The notes under the pieces are model-generated. The model made no database searches, was not told the origin of the DNA, and worked only from the letters and a program-made list of their open reading frames with translations. From assembly GCF_002128425.1 (NCBI RefSeq), contig NZ_NESS01000003.1, forward strand, positions 310,001 to 374,000: 64,000 nucleotides of DNA, read 5' to 3'. Position numbers and translations under genes: made by a program. This DNA is from Gottfriedia acidiceleris. GTDB lineage: Bacteria > Bacillota > Bacilli > Bacillales > Bacillaceae_G. Positions 1 to 64,000 of the stretch are shown piece by piece (the first letter of the stretch is position 1; the number at the start of each line of letters is the position of its first letter).

Positions 1-1
1 T

Positions 2-115
2 AATAAGGGTTATAAAATAGTCGTTCACCAGCAGGCTGTTGCAAGCTTTAATGCAGCTGGGCATGAATGGGCATTAAGTCATTTTAAAAATACTTTAGGG
101 GCGGAAATAAGATGA
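2..115 (+). CDS. pncA: C-terminal end of a probable nicotinamidase (isochorismatase-like cysteine hydrolase), partial
   Basis: An open frame enters from the left edge and ends at TGA 113-115. Its last 37 residues contain VASFNAAGHEWALSHFKNTLGA, here cut short to VASFNAAGHEWALSHF, which resembles the C-terminus of Bacillus nicotinamidases of the isochorismatase fold. The enzyme turns nicotinamide into nicotinate. The stop overlaps the pncB start (ATGA), so the two are translationally coupled, and the following genes carry out the next steps of the same pathway, which supports the call. Only the tail is visible; the catalytic Cys, Asp and Lys lie outside the window. Another cysteine hydrolase of the family remains possible. 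Confidence 0.6.
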   Translation, partial: NKGYKIVVHQQAVASFNAAGHEWALSHFKNTLGAEIR

Positions 116-1581
116 ATTACAACTTTCAAGATGATAGCCTTGCACTTCATACAGACCTTTATCAAATTAATATGGCGGAAACTTACTGGGGAGACAATAT
201 CCACAATAAAAATGCTGTTTTTGAACTTTATTTTCGTAAACTCCCATTTGGAAATGGATATGCAATCTTTGCAGGTTTAGAAAAAATAATTAGTTATCTG
301 CAGAACTTTAAATTTAGCAGTTCAGATCTTGACTATTTAAAAGAAGAACTAGGATATAAAGATGAATTTATTCAATTTTTATCAGGTGTAAAATTCACAG
401 GATCAATTAGAGCAATTCAAGAAGGCGAATTAGTATTTGGGAATGAGCCAATTTTAAGGATTGAGGCCCCACTATTAGAGGCGCAATTAATTGAAACAGC
501 CCTTTTAAACATCGTAAATTATCAAACATTAATTGCTACTAAAGCTTCACGAATTAAACATATCGTTGGTAATGATACGCTAATGGAATTTGGAACAAGA
601 CGCGCTCAAGAATTTGATGCTGCAATTTGGGGAGCAAGAGCTGCTTATATTGGTGGATTTCATGCGACTAGTAATGTTCGTGCTGGTAAATTATTTAACA
701 TTCCTGTTTCAGGTACACATGCTCATGCGCTAGTGCAAGCATATCGAGATGAATACATAGCTTTCAAAAAATATGCAGATCGTCATTACAACTGTACATT
801 CCTGGTTGATACATACGATACACTAAAAAGTGGAGTACCTAATGCGATTAAAGTCGCAAAAGAACTAGGTGATAAAATTAACTTTGCAGCAATCCGACTA
901 GATAGTGGTGACTTAGCCTATTTATCGAAAGAAGCTAGAAAAATGCTCGATGAAGCTGGTTTCGTAAATACAAAAATAGTTGCTTCGAATGATTTAGATG
1001 AATACACAATTTTAAATTTAAAATCACAAGGAGCCAAAATTGATTCTTGGGGAATCGGAACAAAGCTGATTACAGCATATGATCAACCGGCTCTTGGAGC
1101 TGTTTATAAATTAGTAAGTATTGAAGATGAAAATGGGAAAATGATTGATACAATCAAAATTTCTCAAAACCCTGAAAAAGTAACAACTCCTGGACTAAAG
1201 AAATTGTATCGAATTATTAATACAGTTAACCATCATGCTGAGGCTGATTATATTGCTCTTGAAGATGAAGAGCCGGGGTCTGAGGAAAAAATAAAGTTAT
1301 TCCATCCGATTCATCCATATATCAGTAAGTTTGTAACTAATTTTGAAGCTAGAGAACTTCATCACCAAATCTTTACTAAAGGTGAATTAGTCTACAAAGT
1401 GCCTGCGATAAAAGACATTCAGGATTTTGCTGAAAAGAATTTGAGTGTGCTTTGGGAAGAATACAAACGTGCATTAAACCCTGAAGAATATCCTGTAGAC
1501 TTAAGTCAAAAATGTTGGGATAACAAAATGGAAAAAATAGCAGAAGCTAGAAAGAAAACAGAGGAAATGAAAAATGGCTAA
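112..1581 (+). CDS. pncB: nicotinate phosphoribosyltransferase
   Basis: This cytosolic enzyme converts nicotinate, PRPP and ATP to nicotinate mononucleotide, the committed step of Preiss-Handler NAD salvage. The 489-residue length is normal for the Gram-positive family. Diagnostic blocks are EFGTRRAQ near residue 159, GTHAH at 201-205, the later RLDSGDL and ASNDLDE phosphate-binding segments, and WGIGTKL. The ATG overlaps the upstream pncA-like stop by 4 nt, and the end overlaps the next gene by 8 nt, so the salvage genes form a tightly coupled operon. No promoter is visible because the operon starts outside the window. Confidence 0.95.
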   Translation: MNYNFQDDSLALHTDLYQINMAETYWGDNIHNKNAVFELYFRKLPFGNGYAIFAGLEKIISYLQNFKFSSSDLDYLKEELGYKDEFIQFLSGVKFTGSIRAIQEGELVFGNEPILRIEAPLLEAQLIETALLNIVNYQTLIATKASRIKHIVGNDTLMEFGTRRAQEFDAAIWGARAAYIGGFHATSNVRAGKLFNIPVSGTHAHALVQAYRDEYIAFKKYADRHYNCTFLVDTYDTLKSGVPNAIKVAKELGDKINFAAIRLDSGDLAYLSKEARKMLDEAGFVNTKIVASNDLDEYTILNLKSQGAKIDSWGIGTKLITAYDQPALGAVYKLVSIEDENGKMIDTIKISQNPEKVTTPGLKKLYRIINTVNHHAEADYIALEDEEPGSEEKIKLFHPIHPYISKFVTNFEARELHHQIFTKGELVYKVPAIKDIQDFAEKNLSVLWEEYKRALNPEEYPVDLSQKCWDNKMEKIAEARKKTEEMKNG

Positions 1582-2203
1582 AATTGGGATTTATGGCAGT
1601 TCGTTTGATCCAATTACAAATGTTCATTTATGGACTGCGAGTACGATTGCTCATCGTTGTCAATTAGACAAAGTTATCTTTTTACCATGCTCTTCAAAAA
1701 GAAGAGATAAACAATTACATAATACTGATGAACATCGTTGGAATATGTTAAAATTGGCAATTCAAAACAACTCAAAGTTTATTGCAGACGATTATGAAAT
1801 GAGTAAAGAGGCATGGGAAGTATTCACTTACTATACAATGAACCATTTTAAAGCGAAGTATAGTGAAGATGAAGTTTATTTCATAATGGGTGCTGATCTC
1901 CTAGAAGATATTGCAGAAGGAAAATGGAAATACGGGGATCAATTAGTTTCCGAAAATAAATTCATTGTAATGGCCCGTGATGGAATTGATATGCTAAAGA
2001 CCATCTCACGTTCTCCCTTATTAAGAAATAATGATAATGGTTCAAGATTTCATCTAATTGATAAAGGATTAGCGATGGAAATTAGTTCAACATATATCCG
2101 AGAAGAGTTTGCTAAAGGCGGCGAGCCAAGATATTTATTGCCTGAGGATTGCTACGCTTATATTAAAAAATACAATCTGTATCAAAAGGAGAATGAAGAT
2201 TGA
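1574..2203 (+). CDS. nadD: nicotinate-nucleotide adenylyltransferase (NadD-like nucleotidyltransferase)
   Basis: A 209-residue nucleotidyltransferase of the HIGH superfamily, predicted to join NaMN and ATP into nicotinate adenine dinucleotide. The N-terminal motif [12 protein letters not shown] (8-19) aligns with the GGTFDPxHxGH signature, and ISSTYIR (170-176) with the C-terminal ISSTxIR phosphate loop. The usual glycine of (H/T)xGH is Val here, so the motif reads TNVH. Position between pncB and nadE fits the NaMN step. Bacillaceae normally also carry a nadD next to yqeK, so this is probably a second, salvage-dedicated copy; that is inference. It overlaps pncB by 8 nt and nadE by 4 nt. Confidence 0.82.
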
Positions 2204-3021
2204 ACAATTTACAAAAAGAAATCGTCGAAGAAATGAAAGTAAAACCAGTTATCGATCCTAAAGAAGAAATAAGAATCAGTATTGATTTCCTAAAAAGCTA
2301 TCTTAAAAAACATCCTTTTTTAAATGGTTTTGTATTAGGTATTTCAGGTGGTCAAGATTCTACGTTAACTGGTAAACTTGCACAAATGGCAATAGATGAA
2401 TTAAATAGTGAGCAATCAGAAAAAAATTATCTATTTATCGCAATTCGATTACCATATGGCGTTCAAATGGACGAAGAAGACTGCCAAGAAGCCTTAAAGT
2501 TTATCCAACCAACAAAGACCTACACAGTGAATATTAAAGCAGCTGTAGATGCTAGTGTTAAAACATTAAAAGATATTGGCATTGACCTTACTGATTTTGC
2601 AAAAGGTAATGAAAAAGCTCGTGAAAGAATGAAAGCTCAATATAGTATCGCTGCTATGAATGGTTGTGTTGTCTTAGGTACTGATCATTCAGCTGAAGCT
2701 ATTACTGGTTTTTACACTAAATATGGTGATGGTGGTTCAGACCTTTGTCCGATTTTCCGTTTAAATAAACGTCAAGGAAAGATGTTGCTAAAAGAATTAA
2801 ATTGCCCACCTAAACTATATAAAAAAGTTCCGACAGCTGACCTTGAAGAAGATCGCCCACAATTAGCAGATGAAGTCGCTCTTGGTGTTACATACGATGA
2901 CATTGATGACTACTTAGAAGGTAAAGAAATTAATAGTGACTCTCAAGCTAAAATCGAATCATGGTTTAATAAATCTAGACATAAGAGACAGATGCCTTAC
3001 ACTGTATTTGATAAATTTTAA
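2200..3021 (+). CDS. nadE: ammonia-dependent NAD synthetase
   Basis: A 273-residue NAD synthetase that amidates nicotinate adenine dinucleotide to NAD with ATP and ammonia. The PP-loop SGGQDS (49-54) binds [36 protein letters not shown] and the following cysteine-containing [12 protein letters not shown] segment are typical of the NH3-dependent form, and no glutaminase domain is present. The start is a TTG at 2200, preceded by AAAGGAGAA and overlapping the nadD stop by 4 nt. It is the last gene of the operon, followed directly by a strong terminator. Confidence 0.95.
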
Positions 3022-3039
3022 GACACTTGTCAACAGTCT

Positions 3040-3068
3040 GAAAGCTACCTATTTTGGTAGCTTTTTTA
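3040..3068 (+). terminator. Rho-independent terminator of the NAD salvage operon
   Basis: Stem AAAGCTACC / GGTAGCTTT with a short loop, followed by a T run, 20 nt after the nadE stop. Confidence 0.9.
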
Positions 3069-3149
3069 CTTTTATATTTAATAAATGGATATGAAAGTTA
3101 AAATTGGACATGGTAATAATACAGTCATTAAGAAAGGAATGTTCATATT

Positions 3150-3290
3150 ATGTGGATTTTATTTTTTATTCTTTTAATCTTATGGGTATTAGGTTATTTT
3201 ACTTTCCATATTGCAGGTGGACTAATTCATATACTATTAATTATCGCAATTATCGTATTTATCGTTAACCTATTTAGACGTAAAAAGTAG
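3150..3290 (+). CDS. lmo0937-type small membrane protein
   Basis: A 46-residue protein starting at ATG 3150 behind AAGAAAGGAATG. It begins MWILFFILLILWVLGYF, continues with a second hydrophobic stretch (about residues 25-41) and ends in a basic tail RRKK, giving two predicted membrane segments. The pattern, with HIAGGLIHILL in the middle, matches the lmo0937 family of tiny Gram-positive membrane proteins, whose members are often stress-related but have no defined role. It has its own terminator and is probably monocistronic. Confidence 0.75.
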   Translation: MWILFFILLILWVLGYFTFHIAGGLIHILLIIAIIVFIVNLFRRKK

Positions 3291-3318
3291 CAAATTTTTA
3301 GTGACTTTTTCTACAAAC

Positions 3319-3353
3319 TAAAAGAGCTTGTTTTTTCAAGCTCTTTTTCTTTT
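3319..3353 (+). terminator. terminator after the small membrane protein
   Basis: Stem AAAGAGCTTG / CAAGCTCTTT with a T6 loop and a trailing T-rich stretch. Confidence 0.88.
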
Positions 3354-3451
3354 GCCTATTCAATTTCTAAATCCTTTCTTTAAACTCTTCTATATTCCTC
3401 TATTTTTGAATAAACTTCTATGAATGTCATAAATAATAGAGGAGCGAAATT

Positions 3452-4960
3452 ATGACAGTGAGTATGGAGCCTCCTATATCAATGGAACAAATGCTTCAAA
3501 CAATTCGAACAGGACTACCAAAAACACTTGAACCTAAACATATAATCATTGTTGGTGCTGGTATATCTGGTTTAGTAGCTGCTTCACTTTTAAAAGGAGC
3601 AGGACATGAAGTAACGATTCTCGAAGGAAATAATCGTATTGGTGGTCGTATTTTTACTAATCGTAATTTTTATGCAGGACAGTATATGGAAAATGGTGCT
3701 ATGAGAATACCATCTATTCACTTACTTGTATTAGAATATATTAAGAAATTTAACCTACCTTTAGAAGAATTTATTAATAGCACTCCAGAAGATATTATAT
3801 TCGTAAACGATGTAAGAACCCTTCAGAAGATTTATGAAGAAAATCCCGACATTCTTAACTTTCCTACTTCACCATCTGAAAAAGGTAAAACAGCTGAATA
3901 TTTGGCTCAATACGCCATGCAACCTGTAACTGACTTCATAAAAAAGAATCCAAAAAAGAATTGGGAAATCGTTATTAAATTACTTGATCGTTATTCGATG
4001 GAATATTATTTGAAATATAATCCATATGGTAGAACATTATCGGTTGGAGCAATTGATATGATCAAGGTTATGCTTGGGATGGAAGGCTTTCCTGAGCTTT
4101 CATTCACTGCCTTACTTCGAGAAGTAATGATTCTATTTACTCCTGGACTAAAGTTTTATGAAATTAAAGGTGGAAATGATCACTTACCGTATTCATTCCT
4201 ACCTGAATTACATGAAAATATTTTTTATCATCAAAAAATGAGAAAAATTGAACAACACGACTCTTCTGTAACTATTCATACAGAGGATACACAAACCTCG
4301 CAGGCATATACGGTCACTGGAGACTTAGCCATCATTACCATACCTTTTTCATTACTAAACTTCGTTGAAATCATTCCACGCAATTTATTTTCTTATAACA
4401 AATATAAAGCGATCCGACAATTACATTATGTTCCTTCGACTAAAATTGGATTACAATTTAAAACGAGATTTTGGGAGAAAGCAGGTTTTATTGGAGGAAA
4501 AATGATTTCTGATTTACCTGTTCGTTATTCCTATTTCCCGAGCCAATCCGTTGGCTCAGAAGGTCCAGGTGTCATATTAGCAAGCTATACATGGGAAGAT
4601 AACGCATCAATTTGGGATAGCTTAACTGAAAAAGAAAAAATAGAAAATGCGCTAGAAAATTTAGCCAAAATTTACGGAAAAGAAATATATAGTGAGTTTA
4701 TTACTGGTAATTCATTTAGTTGGTCAGAAAATCCTTTTTCAGGTGGAGCTTTTGCTATTTACAAACCTGACCAGCAAACAGAGATTGCCCCATTTATTTC
4801 CACTCCAGAAGGACTGATCCATTTTGCAGGTGATCACACTTCTACAGCTCCAGGTTGGATTCAAGGTGCAATCGAATCAGGAATAAGGGTGGCATATGAG
4901 GTTAACGATTTACCTAAATCAATGGCAAATGTGAATATTGAAACTCACGATCAAGGGTAA
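3452..4960 (+). CDS. flavin monoamine oxidase / L-amino acid oxidase-like protein (copy 1)
   Basis: A 502-residue FAD-dependent amine oxidase. The N-terminal dinucleotide site is VGAGISGL (34-41) followed by ILEGNNRIGGRI (56-66), and the C-terminal FAD block contains HFAGDHTS and GWIQGAIESGIRVA, the signature shared with L-amino acid and monoamine oxidases. It would oxidise an amine or amino acid to the imine with release of H2O2. There is no signal peptide. The start ATG at 3452 has GAGGAG upstream. A clearly homologous second copy lies at 35899-37341. The substrate cannot be read from the sequence. Confidence 0.87.
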   Translation: MTVSMEPPISMEQMLQTIRTGLPKTLEPKHIIIVGAGISGLVAASLLKGAGHEVTILEGNNRIGGRIFTNRNFYAGQYMENGAMRIPSIHLLVLEYIKKFNLPLEEFINSTPEDIIFVNDVRTLQKIYEENPDILNFPTSPSEKGKTAEYLAQYAMQPVTDFIKKNPKKNWEIVIKLLDRYSMEYYLKYNPYGRTLSVGAIDMIKVMLGMEGFPELSFTALLREVMILFTPGLKFYEIKGGNDHLPYSFLPELHENIFYHQKMRKIEQHDSSVTIHTEDTQTSQAYTVTGDLAIITIPFSLLNFVEIIPRNLFSYNKYKAIRQLHYVPSTKIGLQFKTRFWEKAGFIGGKMISDLPVRYSYFPSQSVGSEGPGVILASYTWEDNASIWDSLTEKEKIENALENLAKIYGKEIYSEFITGNSFSWSENPFSGGAFAIYKPDQQTEIAPFISTPEGLIHFAGDHTSTAPGWIQGAIESGIRVAYEVNDLPKSMANVNIETHDQG

Positions 4961-4981
4961 ACAGTTCAAGAAAAACATAAA

Positions 4982-5010
4982 CCCCACAAGGAACCTTACA
5001 CCTTGTGGGG
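4982..5010. terminator. hairpin between convergent genes
   Basis: Ten-bp perfect stem CCCCACAAGG / CCTTGTGGGG. The T-rich flank (TTTATGTTTTT) is on the minus strand, so it mainly terminates the minus-strand gene at 5024-5437, but it also sits just after the amine oxidase stop. Confidence 0.75.
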
Positions 5011-5023
5011 CTACATCATGATT

Positions 5024-5437
5024 TTATCCAATTTTTAAATAACCTACAGAAGGAACAAAAGAGTATCCTTGATTTATAACCATATCTGTTATTTCTGTCG
5101 TTTCAGTATCTCTTACTTGATGAAACAATTTATATTTTATTGATTTTACTTTCCTTCCTCTTAAGACATTATTTAAATAAATTAATTCAATTTCTAAAAA
5201 AGGTATTCTGTACTTTAAATTATTCGTAATTCTATTTGTGATTAGTTCATTAAACTCAATATCAGCATTATTAACTGCATTATTTTTCAGTACATCTACT
5301 AGTTTATTCTGTTTTTCAGTAAACTCACTAATAATATATTCGATTTCCACTTTTGATAGGGAACGAGTTTCTTTTAATGGCAATGTAACTTGATTTGTTT
5401 TTTCTTTACTAAATAGTCGTTTAAAAAATTTAATCAT
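5024..5437 (-). CDS. hypothetical protein, 137 aa
   Basis: Not recognised. The start has a good ribosome site (GAAGAGGACGG). The first 20 residues are basic (MIKFFKRLFSKEK) without a membrane span. A helical, probably coiled-coil stretch covers about residues 27-60, and the C-terminal half is mixed beta/helix with the end SVGYLKIG. No cysteines or catalytic motifs stand out. It is a single-gene unit with a terminator at 4982-5010. It looks like a real cytosolic protein, but no function can be assigned. Confidence 0.6.
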   Translation of the reverse strand: MIKFFKRLFSKEKTNQVTLPLKETRSLSKVEIEYIISEFTEKQNKLVDVLKNNAVNNADIEFNELITNRITNNLKYRIPFLEIELIYLNNVLRGRKVKSIKYKLFHQVRDTETTEITDMVINQGYSFVPSVGYLKIG

Positions 5438-5642
5438 AGTCCCGTCCTCTTCAATTTTTCTTATTTATATTTTGTCATTATTAAACAAGATTGTAATAAT
5501 AATTTTTTAGGCACTAATACTATTCGATTATTAAACCGAAATTCCTTTGTAGAGTTGCTTCTCTTTTAAAATATTTAGAGATTAACTTCATAATTCCAAA
5601 AGTCAGGAGTTCAATTAGAAAATAAAGACCTAATGATTAATA

Positions 5643-5669
5643 AAAAACACCTAGTATTAGGTGTTTTTA
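5643..5669. terminator. terminator after the nuclease/Excalibur frame
   Basis: Stem AAAAACACCTA / TAGGTGTTTTT with T runs on both sides. It overlaps the stop of the downstream Excalibur fragment, which suggests that fragment is still part of the nuclease transcript. Confidence 0.85.
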
Positions 5670-5786
5670 TTCCCTTTCACATGCATAATTATCATGATCA
5701 CGATCCATTTGTTCTTGATATACTTTATTCCCTTTAGATACTCCATTTGGATAAACTTTTCTTAAGTCAGTGCAATTTTTAAAATA
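5667..5786 (-). pseudogene. Excalibur calcium-binding domain severed from the upstream nuclease by an in-frame TAG
   Basis: Directly after the nuclease TAG (5787-5789) the same frame stays open for 39 codons to TAA at 5667-5669. It encodes NCTDLRKVYPNGVSKG and ends DRDHDNYACERE. That is a complete Excalibur domain: two cysteines around a DxDxDxxxCE loop resembling an EF-hand. Thermonuclease-Excalibur fusions are common in Bacillus, so the ancestral protein was probably 213 residues. No independent start with a ribosome site is visible. A single nonsense change, rare readthrough, or a sequencing error would each explain the arrangement. Confidence 0.8.
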
Positions 5787-6308
5787 CTATTTCTTACTGT
5801 TAGACGAATTTTTTGTTGTTGTTTGATTCGCTTTATTTTTGCTCCATAAACCAACACCCTGCTGCCTGGCAGTTGCTTGTAAACTTCTTAGCTCTGATTC
5901 ATAGGAATAATTACCATAATCATAAAATTTTTCAACATAGCCTTTTTTTATGATTTCTTTTTGAATTAGACTACCATCAATCCAAACCCATGCCAGTGTT
6001 CGATTATATTTATCCTTTTTAGGTCCATCATACTCAAGCTGAATTGTTTTTGCATTTTTTAATAGATTACATGTATATGCTGAAGCTTCTTTTCCATATG
6101 GCTCAATCGTTCTTGTACTTTCTGGCGTATCAATATATAAGAATCTCGTTGTTCCAACTTCTGTAAATTTGGCAGTATCGCCATCAATACATTTTATAAG
6201 CTCAACTGTAATTTTTGAATCAGATTCAGTATTAACTGATGCTGTTGGCTGTGAACACCCACTAAGTCCAATCATAGCCATTACAATTAATAAAATAAGT
6301 CCTTTCAT
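5787..6308 (-). CDS. thermonuclease-family lipoprotein, C-terminally shortened
   Basis: A 173-residue staphylococcal-nuclease-fold protein exported as a lipoprotein. The signal is MKGLILLIVMAMIGLSGC with Cys18 as the lipidation site. The SNase body follows: KCIDGDTAKF, FLYIDTPES, PYGKEAS and KYNRTLAWVWIDG carry the usual metal- and phosphate-binding Asp, Arg and Glu positions. The linker after about residue 158 is Thr/Asn/Ser rich and ends at TAG, beyond which an Excalibur domain continues in frame (5667-5786). The catalytic domain is complete, so the enzyme may still cut nucleic acids outside the membrane. The start has GGGGG upstream. Confidence 0.85.
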   Translation of the reverse strand: MKGLILLIVMAMIGLSGCSQPTASVNTESDSKITVELIKCIDGDTAKFTEVGTTRFLYIDTPESTRTIEPYGKEASAYTCNLLKNAKTIQLEYDGPKKDKYNRTLAWVWIDGSLIQKEIIKKGYVEKFYDYGNYSYESELRSLQATARQQGVGLWSKNKANQTTTKNSSNSKK

Positions 6309-6423
6309 GTTGATCCCCCAATTATTCTTGTTACTTCACATTATTTTAACAATAAAAACCAATTATGTATCGAAAAATAGAGGGATTTTTCATTTTTAGT
6401 GGACTTTGCTTTGTATTACTTAT

Positions 6424-7356
6424 CTAGGAATATAATGATCTCCATAAATAAAACGTTACATAAGCTTCCCAGCCCTTCCATTTTGTAGCCATTTTTTTAA
6501 TTTCTTCAATTGAAGGTTTTTTCGCTAATGATAGTTGATTTTTTAATGCATTATGTATTCCTACATCGGCAATTGGAAACGCAGATTTTTCATGTAAACA
6601 TTTCATTAAAACGTAATCAGCAGTCCAGTTTCCAACACCTCGAATTTCTAATAGCTTAGTTAACTTTTTCTCGTATGAATCTAAACGATTTAAAGATTCT
6701 TTTGAAATGAATCCTTCTGTCATTAATTTTGCGATCCCAATCACGTATTCAGCTTTTCGTGTCGTAAATTTCAGACTAGTTAAATCGGAAACTTCAAGTT
6801 TAGAGATTACATCCGGAGTTGGAAATAACCAAAAAATTTCATCCTTCCATCTAAAGCTTTCTCCATATTTTTCAACAAAACTTCTTTTTAAAGAAAATGC
6901 AAATGTTAAATTGATTTGTTGGCCCATAATTGCCCATGTAAATGCTTCAAATAAATCCGGAATTCCAATTACGCGAAGTCCAAAATGCTGTTCAATTAAC
7001 AACTGTAGCATTTGATTATCATTACTTAATTGATAGAACTTGGTTAGGTCTCTGTTTAAATCAAATAAATCCCAAATAAATGCTGCTGCATCTACTTTTA
7101 TTTCATCATTCGGATTTTGGTCAGGAAATTCGATTAATAATTGGTTATGATTACTACTTACTTTTAGTAAGATTAGTTTATTTTCTATTTTAATAAGCTT
7201 AAAAAAATACTCCCCTTTAACTTGATGGAGTACTTCATTCTTCGACTGTGCTAAAAATACTAAACATTCTTTAAAACTAAAATCTTTTGGTGTTAAGATG
7301 GATATTGAATTCTTATTTTTATCTATTACATGTGATTCAGTGAATTCTTTATTCAT
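6424..7356 (-). CDS. alkA: DNA-3-methyladenine glycosylase II (AlkA-type)
   Basis: A 310-residue HhH-GPD base-excision glycosylase that removes alkylated purines. The helix-hairpin-helix is LLEIRGVGNWTADYVLMK, and PIADVGIHNAL supplies the catalytic Asp (about residue 264), as in AlkA and B. subtilis YfjP. The N-terminal third matches the AlkA beta domain in position. I place the start at the ATG at 7356, behind GAGAGGTGAT, rather than the GTG at 7365 that overlaps that ribosome site. It appears to be a single-gene unit; no Ada-type regulator is nearby. Confidence 0.88.
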   Translation of the reverse strand: MNKEFTESHVIDKNKNSISILTPKDFSFKECLVFLAQSKNEVLHQVKGEYFFKLIKIENKLILLKVSSNHNQLLIEFPDQNPNDEIKVDAAAFIWDLFDLNRDLTKFYQLSNDNQMLQLLIEQHFGLRVIGIPDLFEAFTWAIMGQQINLTFAFSLKRSFVEKYGESFRWKDEIFWLFPTPDVISKLEVSDLTSLKFTTRKAEYVIGIAKLMTEGFISKESLNRLDSYEKKLTKLLEIRGVGNWTADYVLMKCLHEKSAFPIADVGIHNALKNQLSLAKKPSIEEIKKMATKWKGWEAYVTFYLWRSLYS

Positions 7357-7489
7357 ATTAATCACCTCTCCCTGCTAATTAGTTATTCATAAAGTACATA
7401 CTATCAATTTTTATTACATCTATGTTCCCTAAAAACTTGAATCAAAATATATTTAATAATTTTTCTACAATCTCACTCCAATACCCTTT

Positions 7490-8464
7490 TTATAAGTTAA
7501 CAGTTTCCTTATCCTGCTGTACAGACTTTCCCCTCTGCGATAGATAGCTATGTAAGATCATGCCGATCATAATAATAATCATACCAATCCAAGAAATAAT
7601 TGATGGAGATGCTGATGATAAGATGATCATTTCACCAATTACTGTGAATAATACTTCCATGGATTGGGTTGCTTCTACAGCTCCTAATTTTTGCATATTT
7701 CCCCTTACTAAATCAGTAGCTTGAAAAAATAATACAGTAGCAATCACGCCTGATGAGATCGCTACAATTAATGATTGTGAAATTTGGTTTTGACTTGGTA
7801 GTCCTTCAGTATATAAACCATAGATTGATAGGATGATCCAAAACGGTAAACTTGCTAATGTCATTCCTAAAACGCGTTGATATACATCCAGCTTTCCATC
7901 ACATATTTCCATCATTTTTCGATTGCCAAGTGGGTATGCAAATGAGGCAATAATAACTGGTAAAATCCCCGTTATAACTGTTGAAATAGCTATTTTTGTA
8001 GCTAGCTCAACCTGCATTAATAAAATACCAAATATGATTAGTAAAGACATTCCTAATCCTTTAAAAGGAATTTTTCCACGTACCTTTCGGGCTCCATTTG
8101 ATGTTTGAATTGAAATCAAGAAAAATGGTGCTAATAGTGACCCAGATAAAATTGTGATCTGCCACGAACTAGCTATGAGCCATCCTGGAGAGTAAACTGA
8201 TGAAAGACAAATTGGTGCATAAAACAAACCGAATCCAATTGTTGACCATAAAATCCAACTTTTTAATTTCCCTTTCATTTCTTTCAATAGTTCATATAAA
8301 TTTCTTCTAGAGATAACAATGATTAATAAAAAAGGTACCATAAAAAAGTATCTTAAGGATGCGCTCCAAATCCAACTTCCACCGGATAATTCCATTGAGC
8401 GATTTAAAATAAATGTGATTGAAAAGAAAAATGCTGCTAATACTCCTAATAATATCGGGCGCAT
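7490..8464 (-). CDS. EmrE-type multidrug resistance efflux transporter (DMT superfamily)
   Basis: A 324-residue integral membrane protein with about ten hydrophobic segments. The N-terminus MRPILLGVLAAFFFSITFIL with the following NRSMELSGGSWIWSASLRYF is typical of the putative EmrE branch of the drug/metabolite transporter superfamily in Bacillus. The last 15 residues are a charged cytoplasmic tail. The substrate is unknown; efflux of a small organic molecule is the family expectation. The start has AGGTGG upstream. It is transcribed alone. Confidence 0.8.
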   Translation of the reverse strand: MRPILLGVLAAFFFSITFILNRSMELSGGSWIWSASLRYFFMVPFLLIIVISRRNLYELLKEMKGKLKSWILWSTIGFGLFYAPICLSSVYSPGWLIASSWQITILSGSLLAPFFLISIQTSNGARKVRGKIPFKGLGMSLLIIFGILLMQVELATKIAISTVITGILPVIIASFAYPLGNRKMMEICDGKLDVYQRVLGMTLASLPFWIILSIYGLYTEGLPSQNQISQSLIVAISSGVIATVLFFQATDLVRGNMQKLGAVEATQSMEVLFTVIGEMIILSSASPSIISWIGMIIIMIGMILHSYLSQRGKSVQQDKETVNL

Positions 8465-8539
8465 ATTACCACCTCTATAATGATTTCAATTATCTTTTAC
8501 GATAAAATGATTTTTGGTTGGAACTTCCTTTAATTTTGT

Positions 8540-8953
8540 TCACAAAAATTCTGGGTATAATTCGATTTCTTCAAGATTCTCTAAACTTACCCATTTAAAA
8601 ATTAGTCGATTTCCTTCAATACCATAAAATGGTTCATTCATTGACCTAGTAGGCTTGTACTCAGATTCTATTTTATAGTAATGACCTACTTCGTGAATAT
8701 CATTTCCTTTATAAGTAAAGAAATTTTCTACTGTCCACATCATCTGATCAATCTCAACTTCTATTCCTAATTCTTAAGGTGAACTCCCTTCTTAAGCTTA
8801 TAATTGATTCTTCATTGAATTTTATTCTACCACTAGGTAAAGACCAAACTGTTTCACTTTCCAGTGATGAACTAGGACATGCCCATTTTCAATCCAAATA
8901 CCTGCTACCCTTAAATTAAAAACTTTGTTCTTTGATTTAAATACAACATCCAT
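8540..8953 (-). pseudogene. Nudix hydrolase broken by two frameshifts
   Basis: Three overlapping frames together rebuild one Nudix protein. Frame A starts at ATG 8953 and encodes MDVVFKSKNKVFNLRVAGIW and on to LVHHW. Frame B gives SETVWSLPSGRIKFNEES and SLRREF, the Nudix box up to REF. Frame C gives ELGIEVEIDQMMWTVENFF and continues to the stop (FKWVSLENLEEIELYPEFL). The first shift lies near 8842-8850. The second lies inside the Nudix box, where TTAA replaces an expected GAA codon, destroying the catalytic REUxEE run. An apparent 67-residue ORF at 8540-8743 is only its C-terminal piece. Confidence 0.82.
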
Positions 8954-8968
8954 TATTATTAAATGACC

Positions 8969-9916
8969 TTAAATGTTATTTTTAAATGCTTTTTCAACTA
9001 AATGAACCCCTCCAACCCACCAGTCTATTCCAATTAAATTCATTCGATTTGCTTTCCCCGTTAGTACGTCTAATCCCCATCTAGTTATTTCAATTTTTGC
9101 TTTTGGGTTATGTTGTTTATAACTTGGTAAATTACTGTCACTACTTATTAAAGGGTGATCACCTTTCATTAATTCATTTAAAATTGCTGCGAAATATAAA
9201 TCACTTAATCCATCATTTGTTCTTTGTCTTACGAGTTTATTAAATAGTTCTCCAAATGAGTTAATACCATCATGTATCATTGATAATGCTAAAAACTCAA
9301 CTTCATTTAATCCATTCTGTTGAGAAGGAAAATATGTCTTATGGCTTAATAAAGCTTGTTTTAAAAACGGTAGCGCATGACATTTTTGAATAAACTCATT
9401 AAGTTCATCTTTTTTATCTGAACAATAAGCTTTCCATCCTGCACAAGCTTCTTCTATTTGTTCGTTTGTAATTTCCTGTTTAGTTGGAAGTAATTCGATT
9501 AATTGTTCTGATGATAATTGACCTAATCCATGAAAAGGTACAATTCCCTCATATTCATTTATACTAACCATCGAAATTTTTTGAAAACCAAGTGCCGATA
9601 ATTCCGATAATAAATAAAGTATTGTCACCTGATCGTATCGATCATGTTCGAACCATAGTACAACTTCCTCAGAACGGGATAATTCGTTTAATAATTCATA
9701 TTGTTTTCGGCAATTTTCAATAAAAAAACTCAAAGGAATTTGTAGCTTTTGTTCAAAAAACTCTGCTCTTCTTTTATATGTTTCATCTAAAGTCCACTCA
9801 TTACTAAGAGGCCCAAAATCATACATTTCTCTCCATACAATCATATTACCATTTAAAGACTTTATTTTTCCTCCAACCACATCACCATTTACAATATGAT
9901 TCATCTGTTCATTCAT
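8969..9916 (-). CDS. DUF1835 domain-containing protein
   Basis: A 315-residue cytosolic protein. The N-terminal HIVNGDVVGGKIK and VWREMYDFGPL segments, followed by EEVVLWFEHDRYDQ and a Leu-rich helix, are the hallmarks of DUF1835; the C-terminal part resembles the companion DUF3658-type region. The family is widespread in Bacillus and has no established biochemical role. The start is not fully settled because ATGAATGAACAGATG offers two Met codons and the ribosome site is weak. The broken Nudix gene lies immediately downstream. Confidence 0.8.
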   Translation of the reverse strand: MNEQMNHIVNGDVVGGKIKSLNGNMIVWREMYDFGPLSNEWTLDETYKRRAEFFEQKLQIPLSFFIENCRKQYELLNELSRSEEVVLWFEHDRYDQVTILYLLSELSALGFQKISMVSINEYEGIVPFHGLGQLSSEQLIELLPTKQEITNEQIEEACAGWKAYCSDKKDELNEFIQKCHALPFLKQALLSHKTYFPSQQNGLNEVEFLALSMIHDGINSFGELFNKLVRQRTNDGLSDLYFAAILNELMKGDHPLISSDSNLPSYKQHNPKAKIEITRWGLDVLTGKANRMNLIGIDWWVGGVHLVEKAFKNNI

Positions 9917-10067
9917 CTACTTTCTCAATTAGTTTAAATAAAAAGAAAATACATTACTCCATAATTGATGTAATGTATTATAACAAGATTATTTAATTAA
10001 GTTCTTAATTCTTCTTAACAATCGTAGATTCCTCTTACATATATTAATATTTTTATCATAATCAAAA

Positions 10068-10090
10068 GCCACCTATATAAAATAGGTGGC
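10068..10090 (-). terminator. terminator of the yuzL-like gene
   Basis: Stem GCCACCTAT / ATAGGTGGC with TTTTGATT following on the minus strand. Confidence 0.75.
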
Positions 10091-10128
10091 GAAACTTGTC
10101 TTATAAAATAGGGTATTTCAGTCTTTAG

Positions 10129-10257
10129 TTAATCTCTTTTTTGTTTTTTTCTACTTGAAGACATTTCAACACCAGTTTCAGATGTAGTAGTCCCTTGACC
10201 TTGTACATTTGGTGACCCTAAGCCCACTCTAGATGGATCTTTTTTAGTTTTTCCCAT
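10129..10257 (-). CDS. YuzL-like small protein
   Basis: A 42-residue gene with a strong ribosome site (GGAGGTG) before ATG 10257. The sequence starts [16 protein letters not shown], continues [14 protein letters not shown] and ends in a Ser/Lys/Arg tail. The KKDPSR-GL-SP-V-GQGTTTxETG layout is that of the YuzL family of small hydrophilic Bacillus proteins, reminiscent of minor spore proteins. It is divergent from the YkuS-like gene and has its own terminator at 10068-10090. The role is unknown. Confidence 0.8.
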
Positions 10258-10360
10258 ATTAAACACCTCCATCTTTACTTTTTCTAAACTTAAACTTCTT
10301 TATTCAAAGAATATTTTTCCTGTAAATTGCAAATCTTATATTTCTGAGGAGGTGTTTTTC

Positions 10361-10603
10361 ATGGCTAGAATCGGAGTAGAACAATCTTTAACAAATGTTC
10401 AAGAAGCATTACGTTCAGCGGGACACGATGTTGTTGAATTAAAACAAGAATCTGATGCAAATGGTTGCGATTGCTGCGTAGTAACAGGACTTGATTCAAA
10501 TGTAATGGGAATGCAAAATGTGGCTACACAAGGATCAGTAATCGAGGCAAGTGGCTTAACGGCTGATCAAGTTTGTCAACAAGTTGAAAGTAGATTACAA
10601 TAA
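10361..10603 (+). CDS. UPF0180 (YkuS) family protein
   Basis: An 80-residue protein starting [18 protein letters not shown] and containing [17 protein letters not shown], the diagnostic core of the UPF0180/YkuS family. AGGAGGTG at 10347-10354 places the start at ATG 10361; the GTG at 10352 lies inside the ribosome site. Three Cys (CDCC) are clustered in a short loop. The function is unknown; relatives in Bacillus are small cytosolic proteins. Confidence 0.87.
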
Positions 10604-10643
10604 CAAATTAAAAGCGCTGCAAATTTATACTTTCTTAATGTGC

Positions 10644-10687
10644 AAAAAAGGGTAAGCAAATTCAATGAAATTTGCTTACCCTTTTTT
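10644..10687. terminator. strong bidirectional terminator
   Basis: Long stem AAAAAAGGGTAAGCAAATT / AATTTGCTTACCCTTTTTT shared by the convergent YkuS-like and chromate-transporter units. Confidence 0.93.
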
Positions 10688-10691
10688 CTAA

Positions 10692-11216
10692 TTATAAATT
10701 TAATCCACCGTACAATAAAGCTCCCATTACAATAAAAGCTGGGTGTAGCTTTACTTTCTCCATTAATATGTAACTAATTAATCCTAAAAATAAAAATTGT
10801 CCAATACCAATTTGAAAATATGAATCATGAAATGAATTATAAGCCATCACGCCAAGTAAAACTGCGATTGTTGGCTTGACATAAAGAGTCATTCGCTTAA
10901 CTTGGATCGAATGACGATATTTATACAAAATTCCCATTAAAGTCAGCATGAGGATTAATGACGGTGCAACTGTAGCGAATACAGCCAAAACTGAACCTAG
11001 TATACCACCTTCATGAAATCCGATATACCCTGCCATTTTCGTAGCAATCGGTCCTGGCAGTGAGTTCCCCATAGCAAGAGTCTCATTAAATTCTTGATGC
11101 GTAAGCCATCCTCTGCTGACGACTTCTTTTTGAATAAGAGGAATAGTTGCAGGGCCTCCTCCATACCCTAAAATATTAGCAACAAAAAACGCCCAGAAAA
11201 TGTTCCAATATACCAT
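10692..11216 (-). CDS. chromate transporter family protein, short subunit 2
   Basis: A 174-residue half-size CHR-family protein. The N-terminal GYGGGPATIPLIQKEVV and GNSLPGPIATKMAGYIG blocks are the family signature, followed by five or six hydrophobic segments. Half-size CHR proteins work as pairs in which two genes replace one fused ChrA. This is the distal partner: its ATG overlaps the stop of the upstream CHR gene by 1 nt (TAATG). The substrate could be chromate/sulfate or another anion. Its place in a GntR-controlled catabolic region makes export of an organic or inorganic anion product possible, which is inference. Confidence 0.87.
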   Translation of the reverse strand: MVYWNIFWAFFVANILGYGGGPATIPLIQKEVVSRGWLTHQEFNETLAMGNSLPGPIATKMAGYIGFHEGGILGSVLAVFATVAPSLILMLTLMGILYKYRHSIQVKRMTLYVKPTIAVLLGVMAYNSFHDSYFQIGIGQFLFLGLISYILMEKVKLHPAFIVMGALLYGGLNL

Positions 11217-11785
11217 TATGCAGACAGTCCTTTTGATTTTTTACCTTCAATTGATTTGGTTGGCTTAACTACCGCAAATAACAGAAGCCCACCAATAATA
11301 AATCCAGGATGTATATGAAAATATTGCATTAAAACAATTCCTACCAAAATATGTCCGATTGTAAAGGGCCATTTTAGCCCCTTGACGGAAGCTTCTACAA
11401 ATTGCCAAGTTAACACAGCAAGCATGACTCCAACTACCGGAACGATCGCTTTAGTCATCCCTTGTACCCATTTTAGATCTTTAAATGTCACTAGAGTTGT
11501 CAATAAGATGACCATTAAAATAATCGTCGGTAGAATCGTTGCAACAATTGCATTAATCATTCCAATTTTACCGCCAACTTTGAACCCAATATATCCTGCC
11601 ATTTTTGTATTAATCGGTCCTGGCAGTGTGTTTCCAATAGCGAGCACATCTCCGAATTCTTCGTCATTCATCCATTTAAAACGTTCAACCACTTCTTTAT
11701 GTACTAAAGGAATGGTCGATGGTCCACCTCCGTATCCAAGCATACTGCTTCTGAAAAAGGCGATAAAGATGTTTAACTGTTTCAT
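11216..11785 (-). CDS. chromate transporter family protein, short subunit 1
   Basis: A 189-residue half-size CHR protein with GYGGGPSTIPLVHKEVV and GNTLPGPINTKMAGYIG near the N-terminus, clearly paralogous to the next gene. I place the start at the second ATG (11785), nine bases after AAAGGG; the ATG at 11794 abuts the ribosome site. It has five or six membrane segments and a basic C-terminal tail. The order is ferredoxin, CxxH/CxxC protein, CHR1, CHR2, all closely spaced, so it probably shares the operator-controlled promoter near 12419. Confidence 0.87.
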   Translation of the reverse strand: MKQLNIFIAFFRSSMLGYGGGPSTIPLVHKEVVERFKWMNDEEFGDVLAIGNTLPGPINTKMAGYIGFKVGGKIGMINAIVATILPTIILMVILLTTLVTFKDLKWVQGMTKAIVPVVGVMLAVLTWQFVEASVKGLKWPFTIGHILVGIVLMQYFHIHPGFIIGGLLLFAVVKPTKSIEGKKSKGLSA

Positions 11786-11814
11786 AAAATCCATCCCTTT
11801 AGTTTATCTTTCTT

Positions 11815-12018
11815 TTAGTTTGCAATAAGGCAAGAGCATTTCACACATTTGCCACATGGTTTTTTCTTAACTCGATTAGGTTGATTGACCATATTCATTA
11901 AAAGCGATGTCTCCTCATTACAAAAAGAGCATGTCTCATTAGTTTGAGCTATTTGAATTTGAGGCATTTCTACTAACTTTAAGGCTTCTTTCATATGTTT
12001 GTCGCATACTAACAACAT
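11815..12018 (-). CDS. small CxxH/CxxC-type putative zinc protein
   Basis: A 67-residue protein (start at the second ATG, spaced nine bases from GGGAG). It has CDKH near the N-terminus, CSFC in the middle and a cysteine-rich end CGKCVKCSC. The CxxH...CxxC layout suggests one zinc site, with the extra C-terminal cysteines possibly holding another metal. It resembles in outline the small CxxH/CxxC proteins of Bacillus, but I do not recognise it as a named family. It lies between a 2Fe-2S ferredoxin and the CHR transporters, in one operon. Confidence 0.65.
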   Translation of the reverse strand: MLLVCDKHMKEALKLVEMPQIQIAQTNETCSFCNEETSLLMNMVNQPNRVKKKPCGKCVKCSCLIAN

Positions 12019-12048
12019 ATCATTCACTCCCGCTCTTAAAATTGGATT

Positions 12049-12393
12049 TTATGGTGTTGATGTCACTTTCTTTTTCGGATGATCTAATTTTCGTTTTTTC
12101 ACTTGATCTGTTACATCTTCATTCCATGAAATCGTTACATCTTCGTCGGTAATGAAAGCTTGGCATCCTAAACGAAATCCTTTGCTTAACCATTCTTCAC
12201 CAAGTTTTCGACGCTCCTGCACTTTTATATGATCAACAGTACCCTCTTCAATTTTACAAACGCAGGATCCACAAACGCCTCCACCACATCGATTTGGTAG
12301 TTCTCCATCAAATCGAAGAGACATTCGTAAAATATTGGAGTTTTCCGGTACTTCTAATACTTTTCCACTAGTAGCAAAATTTAGTTTCGGCAT
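12049..12393 (-). CDS. 2Fe-2S ferredoxin (plant/adrenodoxin-fold), first copy
   Basis: A 114-residue electron carrier. Cluster ligands are visible as NRCGGGVCGSCVCKIEEG (C-x4-C-x2-C) plus the distant Cys in FRLGCQAFI; the spacing is that of plant-type ferredoxins. A lysine-rich tail follows the domain. The ATG has AGGAGG upstream. It is first in the operon with the CxxH/CxxC protein and CHR transporters, divergent from the aspartate-dehydrogenase-like gene, with a GntR-type operator in the shared region. A plausible role is electron delivery to the diiron enzyme at 17994-18722; that is inference. Confidence 0.88.
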   Translation of the reverse strand: MPKLNFATSGKVLEVPENSNILRMSLRFDGELPNRCGGGVCGSCVCKIEEGTVDHIKVQERRKLGEEWLSKGFRLGCQAFITDEDVTISWNEDVTDQVKKRKLDHPKKKVTSTP

Positions 12394-12418
12394 AATTTAA
12401 ATCCTCCTCTTTATCTCT

Positions 12419-12435
12419 TTGGTATACAATATACC
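12419..12435. promoter_or_regulatory. GntR/FCD operator candidate 1
   Basis: TTGGTATACAATATACC contains one full TTGGTATAC arm plus an overlapping TATACC arm, 26-42 nt upstream of the first ferredoxin start. It belongs to the recurrent TTGGTATACCAA set of this region. Confidence 0.7.
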
Positions 12436-12506
12436 ATATTTACAATTTTCTGACAATATAATAATTACATATATAAAGCTATTTTTCTAAATTTATATTA
12501 CTCTAT

Positions 12507-12534
12507 TTGTTTTTATATACCGGTCTGATATAAT
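12507..12534 (+). promoter_or_regulatory. sigma-A promoter of the aspartate-dehydrogenase-like gene
   Basis: TTGTTT (12507-12512) and TATAAT (12529-12534) with 16-bp spacing. The operator at 12538 directly follows the -10, a position that would block initiation. Confidence 0.65.
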
Positions 12535-12537
12535 ATT

Positions 12538-12549
12538 TTGTATACCAAA
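12538..12549. promoter_or_regulatory. GntR/FCD operator candidate 2
   Basis: TTGTATACCAAA, a one-arm-degenerate copy of the TTGGTATACCAA palindrome, just after the -10 box and about 35 nt before the coding start. Confidence 0.7.
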
Positions 12550-12583
12550 TACGTCTTAATTTTCAAAATATGGGGTGATGAAT

Positions 12584-13384
12584 GTGCTTACTATCGGATT
12601 AATCGGATATGGAGCGATTGGACAGGATATTGTCAAATATATAAACGAAGGCAAGGCCGGGGATGTATTATTAAAGGCGATTCTAGTACGAAGAAAAGAT
12701 CAATACGAATCGCATATAAGCGATTTATTTTACGAAAATGAAGAGGCTTTTTTCGGATTGGGATTGGATATTATTATCGAAGCTGCAGGTCATGAAGCTG
12801 TCTACAAGTATGGGAAAAAGACACTATCTTCTAATTGTGATTTTGTCATCGCTTCTGTAGGTGCACTTGCAGATGATGCATTATTAGCAGAACTAGAAAC
12901 TGCTGCAAAGCTTACTAACAGCAAGATCATCATTCCTTCTGCAGCAATTGCTGGATTGGATCGTGTTGCTGCTTCAATGTTACAAAGCGTTGATGAAGTG
13001 AAACTTGTAACTAGAAAACCTCCGAGTGCTTGGCGAGGAACAATTGCAGAGGAAAAGGTAGATTTAGACAACGTTAAAGAGCCATTTTGCATTTATAGTG
13101 GTGTTGCTAGAGAATCTTCTAAGCTTTTTCCGGAAAGCACGAATGTTTCAGCAATCTTGAGTCTTGCTGGAATCGGATTTGATAAAACAAAAGTTCAAGT
13201 ATATGTGGATCCAAGCATAACCAGTAATACACACCAAATTTTTGTAAAAGGATTTTTTGGTGAAATGGAAGTAAAGGTGCAAAATATTCCTTCTGCTACT
13301 AATCCAAAGACGGGGTATATTGTAGCAATGAGTATTTGTAATACTTTAAAAAATAGAACGTCCTCTATCGTAATTGGGATCTAG
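12584..13384 (+). CDS. aspartate dehydrogenase-like NAD(P)-dependent oxidoreductase
   Basis: A 266-residue member of the L-aspartate dehydrogenase family. The Rossmann motif GLIGYGAIGQDI is at the very start, IIIEAAGHEAV and IIIPSAAIAGLDR follow, and the C-terminal domain has RKPPSAWRGT and a conserved His in SNTHQIFVKG. Family members deaminate aspartate to oxaloacetate through iminoaspartate. I choose the GTG at 12584 because GGGGTGAT (12572-12579) is the ribosome site and overlaps the earlier ATG. No nadA/nadC genes are nearby and the promoter carries a GntR-type operator, so a catabolic role, perhaps on a related amino acid, is more likely than NAD synthesis. The substrate is not proven. 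Confidence 0.8.
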   Translation: MLTIGLIGYGAIGQDIVKYINEGKAGDVLLKAILVRRKDQYESHISDLFYENEEAFFGLGLDIIIEAAGHEAVYKYGKKTLSSNCDFVIASVGALADDALLAELETAAKLTNSKIIIPSAAIAGLDRVAASMLQSVDEVKLVTRKPPSAWRGTIAEEKVDLDNVKEPFCIYSGVARESSKLFPESTNVSAILSLAGIGFDKTKVQVYVDPSITSNTHQIFVKGFFGEMEVKVQNIPSATNPKTGYIVAMSICNTLKNRTSSIVIGI

Positions 13385-13437
13385 AATTTCCGCTTATACT
13401 ATTTGTGAAATACGAAACTTACTTTCTTCGCTAAAAA

Positions 13438-13492
13438 TAAAAAGCCCCTTTAGTCTAGACAATCTAACAGTCAAACTAAATGAGGCTTTTTA
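13438..13492. terminator. bidirectional terminator between the aspDH-like and gntR genes
   Basis: Stem AAAAAGCCCCTTTAG / CTAAATGAGGCTTTTT with one internal mismatch region, T runs on both strands. Confidence 0.8.
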
Positions 13493-13526
13493 TATTAAAA
13501 GGGATTAAAATATGTCCAGACTATGT

Positions 13527-14195
13527 TTACGTTGTTTTTTCTTTTCTTTTTTCTATGTAGTTCATGTACGCACGTCTAGAATTTTCGATATGAATTTTCG
13601 TTAAATACTCTGACATTTCTATTTCTTTATTTCGTACTGCTTTCATGATCTCAATATGTTCCCTCAAAGATTCCTTACGTCTTCCAGGCGTTTCGTACCC
13701 CATATTAGCAGACATATGGATATAATCTGTTAAGCCAGATAAAATTTCAAATAACTTTGGACTTCTTGCTGCCTTATATAATAGGAGATTCATTTCGATA
13801 TGTTCGTTCTCGAAGGTTTCGTCTGAATGTTCTTCAATATAAAGAAGCTCTTCGATTTTCTGATCAAACTCTTTTTGAATTTCATCCGTCATTTTTTTTG
13901 CAGCTAATTTTGCTGCTAACACTTCTAGTGAAGATAAAATCGTAAACACTTCCATAATGTCTTCATCAGAAATATTCGAAACGATAACACCTTTACGCGG
14001 AACCGTTTTCACAAACCCTTGCGATTCTAAGCGGAATAAAGCTTCTCTAATAGGTGTTCGGCTAATATTTAGCTTTATAGCAAGCTCCCGTTCAATTAAG
14101 CGATCACCTGGCTTATAATGCCCCTCTAAAATCAATTCTTTTAAATATCTATACGCATGTTCGCGGATTGAAAGAAAATTAGTTTCTATATCCAT
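13527..14195 (-). CDS. GntR-family (FadR/FCD) transcriptional regulator
   Basis: A 222-residue regulator. The N-terminal winged helix carries the GntR signature PGDRLIERELAIKLNISRTP and IREALFRLESQGFV; the C-terminal helical FCD ligand domain follows, with Asp, Glu and His positions (EHSDETFENEH, LREHIEI) that could bind a metal and a carboxylate effector. The start at ATG 14195 has AGGTG six bases upstream. It sits in the middle of the set of operons carrying TTGGTATACCAA sites, so it is the natural candidate for their regulator. A degenerate copy of the site at 14312 could give autoregulation. Confidence 0.88.
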   Translation of the reverse strand: MDIETNFLSIREHAYRYLKELILEGHYKPGDRLIERELAIKLNISRTPIREALFRLESQGFVKTVPRKGVIVSNISDEDIMEVFTILSSLEVLAAKLAAKKMTDEIQKEFDQKIEELLYIEEHSDETFENEHIEMNLLLYKAARSPKLFEILSGLTDYIHMSANMGYETPGRRKESLREHIEIMKAVRNKEIEMSEYLTKIHIENSRRAYMNYIEKRKEKTT

Positions 14196-14311
14196 TCCAT
14201 TCACCTGCCGTTGCCAAAAACTTATAAAAATCAATACATAACGTATTTTTATAGATTTCGTTTATTTCCCTTTTCCACGTGTCCGATTTTGCCTAGTTAG
14301 GCTACTTTCGT

Positions 14312-14323
14312 TTGGTATAATAC
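14312..14323. promoter_or_regulatory. degenerate GntR operator candidate upstream of gntR
   Basis: TTGGTATAATAC keeps the left arm of TTGGTATACCAA but not the right. It may mark autoregulation, or just be an AT-rich -10-like sequence. Confidence 0.3.
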
Positions 14324-14382
14324 TCCAAGGGCGTAAATTCGGATACAACAAATCCTACATATCAGTAATAACATTCTAAGTG

Positions 14383-15554
14383 TCAGATTACTAATATATA
14401 TCGTGACAAGTTAATCGCTGCGTTTAAATCTCGAACGATTTCATGACCGCATTCACATCTGAAATATCGGTTTGATAGTCTTAAATCATTTTTTTATTTC
14501 CACAACTATAACACGTTTTAGAAGATGGGTACCATTTATCAGCTTCAACAAATTCAATGCCATATTTTTCACATTTATATTGAATTTGGCGTTTGAATTT
14601 ACATAAACACTGCTTCGCGATCGCTTTTGAAAGGTGCTTATTCTTCATCATTCCCTTGAAATTTATATTTTCCATTACAATGCGATAAGGTTTGGTTTTC
14701 ACGATCTCGCTCGTGGATTGATGAAGATGGTTTAGCCTGATATTTGACAACCTTCTATAGAATTGTTGTATCTTCTTTTCGATTTTTATAATATTGCATG
14801 TTTTGACGAAACGGTGTCCCTCCTTATTCATTTCATATTTACGAGAAACTTGACGATGCAACCTACGTAGGCGTTTCTCTACTCTTCTCACAGTGCTTGT
14901 TTTGTTAATATTTTTCTTCTTGGTTCCATCTGAACATACGGCTAAATCTTTTATCCCCACATCAATACCAAGTGAGACATTTGTCAGTTCCACTATTGGT
15001 TTTGATTTTTCAACCCCAACAGATATATACCAGTATTTCCCATCATAGCTAATTCTGGGATTATAGTATTTTTTATCTTATATACATTCAGAAACTATAA
15101 CCCAACCGACTTTGTCAATCAACACTTTCTTTCCTTTTACTTTCAACTTCACATTATCGTTATAAAAGGATGGTTTTGATTTTCTTTTACTTTTGAACCG
15201 TGGTTTTTCTGCTAACCCTCTAAAAAACTTTTCATACGCATTACAAAGATCTTTTATCGCTTGTTTTGTAATATTATTCGATACTTCATATATCCAAGAG
15301 AATTCATCAATTTGTTTTAAACCAGTCAATTCTTTACTTAACAGGTCATCAGAAATAAACTTCCCACTGTTTTTATAACTTTCTTCTTGCTTAGCCAATG
15401 CCCAGTTATAAGCCCATCTGGCAGTTCCCACTGATTTCCATAATTGTGTTTCTTGTTCTTTAGTTGGTCTTAATCTTACTTTTTTCGCAAGTATCAATGT
15501 TTTATTCACATTATTAAGAGTTTGTTCAGTTCCACTTATCGAATCAGTTTTCAA
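14383..15554 (-). pseudogene. tnpB: IS200/IS605-family tnpB, degraded
   Basis: Two ORF pieces (15078-15554 and 14481-14993) lie in the same frame and are one RNA-guided nuclease gene interrupted by TAA at 15078-15080. Reading through gives DKKYYNPRISYDGKYWYISV, a normal TnpB link. A second lesion is in a seven-A run near 14490: adding one A restores CGNKKNDLRLSNRYF and CGHEIVRDLNAAINL. RuvC residues are in GIDVGIKDLAV and MENINFKGM; the third Asp (RDLNAA) and half of the zinc ribbon lie after the frameshift, so the product is dead. No tnpA is present and the element ends could not be placed. Confidence 0.88.
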
Positions 15555-15969
15555 ATTACTCACCTCATGTATATATATACACAATTAGTAATTTGCATTT
15601 AGAACAAATTGTGAAATTTTTATAAATTTAAATTAACTGTTGTTAACCTCCTAATTCTTGCCTATTTTAAAATAGTGTAACACCATTTTTTCAAAAGTAA
15701 ATTAATATTTCTATTATATTATCTTTTATTAGACTAATCGAGCATAAGTAATGAAATACCTATCTTTCATCCTTACACAAGGAACTTTGCTATGTAAATT
15801 ATTAATAGTCCTTTGATCTCTATTATCTTTCTTTTATAAGTAAATCTTCTTATAGCTAACTACTTTTATTGCCTTTAAATAAAAACTTTAATCCCAGTTA
15901 GTTTACTATTCAAATGTTTGTAAACCAAAAAAGGCGATGTAGGAACAACACCTAACCGCCTCCAAAATA
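15555..15969. other. AT-rich gap upstream of tnpB
   Basis: No gene is seen. It contains the palindrome TGTATATATATACA just before the tnpB start, the inverted repeat GTTTAC...GTAAAC near 15901-15925, and the terminator of the next operon. Part of it may be the left end of the former IS605-type element. Confidence 0.5.
15926..15962 (-). terminator. terminator of the diiron enzyme/ALDH/GlcG-like operon
   Basis: On the minus strand an imperfect GGCGGTTAGG / CCTACATCGCC stem is followed by TTTTTT. Confidence 0.75.
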
Positions 15970-16449
15970 TTATTTTTTAATGTCTGCATCAGTCACAACT
16001 TCATAACCGTCATTTGAAAGGAACTCTTGCAATGCTTGTAAAGCAGCTGTTCCAACCGCTGTATCCTGCTCTCCATTTCCACCGCTGATCCCCACGCCAC
16101 CAATGACTTCCCCATTTACTACAATTGGAAAACCGCCAACAAAAATTGCAAATTTTCCATTTAGCATATGTTGTATTCCAAATGCTTCATTTCCAGGTAG
16201 GGCTGGTCCATTTGGTTCTGTATTAAATAAATGAGTCGAGCGTTTATGCCCAGCTGCCGTATATGCTTTAGCAATTGCAATTTCAGGCCCAGTAATACGA
16301 GCACCATTCATTCGTTCAAGTGCAATGACATATCCTCCGTCATCTACTATTGCAATCGTCTCCGGAACGTTGATATCTTCTGATTTTTTCTTAGCAGCTT
16401 CAATCATTACTTTTGCTTCATCTAGTTCTAATTTTAATATTTTTTTCAT
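15970..16449 (-). CDS. GlcG/HbpS-like (DUF336) heme-degrading-domain protein
   Basis: A 159-residue member of the GlcG/HbpS/PduO-C family. Diagnostic segments are AIVDDGGYVIALERMNGA, the SxxIAxxKAxTA-type helix (EIAIAKAYTAAGHKRST) and the glycine-rich end GEVIGGVGISGGNGEQD. Family members bind heme, cobalamin or small ligands, or act as companions of glycolate and propanediol pathways; the exact role is rarely known. It is third in an operon after the diiron enzyme and the aldehyde dehydrogenase (14 nt after the latter). The ribosome site is AAAGGAGG. Confidence 0.83.
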   Translation of the reverse strand: MKKILKLELDEAKVMIEAAKKKSEDINVPETIAIVDDGGYVIALERMNGARITGPEIAIAKAYTAAGHKRSTHLFNTEPNGPALPGNEAFGIQHMLNGKFAIFVGGFPIVVNGEVIGGVGISGGNGEQDTAVGTAALQALQEFLSNDGYEVVTDADIKK

Positions 16450-16462
16450 TTAAAATCCTCCT

Positions 16463-17926
16463 TTAGTAACCGATATAGACTGTTTTTATTTGTGTAAAGA
16501 ATTCAAGTCCAACTCTGCCTGATTCGCGGAATGTAGATGTACTAGAGCGTTTTACTCCACCAAACGGAGCATTCATCAAATTACCTGTCGTTGTACGATT
16601 TACTTTAACTGTCCCTGCTTGAACATCTTTTGTAAATTGATGAGCGAGTTTCAAATTATTAGTAATAATCGATGCAGATAAACCATATTCAACATCGTTA
16701 GCAATTAAAACGGCTTCTTCATAACTTTCAACTTCAATCACAGCAACTACTGGGCCGAAAATCTCTTCTTTAGCAATGCGCATATCTGACTTTACATTCG
16801 TAAAGATAGCCGGTTCAATATAGTAGCCGTTTTCGTATTTTCCATACGCAAGCTGCCTGCCTCCATATTCAAGAGTAGCCCCTTCTTCTTTACCAATTTC
16901 TATATACTTCAGCACGTTTTTTAACTGCTTTTCGTTTGCTAGAGGTCCAATAATAACACCTTCGTCAAAGCCGTCGCCAATTTTTAAAGCACTTGTTTTT
17001 TCCACTAATTTCTGAACAAATTGTTCCCTTACTTCCTTCATTACAATTACACGACTAGTGCCTGTACATGCTTGACCAGTAAGGTGAAAGCCCCCATTCA
17101 CGGTTAGATTAACTGCCAAATCAACATCTGCGTCATCCATTACAATTAAAGGATTTTTTCCACCAAGCTCCATTTGTGTTCTTGTAGTAAAGGATGTGTT
17201 TTTATGAATATGTTCCCCTGCACTAGTAGATCCAGTAAAAGTAACTCCTCGTATAGCAGGATGTTTAACTAAAATATCCCCGATATCGGACGAACTTCCT
17301 GTTACAAAGTTGATAACTCCTTTTGGTATACCAGCTTCATGAAGCGCCTCAACAAGTCGAAATGCAATTAAAGGTGTATCAGATGAAGGTTTGAAAACAA
17401 CTGTATTTCCAGTAATTAATGCTGGAGCAATCTTTCTTGATGGTATAGATAATGGAAAATTCCATGGTGTAATGACTGAAATAACACCAAGAGGCTCCCT
17501 TTCTGTTGTGACTCTCATATTTGGATCATCGTTCGGGAAAGTTTCCCCCGTAAAGCTTTGTCCCTCTATTGCATAAAAACGAAGCGTTTCCGCTGAGCGA
17601 AGCACTTCCTGTTTGGCCGCGCTTATCACTTTTCCTTCTTCTCGTGTTAATTCTTCAGCTAGTTGTTCCACTCTCTGTTCAAGTATTGCTGCCGCATTAT
17701 TTAAAATAGCTGCACGTTTAGATGGTGGAGTTTGTGCCCAGGCAGGAAAAGCCTCGCTTGCTGCATCAATTGCTTGAATCACGTCTTGTTCTGTAGATGC
17801 CTGAAATGTACCGACAATATCTTCCTTATTAGAAGGGTTTACGCTTTGGAACGTTTTATTATCTACTGACTCGACCCAACTTCCAGATATGTAATTTTTA
17901 TAAGTTTCTAGTTTAGTAGTTAGCAA
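16463..17926 (-). CDS. NAD(P)-dependent aldehyde dehydrogenase
   Basis: An ALDH-superfamily enzyme oxidising an aldehyde to the acid. Counting from the upstream ATG at 17935, the motifs are TPWNFPLSIPSRKIAPAL (Asn159), MELGGKNP (general base Glu256) and GQACTG (nucleophile Cys290). Overall pattern is close to the YcbD/ketoglutarate-semialdehyde or benzaldehyde/vanillin-type branch, but the substrate cannot be fixed. AAAGG directly abuts the ATG at 17935, whereas the TTG at 17926 is nine bases away, so I favour the TTG (487 aa). It lies in one operon with the diiron enzyme upstream, so it may remove an aldehyde that enzyme releases. Confidence 0.9.
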   Translation of the reverse strand: MLTTKLETYKNYISGSWVESVDNKTFQSVNPSNKEDIVGTFQASTEQDVIQAIDAASEAFPAWAQTPPSKRAAILNNAAAILEQRVEQLAEELTREEGKVISAAKQEVLRSAETLRFYAIEGQSFTGETFPNDDPNMRVTTEREPLGVISVITPWNFPLSIPSRKIAPALITGNTVVFKPSSDTPLIAFRLVEALHEAGIPKGVINFVTGSSSDIGDILVKHPAIRGVTFTGSTSAGEHIHKNTSFTTRTQMELGGKNPLIVMDDADVDLAVNLTVNGGFHLTGQACTGTSRVIVMKEVREQFVQKLVEKTSALKIGDGFDEGVIIGPLANEKQLKNVLKYIEIGKEEGATLEYGGRQLAYGKYENGYYIEPAIFTNVKSDMRIAKEEIFGPVVAVIEVESYEEAVLIANDVEYGLSASIITNNLKLAHQFTKDVQAGTVKVNRTTTGNLMNAPFGGVKRSSTSTFRESGRVGLEFFTQIKTVYIGY

Positions 17927-17949
17927 ATTTATCATCCTTTCTGAACAAG

Positions 17950-17978
17950 ATGGCAGTTCCCTAGTCGGAAACTGCCAT
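17950..17978. other. intercistronic hairpin between the diiron enzyme and ALDH genes
   Basis: Stem ATGGCAGTTCC / GGAAACTGCCAT with a six-base loop. The T run is on the plus strand only, so on the minus-strand transcript it is more likely an mRNA-stabilising or processing hairpin than a terminator. Confidence 0.6.
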
Positions 17979-17993
17979 TTTATTTTCTAATTA

Positions 17994-18722
17994 TTATGCT
18001 TGTACTAGAGCACCTAAATCCTTTTCAAGATATTCTCTCCATAAGCCATCCATATACATTCGACGCATTTTTGCACCAGTACGAACTACTTCTAAGCAAC
18101 GTTGTTGTAACTCTGGAGTATCAGCATGATCAAGTACAATTTTGTATCCACGCTCTCCGTGAATTTCATCTGATACGATGTGTAAGTCGAAGAATTCAAT
18201 CTCCTCATCTGTAAAGTTGTACTTCTCACGTAATGCTGGAGTTTGCTTACGATAAATGTCTGGAACTTGAGATTCAAGTCCTACAACTAATGCTGCAGTT
18301 GCCACTACGAAGTTTTCACGTGCTGCTACCGCAAAACACCAGCTTTGTAATCCAAGCGTTGTAGGTGCCATATTGTTAGGATCTAATACACGCTCACGAG
18401 TTGTTCCGCAAGCTTCTGCAAATCGAATTAATAAGTCTGTATGGCGATCTCCAGCGATTTCTTCTTCGTACATATTTTGTAATGTGAAATCTTTTGCATC
18501 TTCATATTTTGGTAAGTTTGGAGTGTTGTGGTAGATATAAGCTAAGTAATCTGCAAAAGGTCCAACATAATGGTAATGATTTTCAGCCCAGCGAGCGAAG
18601 TGACTACGCTCTAATTTTCCTTCAGCCCATGCTACAGTAAAAGGCGCTTTTTGGCTATGGTTCCCTTTAATCGCTTCTTCTAACTCCTTACGAAACTCAT
18701 CTTTAGATAATAATCTAGTCAT
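17994..18722 (-). CDS. heme-oxygenase-like diiron oxidase (TenA/PqqC/CADD-like superfamily)
   Basis: A 242-residue all-helical protein of the TenA/PqqC/CADD fold. The six ligands of the HDO class of non-heme diiron enzymes are all visible: Glu87 and His94 (E-x6-H in EEEIAGDRH), Glu150 (VVGLES), and His181, Asp185, His188 (H-x3-D-x2-H in LHIVSDEIHGERG). The spacing is nearly that of CADD. HDOs such as UndA, BesC, SznF and CADD use O2 and electrons to cleave, desaturate or N-oxygenate amino or fatty acids. It heads an operon with ALDH and a GlcG-like protein, with two TTGGTATACCAA-type sites upstream. Electrons could come from the regulon's ferredoxins. It is not thiaminase: TenA lacks this metal set. 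Confidence 0.85.
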   Translation of the reverse strand: MTRLLSKDEFRKELEEAIKGNHSQKAPFTVAWAEGKLERSHFARWAENHYHYVGPFADYLAYIYHNTPNLPKYEDAKDFTLQNMYEEEIAGDRHTDLLIRFAEACGTTRERVLDPNNMAPTTLGLQSWCFAVAARENFVVATAALVVGLESQVPDIYRKQTPALREKYNFTDEEIEFFDLHIVSDEIHGERGYKIVLDHADTPELQQRCLEVVRTGAKMRRMYMDGLWREYLEKDLGALVQA

Positions 18723-18778
18723 CCTAACTCCTCCTCCAATATGTTTATGTAGTTTAATAGTTTAGTTGAAAAATCGAA

Positions 18779-18788
18779 GTATACCAAA
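18779..18788. promoter_or_regulatory. GntR/FCD operator candidate 3
   Basis: GTATACCAAA, the right arm plus core of the palindrome, 57 nt upstream of the diiron enzyme start. Confidence 0.6.
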
Positions 18789-18844
18789 TCACTTAAAACA
18801 CCTATAAAAACTACTAAATAAGAGTGATTATTTGTATTTTGTAT

Positions 18845-18856
18845 TTGGTATACCAA
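18845..18856. promoter_or_regulatory. GntR/FCD operator 4, perfect palindrome
   Basis: TTGGTATACCAA, a perfect 12-bp palindrome, 66 bp (centre to centre about 6 helical turns) from the degenerate copy at 18779. Confidence 0.78.
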
Positions 18857-18940
18857 CTAACCTTATAGTAACCCATTGATTTTTGTTTGTAAATACTTTT
18901 TATTAAATTTTCTAATTTTTCTAAATTCTAAAAAAGTGCT

Positions 18941-20395
18941 CTACCATATAACGAGAGCGACAATGGTAGAGACTATTAGACCTGTAACAACAGGAAATAA
19001 GTTTTTCCTAGCTAACTCTAAAACATTCACACCACAAAAACTAGCAACCGCTACCAATGACGACCACGCAATTAACGTTCCACCACCTGTCCACACAGAT
19101 CCCATTTGTCCGATTGCTCCTAGCGTTCCAGGTTCCATACCAACTCCAGGTGCCAATGCTCCTGATAAAGCGCCAACTAGCGGTAATCCAGAAAATCCTG
19201 AACCTTCTAACCCAGTAATCGCTCCAGTAATTAATAGACCAAACGCCGTTAAAACCGAATTATGTGGAATGATCGATTGACCAGCCTGAACTAAATCAAC
19301 TAAGAACGCTGGCTTTGCTACATTTTCTCCTAAGGAAAAAATAGTACCGCTAAAGTCCGAGCTGCCTAAGAAGAAGAATGCTGCAATCGGAATAACTGGT
19401 CCCATTGCACGAAATGCAAATACAAATCCTTCTGTAATATGCTCACTAATTTTATCAAGTGCTTGTAAACGACGGAACGCTACACATGTTACGACCAACA
19501 ACATAGTCGCAACACCACCGATAAATGCTGCACCGTCTCCTCCTTCAAAACCACTCATTTTGCCATTACCGATTTTCGTTGAAAACATAAATATGATAAC
19601 TGCTAGTAATGATAGTGGGACTAATACAGCAAATATTTTCCCCCATTTTTCACGCTCTCTATCATCTACTGTAACTTCTGTTGCAGCAGCTATTTCATTT
19701 GCGGAAGCATTTTTGTTTATAAGAGACTGTAAATGTTGCAATGAAGCTTCACTTTCTGATTTACCGATCGATTTTCGTTCAGTAAAGTACGTAATCGCGA
19801 TTGCAACTCCTCCTGTAATTAAAGAAAGAATCAAGACTTTACCTGACACAGCTGACGTTTGAATACCAGCAGCTTTTGCAGTAAGCATTGGGGCAATCTG
19901 CATAATATAGTCTGAAGATAATGCCATACCTTGCCCTGCAATTGAGACAACCATGGCACATGCAATTGGCGACAAACCAGCACGAATAGCCGCAGGTACT
20001 AATAACGTACAAATAAGCGGAACGGCAGGAGTAGGCCAGAAGAATAAAGAAATGACGTATGTGACAACTAATAGAACCGCAAAAGCAATATGCCCGTTTT
20101 TCATCACCTTTTGCATCGGAGCAATCATTCTTTCATCTGCTCCAGTATCTTTTAACGAATGTAATAAAGCTACCATAAAAGTGATGATTAAAAAGATGGT
20201 AAATAGCTCCTTTGCTGCTACAAGGTTTGCGTTGAACAAAGCTTGAAATCCACCAACAACTGAACCTTTATAAGCAACAGAAACAAGAAAGGTTCCAATA
20301 ATAGTAGGCAATACAACCCCTTTTCGAAACAACATAGTCACAATTACAACAAGTGTCATGATACCATAAAGCCAGTGAGCAACAGTTAAATCCAT
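18941..20395 (-). CDS. multi-span permease of the ion-transporter (carboxylate) type
   Basis: A 484-residue membrane protein with about 11-13 hydrophobic segments and a cytoplasmic loop near residues 215-255 (ERKSIGKSESEASLQHLQ). Re-entrant-like segments such as FFWPTPAVPLICTLLVPAA and GAITGLEGSGFSGLPLVGAL recall the IT superfamily, which carries dicarboxylates, citrate or related anions. I do not recognise the exact family. The start is placed at ATG 20395, behind GAGAGGGTGGGG. It follows the creatininase-family gene by 27 nt, so the two are probably one transcript: uptake plus amide hydrolysis. Confidence 0.7.
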   Translation of the reverse strand: MDLTVAHWLYGIMTLVVIVTMLFRKGVVLPTIIGTFLVSVAYKGSVVGGFQALFNANLVAAKELFTIFLIITFMVALLHSLKDTGADERMIAPMQKVMKNGHIAFAVLLVVTYVISLFFWPTPAVPLICTLLVPAAIRAGLSPIACAMVVSIAGQGMALSSDYIMQIAPMLTAKAAGIQTSAVSGKVLILSLITGGVAIAITYFTERKSIGKSESEASLQHLQSLINKNASANEIAAATEVTVDDREREKWGKIFAVLVPLSLLAVIIFMFSTKIGNGKMSGFEGGDGAAFIGGVATMLLVVTCVAFRRLQALDKISEHITEGFVFAFRAMGPVIPIAAFFFLGSSDFSGTIFSLGENVAKPAFLVDLVQAGQSIIPHNSVLTAFGLLITGAITGLEGSGFSGLPLVGALSGALAPGVGMEPGTLGAIGQMGSVWTGGGTLIAWSSLVAVASFCGVNVLELARKNLFPVVTGLIVSTIVALVIW

Positions 20396-20422
20396 AAACC
20401 CCACCCTCTCATTTATAGGTAC

Positions 20423-21193
20423 TTACAACTTACATTCTTCTTCTAGATGTAATAGCATTTGGAGTTCGTTTGAAAGGTTTTCGAGTGCTTCACCTACAAT
20501 CTTTTCCCCTATTTCGAAACTTGCTTTCGTTGCATCTCCAATGCAACCATTAGTCGTCATTTCTTCGTATCGATAAAACCCTTGAATAGCTTTACCAGGT
20601 CGTAGCTGCTTCCATCTACCTTCGTTTTGGATGCTTCCTTTAGTAATTTTATTTTGTCTAATTAAGTGAGGAGCCAAGTAAAGTGCTTCTGACACTTCTC
20701 GTTCACAGCTGTGACCGAACAATGGCGAGTGAATAGATTCTGAGATTGATAGTTTAGCAGAAGCTGTCGTTTTGGCATAATAAATCTCTGCATCTAGCTC
20801 TTCTGACAACATAGTACTGGCAACATTTAAAGTTGACTGATTACCACCGTGAGAGTTTAAAAATAAAAATTTTTGAATACCATGATGTTTAAGAGATACG
20901 ATCATATCTTTTAAAATTGCTATAAGCGTAGTCGGTTGCAATGAAATGGTTCCTGGAAAGTTCAAATGATGCTGCGAGACTCCCATATTGACAGTAGGCG
21001 TTACGATTACATGAGGATACATTTTTTCAGCTAATTTCTCAGCCATTTTCTCAGCTAGTACAGCATCACAGCTTTCAACCATGTGAGGGCCATGCTGTTC
21101 ATGTGCACCGATTGGAATTATTGCTAGTTTTACAGTATGTAATGCATCCTTTACTTCTTCCCAAGTCATCTCAGTTAACAAATATGATTTCAT
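20423..21193 (-). CDS. creatininase-family amidohydrolase
   Basis: A 256-residue metal-dependent amidohydrolase. The family residues are PIGAHEQHGPHM (Glu and His ligands), an Asp in ESCDAVLAEK, the MGVSQHHLNFPGTISL block, NSHGGN and the late Glu in GHSCEREVSEALYLAP. Relatives hydrolyse creatinine, formamidopyrimidines or small peptides (MftE). Here it may open a ring or cut an amide in the unknown substrate. The start is the ATG at 21193 behind AAAGGGGG; the upstream ATG at 21211 precedes that ribosome site. A TATACC-type operator at 21277 lies upstream. Confidence 0.88.
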   Translation of the reverse strand: MKSYLLTEMTWEEVKDALHTVKLAIIPIGAHEQHGPHMVESCDAVLAEKMAEKLAEKMYPHVIVTPTVNMGVSQHHLNFPGTISLQPTTLIAILKDMIVSLKHHGIQKFLFLNSHGGNQSTLNVASTMLSEELDAEIYYAKTTASAKLSISESIHSPLFGHSCEREVSEALYLAPHLIRQNKITKGSIQNEGRWKQLRPGKAIQGFYRYEEMTTNGCIGDATKASFEIGEKIVGEALENLSNELQMLLHLEEECKL

Positions 21194-21276
21194 ATTTTCA
21201 CCCCCTTTCATAGTTGTATCCGCTTACAAAAGATTCTGATTTTGATATGAATTCAACGATTAAATTAGAGAGGTAT

Positions 21277-21288
21277 TTTGTATACCTA
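21277..21288. promoter_or_regulatory. GntR/FCD operator candidate 5
   Basis: TTTGTATACCTA has the GTATACC core, 84 nt upstream of the creatininase-family start and just after the second ferredoxin stop. Confidence 0.5.
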
Positions 21289-21303
21289 GATGTTACAAAA
21301 AAA

Positions 21304-21636
21304 TTACTGTGCATTTACTGGCTTTGCAACTTTAGTTATTGGAACGTTTATATTTTCTTGTGATATGACAATATCTTCTTTGATCGTTAACTGACAGCAT
21401 AATCGAATGCCTTCTTCAACCTTTTCACCTAGCATTTTCTGCTCTTTCCAGTTTGGCGGATCAAGCTTTTCTGCCCCTTCTAGCACTCTACATGCACATT
21501 TTGTACATTTTCCCATCCCGCACCCATATTTCAGTTTTGGGAATTGACGGATGCCTGCCAACACTACTAAATTTGCGTTATCACGGACTTCCTGCTCAAT
21601 AATTTCTCCTTCTACATGCAAGCGTACTTTTGGCAT
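21304..21636 (-). CDS. 2Fe-2S ferredoxin, second copy
   Basis: A 110-residue plant-type ferredoxin. Ligands are in KYGCGMGKCTKCACRVLEG (C-x4-C-x2-C) and the distant Cys pair IRLCCQLTI. It is paralogous to the ferredoxin at 12049-12393 but has a different cysteine neighbourhood. The start is set by GGAGG just upstream; that ribosome site overlaps GGTATAC, a partial operator sequence. It precedes the creatininase-family gene on the same strand. Confidence 0.87.
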   Translation of the reverse strand: MPKVRLHVEGEIIEQEVRDNANLVVLAGIRQFPKLKYGCGMGKCTKCACRVLEGAEKLDPPNWKEQKMLGEKVEEGIRLCCQLTIKEDIVISQENINVPITKVAKPVNAQ

Positions 21637-21859
21637 ATGTATACCTCCAATGTAATTTTCTTAAAATTAAAAAAATTTACTCTGATTATAATTCGAATTT
21701 TTTAGAAAGTAAACACTATTATTCATTTGGAAATCTTTAACATAAAATACTTTGTCTATTCATACAAACTTTTTCTTACAAACGTTCATTGTTTTTATTA
21801 AAAATTCAGAAAATTATATTGATTAATATTTTTTTCTGTATTACACTATGAATAGAAAT

Positions 21860-21871
21860 TTGGTATACAAA
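21860..21871. promoter_or_regulatory. GntR/FCD operator candidate 6
   Basis: TTGGTATACAAA, one perfect arm and core, 47-58 nt upstream of the 111-residue gene; it lies between that gene and the divergent ferredoxin. Confidence 0.7.
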
Positions 21872-21917
21872 ATACCTTATGCTCAAAACTACATATTTAG
21901 ATGAGGAGTGTGCAAAG

Positions 21918-22253
21918 ATGGGTAAGTATATTGTATTGACGAATAAAGACACGTTTCAAACTATTGTAGATAACGAGGGATTAAAGGCAATCGAAACATA
22001 CCACTTTTATTTTTTTAACGAACTGAAAGCTAAATACACAATTGCCGAAGTGTTAGATGACAATATTAAAATTAAACTTTACGAAAAGTATGAAGGAAAA
22101 GAATATGTGAATGATATTCGCGTAAAGTTCTTTGAGACATTTGAAACGATTGAAGCAGCACAAGAAGAATTATATGAAATAGTAAAAGCTCAAGGAAACA
22201 GCGAAGACTCCCAGCATTCAAAATTAGTAAAGTCGGACGTACTAACTGTATAG
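21918..22253 (+). CDS. unrecognised 111-aa protein of the GntR regulon
   Basis: I do not recognise this family. GAGGAG at 21903-21908 places the start at ATG 21918 (MGKYIVLTNKDTFQTIVDN), not the earlier ATG at 21879. The first 85 residues look like a small alpha/beta domain with a Tyr/Phe-rich helix (YHFYFFNELKAKY) and an acidic strand region; the last 25 are a Ser/Gln/Lys-rich tail. There are no cysteines, no signal and no membrane span. It carries its own operator and convergent terminator. It may be an accessory subunit or effector-binding protein for the neighbouring enzymes. Confidence 0.6.
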   Translation: MGKYIVLTNKDTFQTIVDNEGLKAIETYHFYFFNELKAKYTIAEVLDDNIKIKLYEKYEGKEYVNDIRVKFFETFETIEAAQEELYEIVKAQGNSEDSQHSKLVKSDVLTV

Positions 22254-22260
22254 ATTACAT

Positions 22261-22290
22261 AGAAATAGCACTGATCCAGTGCTATTTCTT
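22261..22290. terminator. bidirectional terminator
   Basis: Stem AGAAATAGCACTG / CAGTGCTATTTCT with a three-base loop between convergent genes. Confidence 0.88.
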
Positions 22291-22294
22291 AATT

Positions 22295-23677
22295 TTATAA
22301 ATAAAAAAGCCACTCTAAACCAAACAAATAAAGCATAACAATGAGTAAATAACTAATTGTATATGGAATATTCCAATTCGATACTTTAAAGGAGTTCTCT
22401 TTAACGATACTCGACATTAATCCGATTGTCGCATTGTATGGCCCTACTAGAAATGCAGAAATGGCTCCGGCAAGTAATGACACGGTTAAAATATACGGTG
22501 AAATACCTAAGCTTTGAGGATCAAGCGCTTCTGCCATTAACGTCAAAGTTACTGCGGGATGAAGTCCTGTAAACGCAAATATTAATGGAATTAATGGTAA
22601 TAAAATTAAAAATATCTCTGGTCCTACAATATCTTTAAAATGAGTGACTGCTATATTTACAGTTTCGTTTATATTCGTACCTTTTACTACGGAAATAAAA
22701 AAGCCAGCTGACAAAAAGATAAAAAATTGGTCTTTCATTTTAAAGGAATAGGAATGAAAATATTCTTTTAAATTATGTAAAAATGCTTTTTGTTGTTTAA
22801 TGAGTATAGACCAACAAAGTGCAAATGGGATCACTAAAATTGATACAATAATAACAAAAGAATACGAAAAAAGATGTTCTGCAAATGAAATGATGAGATT
22901 GAATAGAAGTATAGCTATGAAAATATGAAAAACTCTCCCTTGTGTACCCACTTCTTCTAGTGAAGCAGCAGTTTCATCTTCTACTAAATCATTTCTATGT
23001 CCTTTCGTAACATTTTTACGTGAATTCCTTGACGCCAATGCCCAGTCTAATACAATCCCTAATATACTCAACGGTAATACATAGGGCAAAATAGATACCC
23101 ATCTTACCCCAGTTACGCCAATTACAATACCTACGATTGGTGTAATAGGAGCCCATAGAAGTGGCATCGCAAATCCATGGGTAATGGCTCGACTCATAAA
23201 TCGATCTTCTTTTTTTATAGAAAAAAGACTTAAGGATGGTTGAATAGAATAGTATGTCATCGGTAAGGTTGCCAAATTCATAAACATACTTAAAAAGTAA
23301 GATATTCCCGATGTCATTATGTACAACTGACCGGATGTTTTTACTTTCTTCTGTATAATCTTTTGAATGCCTTTTGCATAGCCACCTAGTTTAACCGGAA
23401 AACCTAATATTGGTATTAAAGCAAACAAAGTAAGCAAATCCAGCATTGGACCGAATGAAAGGATATACTCTTTTATACTGGCATTGCTTCTCCAAAGAAG
23501 AATGAATCCTATTAGTAAAAAAATACTTCCTATTGTTCGAACGAGCGATTTAACAGTAAACATCGTATAAAGAACAATAAAGACACATAAAGAAGAAATA
23601 AAAAATTGTAAATCCCAATGAAACAAAGAGGATAATAAATATAAAAAGATTACTAATCCAAACACATACTTCAACAT
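22295..23677 (-). CDS. second multi-span permease of the regulon
   Basis: A 460-residue membrane protein with about 11-12 hydrophobic segments, a charged loop near residues 215-245 (NVTKGHRNDLVEDETAASLE) and a glycine/proline-rich segment GAISAFLVGPYNATIGLMSS near the C-terminus. The layout fits IT-superfamily or gluconate/citrate-type carriers, but I cannot name the family. AGAGGAGG precedes the ATG. Two TTGGTATACCAA-type boxes lie immediately upstream, so it is the most clearly operator-controlled gene here. It probably imports the inducer or substrate. Confidence 0.7.
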   Translation of the reverse strand: MLKYVFGLVIFLYLLSSLFHWDLQFFISSLCVFIVLYTMFTVKSLVRTIGSIFLLIGFILLWRSNASIKEYILSFGPMLDLLTLFALIPILGFPVKLGGYAKGIQKIIQKKVKTSGQLYIMTSGISYFLSMFMNLATLPMTYYSIQPSLSLFSIKKEDRFMSRAITHGFAMPLLWAPITPIVGIVIGVTGVRWVSILPYVLPLSILGIVLDWALASRNSRKNVTKGHRNDLVEDETAASLEEVGTQGRVFHIFIAILLFNLIISFAEHLFSYSFVIIVSILVIPFALCWSILIKQQKAFLHNLKEYFHSYSFKMKDQFFIFLSAGFFISVVKGTNINETVNIAVTHFKDIVGPEIFLILLPLIPLIFAFTGLHPAVTLTLMAEALDPQSLGISPYILTVSLLAGAISAFLVGPYNATIGLMSSIVKENSFKVSNWNIPYTISYLLIVMLYLFGLEWLFYL

Positions 23678-23701
23678 CGTATCACCATCCTCCTCTTAAC
23701 T

Positions 23702-23713
23702 TTGGTATACCAA
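23702..23713. promoter_or_regulatory. GntR/FCD operator 7, perfect palindrome
   Basis: TTGGTATACCAA, perfect, followed at once by a further GTATAC core (AGTATACTAA). It is 25 nt before the permease start. Confidence 0.78.
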
Positions 23714-23764
23714 AGTATACTAATTAGTATGATTTACAAGAAATTATACCATAAATACTTAGTT

Positions 23765-23776
23765 TTGGTATACAAT
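23765..23776. promoter_or_regulatory. GntR/FCD operator candidate 8
   Basis: TTGGTATACAAT, exactly 63 bp (six helical turns) from the perfect site at 23702. Confidence 0.72.
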
Positions 23777-24106
23777 TTTACCTTTTTCCATTTTCCACTT
23801 GGAAAGTTAGGCATAAATTATAGGTGAAAACATGTTGAGCTTTTCTTTTAATTTATTTTAAACTTTATGAAATTAAATTTGTTTAAAAGGATGAGCACCA
23901 ATCTAAATACGGTTTTAAAAGTTATTATATTCAAATTCCAATGTGTTTAACCAATTTTGGAGTGCACAATTCTAAAAAACCTTACCAGATTTCGATAAGG
24001 TTTTTAACAGTTTCTCTCTTGAATTAATTAACATTTAAAAAAGAGATTATGTATGTATCAATCCCTTTATTAATGTTAATGATAAAATTAAGGGAGGTGT
24101 CTTATA
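23777..24106. other. gap with an orphan bidirectional hairpin
   Basis: No gene is seen. At 23974-24006 there is a terminator-like hairpin, AAAAAACCTTACC / GATAAGGTTTTT, with no gene ending next to it on either side. Confidence 0.5.
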
Positions 24107-24262
24107 ATGGCAAAAGATGTACTTTGCGAAGTTGATAACTGTAAATATTGGGCTTCTGGAAACAAATGTAGTGCTGATTCCATTTATGTTGTGAGCCATA
24201 AAGGGAAACAAGCTAAAAACAATGCTGAAACAGATTGTAAAACATTTGAAGCAGGAATGTAA
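24107..24262 (+). CDS. DUF1540 family protein
   Basis: A 51-residue protein with GGGAGGTG before ATG 24107. It starts MAKDVLCEVDNCKYW, continues GNKCSAD and ends ETDCKTFEAGM. The four Cys (7, 12, 21 and one near 44) in CxVxxCxYW...CxA...TxCxTF are the DUF1540 pattern, probably one zinc or disulfide site. Function is unknown; the family is common in endospore formers. A terminator follows. Confidence 0.88.
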   Translation: MAKDVLCEVDNCKYWASGNKCSADSIYVVSHKGKQAKNNAETDCKTFEAGM

Positions 24263-24268
24263 CGATCT

Positions 24269-24306
24269 TAAGGGTAACCTACTTAGAAGGTTGCCCTTTC
24301 TTATTT
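24269..24306 (+). terminator. terminator of the DUF1540 gene
   Basis: Stem AAGGGTAACCT / AGGTTGCCCTT followed by a T-rich stretch. Confidence 0.85.
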
Positions 24307-24433
24307 ATAGTATTGATAATAACTATCATTTTCATTCAAATTTATTCCAATTATTTTATATTTTTTACATCTAAACCACCTAAAGTATTAAATCTAGAAT
24401 CAAATTCAATCATAATCTTTGTATGTTCTTTGA

Positions 24434-24760
24434 CTACATTTCAAAAAAATTATCTCTTTCAACTTTACACACTCTTAATGCAAATGAATCATACCATTCT
24501 TTTTTTCCACGTTCTTGAGCAACTTTGTGCGCTGCGTGCTCTTTCCATGTCTTAATAGCATCCAATGATTCCCAATAAGAAACCGTTATCCCCATTTCCT
24601 GATCACGAGCGCTTTCCACTCCTAAGAATCCTTGTTGACTCGAAGCTAATTCAACCATTTTTTCAGACATCTTACTATAACCATTATCCCCATCTGTTCT
24701 TGTAGAACAAAATATTACTGCATAATATGGAGGCTTTGGCGTTTTTGCAAAAGAACTCAT
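24434..24760 (-). CDS. antibiotic biosynthesis monooxygenase (ABM) domain protein
   Basis: A 108-residue ferredoxin-like-fold protein of the ABM superfamily. YYAVIFCSTRT, the helix MSEKMVELASSQQGFLGVES and TVSYWESLDAIKTWKEHAAH form the usual beta-alpha-beta-beta repeat with the His near the active-site edge. Family members include quinone-forming monooxygenases and heme-degrading enzymes; the Bacillus YqjZ type is the nearest in outline. No partner genes are adjacent. AGGAGGG precedes the start. Confidence 0.82.
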   Translation of the reverse strand: MSSFAKTPKPPYYAVIFCSTRTDGDNGYSKMSEKMVELASSQQGFLGVESARDQEMGITVSYWESLDAIKTWKEHAAHKVAQERGKKEWYDSFALRVCKVERDNFFEM

Positions 24761-24839
24761 TTTTATCCCTCCTTTTTCTATTCATCATATTTGATTAAAG
24801 CGTTAAATAACATAGACAATTTCAAAAAATACAAATAAA

Positions 24840-24866
24840 AAAGCGATACTAAAATGTATCGCTTTC
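24840..24866 (-). terminator. terminator of the 45-aa gene
   Basis: Stem AAAGCGATA / TATCGCTTT with T-rich sequence following on the minus strand. Confidence 0.8.
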
Positions 24867-24871
24867 ACATC

Positions 24872-25009
24872 TTACTCAAAAATATAAGGATTTCCGCTTA
24901 TGTTAATTCTCATTTCTTCTGTTACTTGAAAATCCTCTTGTTGAAAATTTTGTTCAAATGTTTCTTCATTAATTCCGCTGCCATCATAATGTGTTAGTTT
25001 ATTTTCCAT
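24872..25009 (-). CDS. small acidic protein, 45 aa
   Basis: A short gene with a clear ribosome site (AGAAGGTG) before ATG 25009 and a terminator after the stop. It begins MENKLTHYDGSGINEETFEQ and ends ISGNPYIFE, acidic throughout and without cysteines or a membrane span. I do not recognise the family. The framing by its own ribosome site and terminator, rather than length, is the evidence that it is real. Confidence 0.62.
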   Translation of the reverse strand: MENKLTHYDGSGINEETFEQNFQQEDFQVTEEMRINISGNPYIFE

Positions 25010-25090
25010 AAAAATCACCTTCTAATTAATATAAGTTTTATGCCGTAAAACTTTATTATTAGTATGTCCATTTCTGAAAAATAAATTATA

Positions 25091-25122
25091 AAAAACGATG
25101 CAACTCCAATCGCATCGTTTTC
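25091..25122 (-). terminator. terminator of the MFS transporter gene
   Basis: Stem AAAACGATGC / GCATCGTTTT, T-rich on both sides. Confidence 0.85.
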
Positions 25123-25133
25123 TTTTTTGTATA

Positions 25134-26294
25134 TTAATTTGTACTTGCTTTCACTTTATTTGTTTGAACAAAAGAGTAAATTGCAGAAAATAAAGCAAAA
25201 ATAACAATAATTCCTCCTACTAATGCGTTCATTGTTACTGAATACTGAGTAATTAGAATCCCACCTATACTAGAACCTAAAGCAATGCCCGTATGAGAAA
25301 AGGAGTTGTTTAATCCGACTTGAATATCAGCCGAATCTTTTGCCACTTTTGCTAGACTATCTTGAACTGCTGGACTAATTGACCAAGACACAGTACCCCA
25401 AAGAACAACTATAATAAATAGGCTAATGATTGAACTAGGAGCGAATGTTAAAGTTAAAATAGAAATAGCTAATAACCCTAAATTAAACACGATTGTTTTG
25501 CTTCCACCAAATTTATCAGTAGACCAACCACCTAACCATCCACCTAAAATTCCTGCCATACCAAATACTAATAAAGCAATACTGATCATATTTGTAGATA
25601 TTCCCATCGTTTTCATTAAGTATGGTGTAAAGTAAGTATAAATTGTAAAATGTCCTGTTAATTGTAAAAAAGAAATTAGTTGAATTGATAAAATACTTTT
25701 ATTTTTAAGTGTTGCTACTTGTTTAAGCAAAGGAATTGTAGGCTGACCTTTAACTTTCGGTAAGAATTTATAAATCCCTAACATAGCTAATAAGCTTAAT
25801 AAACCGACTAAAACAAATGTCATTCTCCAGCCGAAATTTTCTCCAATTACCGTACCTAACGGGACACCAAAAACTAGAGACGAACTGATACCCATAAAAA
25901 TAACTCCAATTGCTCTACCTCTAATTTCAGTAGAAACGATGTTTGCTGCAGTCGTTATTGAAACAACAATTACAATTGAGCAACTTGCCGCAAGTATAAT
26001 TCGAGCGATTAATAATACAGTGAAATTCGGACTAATAATAGAAAGAATATTTCCAAAGAAAAATACTGTTAATGCAATTAATAGTAATTTTTTACGTTCC
26101 ATTTTTGAAGTGATCGCAATAAAAATAGGAGCTCCAAATGCAAATACTACTGAAAAAATTGAAACTAGTTGACCAACCGCACCAACTGTAACATGTAAAT
26201 CACCTGCAATCATTGACAGTAAACCGGTAATAATAAACTCAACGGTTCCTGCGACAAATGTTGCAATAGCTAAAATATATATACCTTTATGCAT
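25134..26294 (-). CDS. MFS efflux transporter
   Basis: A 386-residue major facilitator with 12 predicted spans. The N-terminus GTVEFIITGLLSMIAGDLHV and the loop SKMERKKLL between spans 2 and 3 match the AraJ/YdhP/PbuE-type drug or purine exporter branch (DHA1). GVPLGTVIGENFGWRMTF is the motif C region typical of antiporters (exporters). The substrate is not deducible. The start has GAGGGG; it is a single-gene unit. Confidence 0.87.
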   Translation of the reverse strand: MHKGIYILAIATFVAGTVEFIITGLLSMIAGDLHVTVGAVGQLVSIFSVVFAFGAPIFIAITSKMERKKLLLIALTVFFFGNILSIISPNFTVLLIARIILAASCSIVIVVSITTAANIVSTEIRGRAIGVIFMGISSSLVFGVPLGTVIGENFGWRMTFVLVGLLSLLAMLGIYKFLPKVKGQPTIPLLKQVATLKNKSILSIQLISFLQLTGHFTIYTYFTPYLMKTMGISTNMISIALLVFGMAGILGGWLGGWSTDKFGGSKTIVFNLGLLAISILTLTFAPSSIISLFIIVVLWGTVSWSISPAVQDSLAKVAKDSADIQVGLNNSFSHTGIALGSSIGGILITQYSVTMNALVGGIIVIFALFSAIYSFVQTNKVKASTN

Positions 26295-26389
26295 TGCTTA
26301 ACCCCTCAAGTATGATCCTATTTATTCATAATAATTTTTTGCCACATTAGTTTATTATATAGATATAATTAAAAATGTCTATGCAAAAA

Positions 26390-26416
26390 AAAACGAACCT
26401 TCTTAAGATTCGTTTT
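26390..26416 (-). terminator. terminator of the SRPBCC-ArsR operon
   Basis: Stem AAAACGAA / TTCGTTTT with a long A/T flank, just after the ArsR stop. Confidence 0.75.
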
Positions 26417-26419
26417 GAA

Positions 26420-26791
26420 TTACTCTTCATTATTGGCTTTATTTGATTTAACTAGTTTTATACTTTGGTCTTCATTATTTTCAACGAGATGCTGTAAGAT
26501 GGACAATTTATTTGCCCAAAATTGCTCGTAATATGATAACCATTGTTTAATCTCTAAAAATGCTTCTGGTTGTAGTCTGTATCTTCTTTCTCTGCCAACT
26601 TTTCTTCCGCTAATTAATTCAGCTTCAGAAAGTATATGGAGATGTTTTGCAATTGCTGTTCGACTCATCGGAAAATTACTTGAAATCTCTGAAATTGGCA
26701 ATTCATTATTAGCTAATAATTTAAGTACTTCTCTTCTAGTAGGATCGGCAATCGCTTGAAATACGTCATATTTTTGTGCAGAGCTTGACAC
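26420..26791 (-). CDS. ArsR-family winged-helix repressor
   Basis: A 123-residue regulator. The HTH runs ADPTRREVLKLLANNELPIS to MSRTAIAKHLHILSEAELI, followed by the wing GRERRYRLQPE. No metal-binding Cys pair is present, so it belongs to the SdpR/YczG-like non-metal group. It starts at a GTG that overlaps the stop of the upstream SRPBCC gene by 1 nt (TAGTG). Pairing of such a repressor with an AHSA1/SRPBCC protein is common, and the twin palindromes upstream of the operon are a probable autoregulatory site. Confidence 0.88.
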   Translation of the reverse strand: MSSSAQKYDVFQAIADPTRREVLKLLANNELPISEISSNFPMSRTAIAKHLHILSEAELISGRKVGRERRYRLQPEAFLEIKQWLSYYEQFWANKLSILQHLVENNEDQSIKLVKSNKANNEE

Positions 26792-27216
26792 TAGTTTTCA
26801 ACAACCTTTTTAAGTTTTTGAACAATACCAGCCCAACCACCATTCATATTGTCGCGGACAATACCACTTTTTTGGTTTGGTTTTGGAAGAATTTCGTCAG
26901 CTGTTTTCCAACCACTATGAATTAACGTAAATTCAGTTTGATCTCCTAAATCTTTTAAATTAAAAGAAACTACCCATCCATCAACATCCCATGTAAACGA
27001 TACTCGATTTGGTTCGTCAATTTCTAAAACTTTACAAGGTGATGGACCAAATGGACCTTGCAAATGAAACTCGTGACCTACGACTGGTTTAAAGTCATTT
27101 GGCATGAACCATGCAGAAATACCTTCCGATGTTGATACGACATCCCAGACCTTTTGAATTGGTGCATTGTATATTAGAGTTTGTTTAATATCTTCAACTT
27201 GGTTTTGTACGCCCAT
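26791..27216 (-). CDS. SRPBCC (AHSA1-type) ligand-binding protein
   Basis: A 141-residue START/AHSA1-fold protein with IQKVWDVVSTSEGISAWFMP, VLEIDEPNRVSFTW and a C-terminal GWAGIVQKLKKVVEN helix. Members bind small hydrophobic ligands or act as Hsp90 co-factors in eukaryotes. It is first in a two-gene operon with an ArsR repressor, which suggests it is the regulated product. The ligand is unknown. Confidence 0.87.
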   Translation of the reverse strand: MGVQNQVEDIKQTLIYNAPIQKVWDVVSTSEGISAWFMPNDFKPVVGHEFHLQGPFGPSPCKVLEIDEPNRVSFTWDVDGWVVSFNLKDLGDQTEFTLIHSGWKTADEILPKPNQKSGIVRDNMNGGWAGIVQKLKKVVEN

Positions 27217-27243
27217 TTTTACCCTTCTTTCAAGTTAATATAA

Positions 27244-27255
27244 AACCTTTTGGTT
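27244..27255. promoter_or_regulatory. ArsR operator candidate A
   Basis: AACCTTTTGGTT, an interrupted palindrome 28 nt upstream of the SRPBCC start; an identical copy lies 30 bp further upstream. Confidence 0.62.
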
Positions 27256-27273
27256 CTATTTAAAATTATATAC

Positions 27274-27285
27274 AACCTTTTGGTT
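27274..27285. promoter_or_regulatory. ArsR operator candidate B
   Basis: Second identical AACCTTTTGGTT, 30 bp (about three helical turns) from the first, on the same DNA face. Confidence 0.62.
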
Positions 27286-27352
27286 TTATGTCAATCTAAT
27301 TATGCGTACTTATTTTTTCCTTAAGTTATTAAATTATGATTAAAGCTTATCT

Positions 27353-27925
27353 TTACTTTTCGTGCTTAAAAATACTTATGTAATAATCATTTTCAGGGAA
27401 ATCACCTAATTGCTTTAAGCCATAATTTTGATAAAATTGCTTTAGTTTATCATTTCCAGCCCAACAATCTAAATAAATTGATACCCGCTCAGTATAAAAC
27501 TCGTTTTCCACTATAAATCCAAAATTTTCATACAGACGAATCGCTCTTTTATTAAACTTAGCAACTGTTAATCTAAATGTGGAAAGATTAGTCGTCTTAT
27601 GTATTTCTTCAAGAATGAACTTAAAAAATTCACTCCCAATACCTTTCCCGGTTAAATCTGGTCTAACTCCTAATCCAATATCGGCCATCCTTTTTTCATA
27701 AACACCAAACTCATTCCCTTTTGGTACTTGAGCTGAATGACCAATACAATAAAAGCCAATTAAGTTCTCATCTTGGTTAATAACTGCTAAATGCTGATTA
27801 TTTAATAATTCATCTATTCCTTCTTTGTTTAATTCATTATTATAAAAATCGTAAGGGGGCGCATAACTCCATTTAAGAATTTCAGTAGCATATGACTCTG
27901 TCATTTTTCTAATGTATAATTTCAT
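27353..27925 (-). CDS. GNAT-family N-acetyltransferase
   Basis: A 190-residue acetyltransferase. The acetyl-CoA loop is GVRPDLTGKGIGSEFFKFIL, followed by RLTVAKFNKRAIRLYENFGF, the beta5-alpha4 region of GNAT proteins. The substrate cannot be inferred. GAGGAG precedes the ATG. The final 35 residues (WAGNDKLKQFYQNYGLKQLG) form an extra helical tail. Confidence 0.85.
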   Translation of the reverse strand: MKLYIRKMTESYATEILKWSYAPPYDFYNNELNKEGIDELLNNQHLAVINQDENLIGFYCIGHSAQVPKGNEFGVYEKRMADIGLGVRPDLTGKGIGSEFFKFILEEIHKTTNLSTFRLTVAKFNKRAIRLYENFGFIVENEFYTERVSIYLDCWAGNDKLKQFYQNYGLKQLGDFPENDYYISIFKHEK

Positions 27926-27969
27926 AAATTCTCCTCATTTATCTAATTTTTAAAACTGAAAAATAAAAA

Positions 27970-27999
27970 GCATTACCCATTTTAATAGAGTAATGCTAA
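27970..27999 (-). terminator. terminator of the 96-aa membrane protein gene
   Basis: Stem AGCATTAC / GTAATGCT with TTTTTATTTTT following on the minus strand. Confidence 0.82.
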
Positions 28000-28049
28000 A
28001 TTTACATTTCGGTCTATCTAAATTAAATAGGCTGAACAAGCTAATAAAT

Positions 28050-28340
28050 TTACGAAGCTACTCTATTCCTAACAAAAAAGAATACTCCGATATTAATTAA
28101 AAATATTCCTAAAAATGCTGTTAATAATAACTGAACACCTGTAATCACACTTGCGTTATCACTAGCATTAAGGATCCACCAAATACTCGCAATGCCTAAG
28201 ATGAATAGGTTAATATTAAATGCAATTGACATTGTAGCTAATACATTGTTTGTTTTATTTTGCATTTTAACTTCTAACCAAACAGATAAAATCAAGGATA
28301 CGAAAATAATACTAAGGAATGCAATAAACTGTAGATTCAT
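28050..28340 (-). CDS. hypothetical membrane protein, 96 aa
   Basis: Not recognised. It has three hydrophobic segments at about residues 3-21, 37-58 and 67-89, the second containing WWIL and the third ending FFVRNRVAS. AGGAGGAA precedes the ATG and a terminator follows. It is likely a small integral membrane protein of unknown role, transcribed alone. Confidence 0.65.
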   Translation of the reverse strand: MNLQFIAFLSIIFVSLILSVWLEVKMQNKTNNVLATMSIAFNINLFILGIASIWWILNASDNASVITGVQLLLTAFLGIFLINIGVFFFVRNRVAS

Positions 28341-28500
28341 TCTTATTCCTCCTAAATTTTATTTGGCAATCAACTTACTATTAGGTTATTCTTTTGATTC
28401 GTTATAAAAGAAGAAATTCCTTCCAAAAAATAGCATTATCATTTCAAATAAGGACTTGTACCTATAAATTTCGGTCTGAAAATTCACCATTTATAAAAAA

Positions 28501-28524
28501 AGAGCAGCCGTCTAAGGTTGCTCT
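28501..28524 (-). terminator. terminator of the CapA-like gene
   Basis: Stem AGAGCAGCC / GGTTGCTCT, T-rich on the minus strand. Confidence 0.8.
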
Positions 28525-28533
28525 CTTTTCTAT

Positions 28534-29727
28534 TTATTTTTCATATTGAGTCCAACTAGATCCATGTATCTTATTTGAAACATTAATTATTTTCTTCTTA
28601 ATTCTTACAGCTTCTGGTCCTTTTAAAAATAATGGCTGATAATTATTTCGGCTAGATACTGAAGAAATTGAAAATGGAACAATTCTTATTTCTTTTTGAT
28701 TTGTGAGTACTCCATTAGTCAGATGAAAAGTTTGTTGGAAGACAAATGTATCTTTATCTTTTGGATTTTTATTTCCTCCAAACATAAAATTCCCTAAACT
28801 ATATACAATAAATTTCCCTTTATATTCTTCGATTCCTTGTACAACATGAGGGTGATGACCAACTATTAAATCCGCTCCATGGTCGATTGCATAATGCGCT
28901 AAATTCTTTTGAGTACTATTCGGTACATAGTCTCGCTCGATTCCCCAATGGAAATGGATTAAAATAATTTTTACACCATTTTTTCTTAAATTTTGTATAT
29001 CATTATTGATTTTAATCCTTAAGTCAGGAGAATCATTCCATCCTTCATAACCAAGTGCAGCAACTTTAACACCTTTAATTGTTGTTACGTATTTGTCGTT
29101 ATAGCCAAAATAACCTATTTTCTCCTTTTTCAAATTGTTAATTGTATCTACAAAGCCTTTTTGCAAGTAATCATGACTATGGTTGTTTGCTAAATTGACC
29201 GCTTCTATTCCACTTAAAGTTAATATTTTTGCATAAGAAGGATTCCCTTTAAAGCGGAATGTTTTAGTTGCTCTTATTTTTGCATTCGTTAACGTCGTTT
29301 CTAAATTAACAGTTGATAAATCATCTTGTTGAAAGATATTATTTAACCCTTTTGTAAAATAAGCTAATCCATTTTTATTTGCTTCTGCTGGAAAAGAATT
29401 AATATATTGGAAATCCTCATCTGATCCAAGTGTAAAATCGCCAGCTGCACTAATTTTAATAGTCGTTTCGATGTTTTCTGGTTTTGCAGTATTGTTATTT
29501 TCTGGCTTTTGAACTGGCGACTCTGTGGCTGGCTCTTTAATCGGTTTTGGTTTTTCTATTATTTTATTTTTAGTCTCGTTTTTTACTAAATTGCTTTCTT
29601 CATAAACTTTCTTATAAACAAAATAACTAAATCCCGATATACAACCAAATAGAGCTAAAATCATAATCCATATAAATACTTTTTTACTATTTCTTTTTTC
29701 AGTATTTTTATCCTTCCGACTCCTCAT
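28534..29727 (-). CDS. CapA/PgsA-family metallophosphatase-like membrane protein
   Basis: A 397-residue protein anchored by one span (about residues 15-37) with a Lys/Pro/Asn-rich linker (residues 45-85) and an extracellular CapA domain. The calcineurin-like pattern is visible: AGDFTLGSDED, VNLETTLT, NLANNHSHDY, LIHFHWGIERDY and GADLIVGHHPHVVQG, ending with YSLGNFMFGG. CapA/PgsA proteins take part in poly-gamma-glutamate synthesis or export, but no pgsB, pgsC or capD gene is nearby, so here it is an orphan, possibly a cell-surface phosphodiesterase. Confidence 0.87.
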   Translation of the reverse strand: MRSRKDKNTEKRNSKKVFIWIMILALFGCISGFSYFVYKKVYEESNLVKNETKNKIIEKPKPIKEPATESPVQKPENNNTAKPENIETTIKISAAGDFTLGSDEDFQYINSFPAEANKNGLAYFTKGLNNIFQQDDLSTVNLETTLTNAKIRATKTFRFKGNPSYAKILTLSGIEAVNLANNHSHDYLQKGFVDTINNLKKEKIGYFGYNDKYVTTIKGVKVAALGYEGWNDSPDLRIKINNDIQNLRKNGVKIILIHFHWGIERDYVPNSTQKNLAHYAIDHGADLIVGHHPHVVQGIEEYKGKFIVYSLGNFMFGGNKNPKDKDTFVFQQTFHLTNGVLTNQKEIRIVPFSISSVSSRNNYQPLFLKGPEAVRIKKKIINVSNKIHGSSWTQYEK

Positions 29728-30065
29728 ATGTTTTTATTTCTCCTTTTAATATCTTTGCTAGAAATATATTTTCGATTATTGGTTAAATAAAAAAATTCTA
29801 TTTCTTTTAGTACGGATACCTGAGCCTCCCCTTACTACATTTAGACAAAGATTTTACATAAAATCGCTCAAAATATTGATAAAGAAAACTCTTCGGCTGA
29901 CGGACCTCTTAGACGAAGACAGAAGCGTAGTTGCACTTATACTTTATTCCTAAAAATAGCTACAACGCCTTATTACGACTTCTCGGTGCTAATTTATAAT
30001 CTCCTAAAGTGAAAAAAGAGAAAGTGAGCTATTCTCTCACTTTCTATAGAAGAAACTCTTTCGTT
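29728..30065. other. gap between capA-like and lipoprotein genes
   Basis: No gene is seen. A locally GC-richer stretch at 29888-29940 (TCTTCGGCTGACGGACC and onwards, with a CTTCG...CGAAG inverted repeat) stands out but was not identified. The terminator of the lipoprotein gene is at the right end. Confidence 0.45.
30018..30045 (-). terminator. terminator of the beta-propeller lipoprotein/two-component unit
   Basis: Stem AGAAAGTGAG / CTCACTTTCT with TTTTTTC following on the minus strand. Confidence 0.85.
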
Positions 30066-31103
30066 TTAATTTTTCAACGTTAATACATATGTCACAAATT
30101 CATTTAGATTTTCTTTTATCATCACTTTAGACACCAATATTTTTTTACCGGATGGACTCCAAGTAATTGGCCCAGCAATCTCGTCTAAATCAGTCGATAA
30201 TTGTGTTATCTTTCTAGATTTGACATCGATCACGAATAATCCTCTTTCTCCCTTATCTTCCGAAATTACGGAAAAAGCTAATGTTTTGGAATTTGGCGAC
30301 CAACCTGCACCGAAAATTTGAGTTCCAGTAGCTAGAGAGACAGTTTTTCTTCCCTTTTCATCTGTAATTAACAACTCTCTTTTGGTTGGCGCAATTTTTC
30401 TAACAATAACAAATTGCTTTTGATCTGGAGATGGAATAACCCATTCCACTTTTTGCTCGTTATATTTTTTTCTTATTAAATTAACTTTATCAGAGTTAGC
30501 ATCAATGTTTTTTACTTGTCCATTTAGATCGGCTGAATACATCTTGTGAAATAATGTTGAATAGATGATTGTATGATTGTCGATCCATCGTCCTTCTGTT
30601 GCGAATGCATAAATAGTATCCGGCTCTGACACTTTAACCTTCCCAGTACCTTCAGAATTTATTAGATAACCTGTACCAGTATTTCCATCCTCTGTTTGCT
30701 TATAGAAAATATGCTTTTTATCAGGTGAAATAACGGCCCCTACTTGATCATGCTCCTCACTTGCTAGTACTTTCGATTTGTTCGTATTTAGATCATATGA
30801 GAATAAATTAATGTGATAAGTGTAGTCACCATTATCTGTCATAACAGATTTTGGTAAACTCGTATTTTTTTGTTCGGTTAAAATCGTATGATCATTCAAC
30901 CAATCTGTCCCACGAATACCTTCATAGCGATCTATTTTCTCAAGGGCTAATTCGTTAGTTACAACCTCTTCATTTCCAGTTAATACGGTTATTTTTTTAT
31001 GTTTTTTTTCAATTACTATATCTTCATTTTGACTTTGACATCCAGATATTAATAGAAATGTACTAACTAGAAAAAATACTTTAATCACACTCTTCCTAAA
31101 CAT
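30066..31103 (-). CDS. TolB-like beta-propeller lipoprotein
   Basis: A 345-residue lipoprotein. The signal MFRKSVIKVFFLVSTFLLISGC gives Cys as the lipidation site. The body has repeated propeller blades, seen as ISPDKKHIFYKQTEDGNTG, IPSPDQKQFVIVRK, WSPNSKTLAFSV and WSPSGKKILVSK, the TolB/WD40-like PD40 pattern. It lies just downstream of a sensor kinase and response regulator on the same strand (85 nt gap), so it may be an extracellular partner or output of that system. The start is taken as the second ATG, five bases after GAGAGTG. Confidence 0.82.
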   Translation of the reverse strand: MFRKSVIKVFFLVSTFLLISGCQSQNEDIVIEKKHKKITVLTGNEEVVTNELALEKIDRYEGIRGTDWLNDHTILTEQKNTSLPKSVMTDNGDYTYHINLFSYDLNTNKSKVLASEEHDQVGAVISPDKKHIFYKQTEDGNTGTGYLINSEGTGKVKVSEPDTIYAFATEGRWIDNHTIIYSTLFHKMYSADLNGQVKNIDANSDKVNLIRKKYNEQKVEWVIPSPDQKQFVIVRKIAPTKRELLITDEKGRKTVSLATGTQIFGAGWSPNSKTLAFSVISEDKGERGLFVIDVKSRKITQLSTDLDEIAGPITWSPSGKKILVSKVMIKENLNEFVTYVLTLKN

Positions 31104-31191
31104 CACATCACTCTCCTATTTTCGTACAAATTTTATGATACGTTTAGGATGTTTCAATTTTTAACATATCATGTTTCCAATTTGTAAACTT

Positions 31192-32649
31192 TTACTTCAC
31201 TAAAGGAAATGTAATGATAAAATTTGATCCGCTACCTTCAACTGATTCAACGTGAATCGTACCATTTTGCTTTTCAATTAAATCTTTTGTTAATGCTAGC
31301 CCTAAACCCGATCCCCCAGATTGACGAGAACGATCCTTATTTACAGTAAAAAATGGTTCAAATATTTTATCCACTAATTCCGAAGAAATACCTATTCCCG
31401 TATCTGATATATTGATAATTAAACTATTATTTTCAATCTTATTAGAAACGCTTATCTCACCATTTGGTTTATTATATTTAATGGCATTATCTAATAAATT
31501 CATAATGATTAATGTAAAACTTTCTTTATCAATAAGAATAGTTGCATGTTCAAAACTTGTTTGGATTGATAAGTCAAACTTGGTCATTTTCCCTTTCATT
31601 CTTAAACATATATCTTCTAAAAGAGAATATACATCTACTTTTTCTTTTACAATTTCAAAATCATATTTCTCAAGTTCTGCTAGCTTTAATATTTTTTCAA
31701 CCATATCGTAAAGTCGAAGTGATTCTTTCCCAATATTACTAATTGCCTCTTCTAATAATTTTGGATCATCTGAGTACATATCTAATAAATCAATATAAGC
31801 CCTAATTACTGTCAGAGGGGTTTTAAATTCATGAGTAATCGATCCAATAAATTGCTTTTGTTGTTTTTCTAAAATTTTAAGCTTTTCAACAGCTAATTGA
31901 AGATTTTCTTTCTCTTGTTGAATGCCTTTTATGTTATTTTGAATTTCATTACTCATGTAGTAGATTGCTTGGCTTAAATAACCTAACTCATCTTTTCGAC
32001 TTAAAATAGAGCGTTCTGGATAGTTTCCTAATTTAATTTCTTCCGTTACTTTTCTAAGTTTTAAAATACTCATAACAAGTGAATTAAAAAAGAAATAGCC
32101 AATAATAAAACTAAGAATTGTAGTCACTAAACCAATTTTAATAAACAGATTAATTGTATTATCATAAAACTTCTGATTATTAATTAATGAATAATCGAAC
32201 TGAACAACCCCAATTTGTTTATTAGCATTATAAATTGGTGCAAAATAAGATAATGTTTCACGGCTCTCCTGATATGCAATTTTACCTTTTAACGCATAAC
32301 TTAAGGTATCTCCTACATCTCTTGTAGATTCTAAAGGAAGAGAATCTCCTACAACTTTTCCAGACATATTAAAAATTGTGACGTGAAGACTAGTAATGAT
32401 TCCAATCTGTCTAGCGATTTCCCGACCATATAGTTTAAAAAAATCTTGAGGATTTTCGGATGTTTGACTTAAATAAACTTGCTTTACATATACATTTGCT
32501 AATTTACTTTGCCTAGCAAGTGTTTCTTCAGTTTGTTTTTGCTGATTTTGTTTAATCCCCTGCAAGACTAATATACTTAATACAATGACAGTTCCGATTA
32601 ATAACACGGCTAAAAATAAGCTCGACTTAACTTTAATACTCAGTTTCAT
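31192..32649 (-). CDS. membrane sensor histidine kinase
   Basis: A 485-residue kinase: span 1 at about 8-30, an extracytoplasmic sensor domain (31-165, PAS/dCache-like in outline), span 2 at about 168-190, HAMP, then HisKA with His273 in SITHEFKTPLTVIRAY. The ATPase has LIIMNLLDNAIKYNKP (N box), ISDTGIGIS (G1) and SGGSGLGLALTK (G2). Its ATG overlaps the response regulator stop by 4 nt. The signal is unknown. The HK and RR resemble the PhoR/ResE-type OmpR-class pairs. Confidence 0.93.
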   Translation of the reverse strand: MKLSIKVKSSLFLAVLLIGTVIVLSILVLQGIKQNQQKQTEETLARQSKLANVYVKQVYLSQTSENPQDFFKLYGREIARQIGIITSLHVTIFNMSGKVVGDSLPLESTRDVGDTLSYALKGKIAYQESRETLSYFAPIYNANKQIGVVQFDYSLINNQKFYDNTINLFIKIGLVTTILSFIIGYFFFNSLVMSILKLRKVTEEIKLGNYPERSILSRKDELGYLSQAIYYMSNEIQNNIKGIQQEKENLQLAVEKLKILEKQQKQFIGSITHEFKTPLTVIRAYIDLLDMYSDDPKLLEEAISNIGKESLRLYDMVEKILKLAELEKYDFEIVKEKVDVYSLLEDICLRMKGKMTKFDLSIQTSFEHATILIDKESFTLIIMNLLDNAIKYNKPNGEISVSNKIENNSLIINISDTGIGISSELVDKIFEPFFTVNKDRSRQSGGSGLGLALTKDLIEKQNGTIHVESVEGSGSNFIITFPLVK

Positions 32650-33335
32650 TTATTTTCACTAGATATCTTATATCCGACTCCAAAAACAGTTTGAATTAAA
32701 TGTTGATAAGAATTACCTAACTTTTTACGTAAACGTTGTATATGAATATCGACAGTTCTCGTTCCACCGATATACTCCATCCCCCACACTAAATCTAATA
32801 ATTCATCTCTGCTAAAAATTCGGTCCATATTTGAAATTAATAAAACAAGGAGATCGAATTCTTTAGGGGTTAATTCTATATTTGATCCATCAACTGTAAC
32901 TTTCCTTTGAGCAGGGATTACTTGTAGCTTATTAATTAAATAGATTTTTTTATCATCAGGTGTTGATTGTTTTTTTAATCTTCGGAGCAAAGATCTTGTT
33001 CTAGCAAGTAATTCCCTAATATCAAACGGTTTTGTTATATAGTCGTCAGCTCCAAACTCTAATCCTAAAACTCGATCAATAATATCATCCTTAGCTGTAA
33101 GTAATATAATGCCAAGTCCTTCTTTATTTCCTATTTGCTTACATAAGTCCAAACCGTTCATTACAGGCATCATAATATCCGAGATTAGAATATCTGGATT
33201 AAAATCTGGAATCTTATCTAATGCCTCTCTTCCGTTAAATGCGCTTTCTACGATAAACCCTTCTCTACGAAATGCGTAAGTTAATGGGTCTACAATACTT
33301 TTTTCATCATCTACAATTAATACTTTCCCTTGCAA
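32646..33335 (-). CDS. OmpR-family response regulator
   Basis: A 229-residue regulator. The receiver has the acidic pair in IVDDEKS (9-10), phospho-acceptor Asp53 in ISDIMMP and Lys in YITKPFD; the C-terminal winged helix has ELTPKEFDLLVLLISN and TVDIHIQRLRKKLG. The start codon is TTG with GAGGT only two bases upstream, so the exact start is uncertain. It is first in a unit with its kinase and, 85 nt further, a beta-propeller lipoprotein. Confidence 0.92.
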   Translation of the reverse strand: MQGKVLIVDDEKSIVDPLTYAFRREGFIVESAFNGREALDKIPDFNPDILISDIMMPVMNGLDLCKQIGNKEGLGIILLTAKDDIIDRVLGLEFGADDYITKPFDIRELLARTRSLLRRLKKQSTPDDKKIYLINKLQVIPAQRKVTVDGSNIELTPKEFDLLVLLISNMDRIFSRDELLDLVWGMEYIGGTRTVDIHIQRLRKKLGNSYQHLIQTVFGVGYKISSENK

Positions 33336-33592
33336 TTACCTCACCTAAATTCACATGTTTTATTTTTATTTAACTGAAACTTTATTTTTAAATATTAATA
33401 TTTTCCTTAGGAAAAATTATAGATGGCTCTTTACTGAATTACTAAACGTTTTTTATATAAATGCAAAAAATTTACATCTTTGAAACATCTTGTTCTTTTT
33501 TTATTCTTTGTTCTATTAAATAGTTTGGACAATATTCTAGTACTTTATCTGAAATCATACATTAAGTAATGAGTACAAATGGGAGGGATTCC

Positions 33593-33925
33593 ATGGATCA
33601 TTACCATATTCGCAATATGCAAGATACATGTAAAAAATATAAGTACTGCCATGTAGTGTTTCAAACTTCTGAAAGAGCTTTATTAGAAGGGATTTTATTA
33701 GATAACAACTCGAGTAGCGCGGACTTACTTGTCCCAGAAGACCTTGCCGCACCTGAATCGCGTTTTTTTGAAGTAAGACAAAATGGGGGAGAGACTTTTA
33801 GTCCTAGATACCGAATATATAAAAAAGTCACTGTCCCACTTGCTTCAGTTGTAACAATATACTTGTATCCATATTACTACCCAAGTTATCCATATATTTA
33901 TCAAAGAAATTATCATCCGCAATAG
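33593..33925 (+). CDS. hypothetical protein with a Tyr/Pro-rich tail, 110 aa
   Basis: Not recognised. GGGAGG sets the start at ATG 33593 (MDHYHIRNMQDTCKKYKY). The middle contains VVFQTSERALLEGILLDN and an RxNGGETFSPRYRIYKK stretch; the last 20 residues are Tyr/Pro rich (YLYPYYYPSYPYIYQ). Such tails occur in Bacillus spore-coat and exosporium proteins, so a spore-surface location is possible, but this is inference. Transcribed alone with a terminator. Confidence 0.65.
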   Translation: MDHYHIRNMQDTCKKYKYCHVVFQTSERALLEGILLDNNSSSADLLVPEDLAAPESRFFEVRQNGGETFSPRYRIYKKVTVPLASVVTIYLYPYYYPSYPYIYQRNYHPQ

Positions 33926-33928
33926 TAA

Positions 33929-33958
33929 AAAAAGCATCTAGTAAAATAGATGCTTTTT
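33929..33958. terminator. bidirectional terminator
   Basis: Stem AAAAGCATCTA / TAGATGCTTTT between convergent genes. Confidence 0.88.
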
Positions 33959-33976
33959 GATTTTGGTTATCAAATT

Positions 33977-34822
33977 TTATTCCGCTACAAATGCAAATAT
34001 CGATAAAGGTTTGATTTCATTAGAGGTAATTGACTCTTCTAGGATTTTTACTTCTGATTGTATCAGTCCATTTAATTTACTTGGCATATTATCAATGTTA
34101 TTGAGTTCCAAATTGATATCTATCAAAGTCTTATTAACTTCCCATTTACCGTCCTGTAATTTTGGAGAGAATATAGATGTTTCATTCATTATGTTCCATC
34201 CTGAAGCTTCACAAATATTTTTAATATCATTTGGAGTAAGAAGTGTGCGAATGTTTGATTCACTATTTTGTTTAAATGACTCATACTGAGCCTGAATTAA
34301 AATAGATAATAAATGTGGGTACTGTTCAATTGAGCTAATTCTTGTATCCCATTCCGCAAAGCATAATTTTTTGCCCCATTTTTTAATCTTTTTTAAAACA
34401 GCAATAAATTCTTCATGTGATTTTAAGTACCAAGAACAATGAGACATAACAATAAAATCAAACTCATTTTCATGAAATTCAACAGTTGGTGATAATATGT
34501 CAAATTCAAACTCCATTTTTAATTGTTTACCTAATTTTGATTGCAATAAGAAGTCTGCTGAATCTCCTAATGAAATTGGACTTCCGTATGTTGGTGGGCC
34601 AATATCGATTCCATGAACTAATCCATTTTCCCCGACAATATATGCTAAAACGGCAGTCGTATCTCCTTGCCCACAGCCAATTTCTAATACTTTACTTCCT
34701 TTTTCTATATTCCAAAACTCAACTAATTTAAAACGATGTTCAGTTTGAATTCTTTGTATACCTGACAAATCATTACCTGATGCCATACAATCAATAACAG
34801 ATTCAACTGCATTTTTTAGCAT
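33977..34822 (-). CDS. class I SAM-dependent methyltransferase
   Basis: A 281-residue methyltransferase. Motif I is KVLEIGCGQGDTTAVLAYIV, followed by VHGIDIGPP (post I) and FDFIVMSHCSWYL (motif II region). The C-terminal half is a helical cap without a recognised substrate domain. The substrate is unknown. AAGGAGG precedes the ATG. It is a single-gene unit. Confidence 0.82.
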   Translation of the reverse strand: MLKNAVESVIDCMASGNDLSGIQRIQTEHRFKLVEFWNIEKGSKVLEIGCGQGDTTAVLAYIVGENGLVHGIDIGPPTYGSPISLGDSADFLLQSKLGKQLKMEFEFDILSPTVEFHENEFDFIVMSHCSWYLKSHEEFIAVLKKIKKWGKKLCFAEWDTRISSIEQYPHLLSILIQAQYESFKQNSESNIRTLLTPNDIKNICEASGWNIMNETSIFSPKLQDGKWEVNKTLIDINLELNNIDNMPSKLNGLIQSEVKILEESITSNEIKPLSIFAFVAE

Positions 34823-34903
34823 TGAATTCCTCCTTAGACGATAAAGTCTTATTAAACTATTTTTCTATTACTTGTTTCTATTACTTGTTCAAATTGATTT
34901 ATA

Positions 34904-35623
34904 TTAATCTAATTTAAAGTTTACCTCTCCTACACCTATATCCATATTTATTGTTAATTTTACATCGGCGTTTTCGTATGCCTCATTAACATAAACACCG
35001 TTACCTTTCGAAATTAAATCGATTACATTTGCTTTGCCAATCCCCTTATCTAAATTTACCTTTACTCCTACATCTGAAGGTAATACGATAGTCGTTTTCC
35101 CGACCCCTGTATCAATATTTGCTTCAAAGCTTTTATTCCAGCTTCCACCTAAATTAACATTAAGCTCTCCGACTCCAGCCTCGATCTCTACTTCATTTAA
35201 ATTCAATCCACGTAAATCAAGATTTGTTTTTGACGCGCCTGTATTAACATCTAAATTAATCGGAACTTTATTCGAAAGCTTCAAATTCCACTCATTCTTT
35301 AATTTACCAATTTTCACGTTTGGAAAATGCTTTTTAGATTGATCTATTCTAACTTCTCCTGTGGAATCTTTAAGTTTATATGATACATCTGGATTAAAAT
35401 ATTTATTGTTATATTCGATTGATCCTTCTACCCATTTTTTTGTACCTTTTGAAACGTTCATTACTCCGGCACCTAAATCTAAACTAACATCCAATTTTTT
35501 AGCTTTATCTTGATGAATAGAAACCGTTTCTTCTTTTACCTTTCCATTGTTAAAAACTCCGCAACCAGTAAGAACGAATACTGAGCTAATAATTAATAAT
35601 GCTGAAATAAATAATTTTTTCAT
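34904..35623 (-). CDS. toast-rack domain lipoprotein
   Basis: A 239-residue surface lipoprotein: MKKLFISALLIISSVFVLTG ends before the lipidated Cys21 (LTGC). The rest repeats right-handed beta-helix-like turns with ISLDLGAGVMNVS-like and VEAGVGELNVNLGGSW-like stretches, the pattern of the toast-rack (DUF2154-type) family. Related proteins often sit with two-component systems or act at the membrane, but none is adjacent here. GGAGG precedes the ATG. Confidence 0.82.
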   Translation of the reverse strand: MKKLFISALLIISSVFVLTGCGVFNNGKVKEETVSIHQDKAKKLDVSLDLGAGVMNVSKGTKKWVEGSIEYNNKYFNPDVSYKLKDSTGEVRIDQSKKHFPNVKIGKLKNEWNLKLSNKVPINLDVNTGASKTNLDLRGLNLNEVEIEAGVGELNVNLGGSWNKSFEANIDTGVGKTTIVLPSDVGVKVNLDKGIGKANVIDLISKGNGVYVNEAYENADVKLTINMDIGVGEVNFKLD

Positions 35624-35898
35624 TTTTTAACCTCCAATTAAGAACTTCTAATAATCTCATTTTATGGAAATTAAAAAATCTAGATAACATCCTGTAGTAT
35701 CAATCCGTCTAAGACCAAAGTATGAAAGGAAATAGACGAGTTACCCATTAATAACTATTAGATTATTTGACAGAATTCTCCTTTAATTGTTTTAAAAAAA
35801 CTCCTTAAACTGACTATTCCTTCAAATTCAAATCAATTACATACGTTTTCATGAATGCGAATAAAATGTAATGAATGAATTATAAAGGAGGAGAATCT

Positions 35899-37341
35899 AT
35901 GATAAGTTCTCCACTAACAACTGATCAAATGGTTACAATTATTCATAACGGCCTTAGAAAAACTGAATTCTCCAAAAAAGTAGTTATTGTAGGCGCAGGA
36001 ATGGCTGGATTGACTGCAGCTTCATTATTAAAAGATGCAGGGCATCATGTTACAATTATCGAAGCAAATGATCGAATTGGGGGTCGTGCTTATACTTTGC
36101 GTGCTCCGTTTAGTGATGGTCTATATTTAAATGCTGGTCCATTACGAATCCCAAATGTCCATCATTTGACTTTAGAATATATTAGGAAATTCAATTTGCC
36201 AGTAAATGAGTTTATTAATGAAACGCAAAACGATATCATATTTGCCAATGGAATAAAAACTAATCAAATTAATTATAAAAGCAATCCCGACTTATTAAAC
36301 TATCCAGTAGCACCAAACGAAAAAGGAAAAACGTCTGATGTGTTATTGGATCAAACATTACGGCCATTTATCAATTTTATTAATCAAAATCCATTAACTA
36401 ATTGGGAAATAGTCGAAAAAAATTATGGTAATATTTCATTTGGTTCTTTTTTAAATTCGTACTTTTCAGTTGGTGCAGTCGATATGATTGGTGTGCTCCT
36501 TGATTTCGAAGCATTTATGGGGATGTCTTTTTTAGAAGTATTAAGAGAACAGATCGCTTTTAAATCAGCAACAAAATTTTATGAAATAACAGGTGGAATG
36601 GATCTATTACCAAAGGCATTCCTTCCTCAATTAAAGGATAATCTAATATTAAATCAAAAACTGACGAAAATTATTCAAAATGGTAATACTTTAACAATCC
36701 AAACAACTGACAATAAAACCTCTGACTATTACACAATGAACGCAGAAATTGCCATCATAGCTATACCATTTTCACTCTTAAGATTTGTGGAAATTGAACC
36801 ATTCCATTCAATTTCCTATTCCAAACGTAAAGCCATTCGAGAAATTAACTACCTATCCGCAACTAAAATTGGAATTGAGTTTAAAAGTAGATTTTGGGAG
36901 AGATACGGTCAATTCGGTGGAATGTCTACTACCGATTTGCCAACTAGACTTTCAATCTACCCTAGTGTTGGAATTGGTAAACCTGGTCCCGCTGTTGTGA
37001 ATGCAAGCTATACGTGGGCAGATGAGGCGCTAACCTTGAGTAGTTTAACTGAGGAAGAGCGTATTCAATATGCTTTACGGGATTTGTCTAAGATTTGGGG
37101 GAACCAAGTCTATTCTGAATATGTAACCGGAACGTCCTTTAGCTGGAGTCAAAATCCGTTTTCTGTTGGGGCCTTTACATTTTTTGAACCTGGGCAAGAA
37201 GAAGAACTAAATTCATCTATTTCCAGCCCTGAAGGTAGGCTGCACTTTGCAGGGGAGCATACTTCTCGTTCTCATGCTTGGATACAGGGTGCTATTGAAT
37301 CTGGAATACGGGCTGCAAATGAGGTTAATAGTATATACTAA
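35899..37341 (+). CDS. flavin monoamine oxidase / L-amino acid oxidase-like protein (copy 2)
   Basis: A 480-residue paralog of the protein at 3452-4960. It shares the N-terminal SMISSPLTTDQM/METMLQT-like leader, IIVGAGMAGLTAASLLKDAG, RIGGRAYTLR, the central GAVDMIGVLL and FYEITGGMDLLPKAFLPQL blocks, and the C-terminal HFAGEHTS and AWIQGAIESGIRAA. The start at ATG 35899 follows AAAGGAGGAG; the ATG at 35875 is upstream of that site. It would oxidise an unknown amine or amino acid with H2O2 release. Two diverged copies 32 kb apart suggest separate substrates. Confidence 0.87.
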   Translation: MISSPLTTDQMVTIIHNGLRKTEFSKKVVIVGAGMAGLTAASLLKDAGHHVTIIEANDRIGGRAYTLRAPFSDGLYLNAGPLRIPNVHHLTLEYIRKFNLPVNEFINETQNDIIFANGIKTNQINYKSNPDLLNYPVAPNEKGKTSDVLLDQTLRPFINFINQNPLTNWEIVEKNYGNISFGSFLNSYFSVGAVDMIGVLLDFEAFMGMSFLEVLREQIAFKSATKFYEITGGMDLLPKAFLPQLKDNLILNQKLTKIIQNGNTLTIQTTDNKTSDYYTMNAEIAIIAIPFSLLRFVEIEPFHSISYSKRKAIREINYLSATKIGIEFKSRFWERYGQFGGMSTTDLPTRLSIYPSVGIGKPGPAVVNASYTWADEALTLSSLTEEERIQYALRDLSKIWGNQVYSEYVTGTSFSWSQNPFSVGAFTFFEPGQEEELNSSISSPEGRLHFAGEHTSRSHAWIQGAIESGIRAANEVNSIY

Positions 37342-37361
37342 ACTACTAAAAATTAAGAAAA

Positions 37362-37384
37362 ACCGGGTATTCACTGCCCGGTCC
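37362..37384 (+). terminator. hairpin after the second amine oxidase
   Basis: Stem ACCGGG / CCCGGT followed by CCAATTTT; the T run is weak. Confidence 0.6.
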
Positions 37385-37486
37385 AATTTTAATCTAACGA
37401 ATATGAATTAGTGTACACCATATTTTATTTTAAGGTCTGTTCAATCTGGCCAAACGAAATCTAATTTCGGCAATTACTATCTATTA

Positions 37487-37990
37487 TTATTGAATCGGAC
37501 CACCTGGCCTAAATCGACACATCATAATTTCATCAACAAATCGGCCATTTGCTTTTATATTCCCTCTTTTAACTCCCTCAACTCTAAACCCAAACTTTTC
37601 ATATAACGCTTGTGCCTTAGGATTTGTCTCTAATACTCCTAGCTCTACTCTTTCTAACATTAGCCAATGATCTGCCAAATCTAATACTTTCGTAAGCAAC
37701 GCTTTTCCAATTCCTTTATTATGGTGATTTCCATCAGTAGCGATAAATAAATCTCCTACATGAGATCTACGACCCGTTCTTTGCACTAAACCAACTAACC
37801 CTACCACATCTCCATTACATTCTGCGACATATTCAAATTCGTTTGCTTGTAAGTTTCTAATTCTATTTTCCATCATATCTATTCGCATACTAGGTAAAAA
37901 TATCATATAAGGAAAAACATTTTCTTGGGTGCATATACGATGAAGTGCTTTAGCATCATTTATTTCTACTGGTCTAATCAATACTTCCAT
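37487..37990 (-). CDS. GNAT-family N-acetyltransferase
   Basis: A 167-residue acetyltransferase with GDLFIATDGNHHNKGIGKAL (acetyl-CoA loop) and ELGVLETNPKAQALYEKFGF. The pattern is near YhhY/PhnO-type enzymes that acetylate amino acids or amino sugars. GGAGTGAG sets the start at ATG 37990. The substrate is unknown. The gap to the nucleotidyltransferase gene is 22 nt, so the two may be cotranscribed. Confidence 0.85.
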   Translation of the reverse strand: MEVLIRPVEINDAKALHRICTQENVFPYMIFLPSMRIDMMENRIRNLQANEFEYVAECNGDVVGLVGLVQRTGRRSHVGDLFIATDGNHHNKGIGKALLTKVLDLADHWLMLERVELGVLETNPKAQALYEKFGFRVEGVKRGNIKANGRFVDEIMMCRFRPGGPIQ

Positions 37991-38012
37991 CAATGCTCAC
38001 TCCTACAACTTT

Positions 38013-38582
38013 TTATATTAAATCTTCAAGCCATTTATGATTAGGATGATGTATCGAGATTGCTTTATGTAACCATGTTTTTTGGTCAAAGGTTAAATAA
38101 TCTTTCACGTTTTTAAAGTCCTGGTTGTCCTTTTCTCTTGTATTTCTAACCTTATATAAAAGCACTATTTCTGGATTCAAGTACGGAATACCTTCATTTG
38201 AAACACTATAAAGTGATTTATATTTACAATTAATTGATTCATCTCTTCTAAACTTCCAATCACTTAACTCAATTTCATTTAATAAAACTTCTAATTCATC
38301 ATTTGTCTTATCATTTTTGCCATGTATTTCATGAATAGGTAGTTCTAAATATTCATTCTCCCAAATTGATAATTCCCCTTTAACGACTTTATTAAACGTC
38401 CAATTCAGTAAATATTCTTTAAGACAAAGTTGATCCTTACGCGCAATGGCGATTTCAATATCATGATGATTTCTCGTTTGTTTTTGTAAGAAAAGGTCAA
38501 TCGCCCATCCGCCAGCTATATACCAGCCTTTATTAAAATCCTTCATTAGATTATTTATTTTATAACATTGTTCAAAAGACAT
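38013..38582 (-). CDS. nucleotidyltransferase, aminoglycoside-2''-adenylyltransferase-like
   Basis: A 189-residue protein with WYIAGGWAIDLFLQKQTRNH and HHDIEIAIARKDQ, the nucleotidyltransferase GGWAxD...DxE/D pattern of the AadB/LinB-like group. It is shorter than classical resistance enzymes and its substrate is unknown; a role in drug resistance should not be assumed. AGGAGG precedes the ATG. The following gene (minus strand) is the GNAT protein at 37487-37990. Confidence 0.75.
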   Translation of the reverse strand: MSFEQCYKINNLMKDFNKGWYIAGGWAIDLFLQKQTRNHHDIEIAIARKDQLCLKEYLLNWTFNKVVKGELSIWENEYLELPIHEIHGKNDKTNDELEVLLNEIELSDWKFRRDESINCKYKSLYSVSNEGIPYLNPEIVLLYKVRNTREKDNQDFKNVKDYLTFDQKTWLHKAISIHHPNHKWLEDLI

Positions 38583-38643
38583 AGATTACTTACCTCCTAA
38601 TTAAAAAAGTACCACACTAAATGTATGATACTTAATTTTAAAA

Positions 38644-38907
38644 TTACCGAGTTCTTATAAATAATAATTTCTCTACCTTAGGATGAATTGGTTCATCAAC
38701 ATATGAACGATTTGATCGATCAAATGGTTGAAATCCTTCATCTGTAGATACACTTGGGTCAACATCGTCCGAAAAAAGTTGTGTTCCTGAGTCATTTGAA
38801 ACAATTGAAGTCTCCGAACCATCAGAAACTAAATTTGGACTATAATTAATAGATAGTACAGTCAACAAACACACTATTGTTATAATGTTGGATAGTCTTT
38901 TCAGCAT
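38644..38907 (-). CDS. small exported protein, candidate signal pro-peptide, 87 aa
   Basis: An 87-residue protein with an N-terminal signal (MLKRLSNIITIVCLLTVLSI) and a low-complexity Ser/Asp/Val-rich body, ending VEKLLFIRTR. Its ATG is one base after the stop of the RRNPP-type regulator, inside a coupled unit whose ribosome site (AGGAAA) lies within the regulator gene. That arrangement is like nprR-nprX, rap-phr and plcR-papR, in which the small gene makes a secreted peptide that is re-imported and binds the TPR domain. No mature peptide can be assigned, and 87 residues is longer than usual. Confidence 0.6.
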   Translation of the reverse strand: MLKRLSNIITIVCLLTVLSINYSPNLVSDGSETSIVSNDSGTQLFSDDVDPSVSTDEGFQPFDRSNRSYVDEPIHPKVEKLLFIRTR

Positions 38908-38908
38908 G

Positions 38909-40159
38909 TTATTTCCTGCTTTCGATTATTTTTAATAGAGTGCTATTGTATTCTTTATATAACTTGTTTTGTTTTTCTAACGATTCGTGCTTTTCATAGT
39001 AATCTGCAACAATATCATAATATTTAATTAATTTTTCATGGTCATTGGTTTGAACCCATAATGGCAATCCAACTTCACGTAAATATGTCACTAAATTTGC
39101 TTCATCCTTTTTTGCTTCTAGTAATAAAACCTTCATTCGAATATAGGATGGACTATTTTTATCTTTTATTTTACTTAGATTCTTACATAACAACTCAGTA
39201 GCAGTCTCATAGTCATTTATAATCAACATATTATTCGCTATATTTGAAATGACTAAAAAATACTCTTCAGTATCCTCTTGTATATTAGATAAATATTCTT
39301 GATAATACTTTATTGCTTTTTTATGTTGATTAGAATGATAGTATAAATAGCCTAAATTATGTAAAGCACTCATATGAATTGTTTTATCACTTAATATGAC
39401 AGAGGAATCTAGAATTTCAATTAGAAATTGCTCAGCTCGGTCTAAAAATTTGCTCTTTATTAATTGAAGTGAAAGTAACATTTTGGCATCGAGAATCCGT
39501 TTAATATTATTATTTTGTAGAAAAATAGGAATTGCCTTATTACAAAAATACATTGATAAGGAAGTCTGATTTATAAAGCTATATACTAAAGCTCTATAGA
39601 AGCAATATTCCTGAAAATCTATTTCAAGGTTTGGTGTAATTTCTTGAACTTCATCCATTACGAGAAGTGAGTCATTATATCTTTTTACTTTTATGAAATA
39701 TATTGATAGTGTAAACAAATATTTTATCGTTTCATATTGGGAAAATTTCTTCATTTTTGCCTCAAGTTGTTTCCATTTTTTCTTTGACATTTTAAGATCT
39801 TCGATAAAAATATAATATCTCCAAATTGTAATACAAAAATCATTTGATATATTAGTATAATTTACACTTTCCTCTTTACCAATCAATTCTTCAAACAGCA
39901 TTTTACTAGAATCATAGTCAGCTCGTTCTATCGAATTCCATAATCGTTTAAGTTGACCAGTCACTTCATCTATAATATCATTTTCATCTATTTCAACTCG
40001 CATCTTTTTTAAGAGCAATTCAATCGTTTCTATACCAGCCTCTTTTGTACCGTTTTCAATTTTACTTAAATGCGAAACAGAACATATTCCTTCACATAAT
40101 TTCTCCTGGGTCCATCCTAATTTCTTTCGATGATGAAAGATCATCATGCCATAATCCAT
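38909..40159 (-). CDS. RRNPP-type HTH/TPR transcriptional regulator
   Basis: A 416-residue cytosolic regulator. An XRE-type HTH occupies about residues 5-60 (KKLGWTQEKLCEGICSVSHL, SKIENGTKEAGIETIELLLKK) and the rest is TPR-like helical repeats (for example SALHNLGYLYYHSNQHKKAIKYYQEYL). This domain order is that of NprR, PlcR and related peptide-sensing regulators. GGAGATT precedes the ATG. It is followed one base later by a small exported peptide gene, which supports a peptide-pheromone role. Sporulation or competence targets are unknown. Confidence 0.85.
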   Translation of the reverse strand: MDYGMMIFHHRKKLGWTQEKLCEGICSVSHLSKIENGTKEAGIETIELLLKKMRVEIDENDIIDEVTGQLKRLWNSIERADYDSSKMLFEELIGKEESVNYTNISNDFCITIWRYYIFIEDLKMSKKKWKQLEAKMKKFSQYETIKYLFTLSIYFIKVKRYNDSLLVMDEVQEITPNLEIDFQEYCFYRALVYSFINQTSLSMYFCNKAIPIFLQNNNIKRILDAKMLLSLQLIKSKFLDRAEQFLIEILDSSVILSDKTIHMSALHNLGYLYYHSNQHKKAIKYYQEYLSNIQEDTEEYFLVISNIANNMLIINDYETATELLCKNLSKIKDKNSPSYIRMKVLLLEAKKDEANLVTYLREVGLPLWVQTNDHEKLIKYYDIVADYYEKHESLEKQNKLYKEYNSTLLKIIESRK

Positions 40160-40611
40160 AATAAAATCTCCTGTTCACCATTATTTAAAATAGATATATT
40201 TATATGACTAGTAACTAATAATTTCCTATATTAATATTTTTAATTTTCTCTTAATAATTAAATTTTATTAGATTTTACGACACATTAATATACTTTTTCG
40301 ATATTTTTCAGACAAATTATATTCAAAAAATTTTCCCAATACAAAAAAGTCAAACAGAATGGTATGATTTTAATACAAGCAATTAAACGATACTAACGAT
40401 CAATAACTTCATTAGTATTTTTTAAATGCACCCCCATTTAATAACCAGTTTTAAAGCAAGATGTAATCATTACATCTTGCGATTTTTTTGATTACAGCCA
40501 TTTTTTTCTATAAATAATTTAAATATAGTTTTAAGTTTTCAAGTCACCAAGTGATTTAACCAAATCAAGCTAGTTATCTTCCAAATTAATTTATACTTTT
40601 AGAGGTCCCAT
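40160..40611. other. gap with a candidate small RNA and a strong terminator
   Basis: No ORF with a ribosome site. A -10-like TGGTATGAT at about 40361-40369 is followed by hairpin ATACTAA / TTAGTAT (about 40390-40421) and then a perfect terminator at 40456-40489. No plus-strand gene ends here, so the terminator may close an RNA of about 115 nt. Confidence 0.4.
40456..40489 (+). terminator. perfect-stem terminator of an unseen plus-strand transcript
   Basis: GCAAGATGTAA / TTACATCTTGC, 11-bp perfect stem with a three-base loop and T7 after it. Confidence 0.8.
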
Positions 40612-41109
40612 ATGGCTAAAAAACTACTTACTTTATATTTGGTAATTTTTGGAATAATTGTCATTATTATATTAACATTAAATCTATCTATTGAAAAAGA
40701 AAAACAGAAGAGATTGGACGATGAAGCGTCTACAGAACTAATAATTGAACAAAATGTTCAAAACTCTGTAAGAAACTACATTACAGCATTAAAGTGGAAA
40801 GATATTGAGATTTATAACTCTGTTGTAGTAGATTCTTTAAAAATCAGCAATCACTCTTACTACTTTACTAAGATAATGTCTAACGTAATTGATGCAAAAT
40901 TCATCGGTGATAATTTATCTGTTATCCATTTAAAAAAGAAAGATCATAAAGCTACGGTACATATAAAATATGAAATAACATTTGTTGACGGGATAAAACC
41001 TGAAGGTAATTATAAAAACGGTAGGAATTTATGTAATGTAAAATTAGATCTTGTTAAACGAAAAAATAAATGGGTCATTTCAAGTATTTATGATTTAAAA
41101 GTTATCTAA
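40612..41109 (+). CDS. hypothetical membrane-anchored protein, 165 aa
   Basis: Not recognised. One N-terminal span (about residues 6-27, YLVIFGIIVIIILTLNLSI) is followed by a charged linker and an extracytoplasmic alpha/beta domain with YHFTKIMSN-like and DLVKRKNKWVISSIYDLKVI strands, the end resembling NTF2/SnoaL-like accessory domains. The ribosome site is AGAGG. It is monocistronic with a terminator at 41151-41189. Confidence 0.65.
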   Translation: MAKKLLTLYLVIFGIIVIIILTLNLSIEKEKQKRLDDEASTELIIEQNVQNSVRNYITALKWKDIEIYNSVVVDSLKISNHSYYFTKIMSNVIDAKFIGDNLSVIHLKKKDHKATVHIKYEITFVDGIKPEGNYKNGRNLCNVKLDLVKRKNKWVISSIYDLKVI

Positions 41110-41150
41110 AAATTAACGTTCTCAATAAAGACCGTGATAAATGTAGAAAG

Positions 41151-41189
41151 TCCACTAAGTAATCATTTTCCTTGTGGTTTTTTTATGTA
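41151..41189 (+). terminator. terminator of the 165-aa gene
   Basis: Stem CCACTAAG / CTTGTGG-like pair with TTTTTTT following. Confidence 0.7.
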
Positions 41190-41253
41190 TTTAATCTTTT
41201 CGTCCTTCTTATTCTTAATCTCCACATTATGTTCGCTTAGCAAAAAATTAATA

Positions 41254-41300
41254 CAAAAAAGGGGTCTCAAAAGTACTCTGACTTTGAGACCTCCTTTTTA
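41254..41300. terminator. bidirectional terminator
   Basis: Stem GGTCTCAAA / TTTGAGACC with T-rich tails on both strands, downstream of the 153-aa gene. Confidence 0.8.
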
Positions 41301-41356
41301 AGTCGTCTGTAATTTCTTCTCAAATCAATTAGTCTAATTACTATAACAAATAGTAA

Positions 41357-41818
41357 TTAAATTGTTTCTAAATCTTTCAGCAACAAATCTCTACTTTCTT
41401 CAAACTTTACATCTTTTACATATTCATACGCTTTAGTTTTAGCAGCTAAGCTTTCCGGAGACTGATTTAGTTTTGCATACGCTCTTGATAAAGCCTCATA
41501 TGCATATGCTATGTAGAACGGCTCTACTTCGGCTTCTATACTAATCTTGACACATTTTTTTGCATAATCTAAAGCTGTTTCTCCATGCCCTATAACAGCA
41601 TACACTCGTGATAATTGCCAATATCCAATCGATATGTTTCTTGGTGTATGATTCTCTACTTTTGTCCAATGCCAAAAAGAGCTATGACATAAATGAACCA
41701 TCTCTTCTGTTTCACTTTGTGATCTGTTTTCTAATTCAAGTAAATCCCACACTTTATTAAAACACGAAGCAGCAAGCTCCTTATGTGTAAAGCTATTTTG
41801 TTTAATCGTCTCTTCCAT
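41357..41818 (-). CDS. TPR-like hypothetical protein, 153 aa
   Basis: A 153-residue all-helical protein with three TPR-like helix pairs: FNKVWDLLELENRSQSETEE, GYWQLSRVYAVIGHGETALDYAKKC and AYEALSRAYAKLNQSPES. Similar small proteins occur in many Bacillus and Paenibacillus genomes without an assigned role. GGAGGAG precedes the ATG. It follows a small exported protein (66 nt gap), so the two may be cotranscribed. Confidence 0.72.
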   Translation of the reverse strand: MEETIKQNSFTHKELAASCFNKVWDLLELENRSQSETEEMVHLCHSSFWHWTKVENHTPRNISIGYWQLSRVYAVIGHGETALDYAKKCVKISIEAEVEPFYIAYAYEALSRAYAKLNQSPESLAAKTKAYEYVKDVKFEESRDLLLKDLETI

Positions 41819-41884
41819 AATTTACTCCTCCATAAATAAAATCAAGAATATGTATTACCTCAAATCTAGGAATGTACAATCATT

Positions 41885-42172
41885 TTACTCACATTCCGAG
41901 TTTGATTCAGCATCACAGGTAGCTAGGGACTCATTGCCTGTTGAGCTATTTTTAATTTGGATAACTGCATTTCTTCGTTGCTCTTCTAACTTCAATCCTT
42001 TTTCGCCAACGGATTGTTCATAATAGTTTATCTCTTGATTTTGTCGCTCATCAGCACTAGCGTTAAAGCTCATTAAAATACCTACTGGAGTTGCTAAAAC
42101 TAACAAAAATACACCAATTCTTAGAGCCGCGTACTTAAATGCTTTGTACCCGTTTTTTAATAATTTCTCCAT
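41885..42172 (-). CDS. small exported or membrane protein, 95 aa
   Basis: Not recognised. GAGGAG sets the start at ATG 42172 (MEKLLKNGYKAFKYAALRIG); an upstream TTG frame start overlaps that site. A single hydrophobic segment (about residues 16-37) precedes an acidic, Gln/Glu-rich region ending in TCDAESNSECE with two Cys. Signal-anchor topology. It lies just upstream of the TPR-like gene on the same strand; a signal-peptide/sensor relation is possible but unproven. Confidence 0.6.
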   Translation of the reverse strand: MEKLLKNGYKAFKYAALRIGVFLLVLATPVGILMSFNASADERQNQEINYYEQSVGEKGLKLEEQRRNAVIQIKNSSTGNESLATCDAESNSECE

Positions 42173-42419
42173 ATGTATAGATCTCCTCAAATTGAATATA
42201 ATATTCGATAATTTCTAAGCAAATCTTGATTAACAATACTATTCTCTGTAATATTCATATTTTCCTGTCTTCCACTTATGGATCATAAAAATTCTATGAG
42301 CAATCATGATCAAGTCCTTCTTATAGAAAATAAAAAACGCCTCCATACAGATGAAAATTAATTCACCTATACGAACGCGCTTATCTTAATTTATTATGTT
42401 TTTTTGCTTTTTAAATTAA

Positions 42420-43139
42420 TTATTCACCTAAGTCTACATTGTGGTAAACTCGTTGAACATCTTCTAAGTCTTCAAGAACATCTAGCATTTTTTCAAATTT
42501 AGCTAGTCCGTCTTCTGGAAGTGTTACATCACTTTGTGCTAACATTGTTAGTTCAGCTACAGTAAATTCTGTAATACCTGCGTTTTTAAATGCTTCTTGC
42601 ATTGCATAGAACTGATCTTGATCAGCGTAAACAATTACAGCTTCATCTTCTTCTAAAATATCGCGAACATCAACTTCTGCTTCCATTAAAATTTCTAGCA
42701 CTTCATCAGATGTTTTACCTTCAAGTCCAATTACCGCCGTTGCATCGAACATATATGATACTGAACCCGTTACCCCAAGATTACCGCCATTTTTGCTAAA
42801 TGCAGCACGAACCTCTGCAGCTGTTCGATTTACATTATTAGTAAGTGCGTCAACAATTACCATTGATCCATTTGGTCCGAAACCTTCGTAACGAAGTTCA
42901 TCAAAGCTTTCTTCAGAACCACCTTTTGCTTTTTCAATCGCACGATCAACAATATGCTTTGGTACACTATACGTTTTCGCACGCTCAAGTACAACTTTTA
43001 AAGCTTGGTTTGATTCTGGATCTGGCTCGCCTTGCTTCGCTGCTACATATATTTCACGTCCAAACTTTGCATAAATACGACTAGTATTTGCATCTTTTGA
43101 AGCTTTCTTCTCTTTAATATTATTCCATTTACGACCCAT
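42420..43139 (-). CDS. YebC/PmpR-family protein
   Basis: A 239-residue member of the YebC/TACO1 family with [66 protein letters not shown] and a C-terminal [15 protein letters not shown]. Long annotated as a transcriptional regulator; mitochondrial TACO1 and bacterial homologues help translate polyproline stretches. It belongs to the YeeI/YeeN-type branch rather than that next to ruvABC. GAGAGTGG precedes the ATG. Single-gene unit. Confidence 0.88.
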
Positions 43140-43328
43140 CTTGTTCCACTCTCTTTCAACTTTGAATCTACGATTAATTTACTATGTATTTGACCTTCTC
43201 TTCAATAACTAAAAAGTTCCATATTACTAAAGAATAGCCAAACTTTCACCATTTAACATTATACCTCATTTACACTTTTTTTCGAAATTAATCGTTACTA
43301 AAATTAGTGGAAATAAAAAACATTATTT

Positions 43329-43781
43329 TTATACAACCTTTACTTTTATCAAATAAGTAAAATAATTATTACCCTTCCAAATACCTTTTACTTCATATAT
43401 TCTTTCCCCTTTTTTCGATCCAAGTTGAAAAGAGTAATTTCCGTAATTATCTATATTTTGGTCATAAATATATGATTTTTTAGTCCCAGTGTGCTCTAAT
43501 ATTTCAACGTTTTCGGGTTGTTCCGAAAAATAAATCTTTAAAAGCTCCCCTTCGAAAGCTTGAATAGCTACTTCTTTTTTTATATTTTTATATGTGCAAT
43601 TTGTTGATTTATCTTTATCTAATAATTTTCCCCAAGAATAATTTGCTATTTTATAAGGAATTGTTTTATCTGCTAGCTCAAATTTAACTTCTGGTTTTTC
43701 ATCTTTAGATAAAATAGTTTGGTTAACAATGAGCGAAATCGTAAAAATCGCCACTAAATATAATATTCCTTTTTTAAACAT
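43329..43781 (-). CDS. hypothetical membrane-anchored/exported protein, 150 aa
   Basis: Not recognised. The N-terminal 20 residues (MFKKGILYLVAIFTISLIVN) form a signal or anchor. The rest is a beta-rich extracytoplasmic domain with FSEQPENVEILEHTG and GNYSFQLGSKKGERIYEVKG. A single Cys is present (SNTYCKN-like context, NCTYKN). AGCGGAAG precedes the ATG. It is probably a small surface protein of unknown role. Confidence 0.62.
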   Translation of the reverse strand: MFKKGILYLVAIFTISLIVNQTILSKDEKPEVKFELADKTIPYKIANYSWGKLLDKDKSTNCTYKNIKKEVAIQAFEGELLKIYFSEQPENVEILEHTGTKKSYIYDQNIDNYGNYSFQLGSKKGERIYEVKGIWKGNNYFTYLIKVKVV

Positions 43782-43980
43782 CGAACTTCCGCTCCATATT
43801 TTTTCATTTAATAAGTTTAATTTAATCTATTTCAATTAAATTGTATATCGGGAAAATTCTGTACTTTTTTTAAACATCTTATTAAATATTTTAGAATATT
43901 CTATTCAATTAAAAAAGATATTTCCCAATATATTTTTCATAAAAATTAACAAAAATTAAGGTAACATGGGATGAGTAGTA

Positions 43981-44556
43981 ATGGGCAATTTATTAATAGA
44001 AAGGATTGATAAAATGTTTAAAAGGATTGATAAAATGTTTAACAATAATCCAGAATATTGGATTTCTAAACTTGGACTAGAAGCACATCCAGAGGGGGGA
44101 TATTACAAATCTACCTATCAATCAAAGGAGCAAATTTCTGATCGTGAATTAACCGTAAATTATGATGATCATAGATTGCTTTATACTAGTATTTATTTTT
44201 TGCTACAATCACATGATATTTCACATTTTCACAGATTAAAGTCTGATGAATTATGGTATTTCCATGCAGGTAGTTCATTAACGATTCATGTTATCCATGA
44301 GAAAGGTCAATATGAAGAAATAAAATTAGGCCTTAATTTAGAAAATGGAGAAGTTCCTCAATATTTAGTACCGAAAAATTCAATTTTCGGTTCATCAGTT
44401 ATGGAAGAAAATACTTTTTCATTAGTTGGATGTATGGTTTCACCCGGATTTGATTTTAAAGATTTCGAATTATTTACACAAGACCAATTACATAATAAAT
44501 ACCCTGAACATAAAGAGATTATTAATAAGTTAGCTTATAAGGTACTTCCTAATTAA
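43981..44556 (+). CDS. cupin_5 (DUF985) family protein
   Basis: A 191-residue frame whose core is WISKLGLEAHPEGGYYKSTY, IYFLLQSHDISHFHRLKSDE and LWYFHAGSSLTIHVI, the DUF985/cupin_5 pattern with the HxH metal pair (HFHR). The true start is ambiguous: a 21-bp tandem repeat at 44000-44041 carries two copies of AAAGG plus ATG (ATGs at 44014 and 44035). Family members begin right before the YWIxKLGL segment, so ATG 44035 (MFNNNPEYWISK) is the ancestral choice. Function is unknown; cupin isomerase or decarboxylase is the family expectation. Confidence 0.8.
   Translation: MGNLLIERIDKMFKRIDKMFNNNPEYWISKLGLEAHPEGGYYKSTYQSKEQISDRELTVNYDDHRLLYTSIYFLLQSHDISHFHRLKSDELWYFHAGSSLTIHVIHEKGQYEEIKLGLNLENGEVPQYLVPKNSIFGSSVMEENTFSLVGCMVSPGFDFKDFELFTQDQLHNKYPEHKEIINKLAYKVLPN
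44000..44041 (+). repeat. 21-bp tandem duplication containing the ribosome site and start codon
   Basis: AAAGGATTGATAAAATGTTTA occurs twice in direct tandem (44000-44020 and 44021-44041). Each copy has its own AAAGG and ATG spaced eight bases apart, so the gene has two complete start sites in frame. Confidence 0.9.
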
Positions 44557-44590
44557 AAAAAGTGAACTTTTTTAGCTCACTTTTTTTTGG
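44557..44590 (+). terminator. terminator of the cupin gene
   Basis: Stem AAAAAAGTGA / TCACTTTTTT with trailing T8. Confidence 0.82.
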
Positions 44591-44767
44591 GGGAATATGG
44601 TAATGAAACAACTAATTCAGGGTTAAGGTAATCTTTTTTTGATTCTTGCTATTTACCTGCTTTGCTGCAGATCTGACTTTATTTACACTTTATCTGTTTA
44701 AAAATTAAAGTTCTGATTCTTTTTTTCTACTATACGAAAGTGAGCTAAAAGCTCACTTCCTCTTTTT

Positions 44768-45295
44768 TTACTTCATATTTAAATAACTAGTACTAGCAAA
44801 TCCTTTTTTACCATTGTAAGAAACGATTGCCCAATTATAATCAATTTGAGTTTTCCCTTCAGTCTGATAGCCAAGGAAACTAACTTTTGCACCTTTAGGA
44901 ATTACCGTAAGGATTTTGTTTTTAGTACTAGGACCGCTACGTAAATTTAAATTAGCTTTTGTTGTAACAGTAGTTGGTACTTTTTGTAAGTATTTAGTAC
45001 TTACATAAGCTATACCATTTTTAGTAGTTGTTGTTTTAATTTGTGCCCAGCTAGCATTATAGAATTTTACAATCTCAATTTGATCTTTCTTTCTTAATGT
45101 ATCTACTACTTTTGAGCTTGTATTTGGAGCACTTCGTACGTTTAATACACTTGCAGTTACCTCATATACACTAATCGGAGCATTTAAAACCGCTGCACTA
45201 GCATGTGTTGGCACCGTTGCTACACCATTTGAAAATAATAATGCGCTAGATAAGGCCATAGTTGATACAAAAGCTTTTAATAACTTTTTCTTCAA
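44768..45295 (-). CDS. exported SH3b-domain protein, 175 aa
   Basis: A 175-residue exported protein: signal MKKKLLKAFVSTMALSSALL, then two bacterial SH3 (SH3_3) domains, seen as SVLNVRSAPNTSSKVVDTLRK and ANLNLRSGPSTKNKILTVIP, each followed by a YVSTKYL/FASTSYL edge strand. Such proteins bind peptidoglycan or cell-wall polymers, but no catalytic domain is present. The start is a TTG with AGGAGG upstream. The NlpC/P60 protein at the right end of the window uses the same fold. Confidence 0.85.
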   Translation of the reverse strand: MKKKLLKAFVSTMALSSALLFSNGVATVPTHASAAVLNAPISVYEVTASVLNVRSAPNTSSKVVDTLRKKDQIEIVKFYNASWAQIKTTTTKNGIAYVSTKYLQKVPTTVTTKANLNLRSGPSTKNKILTVIPKGAKVSFLGYQTEGKTQIDYNWAIVSYNGKKGFASTSYLNMK

Positions 45296-45422
45296 TTTAA
45301 ATTCCTCCTCTCATTTTACATCTCAATAATATTGAATCAATGTTTCAAAATTAGTCATGAGATGTATCCAAATTGTAAACTTTTAAAATGGATTGATTCG
45401 ATACAACTTACAGGAAAAATTT

Positions 45423-45452
45423 GCATATCGTTCCAAATTTATGGACATTCTA
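45423..45452 (+). promoter_or_regulatory. sigma-G-type promoter of the catalase gene
   Basis: GCATA (45423-45427) and CATTCTA (45446-45452) are separated by exactly 18 bases, matching the forespore sigma-G consensus GHATR-18-CATNHTA. It ends about 31 nt before the start codon. Confidence 0.62.
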
Positions 45453-45483
45453 AATTTTGAATTTGTATGAATGGGGGAAAATT

Positions 45484-47055
45484 ATGGATAATCAAGGAAA
45501 CAATGAAGAAATATTGACGAATCGGCAAGGCCATCCTGTAACTGATAATCAAAATGTAAGAACCGTTGGTAATCGGGGACCAACAACTTTAGAAAACTAT
45601 GACTTTCTTGAAAAAATCTCTCATTTTGACCGTGAACGAATTCCAGAACGTGTTGTGCATGCTCGTGGAGCTGGAGCACAAGGATATTTTGAGGCATATG
45701 GAAAAGTAGGCGATCACGCAATTTCTAAATATACTAGAGCAAAATTATTTCAAGAGAAGGGGAAAAAAACACCTGTGTATGTTCGATTTTCCACAGTTGT
45801 AGGTGGTGGACATTCTCCTGAAACTTTACGTGATCCACGTGGTTTTGCTACAAAGTTTTATACTGAAGATGGAAACTGGGATTTAGTAGGTAATAATTTA
45901 AAAATCTTTTTTATTCGTGATCCTTTGAAATTTCCAGATATGGTTCACTCTTTTAAACCGGATCCAGTAACGAACCTTCCTGATCCTGAAAGAATGTTTG
46001 ACTTTCTTCATCTAACACCAGAATCCACTCATATGGTTACATTTATCTTTTCACCATGGGGAATTCCAGCAAACTATCGACAAATGCAAGGATCTGGTGT
46101 TAACACATATAAGTGGGTAAACAAAGATGGCGAGGCAGTTCTTATTAAATACCACTGGGAACCGCTAAAACAAGGAATAAAAAATCTATCACAACAAGAA
46201 GCAAATGAAATCCAATCTACTAATTATAATCATGCAACTCAAGATCTTTACGAGGCTATTGAGAAAGGCGACTATCCAGAATGGGAATTATGTGTACAAA
46301 TCATGAGTGATGATGAGCATCCAGAGCTTGATTTTGATCCACTTGATCCTACAAAACTATGGGATCCAGAAAAGTTTCCTTTTTTACCAGTTGGAAAAAT
46401 GGTATTAAACAAAAATCCAGAAAACTATTTTGCAGAAGTGGAACAAATTGCATTTGGGACAGGTGTATTAGTTGACGGACTCGATTTTTCAGATGATAAA
46501 TTACTTCAAGGCCGTACTTTTTCGTATTCAGATACACAACGATATCGAGTTGGGACAAATTACTTACAATTACCAGTTAATTCACCCAAAAATCATGTAG
46601 CGACAAATCAACGTGATGGGCAAATGGAATATAAAGTTGACGCGGCGCCAGGTCAAAACCCACATGTGAACTATGAACCTTCATCACTAGGTGGATTAAA
46701 AGCAGCACCAAAGAATGGAAAAGATCATGAACCTACGTACAATAATAAGTTAGTACGCCAAAAAATAGATCGACCTAATGACTTTATCCAAGCTGGTAAT
46801 ACTTACCGTGCTTTCGACGAAACTGAAAAAAGCGAATTAATTTCAAATTTAGTAGATGCACTAAAAGTATGTAAGCCACATATTCAAGAAACGATGGTTG
46901 GTTATTTTACAAAAGCTGATGAAGAATACGGACGCAGAGTGCGCGAAGGTTTAGAAAAAGCCAAGAGTAATCGAACTGAACACACTAGTACAGAAGCAGC
47001 TGATGTCGCGTCTGACAAAGCCAAAAATATGGGCCATGAATCAGACCGATATTAA
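45484..47055 (+). CDS. katX: catalase, KatX-like (spore)
   Basis: A 523-residue monofunctional heme catalase that breaks down H2O2. The distal His is in [19 protein letters not shown], the active-site Asn in [12 protein letters not shown], and the heme Tyr in [15 protein letters not shown]. The N-terminus [20 protein letters not shown] resembles KatX, the catalase of B. subtilis spores. The start is ATG 45484 behind GGGGGA; the TTG at 45457 is only a frame extension. A sigma-G-like promoter upstream fits forespore expression and protection of germinating spores. No PerR box was found. KatX is usually slightly longer, so katA/katB is not excluded. Confidence 0.82.
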
Positions 47056-47066
47056 ATGTATGAATT

Positions 47067-47093
47067 GGGATAGGCAGACGCCTATCCTTTTTT
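47067..47093 (+). terminator. terminator of the catalase gene
   Basis: Stem GGATAGGC / GCCTATCC followed by six Ts. Confidence 0.9.
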
Positions 47094-47272
47094 AGGTTAT
47101 TATCAAAAATACGGACAAATAGTTAATTTATTGATAAAGTTTTAAACTTTGTTTATATCATTATCTGAATATTAAGACTAAATATTCACAATTAAAAGAT
47201 AAAAGTTTAAAATAAGTTAGTAAGGACAAAGATGATACATATTAAATTAATTGAAAGTGGGCTGATATTTAA

Positions 47273-47707
47273 ATGAATAATGTAACTAAATTTAATATTT
47301 TCAAACCAGCAAAAGACATATTCGAGGCATTTGTTGATCCAACTAAAATAGGTAACTTTTGGTTTTCTTCTAGCTCTGAACGATGGGAAGAAGGAAAAGT
47401 CATTACTTTAAAATACGATCTTTACAATGCAGAAGGTAAAATAAATATTATCGAGGTTGAGGAAAATAAGAAGATTGTATTTGCTTGGGGACCTACAGTA
47501 GAAGGAAATATCGTAACAATTACATTAAATGAACAAGATCAAAATAACACAATTATTGAAGTCGTGGAAGAAGGCTTTAATGAAAGCGACCCACAATATG
47601 TTCATCATTTAATCGATAATAAAGAAGGCTGGGTATTTATGCTTAGCTGCTTAAAATGTTATTTAGAATTTGGCGTAACTAAGCTAAGAGGCGGTTTAGT
47701 GAAATAA
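47273..47707 (+). CDS. SRPBCC (AHSA1-type) protein
   Basis: A 144-residue START/AHSA1-fold protein: FKPAKDIFEAFVDPTKIGNF and FWFSSSSERWEEGKVITLKY at the N-terminus, VEENKKIVFAWGPTVEGN in the middle and GWVFMLSCLKCYLEFG near the end. It binds an unknown small molecule. Unlike the copy at 26791-27216 it has no adjacent repressor. A weak ribosome site (GAAAGTGG) precedes the ATG. Confidence 0.83.
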   Translation: MNNVTKFNIFKPAKDIFEAFVDPTKIGNFWFSSSSERWEEGKVITLKYDLYNAEGKINIIEVEENKKIVFAWGPTVEGNIVTITLNEQDQNNTIIEVVEEGFNESDPQYVHHLIDNKEGWVFMLSCLKCYLEFGVTKLRGGLVK

Positions 47708-47828
47708 TTCTAAAAGTAATGCGGTAGACTGTGGGGTGTCTCATAAGTTAGGTTAACTGACTCATGAGTGCTCCCTATTTTATTTGCAATTCTTAAGACT
47801 TTATATGTCGCTACTCATTGTTCCATCA

Positions 47829-47878
47829 TAAAAAAGTGTAGCTAAACTCATACGTTGAATATTAGCTACACTTTTTTA
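47829..47878. terminator. bidirectional terminator
   Basis: Stem AAAAAAGTGTAGCTAA / TTAGCTACACTTTTTT between the SRPBCC gene and the convergent phosphonate operon. Confidence 0.92.
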
Positions 47879-47880
47879 AA

Positions 47881-49233
47881 TTAACTAAATCTTTTCAACC
47901 CTTCTTCAAGAAGGGCCACAGCAAACTCTAACTCGTTTTTTATAACAATTAAAGGTGGATGCCATGTTATGCAATTGCCTCCCGAAAGCTTAAAAGAAAG
48001 CCCATTATTTAAACAAAAATATAGAATTTTTTCGGCTAATAAATCATTCTTTTCCTTAGTTTCACGAGACTTAACTAACTCAATAGAAATCAATAATCCA
48101 GCAACTCGAATATCGCCAATCTTCTCATACTGTTCGTAAAGTTCAACTAGCTTTGTTTTTACGAATTCAGATTGTACTCGGCAATTCTCTTCCAAGTTGT
48201 AATCATCAATATAATCAATTGTTGAACAAATCGCTGCACAGCCTAATGCCGGTTTCTCATGTGTATAATGACCTAGTGATATTTCTTTGGCAACATCGTA
48301 TTTTGTACGAGTTAGTACAGCCGCTTGAGGTATTAGCGCTCCACCTAGACCTTTTCCAAGAACTAAAATATCAGGCTCGATCTCAAAGTTTTGATGAACA
48401 TAAAATGTTCCACTTCTCATTAAAGCTGTCGGAACTTCGTCAAATATTAATAGAATTTCATGTCGATCACATATTTCTCTTAGTCTCTTAAAATAAGATT
48501 TTGGTGGAATATGTGTATCAGTTGCCCGAATTGGTTCTAATAAAATAGCGCCAATTTCTCCTTCATGCTCAATCATATATTCAATATGGTCTAAGCAAAA
48601 ATTCGCAATTTCTTCATGAGAGTCACTTTTTAATAGATTACGATATCCATTAAAAGGAATTGCTTTTAAAGTACCGGGCATAAGAGGGCCCATATCCTTT
48701 TTAAAAACATATTCTCCGCCTACTGAAATCGCATCTAATCCAGCTCCATGGAATGATTCCCACATCGAAATGACTTTATGACGTCCAGTCACTTTTCGCG
48801 CAATTTTAAGTGCTAAACCAACAGCTGCACTACCAGATGGAGTAAATAAGACTTTGTAATCTTTTGAAGTTGTTTTATTTACTAGTTTATTAGCTGCCTT
48901 AATGATAATCTCAGCTGTAAACCTTCTTGGAATAAATGGAAGTTCATCAACTTGTTGTTTGATTGCTTCAATTACATATGGATTTTTATATCCAACTTGA
49001 TGTGAACTATTTCCATGAAAATCTAAATATTTATTCCCATTCACATCAATTAGATAACTTCCACTAGCATCGACTATTCCATTAAGACAAGGCGTAGACA
49101 TTGATTGTCTTACAAAGACCCGCTCATCCTCTTGAATGACTTCTTTACTAATTTGATTTAATTGATCCATCCATTCCATGCGAAGAGGACTTGAGTTAAT
49201 GTCACCTTCTCTTTTCAAATGATTTTTTAGCAT
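47881..49233 (-). CDS. pbfA: PbfA-like PLP enzyme, (R)-2-amino-1-hydroxyethylphosphonate ammonia-lyase candidate
   Basis: A 450-residue class-III aminotransferase-fold enzyme: GSAAVGLALKIARKVTGR, MWESFHGAGLDAISVGG, IFDEVPTA (Asp265) and LGKGLGG (PLP-Lys294). Standing directly after phnX in a phnWX cluster it matches PbfA, which converts (R)-1-hydroxy-2-aminoethylphosphonate to phosphonoacetaldehyde and ammonia, feeding PhnX. A generic aminotransferase is less likely in this context. It overlaps phnX by 7 nt and is last in the operon. Confidence 0.75.
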   Translation of the reverse strand: MLKNHLKREGDINSSPLRMEWMDQLNQISKEVIQEDERVFVRQSMSTPCLNGIVDASGSYLIDVNGNKYLDFHGNSSHQVGYKNPYVIEAIKQQVDELPFIPRRFTAEIIIKAANKLVNKTTSKDYKVLFTPSGSAAVGLALKIARKVTGRHKVISMWESFHGAGLDAISVGGEYVFKKDMGPLMPGTLKAIPFNGYRNLLKSDSHEEIANFCLDHIEYMIEHEGEIGAILLEPIRATDTHIPPKSYFKRLREICDRHEILLIFDEVPTALMRSGTFYVHQNFEIEPDILVLGKGLGGALIPQAAVLTRTKYDVAKEISLGHYTHEKPALGCAAICSTIDYIDDYNLEENCRVQSEFVKTKLVELYEQYEKIGDIRVAGLLISIELVKSRETKEKNDLLAEKILYFCLNNGLSFKLSGGNCITWHPPLIVIKNELEFAVALLEEGLKRFS

Positions 49234-50039
49234 TTTACTTTCTTACCTTCTAAAATTAGATCATTTATTTTTTCAATTAACATAGGTAATTCACTCATCG
49301 TTTTAATCGTGAAGTCTGCACCATTTTGTCTAAATGATTGTTGAGTTTTTGAAATGATTGCTTCTTTCTCACTATCTGTTAAACTATTAAACTCTTCTAA
49401 ACTTAGTCCCATTTCTGAACTTCCGATAATGACACCGACAGACCAAACACCTGCATTAATTCCTTCTTTAATATCCGAAATTGTATCGCCTACTTTCACT
49501 ACTTTCCATGGAACTGTTAACTTTAATGCTTCCATGTTACGGTAAATCATATATGGATACGGTCTACCAAATGAATTTGTATCGTCAGGTGTAATATAGA
49601 AGTCTGGATAATAGCCTTTTGTCTCAGCATTTGGAACGACTACATCCATCATTTTATTTGTGTATCCTGTTGTTGAACCTATTTTAAGACCTTGATTTCT
49701 TAATTCCTGCACTACTTCGATGACTCCTGGAATCGGATCTGCATAGTCAGATAGCGAAGACATTAGAGCTGGCTCAAAGTTTGCATAAAGTATATTCACA
49801 TCTTGCTCATTGAATGGTCTCTCATATTTTTCAATCCAAAGGTTAGAAATTCTTGGCATTGAAAGCATTTCACGGATATGATCGATTTTTAGCATTCCCA
49901 TTGGTGCTCGAGCTTCTTCCATTGTTACTTCAATTCCGGCATTTTTAAAAATATCGATAAACACATTTACTGGCGCAAAACATCCGAAGTCAACTGTTGT
50001 ACCTGCCCAATCTAAAATAATCCCTTCAACTTTATTCAT
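49227..50039 (-). CDS. phnX: phosphonoacetaldehyde hydrolase (phosphonatase)
   Basis: A 270-residue HAD-superfamily enzyme that cleaves phosphonoacetaldehyde to acetaldehyde and phosphate. Nucleophile Asp10 is in IILDWAGTTVDFG, the Schiff-base lysine is Lys51 in GMLKIDHIREML, and GSTTGYTNKMMD and KVGDTISDIKEG are the remaining HAD motifs. Its ATG overlaps the phnW stop by 4 nt. This completes the AEP route to phosphate, nitrogen and acetaldehyde. Confidence 0.93.
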   Translation of the reverse strand: MNKVEGIILDWAGTTVDFGCFAPVNVFIDIFKNAGIEVTMEEARAPMGMLKIDHIREMLSMPRISNLWIEKYERPFNEQDVNILYANFEPALMSSLSDYADPIPGVIEVVQELRNQGLKIGSTTGYTNKMMDVVVPNAETKGYYPDFYITPDDTNSFGRPYPYMIYRNMEALKLTVPWKVVKVGDTISDIKEGINAGVWSVGVIIGSSEMGLSLEEFNSLTDSEKEAIISKTQQSFRQNGADFTIKTMSELPMLIEKINDLILEGKKVKC

Positions 50040-51130
50040 TTTGTCACCACTCCCATATATTCTTCGATAATATTACATAAACTTTGAATATCTTCTTCAT
50101 AAATTTCTCCAATATTTCCTACACGGAATGTATCAGCATCAGTTAGCTTGCCAGGATAAATGACATATCCTTTTTCCTTTACGAAGTAATAGAAGTTTTC
50201 AAAGCTAAACTGTTCACTTGGAAATAAGAACGTTGTAATAATTGGCGATTGATTTTCCTCAGTAATATAAGCATGAATTCCAACTTCTTTCAGTCTCATT
50301 CTTAACAAGCGGTTATTATTTAGATAACGATCAAATCTAGCTGAAATGCCACCTTCTTCAATCAATTCATCTATCGCTTTTGAAAATGCTGCAACAACAT
50401 GTGTCGGAGAAGTAAATCTCCATTTACCATCTTTGTCCATTTCTTTCCATTGATCAAATAAATCTAAAGATAAACTTCGAGCAATTCCCTCACATTGAAC
50501 AAGCTTTTCTAGTTTTGCGATAACAAACCCAAATCCTGGTACACCTTGAATACATTTATTAGCACTACTAATTAAGTAATCAATTTCCAGTTTTTGTACA
50601 TCAATTTCGATACCACCAAAGCTACTCATTGCATCAATAATTAGCGTTTTATTAAACTCTTTTGAAAGTTCGGCTACCGTTTCAATAGGATTTAAAATAC
50701 CAGTTGTTGTTTCGCAATGAACCATTACGATGTGAGTAATAGCTTGATCTTTTTCAATAATGTCTCTTAACTCTTCTTCTTTAGGCAACTCATCATATGC
50801 AATGCTATATTGAACGAAATTAAGCCCAATATACTTAGCCATTTTTACAATACGTTCACCATAAGCTCCATTCGTTACAATCAATACTTTGTCATTTTTT
50901 GAGATTGTTGAACTAATAACTGATTCAACTGCAAATGTACCACTACCTTGCATTAAAACAACTGTATAATCTTCTTCTGATGCGTTTGCCAACTCTAAAA
51001 GTTGCGCTCTAATTTTTTGTGTTATTTTTTTGTAATCATTTTCCCAAGTACATCGGTCAAAGAGCATTTCTTCTTTGACCGTACTTGTTGTTGTTAATGG
51101 ACCTGGTGTTAGTAATTTATAATTTTTCAT
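50036..51130 (-). CDS. phnW: 2-aminoethylphosphonate:pyruvate transaminase
   Basis: A 364-residue PLP enzyme converting 2-aminoethylphosphonate and pyruvate to phosphonoacetaldehyde and alanine. LLTPGPLTTTSTVKEEML at the N-terminus, QGSGTFAVESVI, HCETTTGILNPIE, DAMSSFGG and the PLP-lysine Lys192 (SSANKCIQGVPGFGF) are family blocks. AAGGGG precedes the ATG. It lies between the ABC importer and phnX on the same strand. Confidence 0.94.
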   Translation of the reverse strand: MKNYKLLTPGPLTTTSTVKEEMLFDRCTWENDYKKITQKIRAQLLELANASEEDYTVVLMQGSGTFAVESVISSTISKNDKVLIVTNGAYGERIVKMAKYIGLNFVQYSIAYDELPKEEELRDIIEKDQAITHIVMVHCETTTGILNPIETVAELSKEFNKTLIIDAMSSFGGIEIDVQKLEIDYLISSANKCIQGVPGFGFVIAKLEKLVQCEGIARSLSLDLFDQWKEMDKDGKWRFTSPTHVVAAFSKAIDELIEEGGISARFDRYLNNNRLLRMRLKEVGIHAYITEENQSPIITTFLFPSEQFSFENFYYFVKEKGYVIYPGKLTDADTFRVGNIGEIYEEDIQSLCNIIEEYMGVVTK

Positions 51131-51151
51131 GACTCTTCATCCCCTTAGTAA

Positions 51152-52144
51152 TTATTTTGCAGCATTAAAGAACTGTTGGTGCTCTTCTAATAATTTAACT
51201 GTTAATGGTTGACTAAATTTCATAGAATGAGCTGGTTTATGCTCGTCACTTACAGTTTCTCCTTTGTATAAAGCAACTGGGAAATTTTTGATTAAATCTT
51301 TACGAGCATCTTTAATAATTACTTCTGCCATTTTCATAGCTAATTCATTTGATTTCTTATCTTTTTTAACAACTGCAACTGACTCAGTTAGTGAGAAGTT
51401 TCCTTCTGTTGGATCTACATAGTCAATTGGTAAACCTGAACTTTTATCTAATACTGCTTGGTGTCGTAACCCAATACCCGCTGCAACCTCGCCAGCTTCT
51501 ACTTTCTTAATTGGACCTGAACCTGAGCTCTCTAAATGTGGACCACAGTTTGCGATTAAATCATGTAAAATTGTTTTACCTTCTACGTCCCCATACTGAG
51601 TAATAATTGCTTGAATTAATAACCATCCAGTTGAAGAATCCATGATATTTGGAATTGATACTAAACCTTTAAATTCTGGTTTAGCTAAATCTTTGATTGA
51701 AGTTGGCATTGGTAAGCCTTTTTCTTTTATTACTTTTGTATTTACAAAGATTGATCCTGTGTTAGCTAAAATTGGTGTATAGAATGCAGGATATTTTTCT
51801 AGTGAATTTGTTTTAAACGTTAAGTCTTCAAACATATTTTGTTTTTCTTGAGCACTATCTAAGAAATATGAACTCATTGTTACTAAATTCGCTTCGATTT
51901 TGTCACCTTCTGCCATAAGTTTTCCACCTAATTCAGAAGTACCAAATGTTTGGAACACATATTTCCCTTCATAACCTGATTTCTTTAATGCTTTTTCCAT
52001 TGATGTAATAGCTTCTTCATCGCCATTCGTATAAATAACAACTTTTCCTGAGGCATTTGTTTTTGAACTATTACATGCAGTTAATGAACAAACTAAACAT
52101 AGTGCGAATAATGACAACATGATTCCTTTAAATTTCTTAAACAT
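51152..52144 (-). CDS. ABC transporter substrate-binding lipoprotein, phosphonate (AEP)
   Basis: A 330-residue extracellular receptor with a lipoprotein signal (LCLVCSLTAC, Cys24 lipidated). KVVIYTNGDEEAITSMEKAL starts an iron/thiamine/polyamine-type periplasmic-binding fold (extracellular solute-binding family 1). It is 40 nt downstream of the permease and directly upstream of phnW, so 2-aminoethylphosphonate is the expected ligand, as for PhnS; other aminophosphonates are possible. Confidence 0.85.
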   Translation of the reverse strand: MFKKFKGIMLSLFALCLVCSLTACNSSKTNASGKVVIYTNGDEEAITSMEKALKKSGYEGKYVFQTFGTSELGGKLMAEGDKIEANLVTMSSYFLDSAQEKQNMFEDLTFKTNSLEKYPAFYTPILANTGSIFVNTKVIKEKGLPMPTSIKDLAKPEFKGLVSIPNIMDSSTGWLLIQAIITQYGDVEGKTILHDLIANCGPHLESSGSGPIKKVEAGEVAAGIGLRHQAVLDKSSGLPIDYVDPTEGNFSLTESVAVVKKDKKSNELAMKMAEVIIKDARKDLIKNFPVALYKGETVSDEHKPAHSMKFSQPLTVKLLEEHQQFFNAAK

Positions 52145-52184
52145 AAAGTAACCTCACTTATTTTTATTTTTTATAAATGATTGA

Positions 52185-53810
52185 TTATCCCTGCAAAACA
52201 CTTTTTCTCTGGAAATAGTCGCAGATGAATTTGACGATTAAATTCGTGAAAAAGATTAATAGAGATAATACAAATATTTCATCGTATTTTTGGAAATGCT
52301 GAAGTTCTTTAATTTTGCTTGCAACCAATGAAGTTTCAGCTGTTATTAAGAAAATGATCCCACTTACCGTTACCATTGAGTTGATAAAATAGTAACTAAT
52401 CATTTCAAAAACTGTTGACTTAGAGTTGGGTAAAACAACTCTATAAATTGTTTTAAACCATGAATCCCCCATTAATTCTCCAGTAGTCTCCCAACCAGGA
52501 TTCATTTTGGATAAGGAGTTTTTCGCTAATAAATATGGTGTAGTAAAGAAGTGAACGATGTTGCAAAGAATGATAATTGCAAATGTTCCTTTTAAACTAC
52601 TATTATTGAAAAATAGTAAATACGATAAACCTAAGACCATTCCTGGAACAGTGTTTGTTAACATTGAAATTAAGTCGATCACTAGCTTAGATTTATTTTT
52701 TATATTTGTTCGCACATTTAATAGTGCCGAGCTATATGCAACAATCGATCCTAGTATTGCTGTTACAACTGAAACATATAACGAGTTTTTATAAACTCCT
52801 ATTAGATCGCTTGATTGAAAAGCATCTACGAAATGTTGTAGCGTAAAAGTTAATTTAAATGGATAACTAATAAAAAATGGAATGATGAACATTACTGCAA
52901 ATACTGATAGGATTCCAACTAAAATGATTGTAGAAATTATCCCAAACCAAATATCTCGTACTTTGTTGGAAATCATTTCAACGTTTGTAAACTTGTCATA
53001 ATGAAAATTGAATTTTTCGAGATAGTTTAGTAATAAAACGCCAAATACAGCTGGAACTAACATTAATACTGCAATGACTGCACCATTATTAAAATTTGGA
53101 ATTGATCCAAGCATAACTTGATATAACTGGGTAGCTACAACGTAATATGTACCACCCACCGAAGCCGGAATACCGTAATCCGTAAAGCTTAAAATGAAGG
53201 AAAGAACAAAAGCTCCACCAAGGGTACCAAGTAATGGGCGAATAATTGTATTTTTGAAGCTTCTAAATCGTCCATCACCCATCAATTCAGAAACAACCAT
53301 AAACTTTTTATCAATATATTTAAAAGAATTATTAATTAATAGGAATGCAGCTGGTAATGTATAAATTACGTATCCAATTATCAATCCATTAAACCCATAA
53401 ATTTCAAATAAGTTTTTACCTAGTAGTTTTGTAATTAAACCTTGTTGACCAAAGGAATAAATAATCGCAAATCCATATGTGATCGTTGGAAGCAACATTG
53501 GTATGACAATAACTATTTTCATAAATCCTTTAAAAGGTTGAATCAATTTCGTACAGTTAATTGAATATGCCAGAATAAAAGCTAATATTGTGCTGACACA
53601 AGCAGTAATTGTAGAAACCTTTATACTATTTCCAACTGCTTGTACTAGGGTTTTATCTGACAGTATTGTTATATAATTATAAATTCCAAAACCATGATCC
53701 GTTTCAAGTGAGCGATAAAATAATATGATTAATGGTAATAATAGAAATGAGACAAATAGTAGTAATATTGCTAAGTAAATAACTCGCATTTCAGGTTTAA
53801 CTTTATGCAT
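52185..53810 (-). CDS. ABC transporter permease, fused double-domain type
   Basis: A 541-residue permease with 12 predicted spans in two binding-protein-dependent domains. Two EAA-type loops are visible, GELMGDGRFRSFKNTIIRP and GELMGDSWFKTIYRVVLP, showing the fusion of what is PhnU plus PhnV in other bacteria. The ATG at 53810 (after GGTGAG) is preferred to the TTG at 53822; it overlaps the ATPase stop. It imports the ligand caught by the lipoprotein at 51152-52144. Confidence 0.87.
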   Translation of the reverse strand: MHKVKPEMRVIYLAILLLFVSFLLLPLIILFYRSLETDHGFGIYNYITILSDKTLVQAVGNSIKVSTITACVSTILAFILAYSINCTKLIQPFKGFMKIVIVIPMLLPTITYGFAIIYSFGQQGLITKLLGKNLFEIYGFNGLIIGYVIYTLPAAFLLINNSFKYIDKKFMVVSELMGDGRFRSFKNTIIRPLLGTLGGAFVLSFILSFTDYGIPASVGGTYYVVATQLYQVMLGSIPNFNNGAVIAVLMLVPAVFGVLLLNYLEKFNFHYDKFTNVEMISNKVRDIWFGIISTIILVGILSVFAVMFIIPFFISYPFKLTFTLQHFVDAFQSSDLIGVYKNSLYVSVVTAILGSIVAYSSALLNVRTNIKNKSKLVIDLISMLTNTVPGMVLGLSYLLFFNNSSLKGTFAIIILCNIVHFFTTPYLLAKNSLSKMNPGWETTGELMGDSWFKTIYRVVLPNSKSTVFEMISYYFINSMVTVSGIIFLITAETSLVASKIKELQHFQKYDEIFVLSLLIFFTNLIVKFICDYFQRKSVLQG

Positions 53811-54555
53811 ATTTCTCACCAAATAAGTTGTAAATATTATGTCTCTTAATTTGAAGCTGCTTTAATATAAACTCTTCAACGAATCGATTATTTGGTTGGT
53901 TGATGATTTCACTTGGCGTACCAAATTGTGAAATTTTACCTTCATTAATAATTAAAATTTTATCTGATAAAGTTAAAGCTTCTTCTGGATCATGTGTAAC
54001 GATAATCGTAGTTAGTTTAAATTCTCTTGCGATTGATTTAATTCGTTCTTTAATTGATTCTTTTATAACGCCATCTAGTGCACTTAAAGGTTCATCTAAT
54101 AGTAAAATTTTTGGTTTCGTTACTAATGTTCTAGCAAGTGCAACTCTTTGTTTCTGACCCCCAGATAGCTCTCCTATTTTCTTATTTAAATGAGGCTTTA
54201 ATTCTAAGAAATCAATATATTCCTGTAATTCTTGATCCGATACAAGGCCTTTCTTATTTCTTAATCCGTAAACAATGTTTTCATAAGAATTCAAGTTAGG
54301 AAAAAGTGCATAATCTTGGAAAACGATATTGAATCCTCTATCTTTCATTGGCGTTTTAGTAATATCTACATCATTGAATATGATTTGACCTTGATCCATT
54401 TGCGTTAGACCAAGAATTAGATTTAATAAAGTCGTTTTTCCACTTCCACTTGGACCTAGTAATGAGACGATTTCTCCGGTTTTAATTTCAAGATTTATAT
54501 CTGTTAATACGACTTTTTTATCAAACTGTTTGCTAACGTTTTGTAGTTTCAGCAA
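53803..54555 (-). CDS. ABC transporter ATP-binding protein
   Basis: A 250-residue ATPase energising the phosphonate importer. Walker A is GPSGSGKTTLLN, the Q-loop region NIVFQDYALFP, signature LSGGQKQRVALARTL, Walker B ILLLDEPLSALD and the switch His in IIVTHDPEEA. It starts at TTG 54555 behind GGGGGTG and is first in the phosphonate operon. Confidence 0.92.
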   Translation of the reverse strand: MLKLQNVSKQFDKKVVLTDINLEIKTGEIVSLLGPSGSGKTTLLNLILGLTQMDQGQIIFNDVDITKTPMKDRGFNIVFQDYALFPNLNSYENIVYGLRNKKGLVSDQELQEYIDFLELKPHLNKKIGELSGGQKQRVALARTLVTKPKILLLDEPLSALDGVIKESIKERIKSIAREFKLTTIIVTHDPEEALTLSDKILIINEGKISQFGTPSEIINQPNNRFVEEFILKQLQIKRHNIYNLFGEKYA

Positions 54556-54771
54556 ACTGTCACCCCCTTAAGTACAACCTTAGTATAAAATTCATATGTA
54601 AATTCAATTAGCTTTTTAAGTAAATAATATGTAAATTATAAGTAACTCTTGCATAACTTATGCGCATATTTACAATTACTTAATGAAACATTTGCATTAC
54701 TTCTATTGAAAATCTACATTCTTTTCATTAAACTGTAAGCAAATATTATTAAATACTGAATGGGTGAGGTT
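54556..54771. promoter_or_regulatory. divergent control region of the phosphonate operon and its regulator
   Basis: 216 bp between divergent genes. It contains the near-palindrome TGCATAACTTATGCGCA (about 54651-54667) and GTAAATTATAAG/GTAAATAATATG repeats, which are plausible DeoR operators but cannot be assigned. Confidence 0.45.
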
Positions 54772-55533
54772 ATGTTTCCACTTGAAAGACAACAAAAAAT
54801 AATTGATTTATTAAAAATAAATAATGTCTTAAAAATAACTGAGTTAACAAATGCTCTAAATATATCTACTGATACTTTACGAAGAGATTTAAATCTACTT
54901 GAAAAACAAGGCAAAATAGAGAAAATATATGGTGGTGCGAAAATAGCTGAATCGAAGTTTTTTGAATCATCTATGGAAGAAAGAATGGTAAGCCACTTGG
55001 AGGAAAAAGAAAAAATCGCTCAGAAATGTGCTGAACATATAGAAGATGGTGATTGCGTTTACTTAGATAGTGGTTCTACTACATTACAAATTGCGAAATT
55101 TATTAAAGACAAAAAGAATCTAACAGTCGTTACAAACTCTATTCCAATCATTAATGAATTAATGAATAGCTCAATTGAATTGATCATTATCGGTGGGAAA
55201 ATCAGAAGAAATGAACAATCAGTGGTTACGTACGATTACTTATTTAATTTTAGCGAATTAAATATATTAAAGACGTTTATTTGCGCAAGCGGAATTACAA
55301 TTGAAAAAGGAATTTCTGATTATAATTTAGAAGAAGCGATTACAAGGAAAAAAATAATTGAGTTATCCAACCTTAATTATGTAGCGGCTGACAGCACAAA
55401 GTTCGGTAAAAACGTCACTGTTCACATAGCTCCGCTTGAAAAAATTGATTATATCATTACAGATTCTCATATTAATAAAAATTTTATTTCTAAATTTAAT
55501 AAGACAAATACAAATTTGGTAATTGCAGATTAG
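54772..55533 (+). CDS. DeoR-family transcriptional regulator
   Basis: A 253-residue regulator. The N-terminal HTH is ERQQKIIDLLKINNVLKITE with LNISTDTLRRDLNLLEKQGK; the C-terminal DeoRC sensor domain has GDCVYLDSGSTTLQIA and TVVTNSIPIINEL, and a conserved AADSTKFG near the end, a fold that binds sugar phosphates or other phosphorylated effectors. GGTGAGG sets the start at ATG 54772. Divergent from the AEP operon, it is the likely regulator. Other Bacillaceae use a GntR-type PhnR here, so this DeoR is a replacement. Confidence 0.88.
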   Translation: MFPLERQQKIIDLLKINNVLKITELTNALNISTDTLRRDLNLLEKQGKIEKIYGGAKIAESKFFESSMEERMVSHLEEKEKIAQKCAEHIEDGDCVYLDSGSTTLQIAKFIKDKKNLTVVTNSIPIINELMNSSIELIIIGGKIRRNEQSVVTYDYLFNFSELNILKTFICASGITIEKGISDYNLEEAITRKKIIELSNLNYVAADSTKFGKNVTVHIAPLEKIDYIITDSHINKNFISKFNKTNTNLVIAD

Positions 55534-55541
55534 ATAAAAGC

Positions 55542-55571
55542 AGGAGGGTCCCTTTAGGGGAACCCTCCTAT
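55542..55571 (+). terminator. terminator of the DeoR gene
   Basis: Stem AGGAGGGTCCC / GGGGAACCCTCCT with one bulge, then a T-rich stretch. Confidence 0.85.
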
Positions 55572-55611
55572 TTATATCTCAAATTGAATTGGCTATACTT
55601 CATTAAAAAAT

Positions 55612-55727
55612 GAGTAATGGCAAATAAAATCTGAGTTGCAAGTTAGTCGTAGAAAAGCGCAAATAAAGGTTCTTCCTTTGCAAATTAATGAGGAAATGTT
55701 GCAAATGAACAGCTGGGTGCAATTAGA
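55612..55727. repeat. GCAAAT repeat field with about 21-bp phasing
   Basis: Six GCAA(AT)-type motifs begin at 55620, 55638, 55659, 55680, 55701 and 55719, with spacings of 18, 21, 21, 21 and 18 bp. It lies between convergent terminators, so it is outside any gene. The motif context (TTGCAAAT, CGCAAATAAAG) varies around the core. Confidence 0.75.
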
Positions 55728-55748
55728 TTCCAAGTATTGAATGTAAAA

Positions 55749-55790
55749 AGGGGCCCCATTTGTCAGCCTCTTTGACGAATGGAGCCACAT
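55749..55790 (-). terminator. terminator of the flavodoxin operon
   Basis: On the minus strand GGCTCCATTCGTCAA pairs with TTGACAAATGGGGCC-like sequence (a few mismatches), followed by CCTTTTTA. Confidence 0.75.
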
Positions 55791-55814
55791 GTTTTTATGT
55801 TTTTTTTCCCCATC

Positions 55815-56708
55815 TCAACACACTCTTTTAGAATCTTTCTCAAAAAATCTAGTTTCATATTGTCCTGCGACGATATAATTTTCATTTTCATTACAGATTC
55901 TCCAGCCATGACCTTTTACGTAATCGCACGGTACAATTAATTGATTTTCTAAATAAACTCTTGAAACGGTGCTATAGCCTGAATCATTTTGACTGGAGGT
56001 TGTATACACGATTCCATTATGTGCACTAACATCTAAATAACTTCCATTACTTATTGTACTATAGCATTGATTCCAACGACCATTCTCTTCGTTAAGACTT
56101 TTGATTGGTAAATATTCTACAACTCCATCTCTTCCTCTACATGAACCACTAACTGTAACGAAAAGTCCATTATTTACTATCATTGATGAAATCATTTTAT
56201 CAGACTCAACTTTTACTCTTATGAATTTATATGTGCGTAAGTCTAACATCCAAATTCCACCATCAGTTGGATGAATTTTTGTACCAATAAATAACATACT
56301 GCCATGTAAGCATAAAGAGCGTATGGAAGGTGGTTTACTGACTTTAAATGGAGAAATGATTTTCCAAGTTTCACCAAAGTTCGTTGATATGTAAATTACT
56401 TTATCTCCATGTGCTACGACTAGCCCGTTTGAATTACAGCAAACACTCCATACACTTGCTTTTGTAGGAAACTGCTTGATGATCCATTCTTTACCTTCAT
56501 TTAGGCTCTTAATAAATAGCCCGTTATCTCCAACACCATATACAATTTTTCCAACACATTTCAAATCACGAATTTGATTTTTTATTAATGGAAAGCTGAA
56601 AGTCCTGTTTCCATCATAATCAATGATAATTCCATTATTTACGGTAGCTATAATCGTACTACCATTTTCAGTTCTTGTTACTGCTGTAGAACTGAACATG
56701 TTATTCAT
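55815..56708 (-). CDS. beta-propeller (sialidase-like fold) hypothetical protein
   Basis: A 297-residue cytosolic protein with repeated propeller blades: IIATVNNGIIIDYDGNRTFS, YGVGDNGLFIKSLNEGKEW, YISTNFGETWKIISPFKVS, KIHPTDGGIWMLDLRTYKF and TSSQNDSGYSTVSRV. The YISTNFGETW unit is an Asp-box-like turn of the YCF48/BNR type. No signal peptide, metal site or catalytic triad is seen. Its ATG overlaps the flavodoxin stop by 4 nt; with Fur boxes at the operon head it may help iron-sparing or iron-binding, which is inference. Confidence 0.72.
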   Translation of the reverse strand: MNNMFSSTAVTRTENGSTIIATVNNGIIIDYDGNRTFSFPLIKNQIRDLKCVGKIVYGVGDNGLFIKSLNEGKEWIIKQFPTKASVWSVCCNSNGLVVAHGDKVIYISTNFGETWKIISPFKVSKPPSIRSLCLHGSMLFIGTKIHPTDGGIWMLDLRTYKFIRVKVESDKMISSMIVNNGLFVTVSGSCRGRDGVVEYLPIKSLNEENGRWNQCYSTISNGSYLDVSAHNGIVYTTSSQNDSGYSTVSRVYLENQLIVPCDYVKGHGWRICNENENYIVAGQYETRFFEKDSKRVC

Positions 56709-57172
56709 ACAGTTCCCTCAAATTGATCTTCAAATTGGCTAATAAAGTTAATGGCAAACGTAACACAACGTTCAATGTCTTCTTCCGTTTCCGGTGCTAA
56801 TTCTACTTTTAATCCTTCCTCTATTATTTCGGCCCCGCATTCTTTTAATCTATCTTCTAATAGACCTACAGCAGCACAAAACTTAGGATAAGCATGATCA
56901 CCTGATCCAAATACAGCAGCTTTTTTACCAGTTAAATTTAAGTTTTCAATGTCATCGTAAAAATCTTCTACTTCATATGGAAGCTCGCCGTCCCCCCATG
57001 TATAAGCTCCTAATAGGATGCCATCAAATTCTAATAATTTCTGTGTATTGATATTTTCAATTTCTTTCATTTCTATATCATGGCCCATCGTATCTATACT
57101 AGATTTAATTAACTCAGCTATTTCCTCTGTGTTACCTGACATACTTGCAAAAGCGATTAAAATTTTAGCCAT
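56705..57172 (-). CDS. flavodoxin
   Basis: A 155-residue flavodoxin. The FMN phosphate loop is FASMSGNTEEIAELI, GAYTWGDGELPYEVEDFYDD is the isoalloxazine-side loop, and AVFGSGDHAYPKFCAAVGLLE the second. It replaces ferredoxin when iron is scarce. It is the second gene of a three-gene operon whose promoter region has two Fur boxes (57689 and 57718), as with the ykuNOP flavodoxins of Bacillus. Confidence 0.93.
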   Translation of the reverse strand: MAKILIAFASMSGNTEEIAELIKSSIDTMGHDIEMKEIENINTQKLLEFDGILLGAYTWGDGELPYEVEDFYDDIENLNLTGKKAAVFGSGDHAYPKFCAAVGLLEDRLKECGAEIIEEGLKVELAPETEEDIERCVTFAINFISQFEDQFEGTV

Positions 57173-57215
57173 TCTTCTCTCTCCTCAATCATGCGTTTTT
57201 ATTTATGAAAACTAT

Positions 57216-57611
57216 TTAAACAACATCTTTATTTGTGAAAAATTTGTTCTTTAATTCTTTTAAACTACGTAATTCATTTGCAATTGTAAGAAATGACTCT
57301 CGATCATTCACATCAAGTGCTTCATTAATTTTAAAATTTAAATGATTTATTTTAAGATCTATATCCCATATGGAACAAAGTACACCACTTTCGTATAAGC
57401 TTTCGATGTCTTCAACATGCAAATAAAACTCAAAGTCATTATTGTTATCAATTAAATAATGCCATCCTAAGCAATCAACATATTTTCTCTCACTTGTCAT
57501 CGTCCATAAATCACCTTCACTAAATTCAATTACGTGTTGATGCTTTTGACCTGGACAACAACATGTTACTTGCTGATGAAATGGCTCTAAAATAATGAAA
57601 TGTTTATCCAT
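57216..57611 (-). CDS. iron-regulated protein with a C-terminal IDEAL-like segment
   Basis: A 131-residue protein starting at ATG 57611 behind AAGGAGG (an upstream in-frame start at 57653 is not preferred). Near the N-terminus CCCPGQKHQH gathers three Cys and two His, a possible metal site. The C-terminal HLNFKINEALDVNDRESFLT resembles the IDEAL domain of Bacillus proteins such as ComK partners. It is first in the Fur-boxed operon with flavodoxin. The combination is unusual and I have no function for it. Confidence 0.62.
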   Translation of the reverse strand: MDKHFIILEPFHQQVTCCCPGQKHQHVIEFSEGDLWTMTSERKYVDCLGWHYLIDNNNDFEFYLHVEDIESLYESGVLCSIWDIDLKINHLNFKINEALDVNDRESFLTIANELRSLKELKNKFFTNKDVV

Positions 57612-57688
57612 CAACGGCCTCCTTAATGGTTTTTTCTTACCCATCCTGAGCATTTATTTAAAGAAGAGAATCAACCAATATTTGATAT

Positions 57689-57703
57689 TGATAATCATTT
57701 TCA
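57689..57703. promoter_or_regulatory. Fur box 2 (7-1-7)
   Basis: TGATAATCATTTTCA matches TGATAATnATTATCA at 14 of 15 positions, 29 bp (centre to centre) from the perfect box. Confidence 0.75.
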
Positions 57704-57717
57704 ATTGTAATTTTATA

Positions 57718-57732
57718 TGATAATGATTATCA
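57718..57732. promoter_or_regulatory. Fur box 1, perfect 7-1-7
   Basis: TGATAATGATTATCA, an exact 7-1-7 Fur site, 107-121 nt upstream of the operon start. Confidence 0.88.
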
Positions 57733-57792
57733 GTGTCAATTATATTTTTAATTCTTTTTCTTTATGCTTAATTTCAAAACTTGTATTTACAA

Positions 57793-57841
57793 GAAAAAAC
57801 GAGGGGTCCCAAAATGTATTTATGGGACACTCTCGTTTTTA
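57793..57841. terminator. bidirectional terminator with no adjacent gene end
   Basis: Stem AAAACGAG...TCCC / GGGA...CTCGTTTT with T runs on both strands. No gene ends next to it on either side, and it lies in the 350-nt gap 57612-57961, which otherwise holds only the Fur boxes and the next terminator. Confidence 0.75.
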
Positions 57842-57927
57842 AAAAAGCAAGAAGATCAATACCTTACTCAGTTAGTAAAGTATCGAAATTTGTAATTTAC
57901 AATTGTTCTTCAATATCTAACCAAAAA

Positions 57928-57954
57928 AAAGAACCCTAAAACAATGGGTTCATA
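57928..57954 (-). terminator. terminator of the small membrane protein gene
   Basis: Stem GAACCC / GGGTTC with T8 on the minus strand. Confidence 0.72.
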
Positions 57955-57961
57955 AAGGCTT

Positions 57962-58156
57962 TTATCTCCGCTGATTCGAACCACTTACATAAAGGATAAT
58001 AATCGCAAAGATAATCATTCCACAAACAATAAAAGGCATTAAGCCTGAACTGTAAACCATATATACTCGAATATGACGTATTGCATTTACAACAATAAAA
58101 ATCACCATGAATAACCATAAGATTGCAATAAGAGCCGCATTTTTATTTCTTCGCAT
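57962..58156 (-). CDS. small membrane protein, 64 aa
   Basis: Not recognised. It starts at ATG 58156, nine bases after AAGGGG (MRRNKNAALIAILWLFMVIF). Two hydrophobic segments, at about residues 8-25 and 38-57, and a short basic end (GSNQRR) predict a two-span membrane protein. Transcribed alone. Confidence 0.6.
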   Translation of the reverse strand: MRRNKNAALIAILWLFMVIFIVVNAIRHIRVYMVYSSGLMPFIVCGMIIFAIIILYVSGSNQRR

Positions 58157-58482
58157 AAACATCAGCCCCTTCCAAAAAAGCAACTACAAAAAAAAAACCG
58201 TTTATTTTATTATATAGTCGAATTACCTAATCAATGACCATACGTTTTTTGTGTATATGAAAAGTTTAAAAATATTAAATGGATAGTCAGTTTATAATAA
58301 CTTGGACTATCCTATGTTTTTTAGCTTTTATAAAAAAAATATGGAAAATGGGTTTCATCTTTCATTATCACTTTCTCTAAAATCTCTATTTTGTGTTCAG
58401 AACTAAAATATATTAAGATATTTTTAAGAGATTAATCTTTACTATAATAAATATTCTATTCAATTTAAGGAGTTTTCAAAAT
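58157..58482. other. gap with no identified gene
   Basis: No coding frame with a ribosome site is seen. One imperfect hairpin, GGATAGTC / GGACTATCC, at about 58281-58312 is followed by a T-rich stretch; its gene is not evident. Confidence 0.45.
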
Positions 58483-58725
58483 ATGAGTATGCCATTTGAA
58501 TTTAATTGGTTAATTGTAACGAACGAGCACGCCGTTAGACAAGAAAACAATCTATTCTCGTTAAAACAAAACGGATACCATTTATACCCTATTGACACAC
58601 CAATCAATGTCTCCCGAAAGAATGATGAAAAACCTTTTGGAATAGCTGTTATTCAGAAAGTAGAATGGAGAAATAATAATACATATTTGCTTTATGAACT
58701 TAAAGCAATTGATACAGTTAATTAA
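58483..58725 (+). CDS. DUF2584 family protein
   Basis: An 80-residue cytosolic protein starting MSMPFEFNWLIVTNEHAV and containing NLFSLKQNGYHLYPIDTPINV, the core of DUF2584, a small Bacillus family of unknown function. AAGGAG precedes the ATG. It is a single-gene unit. Confidence 0.85.
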   Translation: MSMPFEFNWLIVTNEHAVRQENNLFSLKQNGYHLYPIDTPINVSRKNDEKPFGIAVIQKVEWRNNNTYLLYELKAIDTVN

Positions 58726-58782
58726 AAAGATACCAGGATTTTTCTTAGAACCCTATGCCTAAAGTTTTCTTTCCCAAAATTA

Positions 58783-58813
58783 AAAACGGATAGCTTAACT
58801 TTGCTATCCGTTC
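58783..58813 (-). terminator. terminator of the esterase gene
   Basis: Stem AACGGATAGC / GCTATCCGTT with TTTTTA on the minus strand. Confidence 0.82.
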
Positions 58814-58830
58814 AAGTTTTTAGTACTCCA

Positions 58831-59415
58831 TCATAAATTTACAATCGTTTGATATGCCTGGTTTGCTAAAGCACTATGACCAAGTTCATTTGGATGTACT
58901 CCATCAGTACCTTCAAAAAACTTTGAGTTTAGATTCTGATATTGTTGAAATGGAATTCGAAAATCAACAAGTTGAAATTGATTCACTTTTACCATTTGCC
59001 CGATTCGATTTGCTAACTCCTGTGCCTTCAACACGAATGTATCATAACCAGAAATCGGTTCCCACACTTCTTGATGATTGATATGTTCTATGTGAATTGG
59101 CGGATGGATTGCTACAATAGGCTGAATACCATTGTGAATTGCTTGCTTTACCATCGAATAAATATTTGAAAGTATATAGTTTATTTCAACATCCCACCAT
59201 AAATCATTTGCACCTGCACAAATAATAACATGTGATGGATTATTTAATACGACATCATGGTAGAATCGTGACAGCATTCCAGTACTTGTATCACCTGATA
59301 TCCCTTTATTAATAATCTCGACTGATAATACGTTTTGAAGAATAGTCGGCCATGCGTCAACTTTTGATATTCCTAAACCTTCTGTAAGACTATCACCAAT
59401 ACATACAATCTTCAT
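58831..59415 (-). CDS. SGNH/GDSL-type esterase
   Basis: A 194-residue SGNH hydrolase. Block I is IVCIGDSLTEGLG (nucleophile Ser), block II KGISGDTSTG (Gly), block III ICAGANDLWWD (Asn), and block V GTDGVHPNELGH (catalytic Asp/His). It lacks a signal peptide, so it is cytosolic, acting on acyl or acetyl esters (lysophospholipase or thioesterase type). The start may be ATG 59415 (MKIVCIGDS) or ATG 59427. It abuts the symporter remnant, whose stop is at 59421-59423. Confidence 0.85.
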   Translation of the reverse strand: MKIVCIGDSLTEGLGISKVDAWPTILQNVLSVEIINKGISGDTSTGMLSRFYHDVVLNNPSHVIICAGANDLWWDVEINYILSNIYSMVKQAIHNGIQPIVAIHPPIHIEHINHQEVWEPISGYDTFVLKAQELANRIGQMVKVNQFQLVDFRIPFQQYQNLNSKFFEGTDGVHPNELGHSALANQAYQTIVNL

Positions 59416-59420
59416 CTTTC

Positions 59421-60020
59421 TCACCATTGTTCCTTAATCGTTTCTTGCCTTACCCTTGGTCTTATTTTTACTAAATAAGTAATTCCACTAACTCCAAACA
59501 TAAAGACAATATTAATCGTGAATGCAATAAATCCTGAATCAAAATCTTTTAAAAATTGAGGAGCATGAGGGAATATTGTTCCAAAAGTTGTATTTTTTAT
59601 TGTTACGTATGCTACTGTAACTAGTCCAGATAGTATTCCTGCTACTGCTCCAATTTTTGTAACTGGATTACGCTTTAAGAACGTAACAATCAATGCAGGG
59701 AACAATTGTAAGACAAAGCTATATGCCATTAATAAAAGAGAAAGCATTGTCTTTCCACCATAAAATGTAAAAAATAATGCGATTAAAGCTATGATTGGAA
59801 CTAAGATTCTTGTAAGTCCTGCTAACTTAGCATCGCTTGTTTCCGGTTTTATTGCTTTGTAAATATTTTTGGAAAGTAAGGTTGAGGCCGTTAATAATAA
59901 CAACGAACTAGGTACTAAAGCTGCTAGTAGACCAGCTGACCCAATGACACCAATAAACCAAGGCGGAAGTGTCGCTATTTTTTCCCCTATGTCCTTTACT
60001 TTGCAATAACCATGCCAGAA
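59421..60020 (-). pseudogene. C-terminal remnant of a sodium:solute symporter (SSS family)
   Basis: About 199 residues of an SSS-family carrier remain. The open frame begins after TAA 60021-60023, with DIGEKIATLPPWFIGVIGSA, LVPSSLLLLTASTLLSKN and LLLMAYSFVLQLFPALIVTF, typical of the last five spans. Intact members are about 480-510 residues, so more than half of the N-terminus is missing and no start codon with a ribosome site is in place. The AT-rich junction near 60021-60275 looks like a deletion scar. The unit's terminator (58783) follows the esterase. Confidence 0.8.
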
Positions 60021-60241
60021 TTAAAGAACCCCAATAAATCAACATTTATTTGAGTCTAAACGACTCAAATTAATAAAATAAGTGAACTGAATACAACTCG
60101 ATTGAGTTATTTTCAATTCACTTTTTGAAATGGAGATTTATTTCATTTCGGTAGGATGAGAGCAATTAATAAATTCAATTACTTACAATGTGCATTATCT
60201 TGATTTAATACTTGAATTTTATTAACAAGATTCTTTAAAAA
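60021..60241. other. junction region upstream of the symporter remnant, with two hairpins
   Basis: Hairpin TTTGAGT / ACTCAAA (about 60049-60071) and a long one (about 60090-60133, AGTGAACTGAA / TTCAATTCACT with inner AACTC / GAGTT). No gene or transposase end was found. Confidence 0.5.
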
Positions 60242-60272
60242 TAAAAAACTCGCAATGATTTACGAGTTTTTT
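60242..60272 (-). terminator. terminator of the 2H phosphoesterase/GNAT unit
   Basis: Stem AAAAAACTCG / CGAGTTTTTT. Confidence 0.85.
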
Positions 60273-60275
60273 AAC

Positions 60276-60821
60276 TTAATTTATCGAATTTAAATACTTT
60301 GAATAAATTATTGGTGCATTATTTTTATTAATCATTTCGATAATAGCAACCCTTTGTAAGTTCCCAACTAATATGTCATTTCGATTTAAACAATAGTGAT
60401 ATGCTTCAACTAGCTTATCCGGTGACAATCGATTAGCTAATGTACAATGCGGTACCCACTTACCAGGCAAATACATAGAATTTGGATTATCATTAAATTG
60501 TTTAAAATAAATATGATAATCTTCATGAAAATCAACTAAATCTCTTGAAACAATTGGCGAAAAAAACAACGTCCCAGTATTTAGAAACGAACCAATTGAA
60601 TTAAGCGTAATATTTATCTTTGGCTTATTCTCATAAAAATTATCAAATTGATCAAAAAAGCTTTTTTTATCTAAATTATGATAACTTGCTAAAGTAATAT
60701 GAGGTATACGATCTACTACTTCATCAGCATAGAAAGAAATCGATTTTTCGCTTAACTCTGTCCAAATATCTTTAATGATTTGTTCGGTTTTTTCATCAAA
60801 TAAAGCTATAACTCCGTACAT
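60276..60821 (-). CDS. 2'-5' RNA ligase-like 2H phosphoesterase
   Basis: A 181-residue member of the 2H phosphoesterase superfamily, with the two catalytic HxT motifs HITL (near residue 40) and HCTL (near 125). Family members open cyclic phosphates on RNA or small nucleotides. GAAGGA sets the start at ATG 60821 (MYGVIALFDEK); an upstream ATG at 60851 precedes that site. The gene follows a GNAT gene (22 nt gap) and ends the unit. Confidence 0.85.
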   Translation of the reverse strand: MYGVIALFDEKTEQIIKDIWTELSEKSISFYADEVVDRIPHITLASYHNLDKKSFFDQFDNFYENKPKINITLNSIGSFLNTGTLFFSPIVSRDLVDFHEDYHIYFKQFNDNPNSMYLPGKWVPHCTLANRLSPDKLVEAYHYCLNRNDILVGNLQRVAIIEMINKNNAPIIYSKYLNSIN

Positions 60822-60843
60822 CGTATCTTCCTTCTTTCTAAAC

Positions 60844-61344
60844 TTATACAAGATTCATATGCATAATAAAGAGCTCACCTTTTCTCCCCATTACTCTAAT
60901 TCCTTTATCAATAAAACCGCTTTTTAAATAAACATGATGTGCAGCAATATTTTTATGATTTACTCCTAAAATAATTTCATCTCGCTCAGGGAAATTCGCT
61001 TTTACAAATGAAGGCAACAATTTTAAAGATTGACTCGCAATCCCTTTTCCTTGAAAATTTGTATCAACTGAATAAGCCCTTAAGAGAATTGCATTTTTAT
61101 TATCACTATATTGTCTAACTCCATCCCAACCATGCAAAACAAAAAATCCTGCAACATCGTTATTACTCAATATCAAAATCGCATGACGATCTGCCTCTAA
61201 TTTACATGTCTCAATATTATCAATAGGTAGACCAGTAAATTTAAGATGCTCATCAGCTAGAAAATAGTTTTTTAATTGCTCATTATATGTATCATTATAA
61301 AATTGTAAAGAAATTGTATTTGTTGGTAATAAAGAATTAGACAT
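60844..61344 (-). CDS. GNAT-family N-acetyltransferase
   Basis: A 166-residue acetyltransferase. GQGKGIASQSLKLLPSFV-like acetyl-CoA loop (FQGKGIASQSLKLL) and GVNHKNIAAHHVYLKSGF are diagnostic. GGGGGAT before ATG 61344 decides the start; the longer frame to 61446 lacks one. The substrate is unknown. It is upstream of the 2H phosphoesterase and probably cotranscribed. Confidence 0.85.
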   Translation of the reverse strand: MSNSLLPTNTISLQFYNDTYNEQLKNYFLADEHLKFTGLPIDNIETCKLEADRHAILILSNNDVAGFFVLHGWDGVRQYSDNKNAILLRAYSVDTNFQGKGIASQSLKLLPSFVKANFPERDEIILGVNHKNIAAHHVYLKSGFIDKGIRVMGRKGELFIMHMNLV

Positions 61345-61482
61345 AAAAATATCCCCCAATAAAACTAGAATTATAAGAATAGTACAACAATAATCATCGT
61401 ATTTCCACATTGTTTTTTTAATTAGATCATTACAATTCTGAATCAACTATTTTTAATTCATGGAGGGTGAAATACTATAAAC

Positions 61483-61509
61483 AAAAAACCACCTCTTTAG
61501 TGGTTTTTC
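61483..61509 (-). terminator. terminator of the first CxxC protein gene
   Basis: Stem AAAAAACCAC / GTGGTTTTT. Confidence 0.8.
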
Positions 61510-61536
61510 CTGGACAGTTTTCTTTAAATAATATAC

Positions 61537-61839
61537 TTATATTTGCTCAAATGGTTCTGGATATTTTTGTTGAAAATAAGATAATAAATCGCTTTTCTTA
61601 AGAAGAAGATCCAAGCAAATTTGCTGGCTTATTGCTGATTTAAATACAAGTTTATTGCAAAACTGACATTTTTCCTTTTCAATAAATGCATGTTTAATAG
61701 ACAAAGGGAAAATCGTTTTTTGCTTTCCTGCTAATAATATGTAGCTTTGATGATTTACGGAAAAGCTTATTTTATAACCTTCGTATCCCCCAAGCTTACT
61801 AATTACCACATTTTGAATGTCTAAATTTTTAATAACCAT
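61537..61839 (-). CDS. small CxxC protein of unknown function, copy A (100 aa)
   Basis: A 100-residue protein starting at ATG 61839 behind GGAGGTG (MVIKNLDIQNVVISKLGGYEGYKISFSV). Middle: YILLAGKQKTIFPLSIKH; then CQFCNKLVF and a third Cys in SQQICLDLLLKK. The pattern is shared with copy B at 62022-62315, 182 nt upstream on the same strand. The C-x2-C plus distal C suggests one zinc site. I do not recognise the family. Confidence 0.68.
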   Translation of the reverse strand: MVIKNLDIQNVVISKLGGYEGYKISFSVNHQSYILLAGKQKTIFPLSIKHAFIEKEKCQFCNKLVFKSAISQQICLDLLLKKSDLLSYFQQKYPEPFEQI

Positions 61840-61925
61840 GTGAAATAACACCTCCGTTTTCAACAAAATATATGATGAAATGCTATTTTTATGTCTCATT
61901 ATCGTTAAATATTTTCATAAAAAAA

Positions 61926-61953
61926 TAAAAACTACCCAAAAAGTAGTTTTTCA
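61926..61953 (-). terminator. terminator of the second CxxC protein gene
   Basis: Stem AAAAACTAC / GTAGTTTTT. Confidence 0.82.
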
Positions 61954-62021
61954 TCATGAATTCTTATTAAATTTATTATTTTACTTTGGTCGATGATTGT
62001 CAAAAGCCATTTTATAACTGA

Positions 62022-62315
62022 TTAAAATTGCTCAGAATAATGTTCTTGGAAGTAAGCTAATAATTCTTTTCTTCTATTAAATAATGTTGGACAGACTTGT
62101 TGACTAATATTTGAGGGAAAAACTAGTTTATTGCAAAGCTGACATGTTCCTTTTTCATTAAAAGTGTGAATGAGAGATAAAGGAAATAATATATTTGTTT
62201 TACCGACCAAAAGTACATAATGCTGTTGATGAATCGAAAATCTAATTTTATAGCCTTTATAATCCGTATGTTTTGTAATGAGTGTGTTTTGAATATCAAA
62301 TTCAAGCTTTGTCAC
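62022..62315 (-). CDS. small CxxC protein of unknown function, copy B (97 aa)
   Basis: Paralog of copy A: MTKLEFDIQNTLITKHTDYK, YKIRFSIHQQHYVLLVGK, FPLSLIHTFNEKGTCQLCNK, LVFPSNISQQVC. The start is the GTG at 62315 (GGAGGTG upstream), matching the start position of copy A by alignment; a longer TTG frame start at 62333 overlaps the ribosome site. The Cys positions are identical in both copies. Confidence 0.68.
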   Translation of the reverse strand: MTKLEFDIQNTLITKHTDYKGYKIRFSIHQQHYVLLVGKTNILFPLSLIHTFNEKGTCQLCNKLVFPSNISQQVCPTLFNRRKELLAYFQEHYSEQF

Positions 62316-62746
62316 TTTGGCTAGCACCTCCAATTAAGGGTAAGATTAAGATTTTAGTAGACTTTTTTACACCATAAATTTCTAGACACCTTGTATTCTA
62401 TAGTATTAGTTTAATTAACAAAACTTTCATAAAGATATAAACTTATAGATCTTTACTGAAATAAAAAAACTATTACAGTTTTTTCATATTGTAGAATAAT
62501 GGAAATGTCAAGTTTCTTCTTTGTTTTTTTTATTAAAATTTGATTTAAATTTACTTTTCCGGAAAAATTTGACACTAAATAAGTGAAGACACAGATGTTA
62601 TTATGTTAGAATTTAAATTAATGTGATCTCACATTCTATAATTAAAATACCAAATTCATGTATATCTAAGATTTGCCCTTACTATCAAAAGAGGTAAGGG
62701 ATTTTTTCTTTGTTATTTCAGTTATTGGTTAGAGGGAAGGTTAGTA
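62316..62746. other. long 5' region of the cell-wall hydrolase gene
   Basis: No gene. It contains a 16-bp inverted repeat AATGTGATCTCACATT (about 62620-62635) and a terminator-like hairpin at 62676-62709, both inside the probable leader. No known riboswitch was recognised. Confidence 0.45.
62676..62709 (+). promoter_or_regulatory. terminator-like hairpin in the leader, possible attenuator
   Basis: CCCTTAC / GTAAGGG with an 11-base loop followed by TTTTTT, only 38 nt before the start codon and with no other gene ending upstream on this strand. Confidence 0.6.
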
Positions 62747-64000
62747 ATGAAATCGAAATCAGCAAGTACCTTAATTAAGTTACATTTGAAAGGAGACAGA
62801 AATAAAAAGAGAGCATTAAACTCAATGGCGTTAGTTGGACTTGCTTCAACATTAACAATTCAAATTCCATATAATACTACTGCAGCTGCAGCCTCTATAG
62901 ACTCTAAGAAAACTCTGCAATCTAGTAATCTTTATTCAAATAATATAATAAGTACATATAAATCAACCGGCAATGGTGTCCGCGTAAGATCTGGAGCTGG
63001 GACCTCTTATCAGATTTTAGGTAGTGTTAATAAAAATCAAAAACTAGATGTAATTTCATTGTCTAACGGTTGGTATAAGATAAAATTTAATGGGAAAACA
63101 GGGTATATTAGTGCATCATATGTTGGAAAAGTAACTGAATCGAATAATAGTAATAATAATCAAGTGGTCAGTTCGGGAAACTACATTTCTACTGGTAATG
63201 GTGTCCGCATCAGATCTGGGGCTGGAACTTCTTATCAGATTTTAGGTAGTGTTAATAAAAATCAAAAACTAGATGTACTCTCATTGTCTAATGGCTGGTA
63301 TAAAGTAAAATTTAATGGGAAAACAGGGTATATTAGTGCATCTTATATCGGAAAAGTAACTGAATCGAATAATAGTAATAATAATCAAGTGGTCAGTTCG
63401 GGAAACTACATTTCTACTGGTAGTGGTGTCCGCATCAGATCTGGGGCTGGAACTTCTTATCAGATTTTAGGTAGTGTTAATAAAAACCAAAGACTAGAAG
63501 TAATCTCATTATCTAATGGTTGGTATAAAGTAAAATATAATGGGAAAACAGGGTATATTAGTGCATCATATGTTGGAAAAGAAACAGATTCAAATAAGAC
63601 AGATACAAATAAGACGGATTCAAATAAACCAGATTCAAATAAGGTAGTTTCAAATAACTCTCAGTCATTTGATGTACAAACTTTAATCACCGTATCAAAA
63701 AAGTATTCAGGTGTACCTTATGTTTGGGGTGGAGAAACTCCATCTGGATTTGACTGTAGTGGGTTTATTTCTTATGTTTTCAAAGAATCTGGCATGTCAC
63801 TTCCTAGAACAAACGTTGCAGGTTATTGGTATAATAATTCAAATTTAAAATCCGTAGACGACTTTCAAGCTGGAGATTTAATCTTTTTCGAAAATACTTA
63901 TACTTATGGACCGTCTCATATGGGTATTGTTATTAATAGTAATGAGTTTATCCATGCAAGTAGCAGTTCAGGAGTAACGATTTCTAAAATAAACAATTCA
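62747..64000 (+). CDS. exported NlpC/P60 peptidoglycan hydrolase with three SH3b repeats, 5' part
   Basis: Starts at ATG 62747 behind GGGAAGG and is still open at the window end (418 codons seen). A signal-like N-terminus (LNSMALVGLASTLTIQIPY) is followed by three SH3b repeats, each STGNGVRVRSGAGTSYQILG-like and ending NGKTGYISASYVGK, then a Thr/Asn/Asp-rich linker (SNKTDTNKTDSNKPDSNK) and the NlpC/P60 domain: YVWGGETPSGFDCSGFISYV with the catalytic Cys in DCSG, then FFENTYTYGPSHMGIVI with the His. It cleaves peptide cross-links in the wall. The C-terminus is cut by the window edge. Confidence 0.92.
   Translation, partial: MKSKSASTLIKLHLKGDRNKKRALNSMALVGLASTLTIQIPYNTTAAAASIDSKKTLQSSNLYSNNIISTYKSTGNGVRVRSGAGTSYQILGSVNKNQKLDVISLSNGWYKIKFNGKTGYISASYVGKVTESNNSNNNQVVSSGNYISTGNGVRIRSGAGTSYQILGSVNKNQKLDVLSLSNGWYKVKFNGKTGYISASYIGKVTESNNSNNNQVVSSGNYISTGSGVRIRSGAGTSYQILGSVNKNQRLEVISLSNGWYKVKYNGKTGYISASYVGKETDSNKTDTNKTDSNKPDSNKVVSNNSQSFDVQTLITVSKKYSGVPYVWGGETPSGFDCSGFISYVFKESGMSLPRTNVAGYWYNNSNLKSVDDFQAGDLIFFENTYTYGPSHMGIVINSNEFIHASSSSGVTISKINNS
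62958..63632 (+). repeat. three tandem 225-bp repeats encoding SH3b domains
   Basis: The unit repeats with an exact 225-bp period (75 codons). The second and third units are almost identical over the linker and start (AATAGTAATAATAATCAAGT and the following block), which points to recent duplication or homogenisation. Confidence 0.88.

Follow-up and report, generated by a model that had tools for sequence, protein, structure and literature searches.

A conserved, palindrome-marked gene cluster around a predicted dimetal oxygenase in Gottfriedia acidiceleris and other Bacilli

The window analysed here, a 64,000-nucleotide stretch of the genome of Gottfriedia acidiceleris, a soil relative of Bacillus, carries between positions 10692 and 23780 a compact set of enzyme, transport and regulatory genes (Table 1), which an initial annotation had read as a GntR-controlled catabolic regulon. 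The gene families it proposed were borne out by Pfam, with no Pfam family matched by the two permeases and the two small proteins; the fold of permease 1 is one that we take to be that of the ion-transporter (IT) superfamily (TRAP-M / INDY / ArsB-like). Against curated models, the aspartate-dehydrogenase-family (AspDH) enzyme passed NCBIfam NF009828 (226.3, cut-off 177) and NF009829 (191.8, cut-off 184) and did not reach the equivalogs NF009830 and TIGR03855. The amidohydrolase did not reach the creatinine amidohydrolase equivalog TIGR04448 (102 of 235 bits), and the aldehyde dehydrogenase (ALDH) remained below the alpha-ketoglutaric semialdehyde dehydrogenase cut-off of NF042993 (602.2 of 770 bits).

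Table 1. Genes and operator sites of the cluster, in window coordinates
Feature	Position	Strand	Remarks
ChrA-type anion exporter pair	10692-11216 and 11216-11794	-	Pfam Chromate_transp, twice
Small Cys-rich protein, 70 aa	11815..12027	-	3' of ferredoxin 2; no Pfam family; in 24/70 Bacilli loci
[2Fe-2S] ferredoxin 2 (Fdx2)	12049..12393	-	Pfam Fer2
Operator, 2 mismatches	12419..12430	.	Overlaps -10-like box (TTGTCA-17-TATATT) of ferredoxin 2
Operator TTTGTATACCAA, 1 mismatch	12537..12548	.	3 bp past TATAAT box of AspDH
Aspartate-dehydrogenase-family NAD(P) enzyme	12575..13384	+	Pfam Asp_DH_C; NCBIfam NF009828
FCD-type GntR regulator, 222 aa from ATG	13527..14195	-	Pfam GntR and FCD; length in line with relatives
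GlcG/DUF336-fold protein	15970..16449	-	Pfam HbpS-like; solved relatives 2a2l (OrfY), PduO-C, EfgA, NahX
Aldehyde dehydrogenase	16463..17935	-	Pfam Aldedh; betaine-aldehyde / alpha-ketoglutarate-semialdehyde DH clade
HDO	17994..18722	-	Pfam Haem_oxygenas_2
Second HDO operator, degenerate, 3 mismatches	18776..18787		
Operator, perfect TTGGTATACCAA	18845..18856	.	8 bp past TTTACA-17-TACTAT promoter-like site of HDO
Permease 1	18941..20404	-	IT superfamily fold; AlphaFold pLDDT 86, Foldseek E down to 3.2e-6
Creatininase-fold amidohydrolase	20423..21211	-	Pfam PF02633 Creatininase, 213.9 bits
Operator, 2 mismatches	21277..21288	.	Ahead of creatininase-permease 1
[2Fe-2S] ferredoxin 1 (Fdx1)	21304..21636	-	Pfam Fer2
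Operator TTGGTATACAAA, 1 mismatch	21860..21871	.	12 bp past TTGATT-17-TACACT promoter-like site of small protein
Small protein, 111 aa; putative HDO partner	21918..22253	+	From ATG where most homologues start
Permease 2, 459-460 aa	22295..23677	-	No Pfam family
Operator, perfect TTGGTATACCAA	23702..23713	.	Centre 31 bp before permease 2
Second permease 2 operator, 2 mismatches	23765..23776	.	63 bp from 23702 site

The oxygenase at the centre of the cluster (HDO) belongs by profile to the heme-oxygenase-like fold family (120.1 bits, cut-off 28.9). Aligned to CADD, in which we take the corresponding residues to be the metal ligands, it has a 3-His/3-carboxylate set (E86, H93, E149, H180, D184 and H187) that is invariant in 81 of 81 sequences, and it is predicted to be a dimetal, O2-activating enzyme with intact metal ligands. 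Fold and ligands are shared with the wider HDO superfamily (UndA, BesC, SznF, HrmI, AetD, CADD/NePabS), the nearest solved relatives being p-aminobenzoate (pABA) synthases (9pj4, 6.5e-23; 1rcw, 5.8e-14) and PqqC. Assignment to PqqC was rejected on score (TIGR02111, 48 against a cut-off of 240 bits), as was a self-sacrificing pABA synthase of the CADD/NePabS type (TIGR04305, 91.3 against 200 bits). In the latter, according to the available text of PMC11965152, Tyr27 is sacrificed and Lys152 donates the amine, whereas in the cluster enzyme and its relatives the first place is Thr (69) or Ser (12) and the second Gln, each in 81 of 81 sequences.

Copies of one palindrome, TTGGTATACCAA, lie at or near promoter-like -10/+1 boxes, read by eye, in front of several of these genes (Table 1). 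A motif scan recovered both perfect sites of the initial annotation, at 18845 and 23702, and its variants at 12419, 21277, 21860 and 23765, and shifted two others to 12537 (from 12538) and 18776 (from 18779); further sites, absent from that annotation, were found at 17323 (TTGGTATACCAG), within the ALDH gene, and at 15917 (2 mismatches), in the interval between an IS element and glcG. Its proposed pair spacing of 63-66 bp held at permease 2 (63 bp) and approximately at HDO (66-69 bp), but not at the divergent Fdx2/AspDH promoters, where the two operators are 118 bp apart; across Bacilli loci paired sites are mostly 62-63 or 72-73 bp apart. With up to three mismatches the window holds 69 matches against 44.7 expected, a number reached by 0 of 100 shuffles, and all five window sites with at most one mismatch fall within 12537-23702. 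Between 10692 and 23780, eight of the nine sites with at most two mismatches are intergenic, whereas intergenic DNA makes up 14.2% of the stretch (binomial ~1e-6).

Across the 4.77-Mb genome the perfect palindrome occurs three times, twice in the cluster, compared with two copies of the reversed pattern; at up to one mismatch the counts are 40 and 20. The bare count thus exceeds the control only modestly, and position is what distinguishes the cluster: of the 35 sites (at most one mismatch) outside the region, 29 lie inside ORFs and six are intergenic, and none falls within 180 bp upstream of an ORF, the nearest being at 181 bp, where ORFs are mechanical calls of at least 90 aa rather than genes.

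The gene set is co-conserved in the 70 closest Bacilli loci (seven from Gottfriedia, 63 from other Bacilli). Its core, comprising HDO, ALDH, the GlcG/EfgA-fold protein, the two [2Fe-2S] ferredoxins and the 111-aa protein, is also found in ten Cupriavidus/Paraburkholderia (beta) loci, from which the operator is absent at up to one mismatch, and the HDO-ALDH-GlcG unit is present in 80 of 80 loci. Within the Gottfriedia loci the operator ranked first of 60 half-site permutations, with 12 exact copies against none for the other 59, and in the 63 other Bacilli loci it gave 166 matches at up to one mismatch against 23 for the next-best permutation. In these 63 loci it lies upstream of HDO in 59, of permease 2 in 51 of 59 homologues, of ferredoxin 2 in 42 of 59, of the small protein gene in 40 of 59, and of further cluster genes, compared with 4 of 308 control ORFs; the operon-internal genes for ALDH (0/63) and GlcG (0/60) have no operator in front. 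Placement, permutation ranks and co-conservation together strongly support a palindrome-defined regulon that comprises the genes named in the initial annotation and is conserved as a unit. Perfect TTGGTATACCAA by itself does not mark the system: it occurs in 68 of 199 genomes, many of which have no HDO, and is missing from several that do carry the enzyme.

The adjacent FCD-type GntR protein, with both domains above gathering score (GntR 67.7, cut-off 27; FCD 58.1, cut-off 24.3 bits), is supported as the putative regulator of this operator by a homologue in 69 of the 70 Bacilli loci, the remaining one (L027) ending at a contig edge, and it is presumably a repressor. LldR, NanR and PhnR-type operators are short palindromes at promoters, and the cluster shares with these FCD-type repressors of catabolic operons both the domain pair and the operator form. 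It differs in that the protein reaches no curated GntR equivalog (best PhnR_burk, 85.7 of 271.5 bits) and that the operator-regulon pair is undescribed in the open-access literature, among the matches listed. An inserted IS605-type element (~14210-15646), absent from the six other genus loci compared, separates the gntR Shine-Dalgarno sequence from the start, and an alternative TTG start at 14234 would run into it. The degenerate copy at 14312 (3 mismatches), proposed initially as a gntR operator, lies within this insertion and was rejected. It seems quite improbable that a different regulator reads the operator and the neighbouring GntR has other targets: only 14 of 90 gntR copies have the operator in front, the gene is cut off from its own promoter in this strain, and many Bacilli loci carry two GntR genes, but against this stand the near-constant presence of the homologue in Bacilli, the want of a close second GntR in the genome (the closest other protein is 31% identical over 103 aa) and the beta loci, where GntR is distant (29-41% identical) and the operator missing.

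HDO is patchily distributed, being found in 15 of 199 genomes of the order, 9 of 13 of the genus and 5 of 398 of the phylum of genome G208. The 111-aa protein occurs in exactly those 15 of the 199 genomes, spanning 11 genera, and in 77 of 80 HDO loci, making it the most HDO-specific part among those tested; permease 1, by comparison, belongs to a broad family (126/199 genomes). No small protein was found in loci L093 and L094, nor in their whole genomes with a beta sequence as query, and the match in genome G187 has a stop codon in it. In proteobacterial loci the small protein gene sits between Fdx1 and Fdx2, and in L153 HDO-Fdx1-small-Fdx2-GntR form a single run. A Fer2-FAD-NAD reductase adjoins GlcG in at least four proteobacterial loci (L097, L105, L152 and L153), and a pyridine-nucleotide-disulphide reductase is present in 11 Bacilli loci. 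From this arrangement we infer that the ferredoxins and the small protein serve HDO. Of the remaining genes, the creatininase-fold amidohydrolase has a match in every one of the 70 Bacilli loci, while hydrolases of other families lie close to the proteobacterial clusters; AspDH was matched in 51 of 70, some of the 19 unmatched loci being incomplete; an OCD/mu-crystallin enzyme lies near HDO in several proteobacterial loci (L104, L105, L152 and L154), none being matched in L153.

Taken together, there is about an even chance that the cluster is a repressor-controlled, substrate-inducible regulon for catabolism in which a multicomponent HDO fragments a small carboxylate oxidatively to give an aldehyde. 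The import-open-oxidise-dehydrogenate outline of the initial annotation fits the gene families, and we infer the fragmentation chemistry and the order of steps. Without substrate, an FCD-GntR dimer would occupy the TTGGTATACCAA sites at or just past the -10 boxes, several of them paired, and repress transcription. A small carboxylate would be imported by permease 1 or permease 2, and an amide/lactam-type hydrolase, here of the creatininase fold, would free the core substrate. With electrons from both ferredoxins and help from the 111-aa protein, HDO would then activate O2 and cleave an amino- or hydroxy-carboxylate at a C-C or C-N bond; ALDH would oxidise the resulting aldehyde, the AspDH-type enzyme would handle a nitrogen-bearing product, in keeping with the AspDH and OCD/mu-crystallin matches, and a by-product anion would leave through ChrA.

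The GlcG/EfgA-fold protein may bind or guard the reactive aldehyde, for which formaldehyde would fit. It belongs to the EfgA/GlcG/PduO-C/NahX fold family (DUF336, PF03928). Its K60, S121 and D128 lie in the places of EfgA K57, S114 and D121 (positions counted by hand on the alignment); K60 is kept in all 81 rows, and S121 and D128 in 80 each, with a gap in the remaining row. The EfgA residues are implicated in formaldehyde binding, but in the available text of the same source (PMC8153426) they are largely conserved across DUF336 homologues generally, and so do not single out formaldehyde. EfgA is described there in a methylotroph setting, whereas the cluster protein is a fixed partner of HDO and ALDH.

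Alternatively, within the same regulon HDO could act on nitrogen, turning an amine into an N-hydroxy, oxime or nitro group, or could carry out a desaturation; ALDH would then act on a later product and ChrA export an oxidised anion, for example nitrite. N-oxygenases do exist in the superfamily (SznF, HrmI/BelK; available part of PMC13108848) and 64 of the 70 Bacilli loci carry the ChrA pair; we nevertheless consider this unlikely, as ChrA is unmatched in the ten beta loci, the invariant ALDH and GlcG directly 3' of HDO point to an aldehyde, and no nitro- or nitrite-handling family occurs among the annotated recurrent neighbours, which include few of the rarer families. A biosynthetic role, in which HDO and its partners make a cofactor or natural product, has little probability. 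It would agree with the reviewed HDOs, presented in biosynthesis in the available part of the 2026 review (PMC13108848), and with the pABA synthases and PqqC as nearest solved relatives, but the combination of two permeases with a hydrolase, ALDH and an FCD-GntR operator looks catabolic, the annotated neighbour families include no ligase, synthase, carrier protein or peptide precursor, and the replaced sacrificial residues and patchy presence also speak against it.

A bolder and more tentative proposal is that the multicomponent oxygenase is of a new class. It would be a heme-oxygenase-fold dimetal enzyme of catabolism, served by a reductase and by two [2Fe-2S] ferredoxins of its own and normally working with the 111-aa partner, convergent with effector-dependent ferritin-like monooxygenases; from Bacilli to Burkholderiales, it would carry out the central oxidation in an undescribed pathway that consumes a compound common in soil. 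If so, it would share with soluble methane and toluene monooxygenases an oxygenase, [2Fe-2S] transfer, a reductase and a small non-redox protein, but its oxygenase has the heme-oxygenase-like fold (Haem_oxygenas_2) and is not a ferritin-like subunit. The small protein model (pLDDT 80) has no PDB match at E<=0.001. According to the available part of the review (PMC13108848), about a dozen of the more than 10,000 known HDO sequences are functionally validated, with roles in natural-product, fuel and cofactor synthesis; it presents them as requiring no protein effector and names MboB, for one step of MboA, as the only redox partner. The cluster enzyme differs in its catabolic-looking, operator-controlled setting, its two ferredoxins, its co-occurring small protein and, in some proteobacterial loci, its reductase.

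A conserved HDO with adjacent ferredoxins, a co-occurring small protein and a clearly delimited operator would add nutrient degradation to the roles of the family, and a compound that releases the putative repressor from TTGGTATACCAA would offer a direct route to the substrate. The pathway might already be known under other gene names or from another paper, for example as a proteobacterial aspartate-dehydrogenase/ALDH cluster, which we hold to be rather improbable; an aspDH gene of Pseudomonas aeruginosa adjoins an ALDH gene, and the literature comparison covers mainly open-access papers, among the matches listed. In that literature, likewise among the matches listed, neither the gene set, in agreement with the initial annotation, nor the operator is described, and the word ferredoxin is missing from the available part of the 2026 review (PMC13108848). 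Across loci HDO is 72-100% identical, and its 72-74% identity between the window and the Cupriavidus/Paraburkholderia loci suggests that the substrate is narrow, shared and common in soil.

The gene set between 10692 and 23780, in a 4.77-Mb Gottfriedia genome whose genus-mates match records including those of G. acidiceleris (L026) and G. luciferensis (L030), is a unit. Of 450 confirmed relatives the best 80 were kept, and all neighbourhood counts refer to these. In this set the candidate heme-oxygenase-fold dimetal oxygenase (HDO) had an aldehyde dehydrogenase (ALDH) and a GlcG-type protein beside it in 80/80 loci, bearing out the co-occurrence raised in the initial annotation. Creatininase (70/70), permease 2 (67/70), the anion exporter pair ChrA (64/70) and an aspartate-dehydrogenase-family enzyme (AspDH; 51/70) accompanied these in Bacilli and were each found in 0/10 beta loci (Cupriavidus/Paraburkholderia type), with some loci cut by contig ends (e.g. 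L027, L052, L053, L080, L085, L101), the ORFs of the G+C-rich beta loci called mechanically and including shadow ORFs (families F15, part of F17), and presence counts that are upper bounds for the cross-matching pairs, the two ChrA proteins and the [2Fe-2S] ferredoxins Fdx1 and Fdx2. HDO was also detected on plasmid-collection records (2 Caballeronia, 4 Cupriavidus), with the neighbourhood examined in L105.

The operator, a 12-bp palindrome with half-site TTGGTA, is real. Among 60 half-site permutations, it ranked first both across the seven loci of Gottfriedia (12 exact hits against 0 for each of the others) and in 63 other Bacilli loci (166 matches at ≤1 mismatch; next best 23, median 2.5), and no match at ≤1 mismatch was found in the 10 beta loci. 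The window held 69 matches at ≤3 mismatches versus 44.7 expected; genome-wide, 3 perfect copies and 40 at ≤1 mismatch were counted against 2 and 20 for the backwards pattern, so that the raw count only modestly exceeded its control. Position, rather than raw count, sets the cluster operators apart: five of the 40 genomic sites were grouped at 12537-23702, and the remaining 35 lay within ORFs of at least 90 aa (n = 29) or between ORFs (n = 6), the closest of the latter with 181 bp between it and the ORF downstream. One perfect copy, at C41:151049, lies inside an ORF. The initial annotation had named equal frequency elsewhere as telling against a regulon; no start-proximal copy was seen outside the cluster in this genome. 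Placement was gene-specific in the other Bacilli loci (59/63 before HDO versus 4/308 before control ORFs), and in this respect the proposed palindrome-defined regulon stood. By itself an exact 12-mer does not mark the system across the order, since a perfect copy was present in 68/199 genomes, mostly without HDO, and absent from some HDO genomes (G056, G112, G187 and G203); within the genus, each of nine HDO-positive genomes carried 1-3 perfect copies, and four HDO-negative genomes carried 1, 0, 0 and 0. A one-mismatch copy was also located within the ALDH gene, and similar CTGGTATACCAA copies inside ALDH of several loci (e.g. L025 11386, L040 11667, L063 11467) are either codon-driven or intragenic operators.

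Features of the cluster, with predicted transcription units and operator placement. Positions are those of the window. Counts give genes preceded by an operator (≤2 mismatches, -250 to +30) in 63 Bacilli loci, Gottfriedia excluded; the divergent genes Fdx1/small protein and Fdx2/AspDH may share one site, and their counts are not independent.
Feature	Position	Transcription unit (strand)	Promoter-like site; operator	Operator before gene
Fdx2		Fdx2-small Cys-rich protein-ChrA-ChrA (-)	TTGTCA-17-TATATT; overlaps -10	42/59
Small Cys-rich protein	11815-12027	with Fdx2		
ChrA		with Fdx2		3/114
AspDH		AspDH (+)	TATAAT box; 3 bp on	26/44
gntR	13527-14195	gntR (-)		14/90
IS605-type element	~14210-15646			
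Broken tnpB of element (two ORFs)	14481-14993, 15078-15584			
GlcG (operon-internal)	15970-16449	HDO-ALDH-GlcG (-)		0/60
ALDH (operon-internal)	16463-17935	HDO-ALDH-GlcG (-)		0/63
Operator copy in ALDH	17323-17334			
HDO	17994-18722	HDO-ALDH-GlcG (-)	TTTACA-17-TACTAT; 8 bp on	59/63
Creatininase		creatininase-permease 1 (-)		39/62
Permease 1		creatininase-permease 1 (-)		18/62
Fdx1		Fdx1 (-)		34/58
Small protein	21918-22253	small protein (+)	TTGATT-17-TACACT; 12 bp on	40/59
Permease 2		permease 2 (-)		51/59
Control ORFs				4/308

Eight transcription units are predicted between 10692 and 23780, and the window operators lay on, or directly past, promoter-like boxes identified by eye. Operators at or after -10 boxes would be the geometry of a repressor. 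Paired operators were most commonly spaced by 62-63 or 72-73 bp before permease 2, by 73-75, 84 or 106-109 bp before HDO, and by 107 or 118 bp between Fdx2 and AspDH. The recurring spacings (~62-63, 73, 84, 107 and 118 bp) resemble whole helical turns, with whole-turn phasing at p=0.13 over all 15 spacing modes and p=0.005 for the seven recurring modes only, the related species not being independent; DNA looping between paired operators is offered as a suggestion only.

An IS605-type element was found between the Shine-Dalgarno sequence and the start codon of gntR, which encodes the FCD-type regulator, and was not present in the six other genus loci compared, which read straight through. This element covers 14312, where a degenerate operator before gntR had been annotated; the site is therefore IS sequence, and gntR autoregulation through it was rejected. 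The gntR coding sequence is open, with its 5' 310 bp 93-96% identical to relatives. In the G. acidiceleris strain of the window the insertion cuts the gene off from its native promoter, and regulator expression may differ from that in relatives. GntR-like ORFs numbered 102 in 72 loci, and many Cytobacillus/Neobacillus-type loci (L032-L078) have another GntR gene ~8 kb before HDO, accompanied by AspDH and permease 1 (e.g. L046 1681-5192).

The nearest relatives of HDO were p-aminobenzoate (pABA) synthases of the CADD type, then PqqC, with UndA matching weakly. Residues E86, H93, E149, H180, D184 and H187 were unchanged in 81/81 sequences, and identity as a CADD-type pABA synthase was rejected because Thr/Ser and Gln replace CADD Tyr27 and Lys152, respectively; judged by sequence, the predicted enzyme is an HDO and not a pABA synthase. 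According to PMC13108848, known HDOs act on amino and fatty acids by, among other reactions, fragmentation releasing formaldehyde and ammonia (BesC) or CO2 (UndA), and by N-oxygenation. EfgA, which shares the fold of the GlcG-type protein, binds formaldehyde, and the three EfgA residues implicated in binding are, according to the source, largely kept across DUF336 homologues (PMC8153426); the same three were kept in the cluster GlcG-type proteins. On the most economical reading, HDO would oxidatively fragment a small carboxylate bearing an amino or hydroxy group, giving an aldehyde.

The 111-aa small protein probably begins at the ATG at 21918, which is the start of most homologues. It matched no Pfam family or PADLOC entry, and its AlphaFold model (pLDDT 80) matched no solved structure at E≤0.001. 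Under unequal thresholds (E≤1e-5 for the small protein, E≤1e-60 for HDO), it occurred in exactly the 15 of 199 order genomes, spanning 11 genera, that carried HDO, with the match in G187 interrupted by a stop codon. In the same sample permease 1 was more widespread (126 genomes). The small protein was present in 77/80 HDO loci, missing from L093, L094 and the contig-cut L101, and in beta loci it lay between Fdx1 and Fdx2; in L153 the genes run HDO, Fdx1, small protein, Fdx2, GntR. We read it as a putative partner of the HDO/ferredoxin system. Among the matches listed from open-access literature, we found no account of the regulon, the operator or a ferredoxin-linked catabolic HDO, consistent with the initial annotation that no described pathway has this gene set; the papers listed for the operator dealt, by title, with viruses, plants, or human and mouse. 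Taken singly, the regulator and all the enzyme families are known, and it is their combination and the partner protein that are, as far as we have seen, new.

Hydrolases around the oxygenase varied, proteobacterial loci having an amidase near HDO in L100 and L154, an alpha/beta hydrolase gene overlapping the ferredoxin gene in L105, and a gamma-glutamyltranspeptidase-family protein beside the reductase in L153. With the hydrolase varying around a fixed oxygenase core, different conjugates may feed one intermediate. An OCD/mu-crystallin enzyme was close to HDO in L104, L105, L152 and L154 and in L153 was not found, and a Fer2-FAD-NAD reductase adjoined GlcG in L097, L105, L152 and L153. Creatinine degradation was not adopted as an identity, as the creatininase score fell below its cut-off and no creatinase occurred among annotated neighbours. 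Permease 1 has an IT-superfamily fold, and no cluster genes were detected within ~8 kb of 10 further relatives, nine of them from HDO-lacking genomes and the tenth an additional copy in G021, which carries HDO; permease 1 therefore gives no substrate hint, and a substrate drawn from it was rejected.

RidA-like (YjgF; L051:15478-15951) and P5CR-like NAD-binding (L047:4928-5623) proteins were observed beside the cluster in 32 loci each and are possible imine-handling neighbours. Together with Hyi and GarR, their genes adjoin many Cytobacillus-type loci, and all four were rejected as regulon members, the operator preceding only 1/32, 3/32, 0/5 and 0/6, respectively. The small Cys-rich protein after Fdx2 (CSFC...CGKCVKC) occurred in 24/70 Bacilli loci and matched no Pfam family. 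In L151 (8429-11090), a distant HDO (45% identity) lies beside GlcG (48%), GntR (29%) and a Rieske protein, with ferredoxins, small protein and ALDH unmatched within 19.5 kb; HDO and GlcG may be the older nucleus of the system. Finally, L036, L034 and L064 come from records under the names Chryseobacterium sp. ISL-80 and Paenibacillus spp. and showed gene content and order as in Cytobacillus/Neobacillus loci; these names may be wrong.
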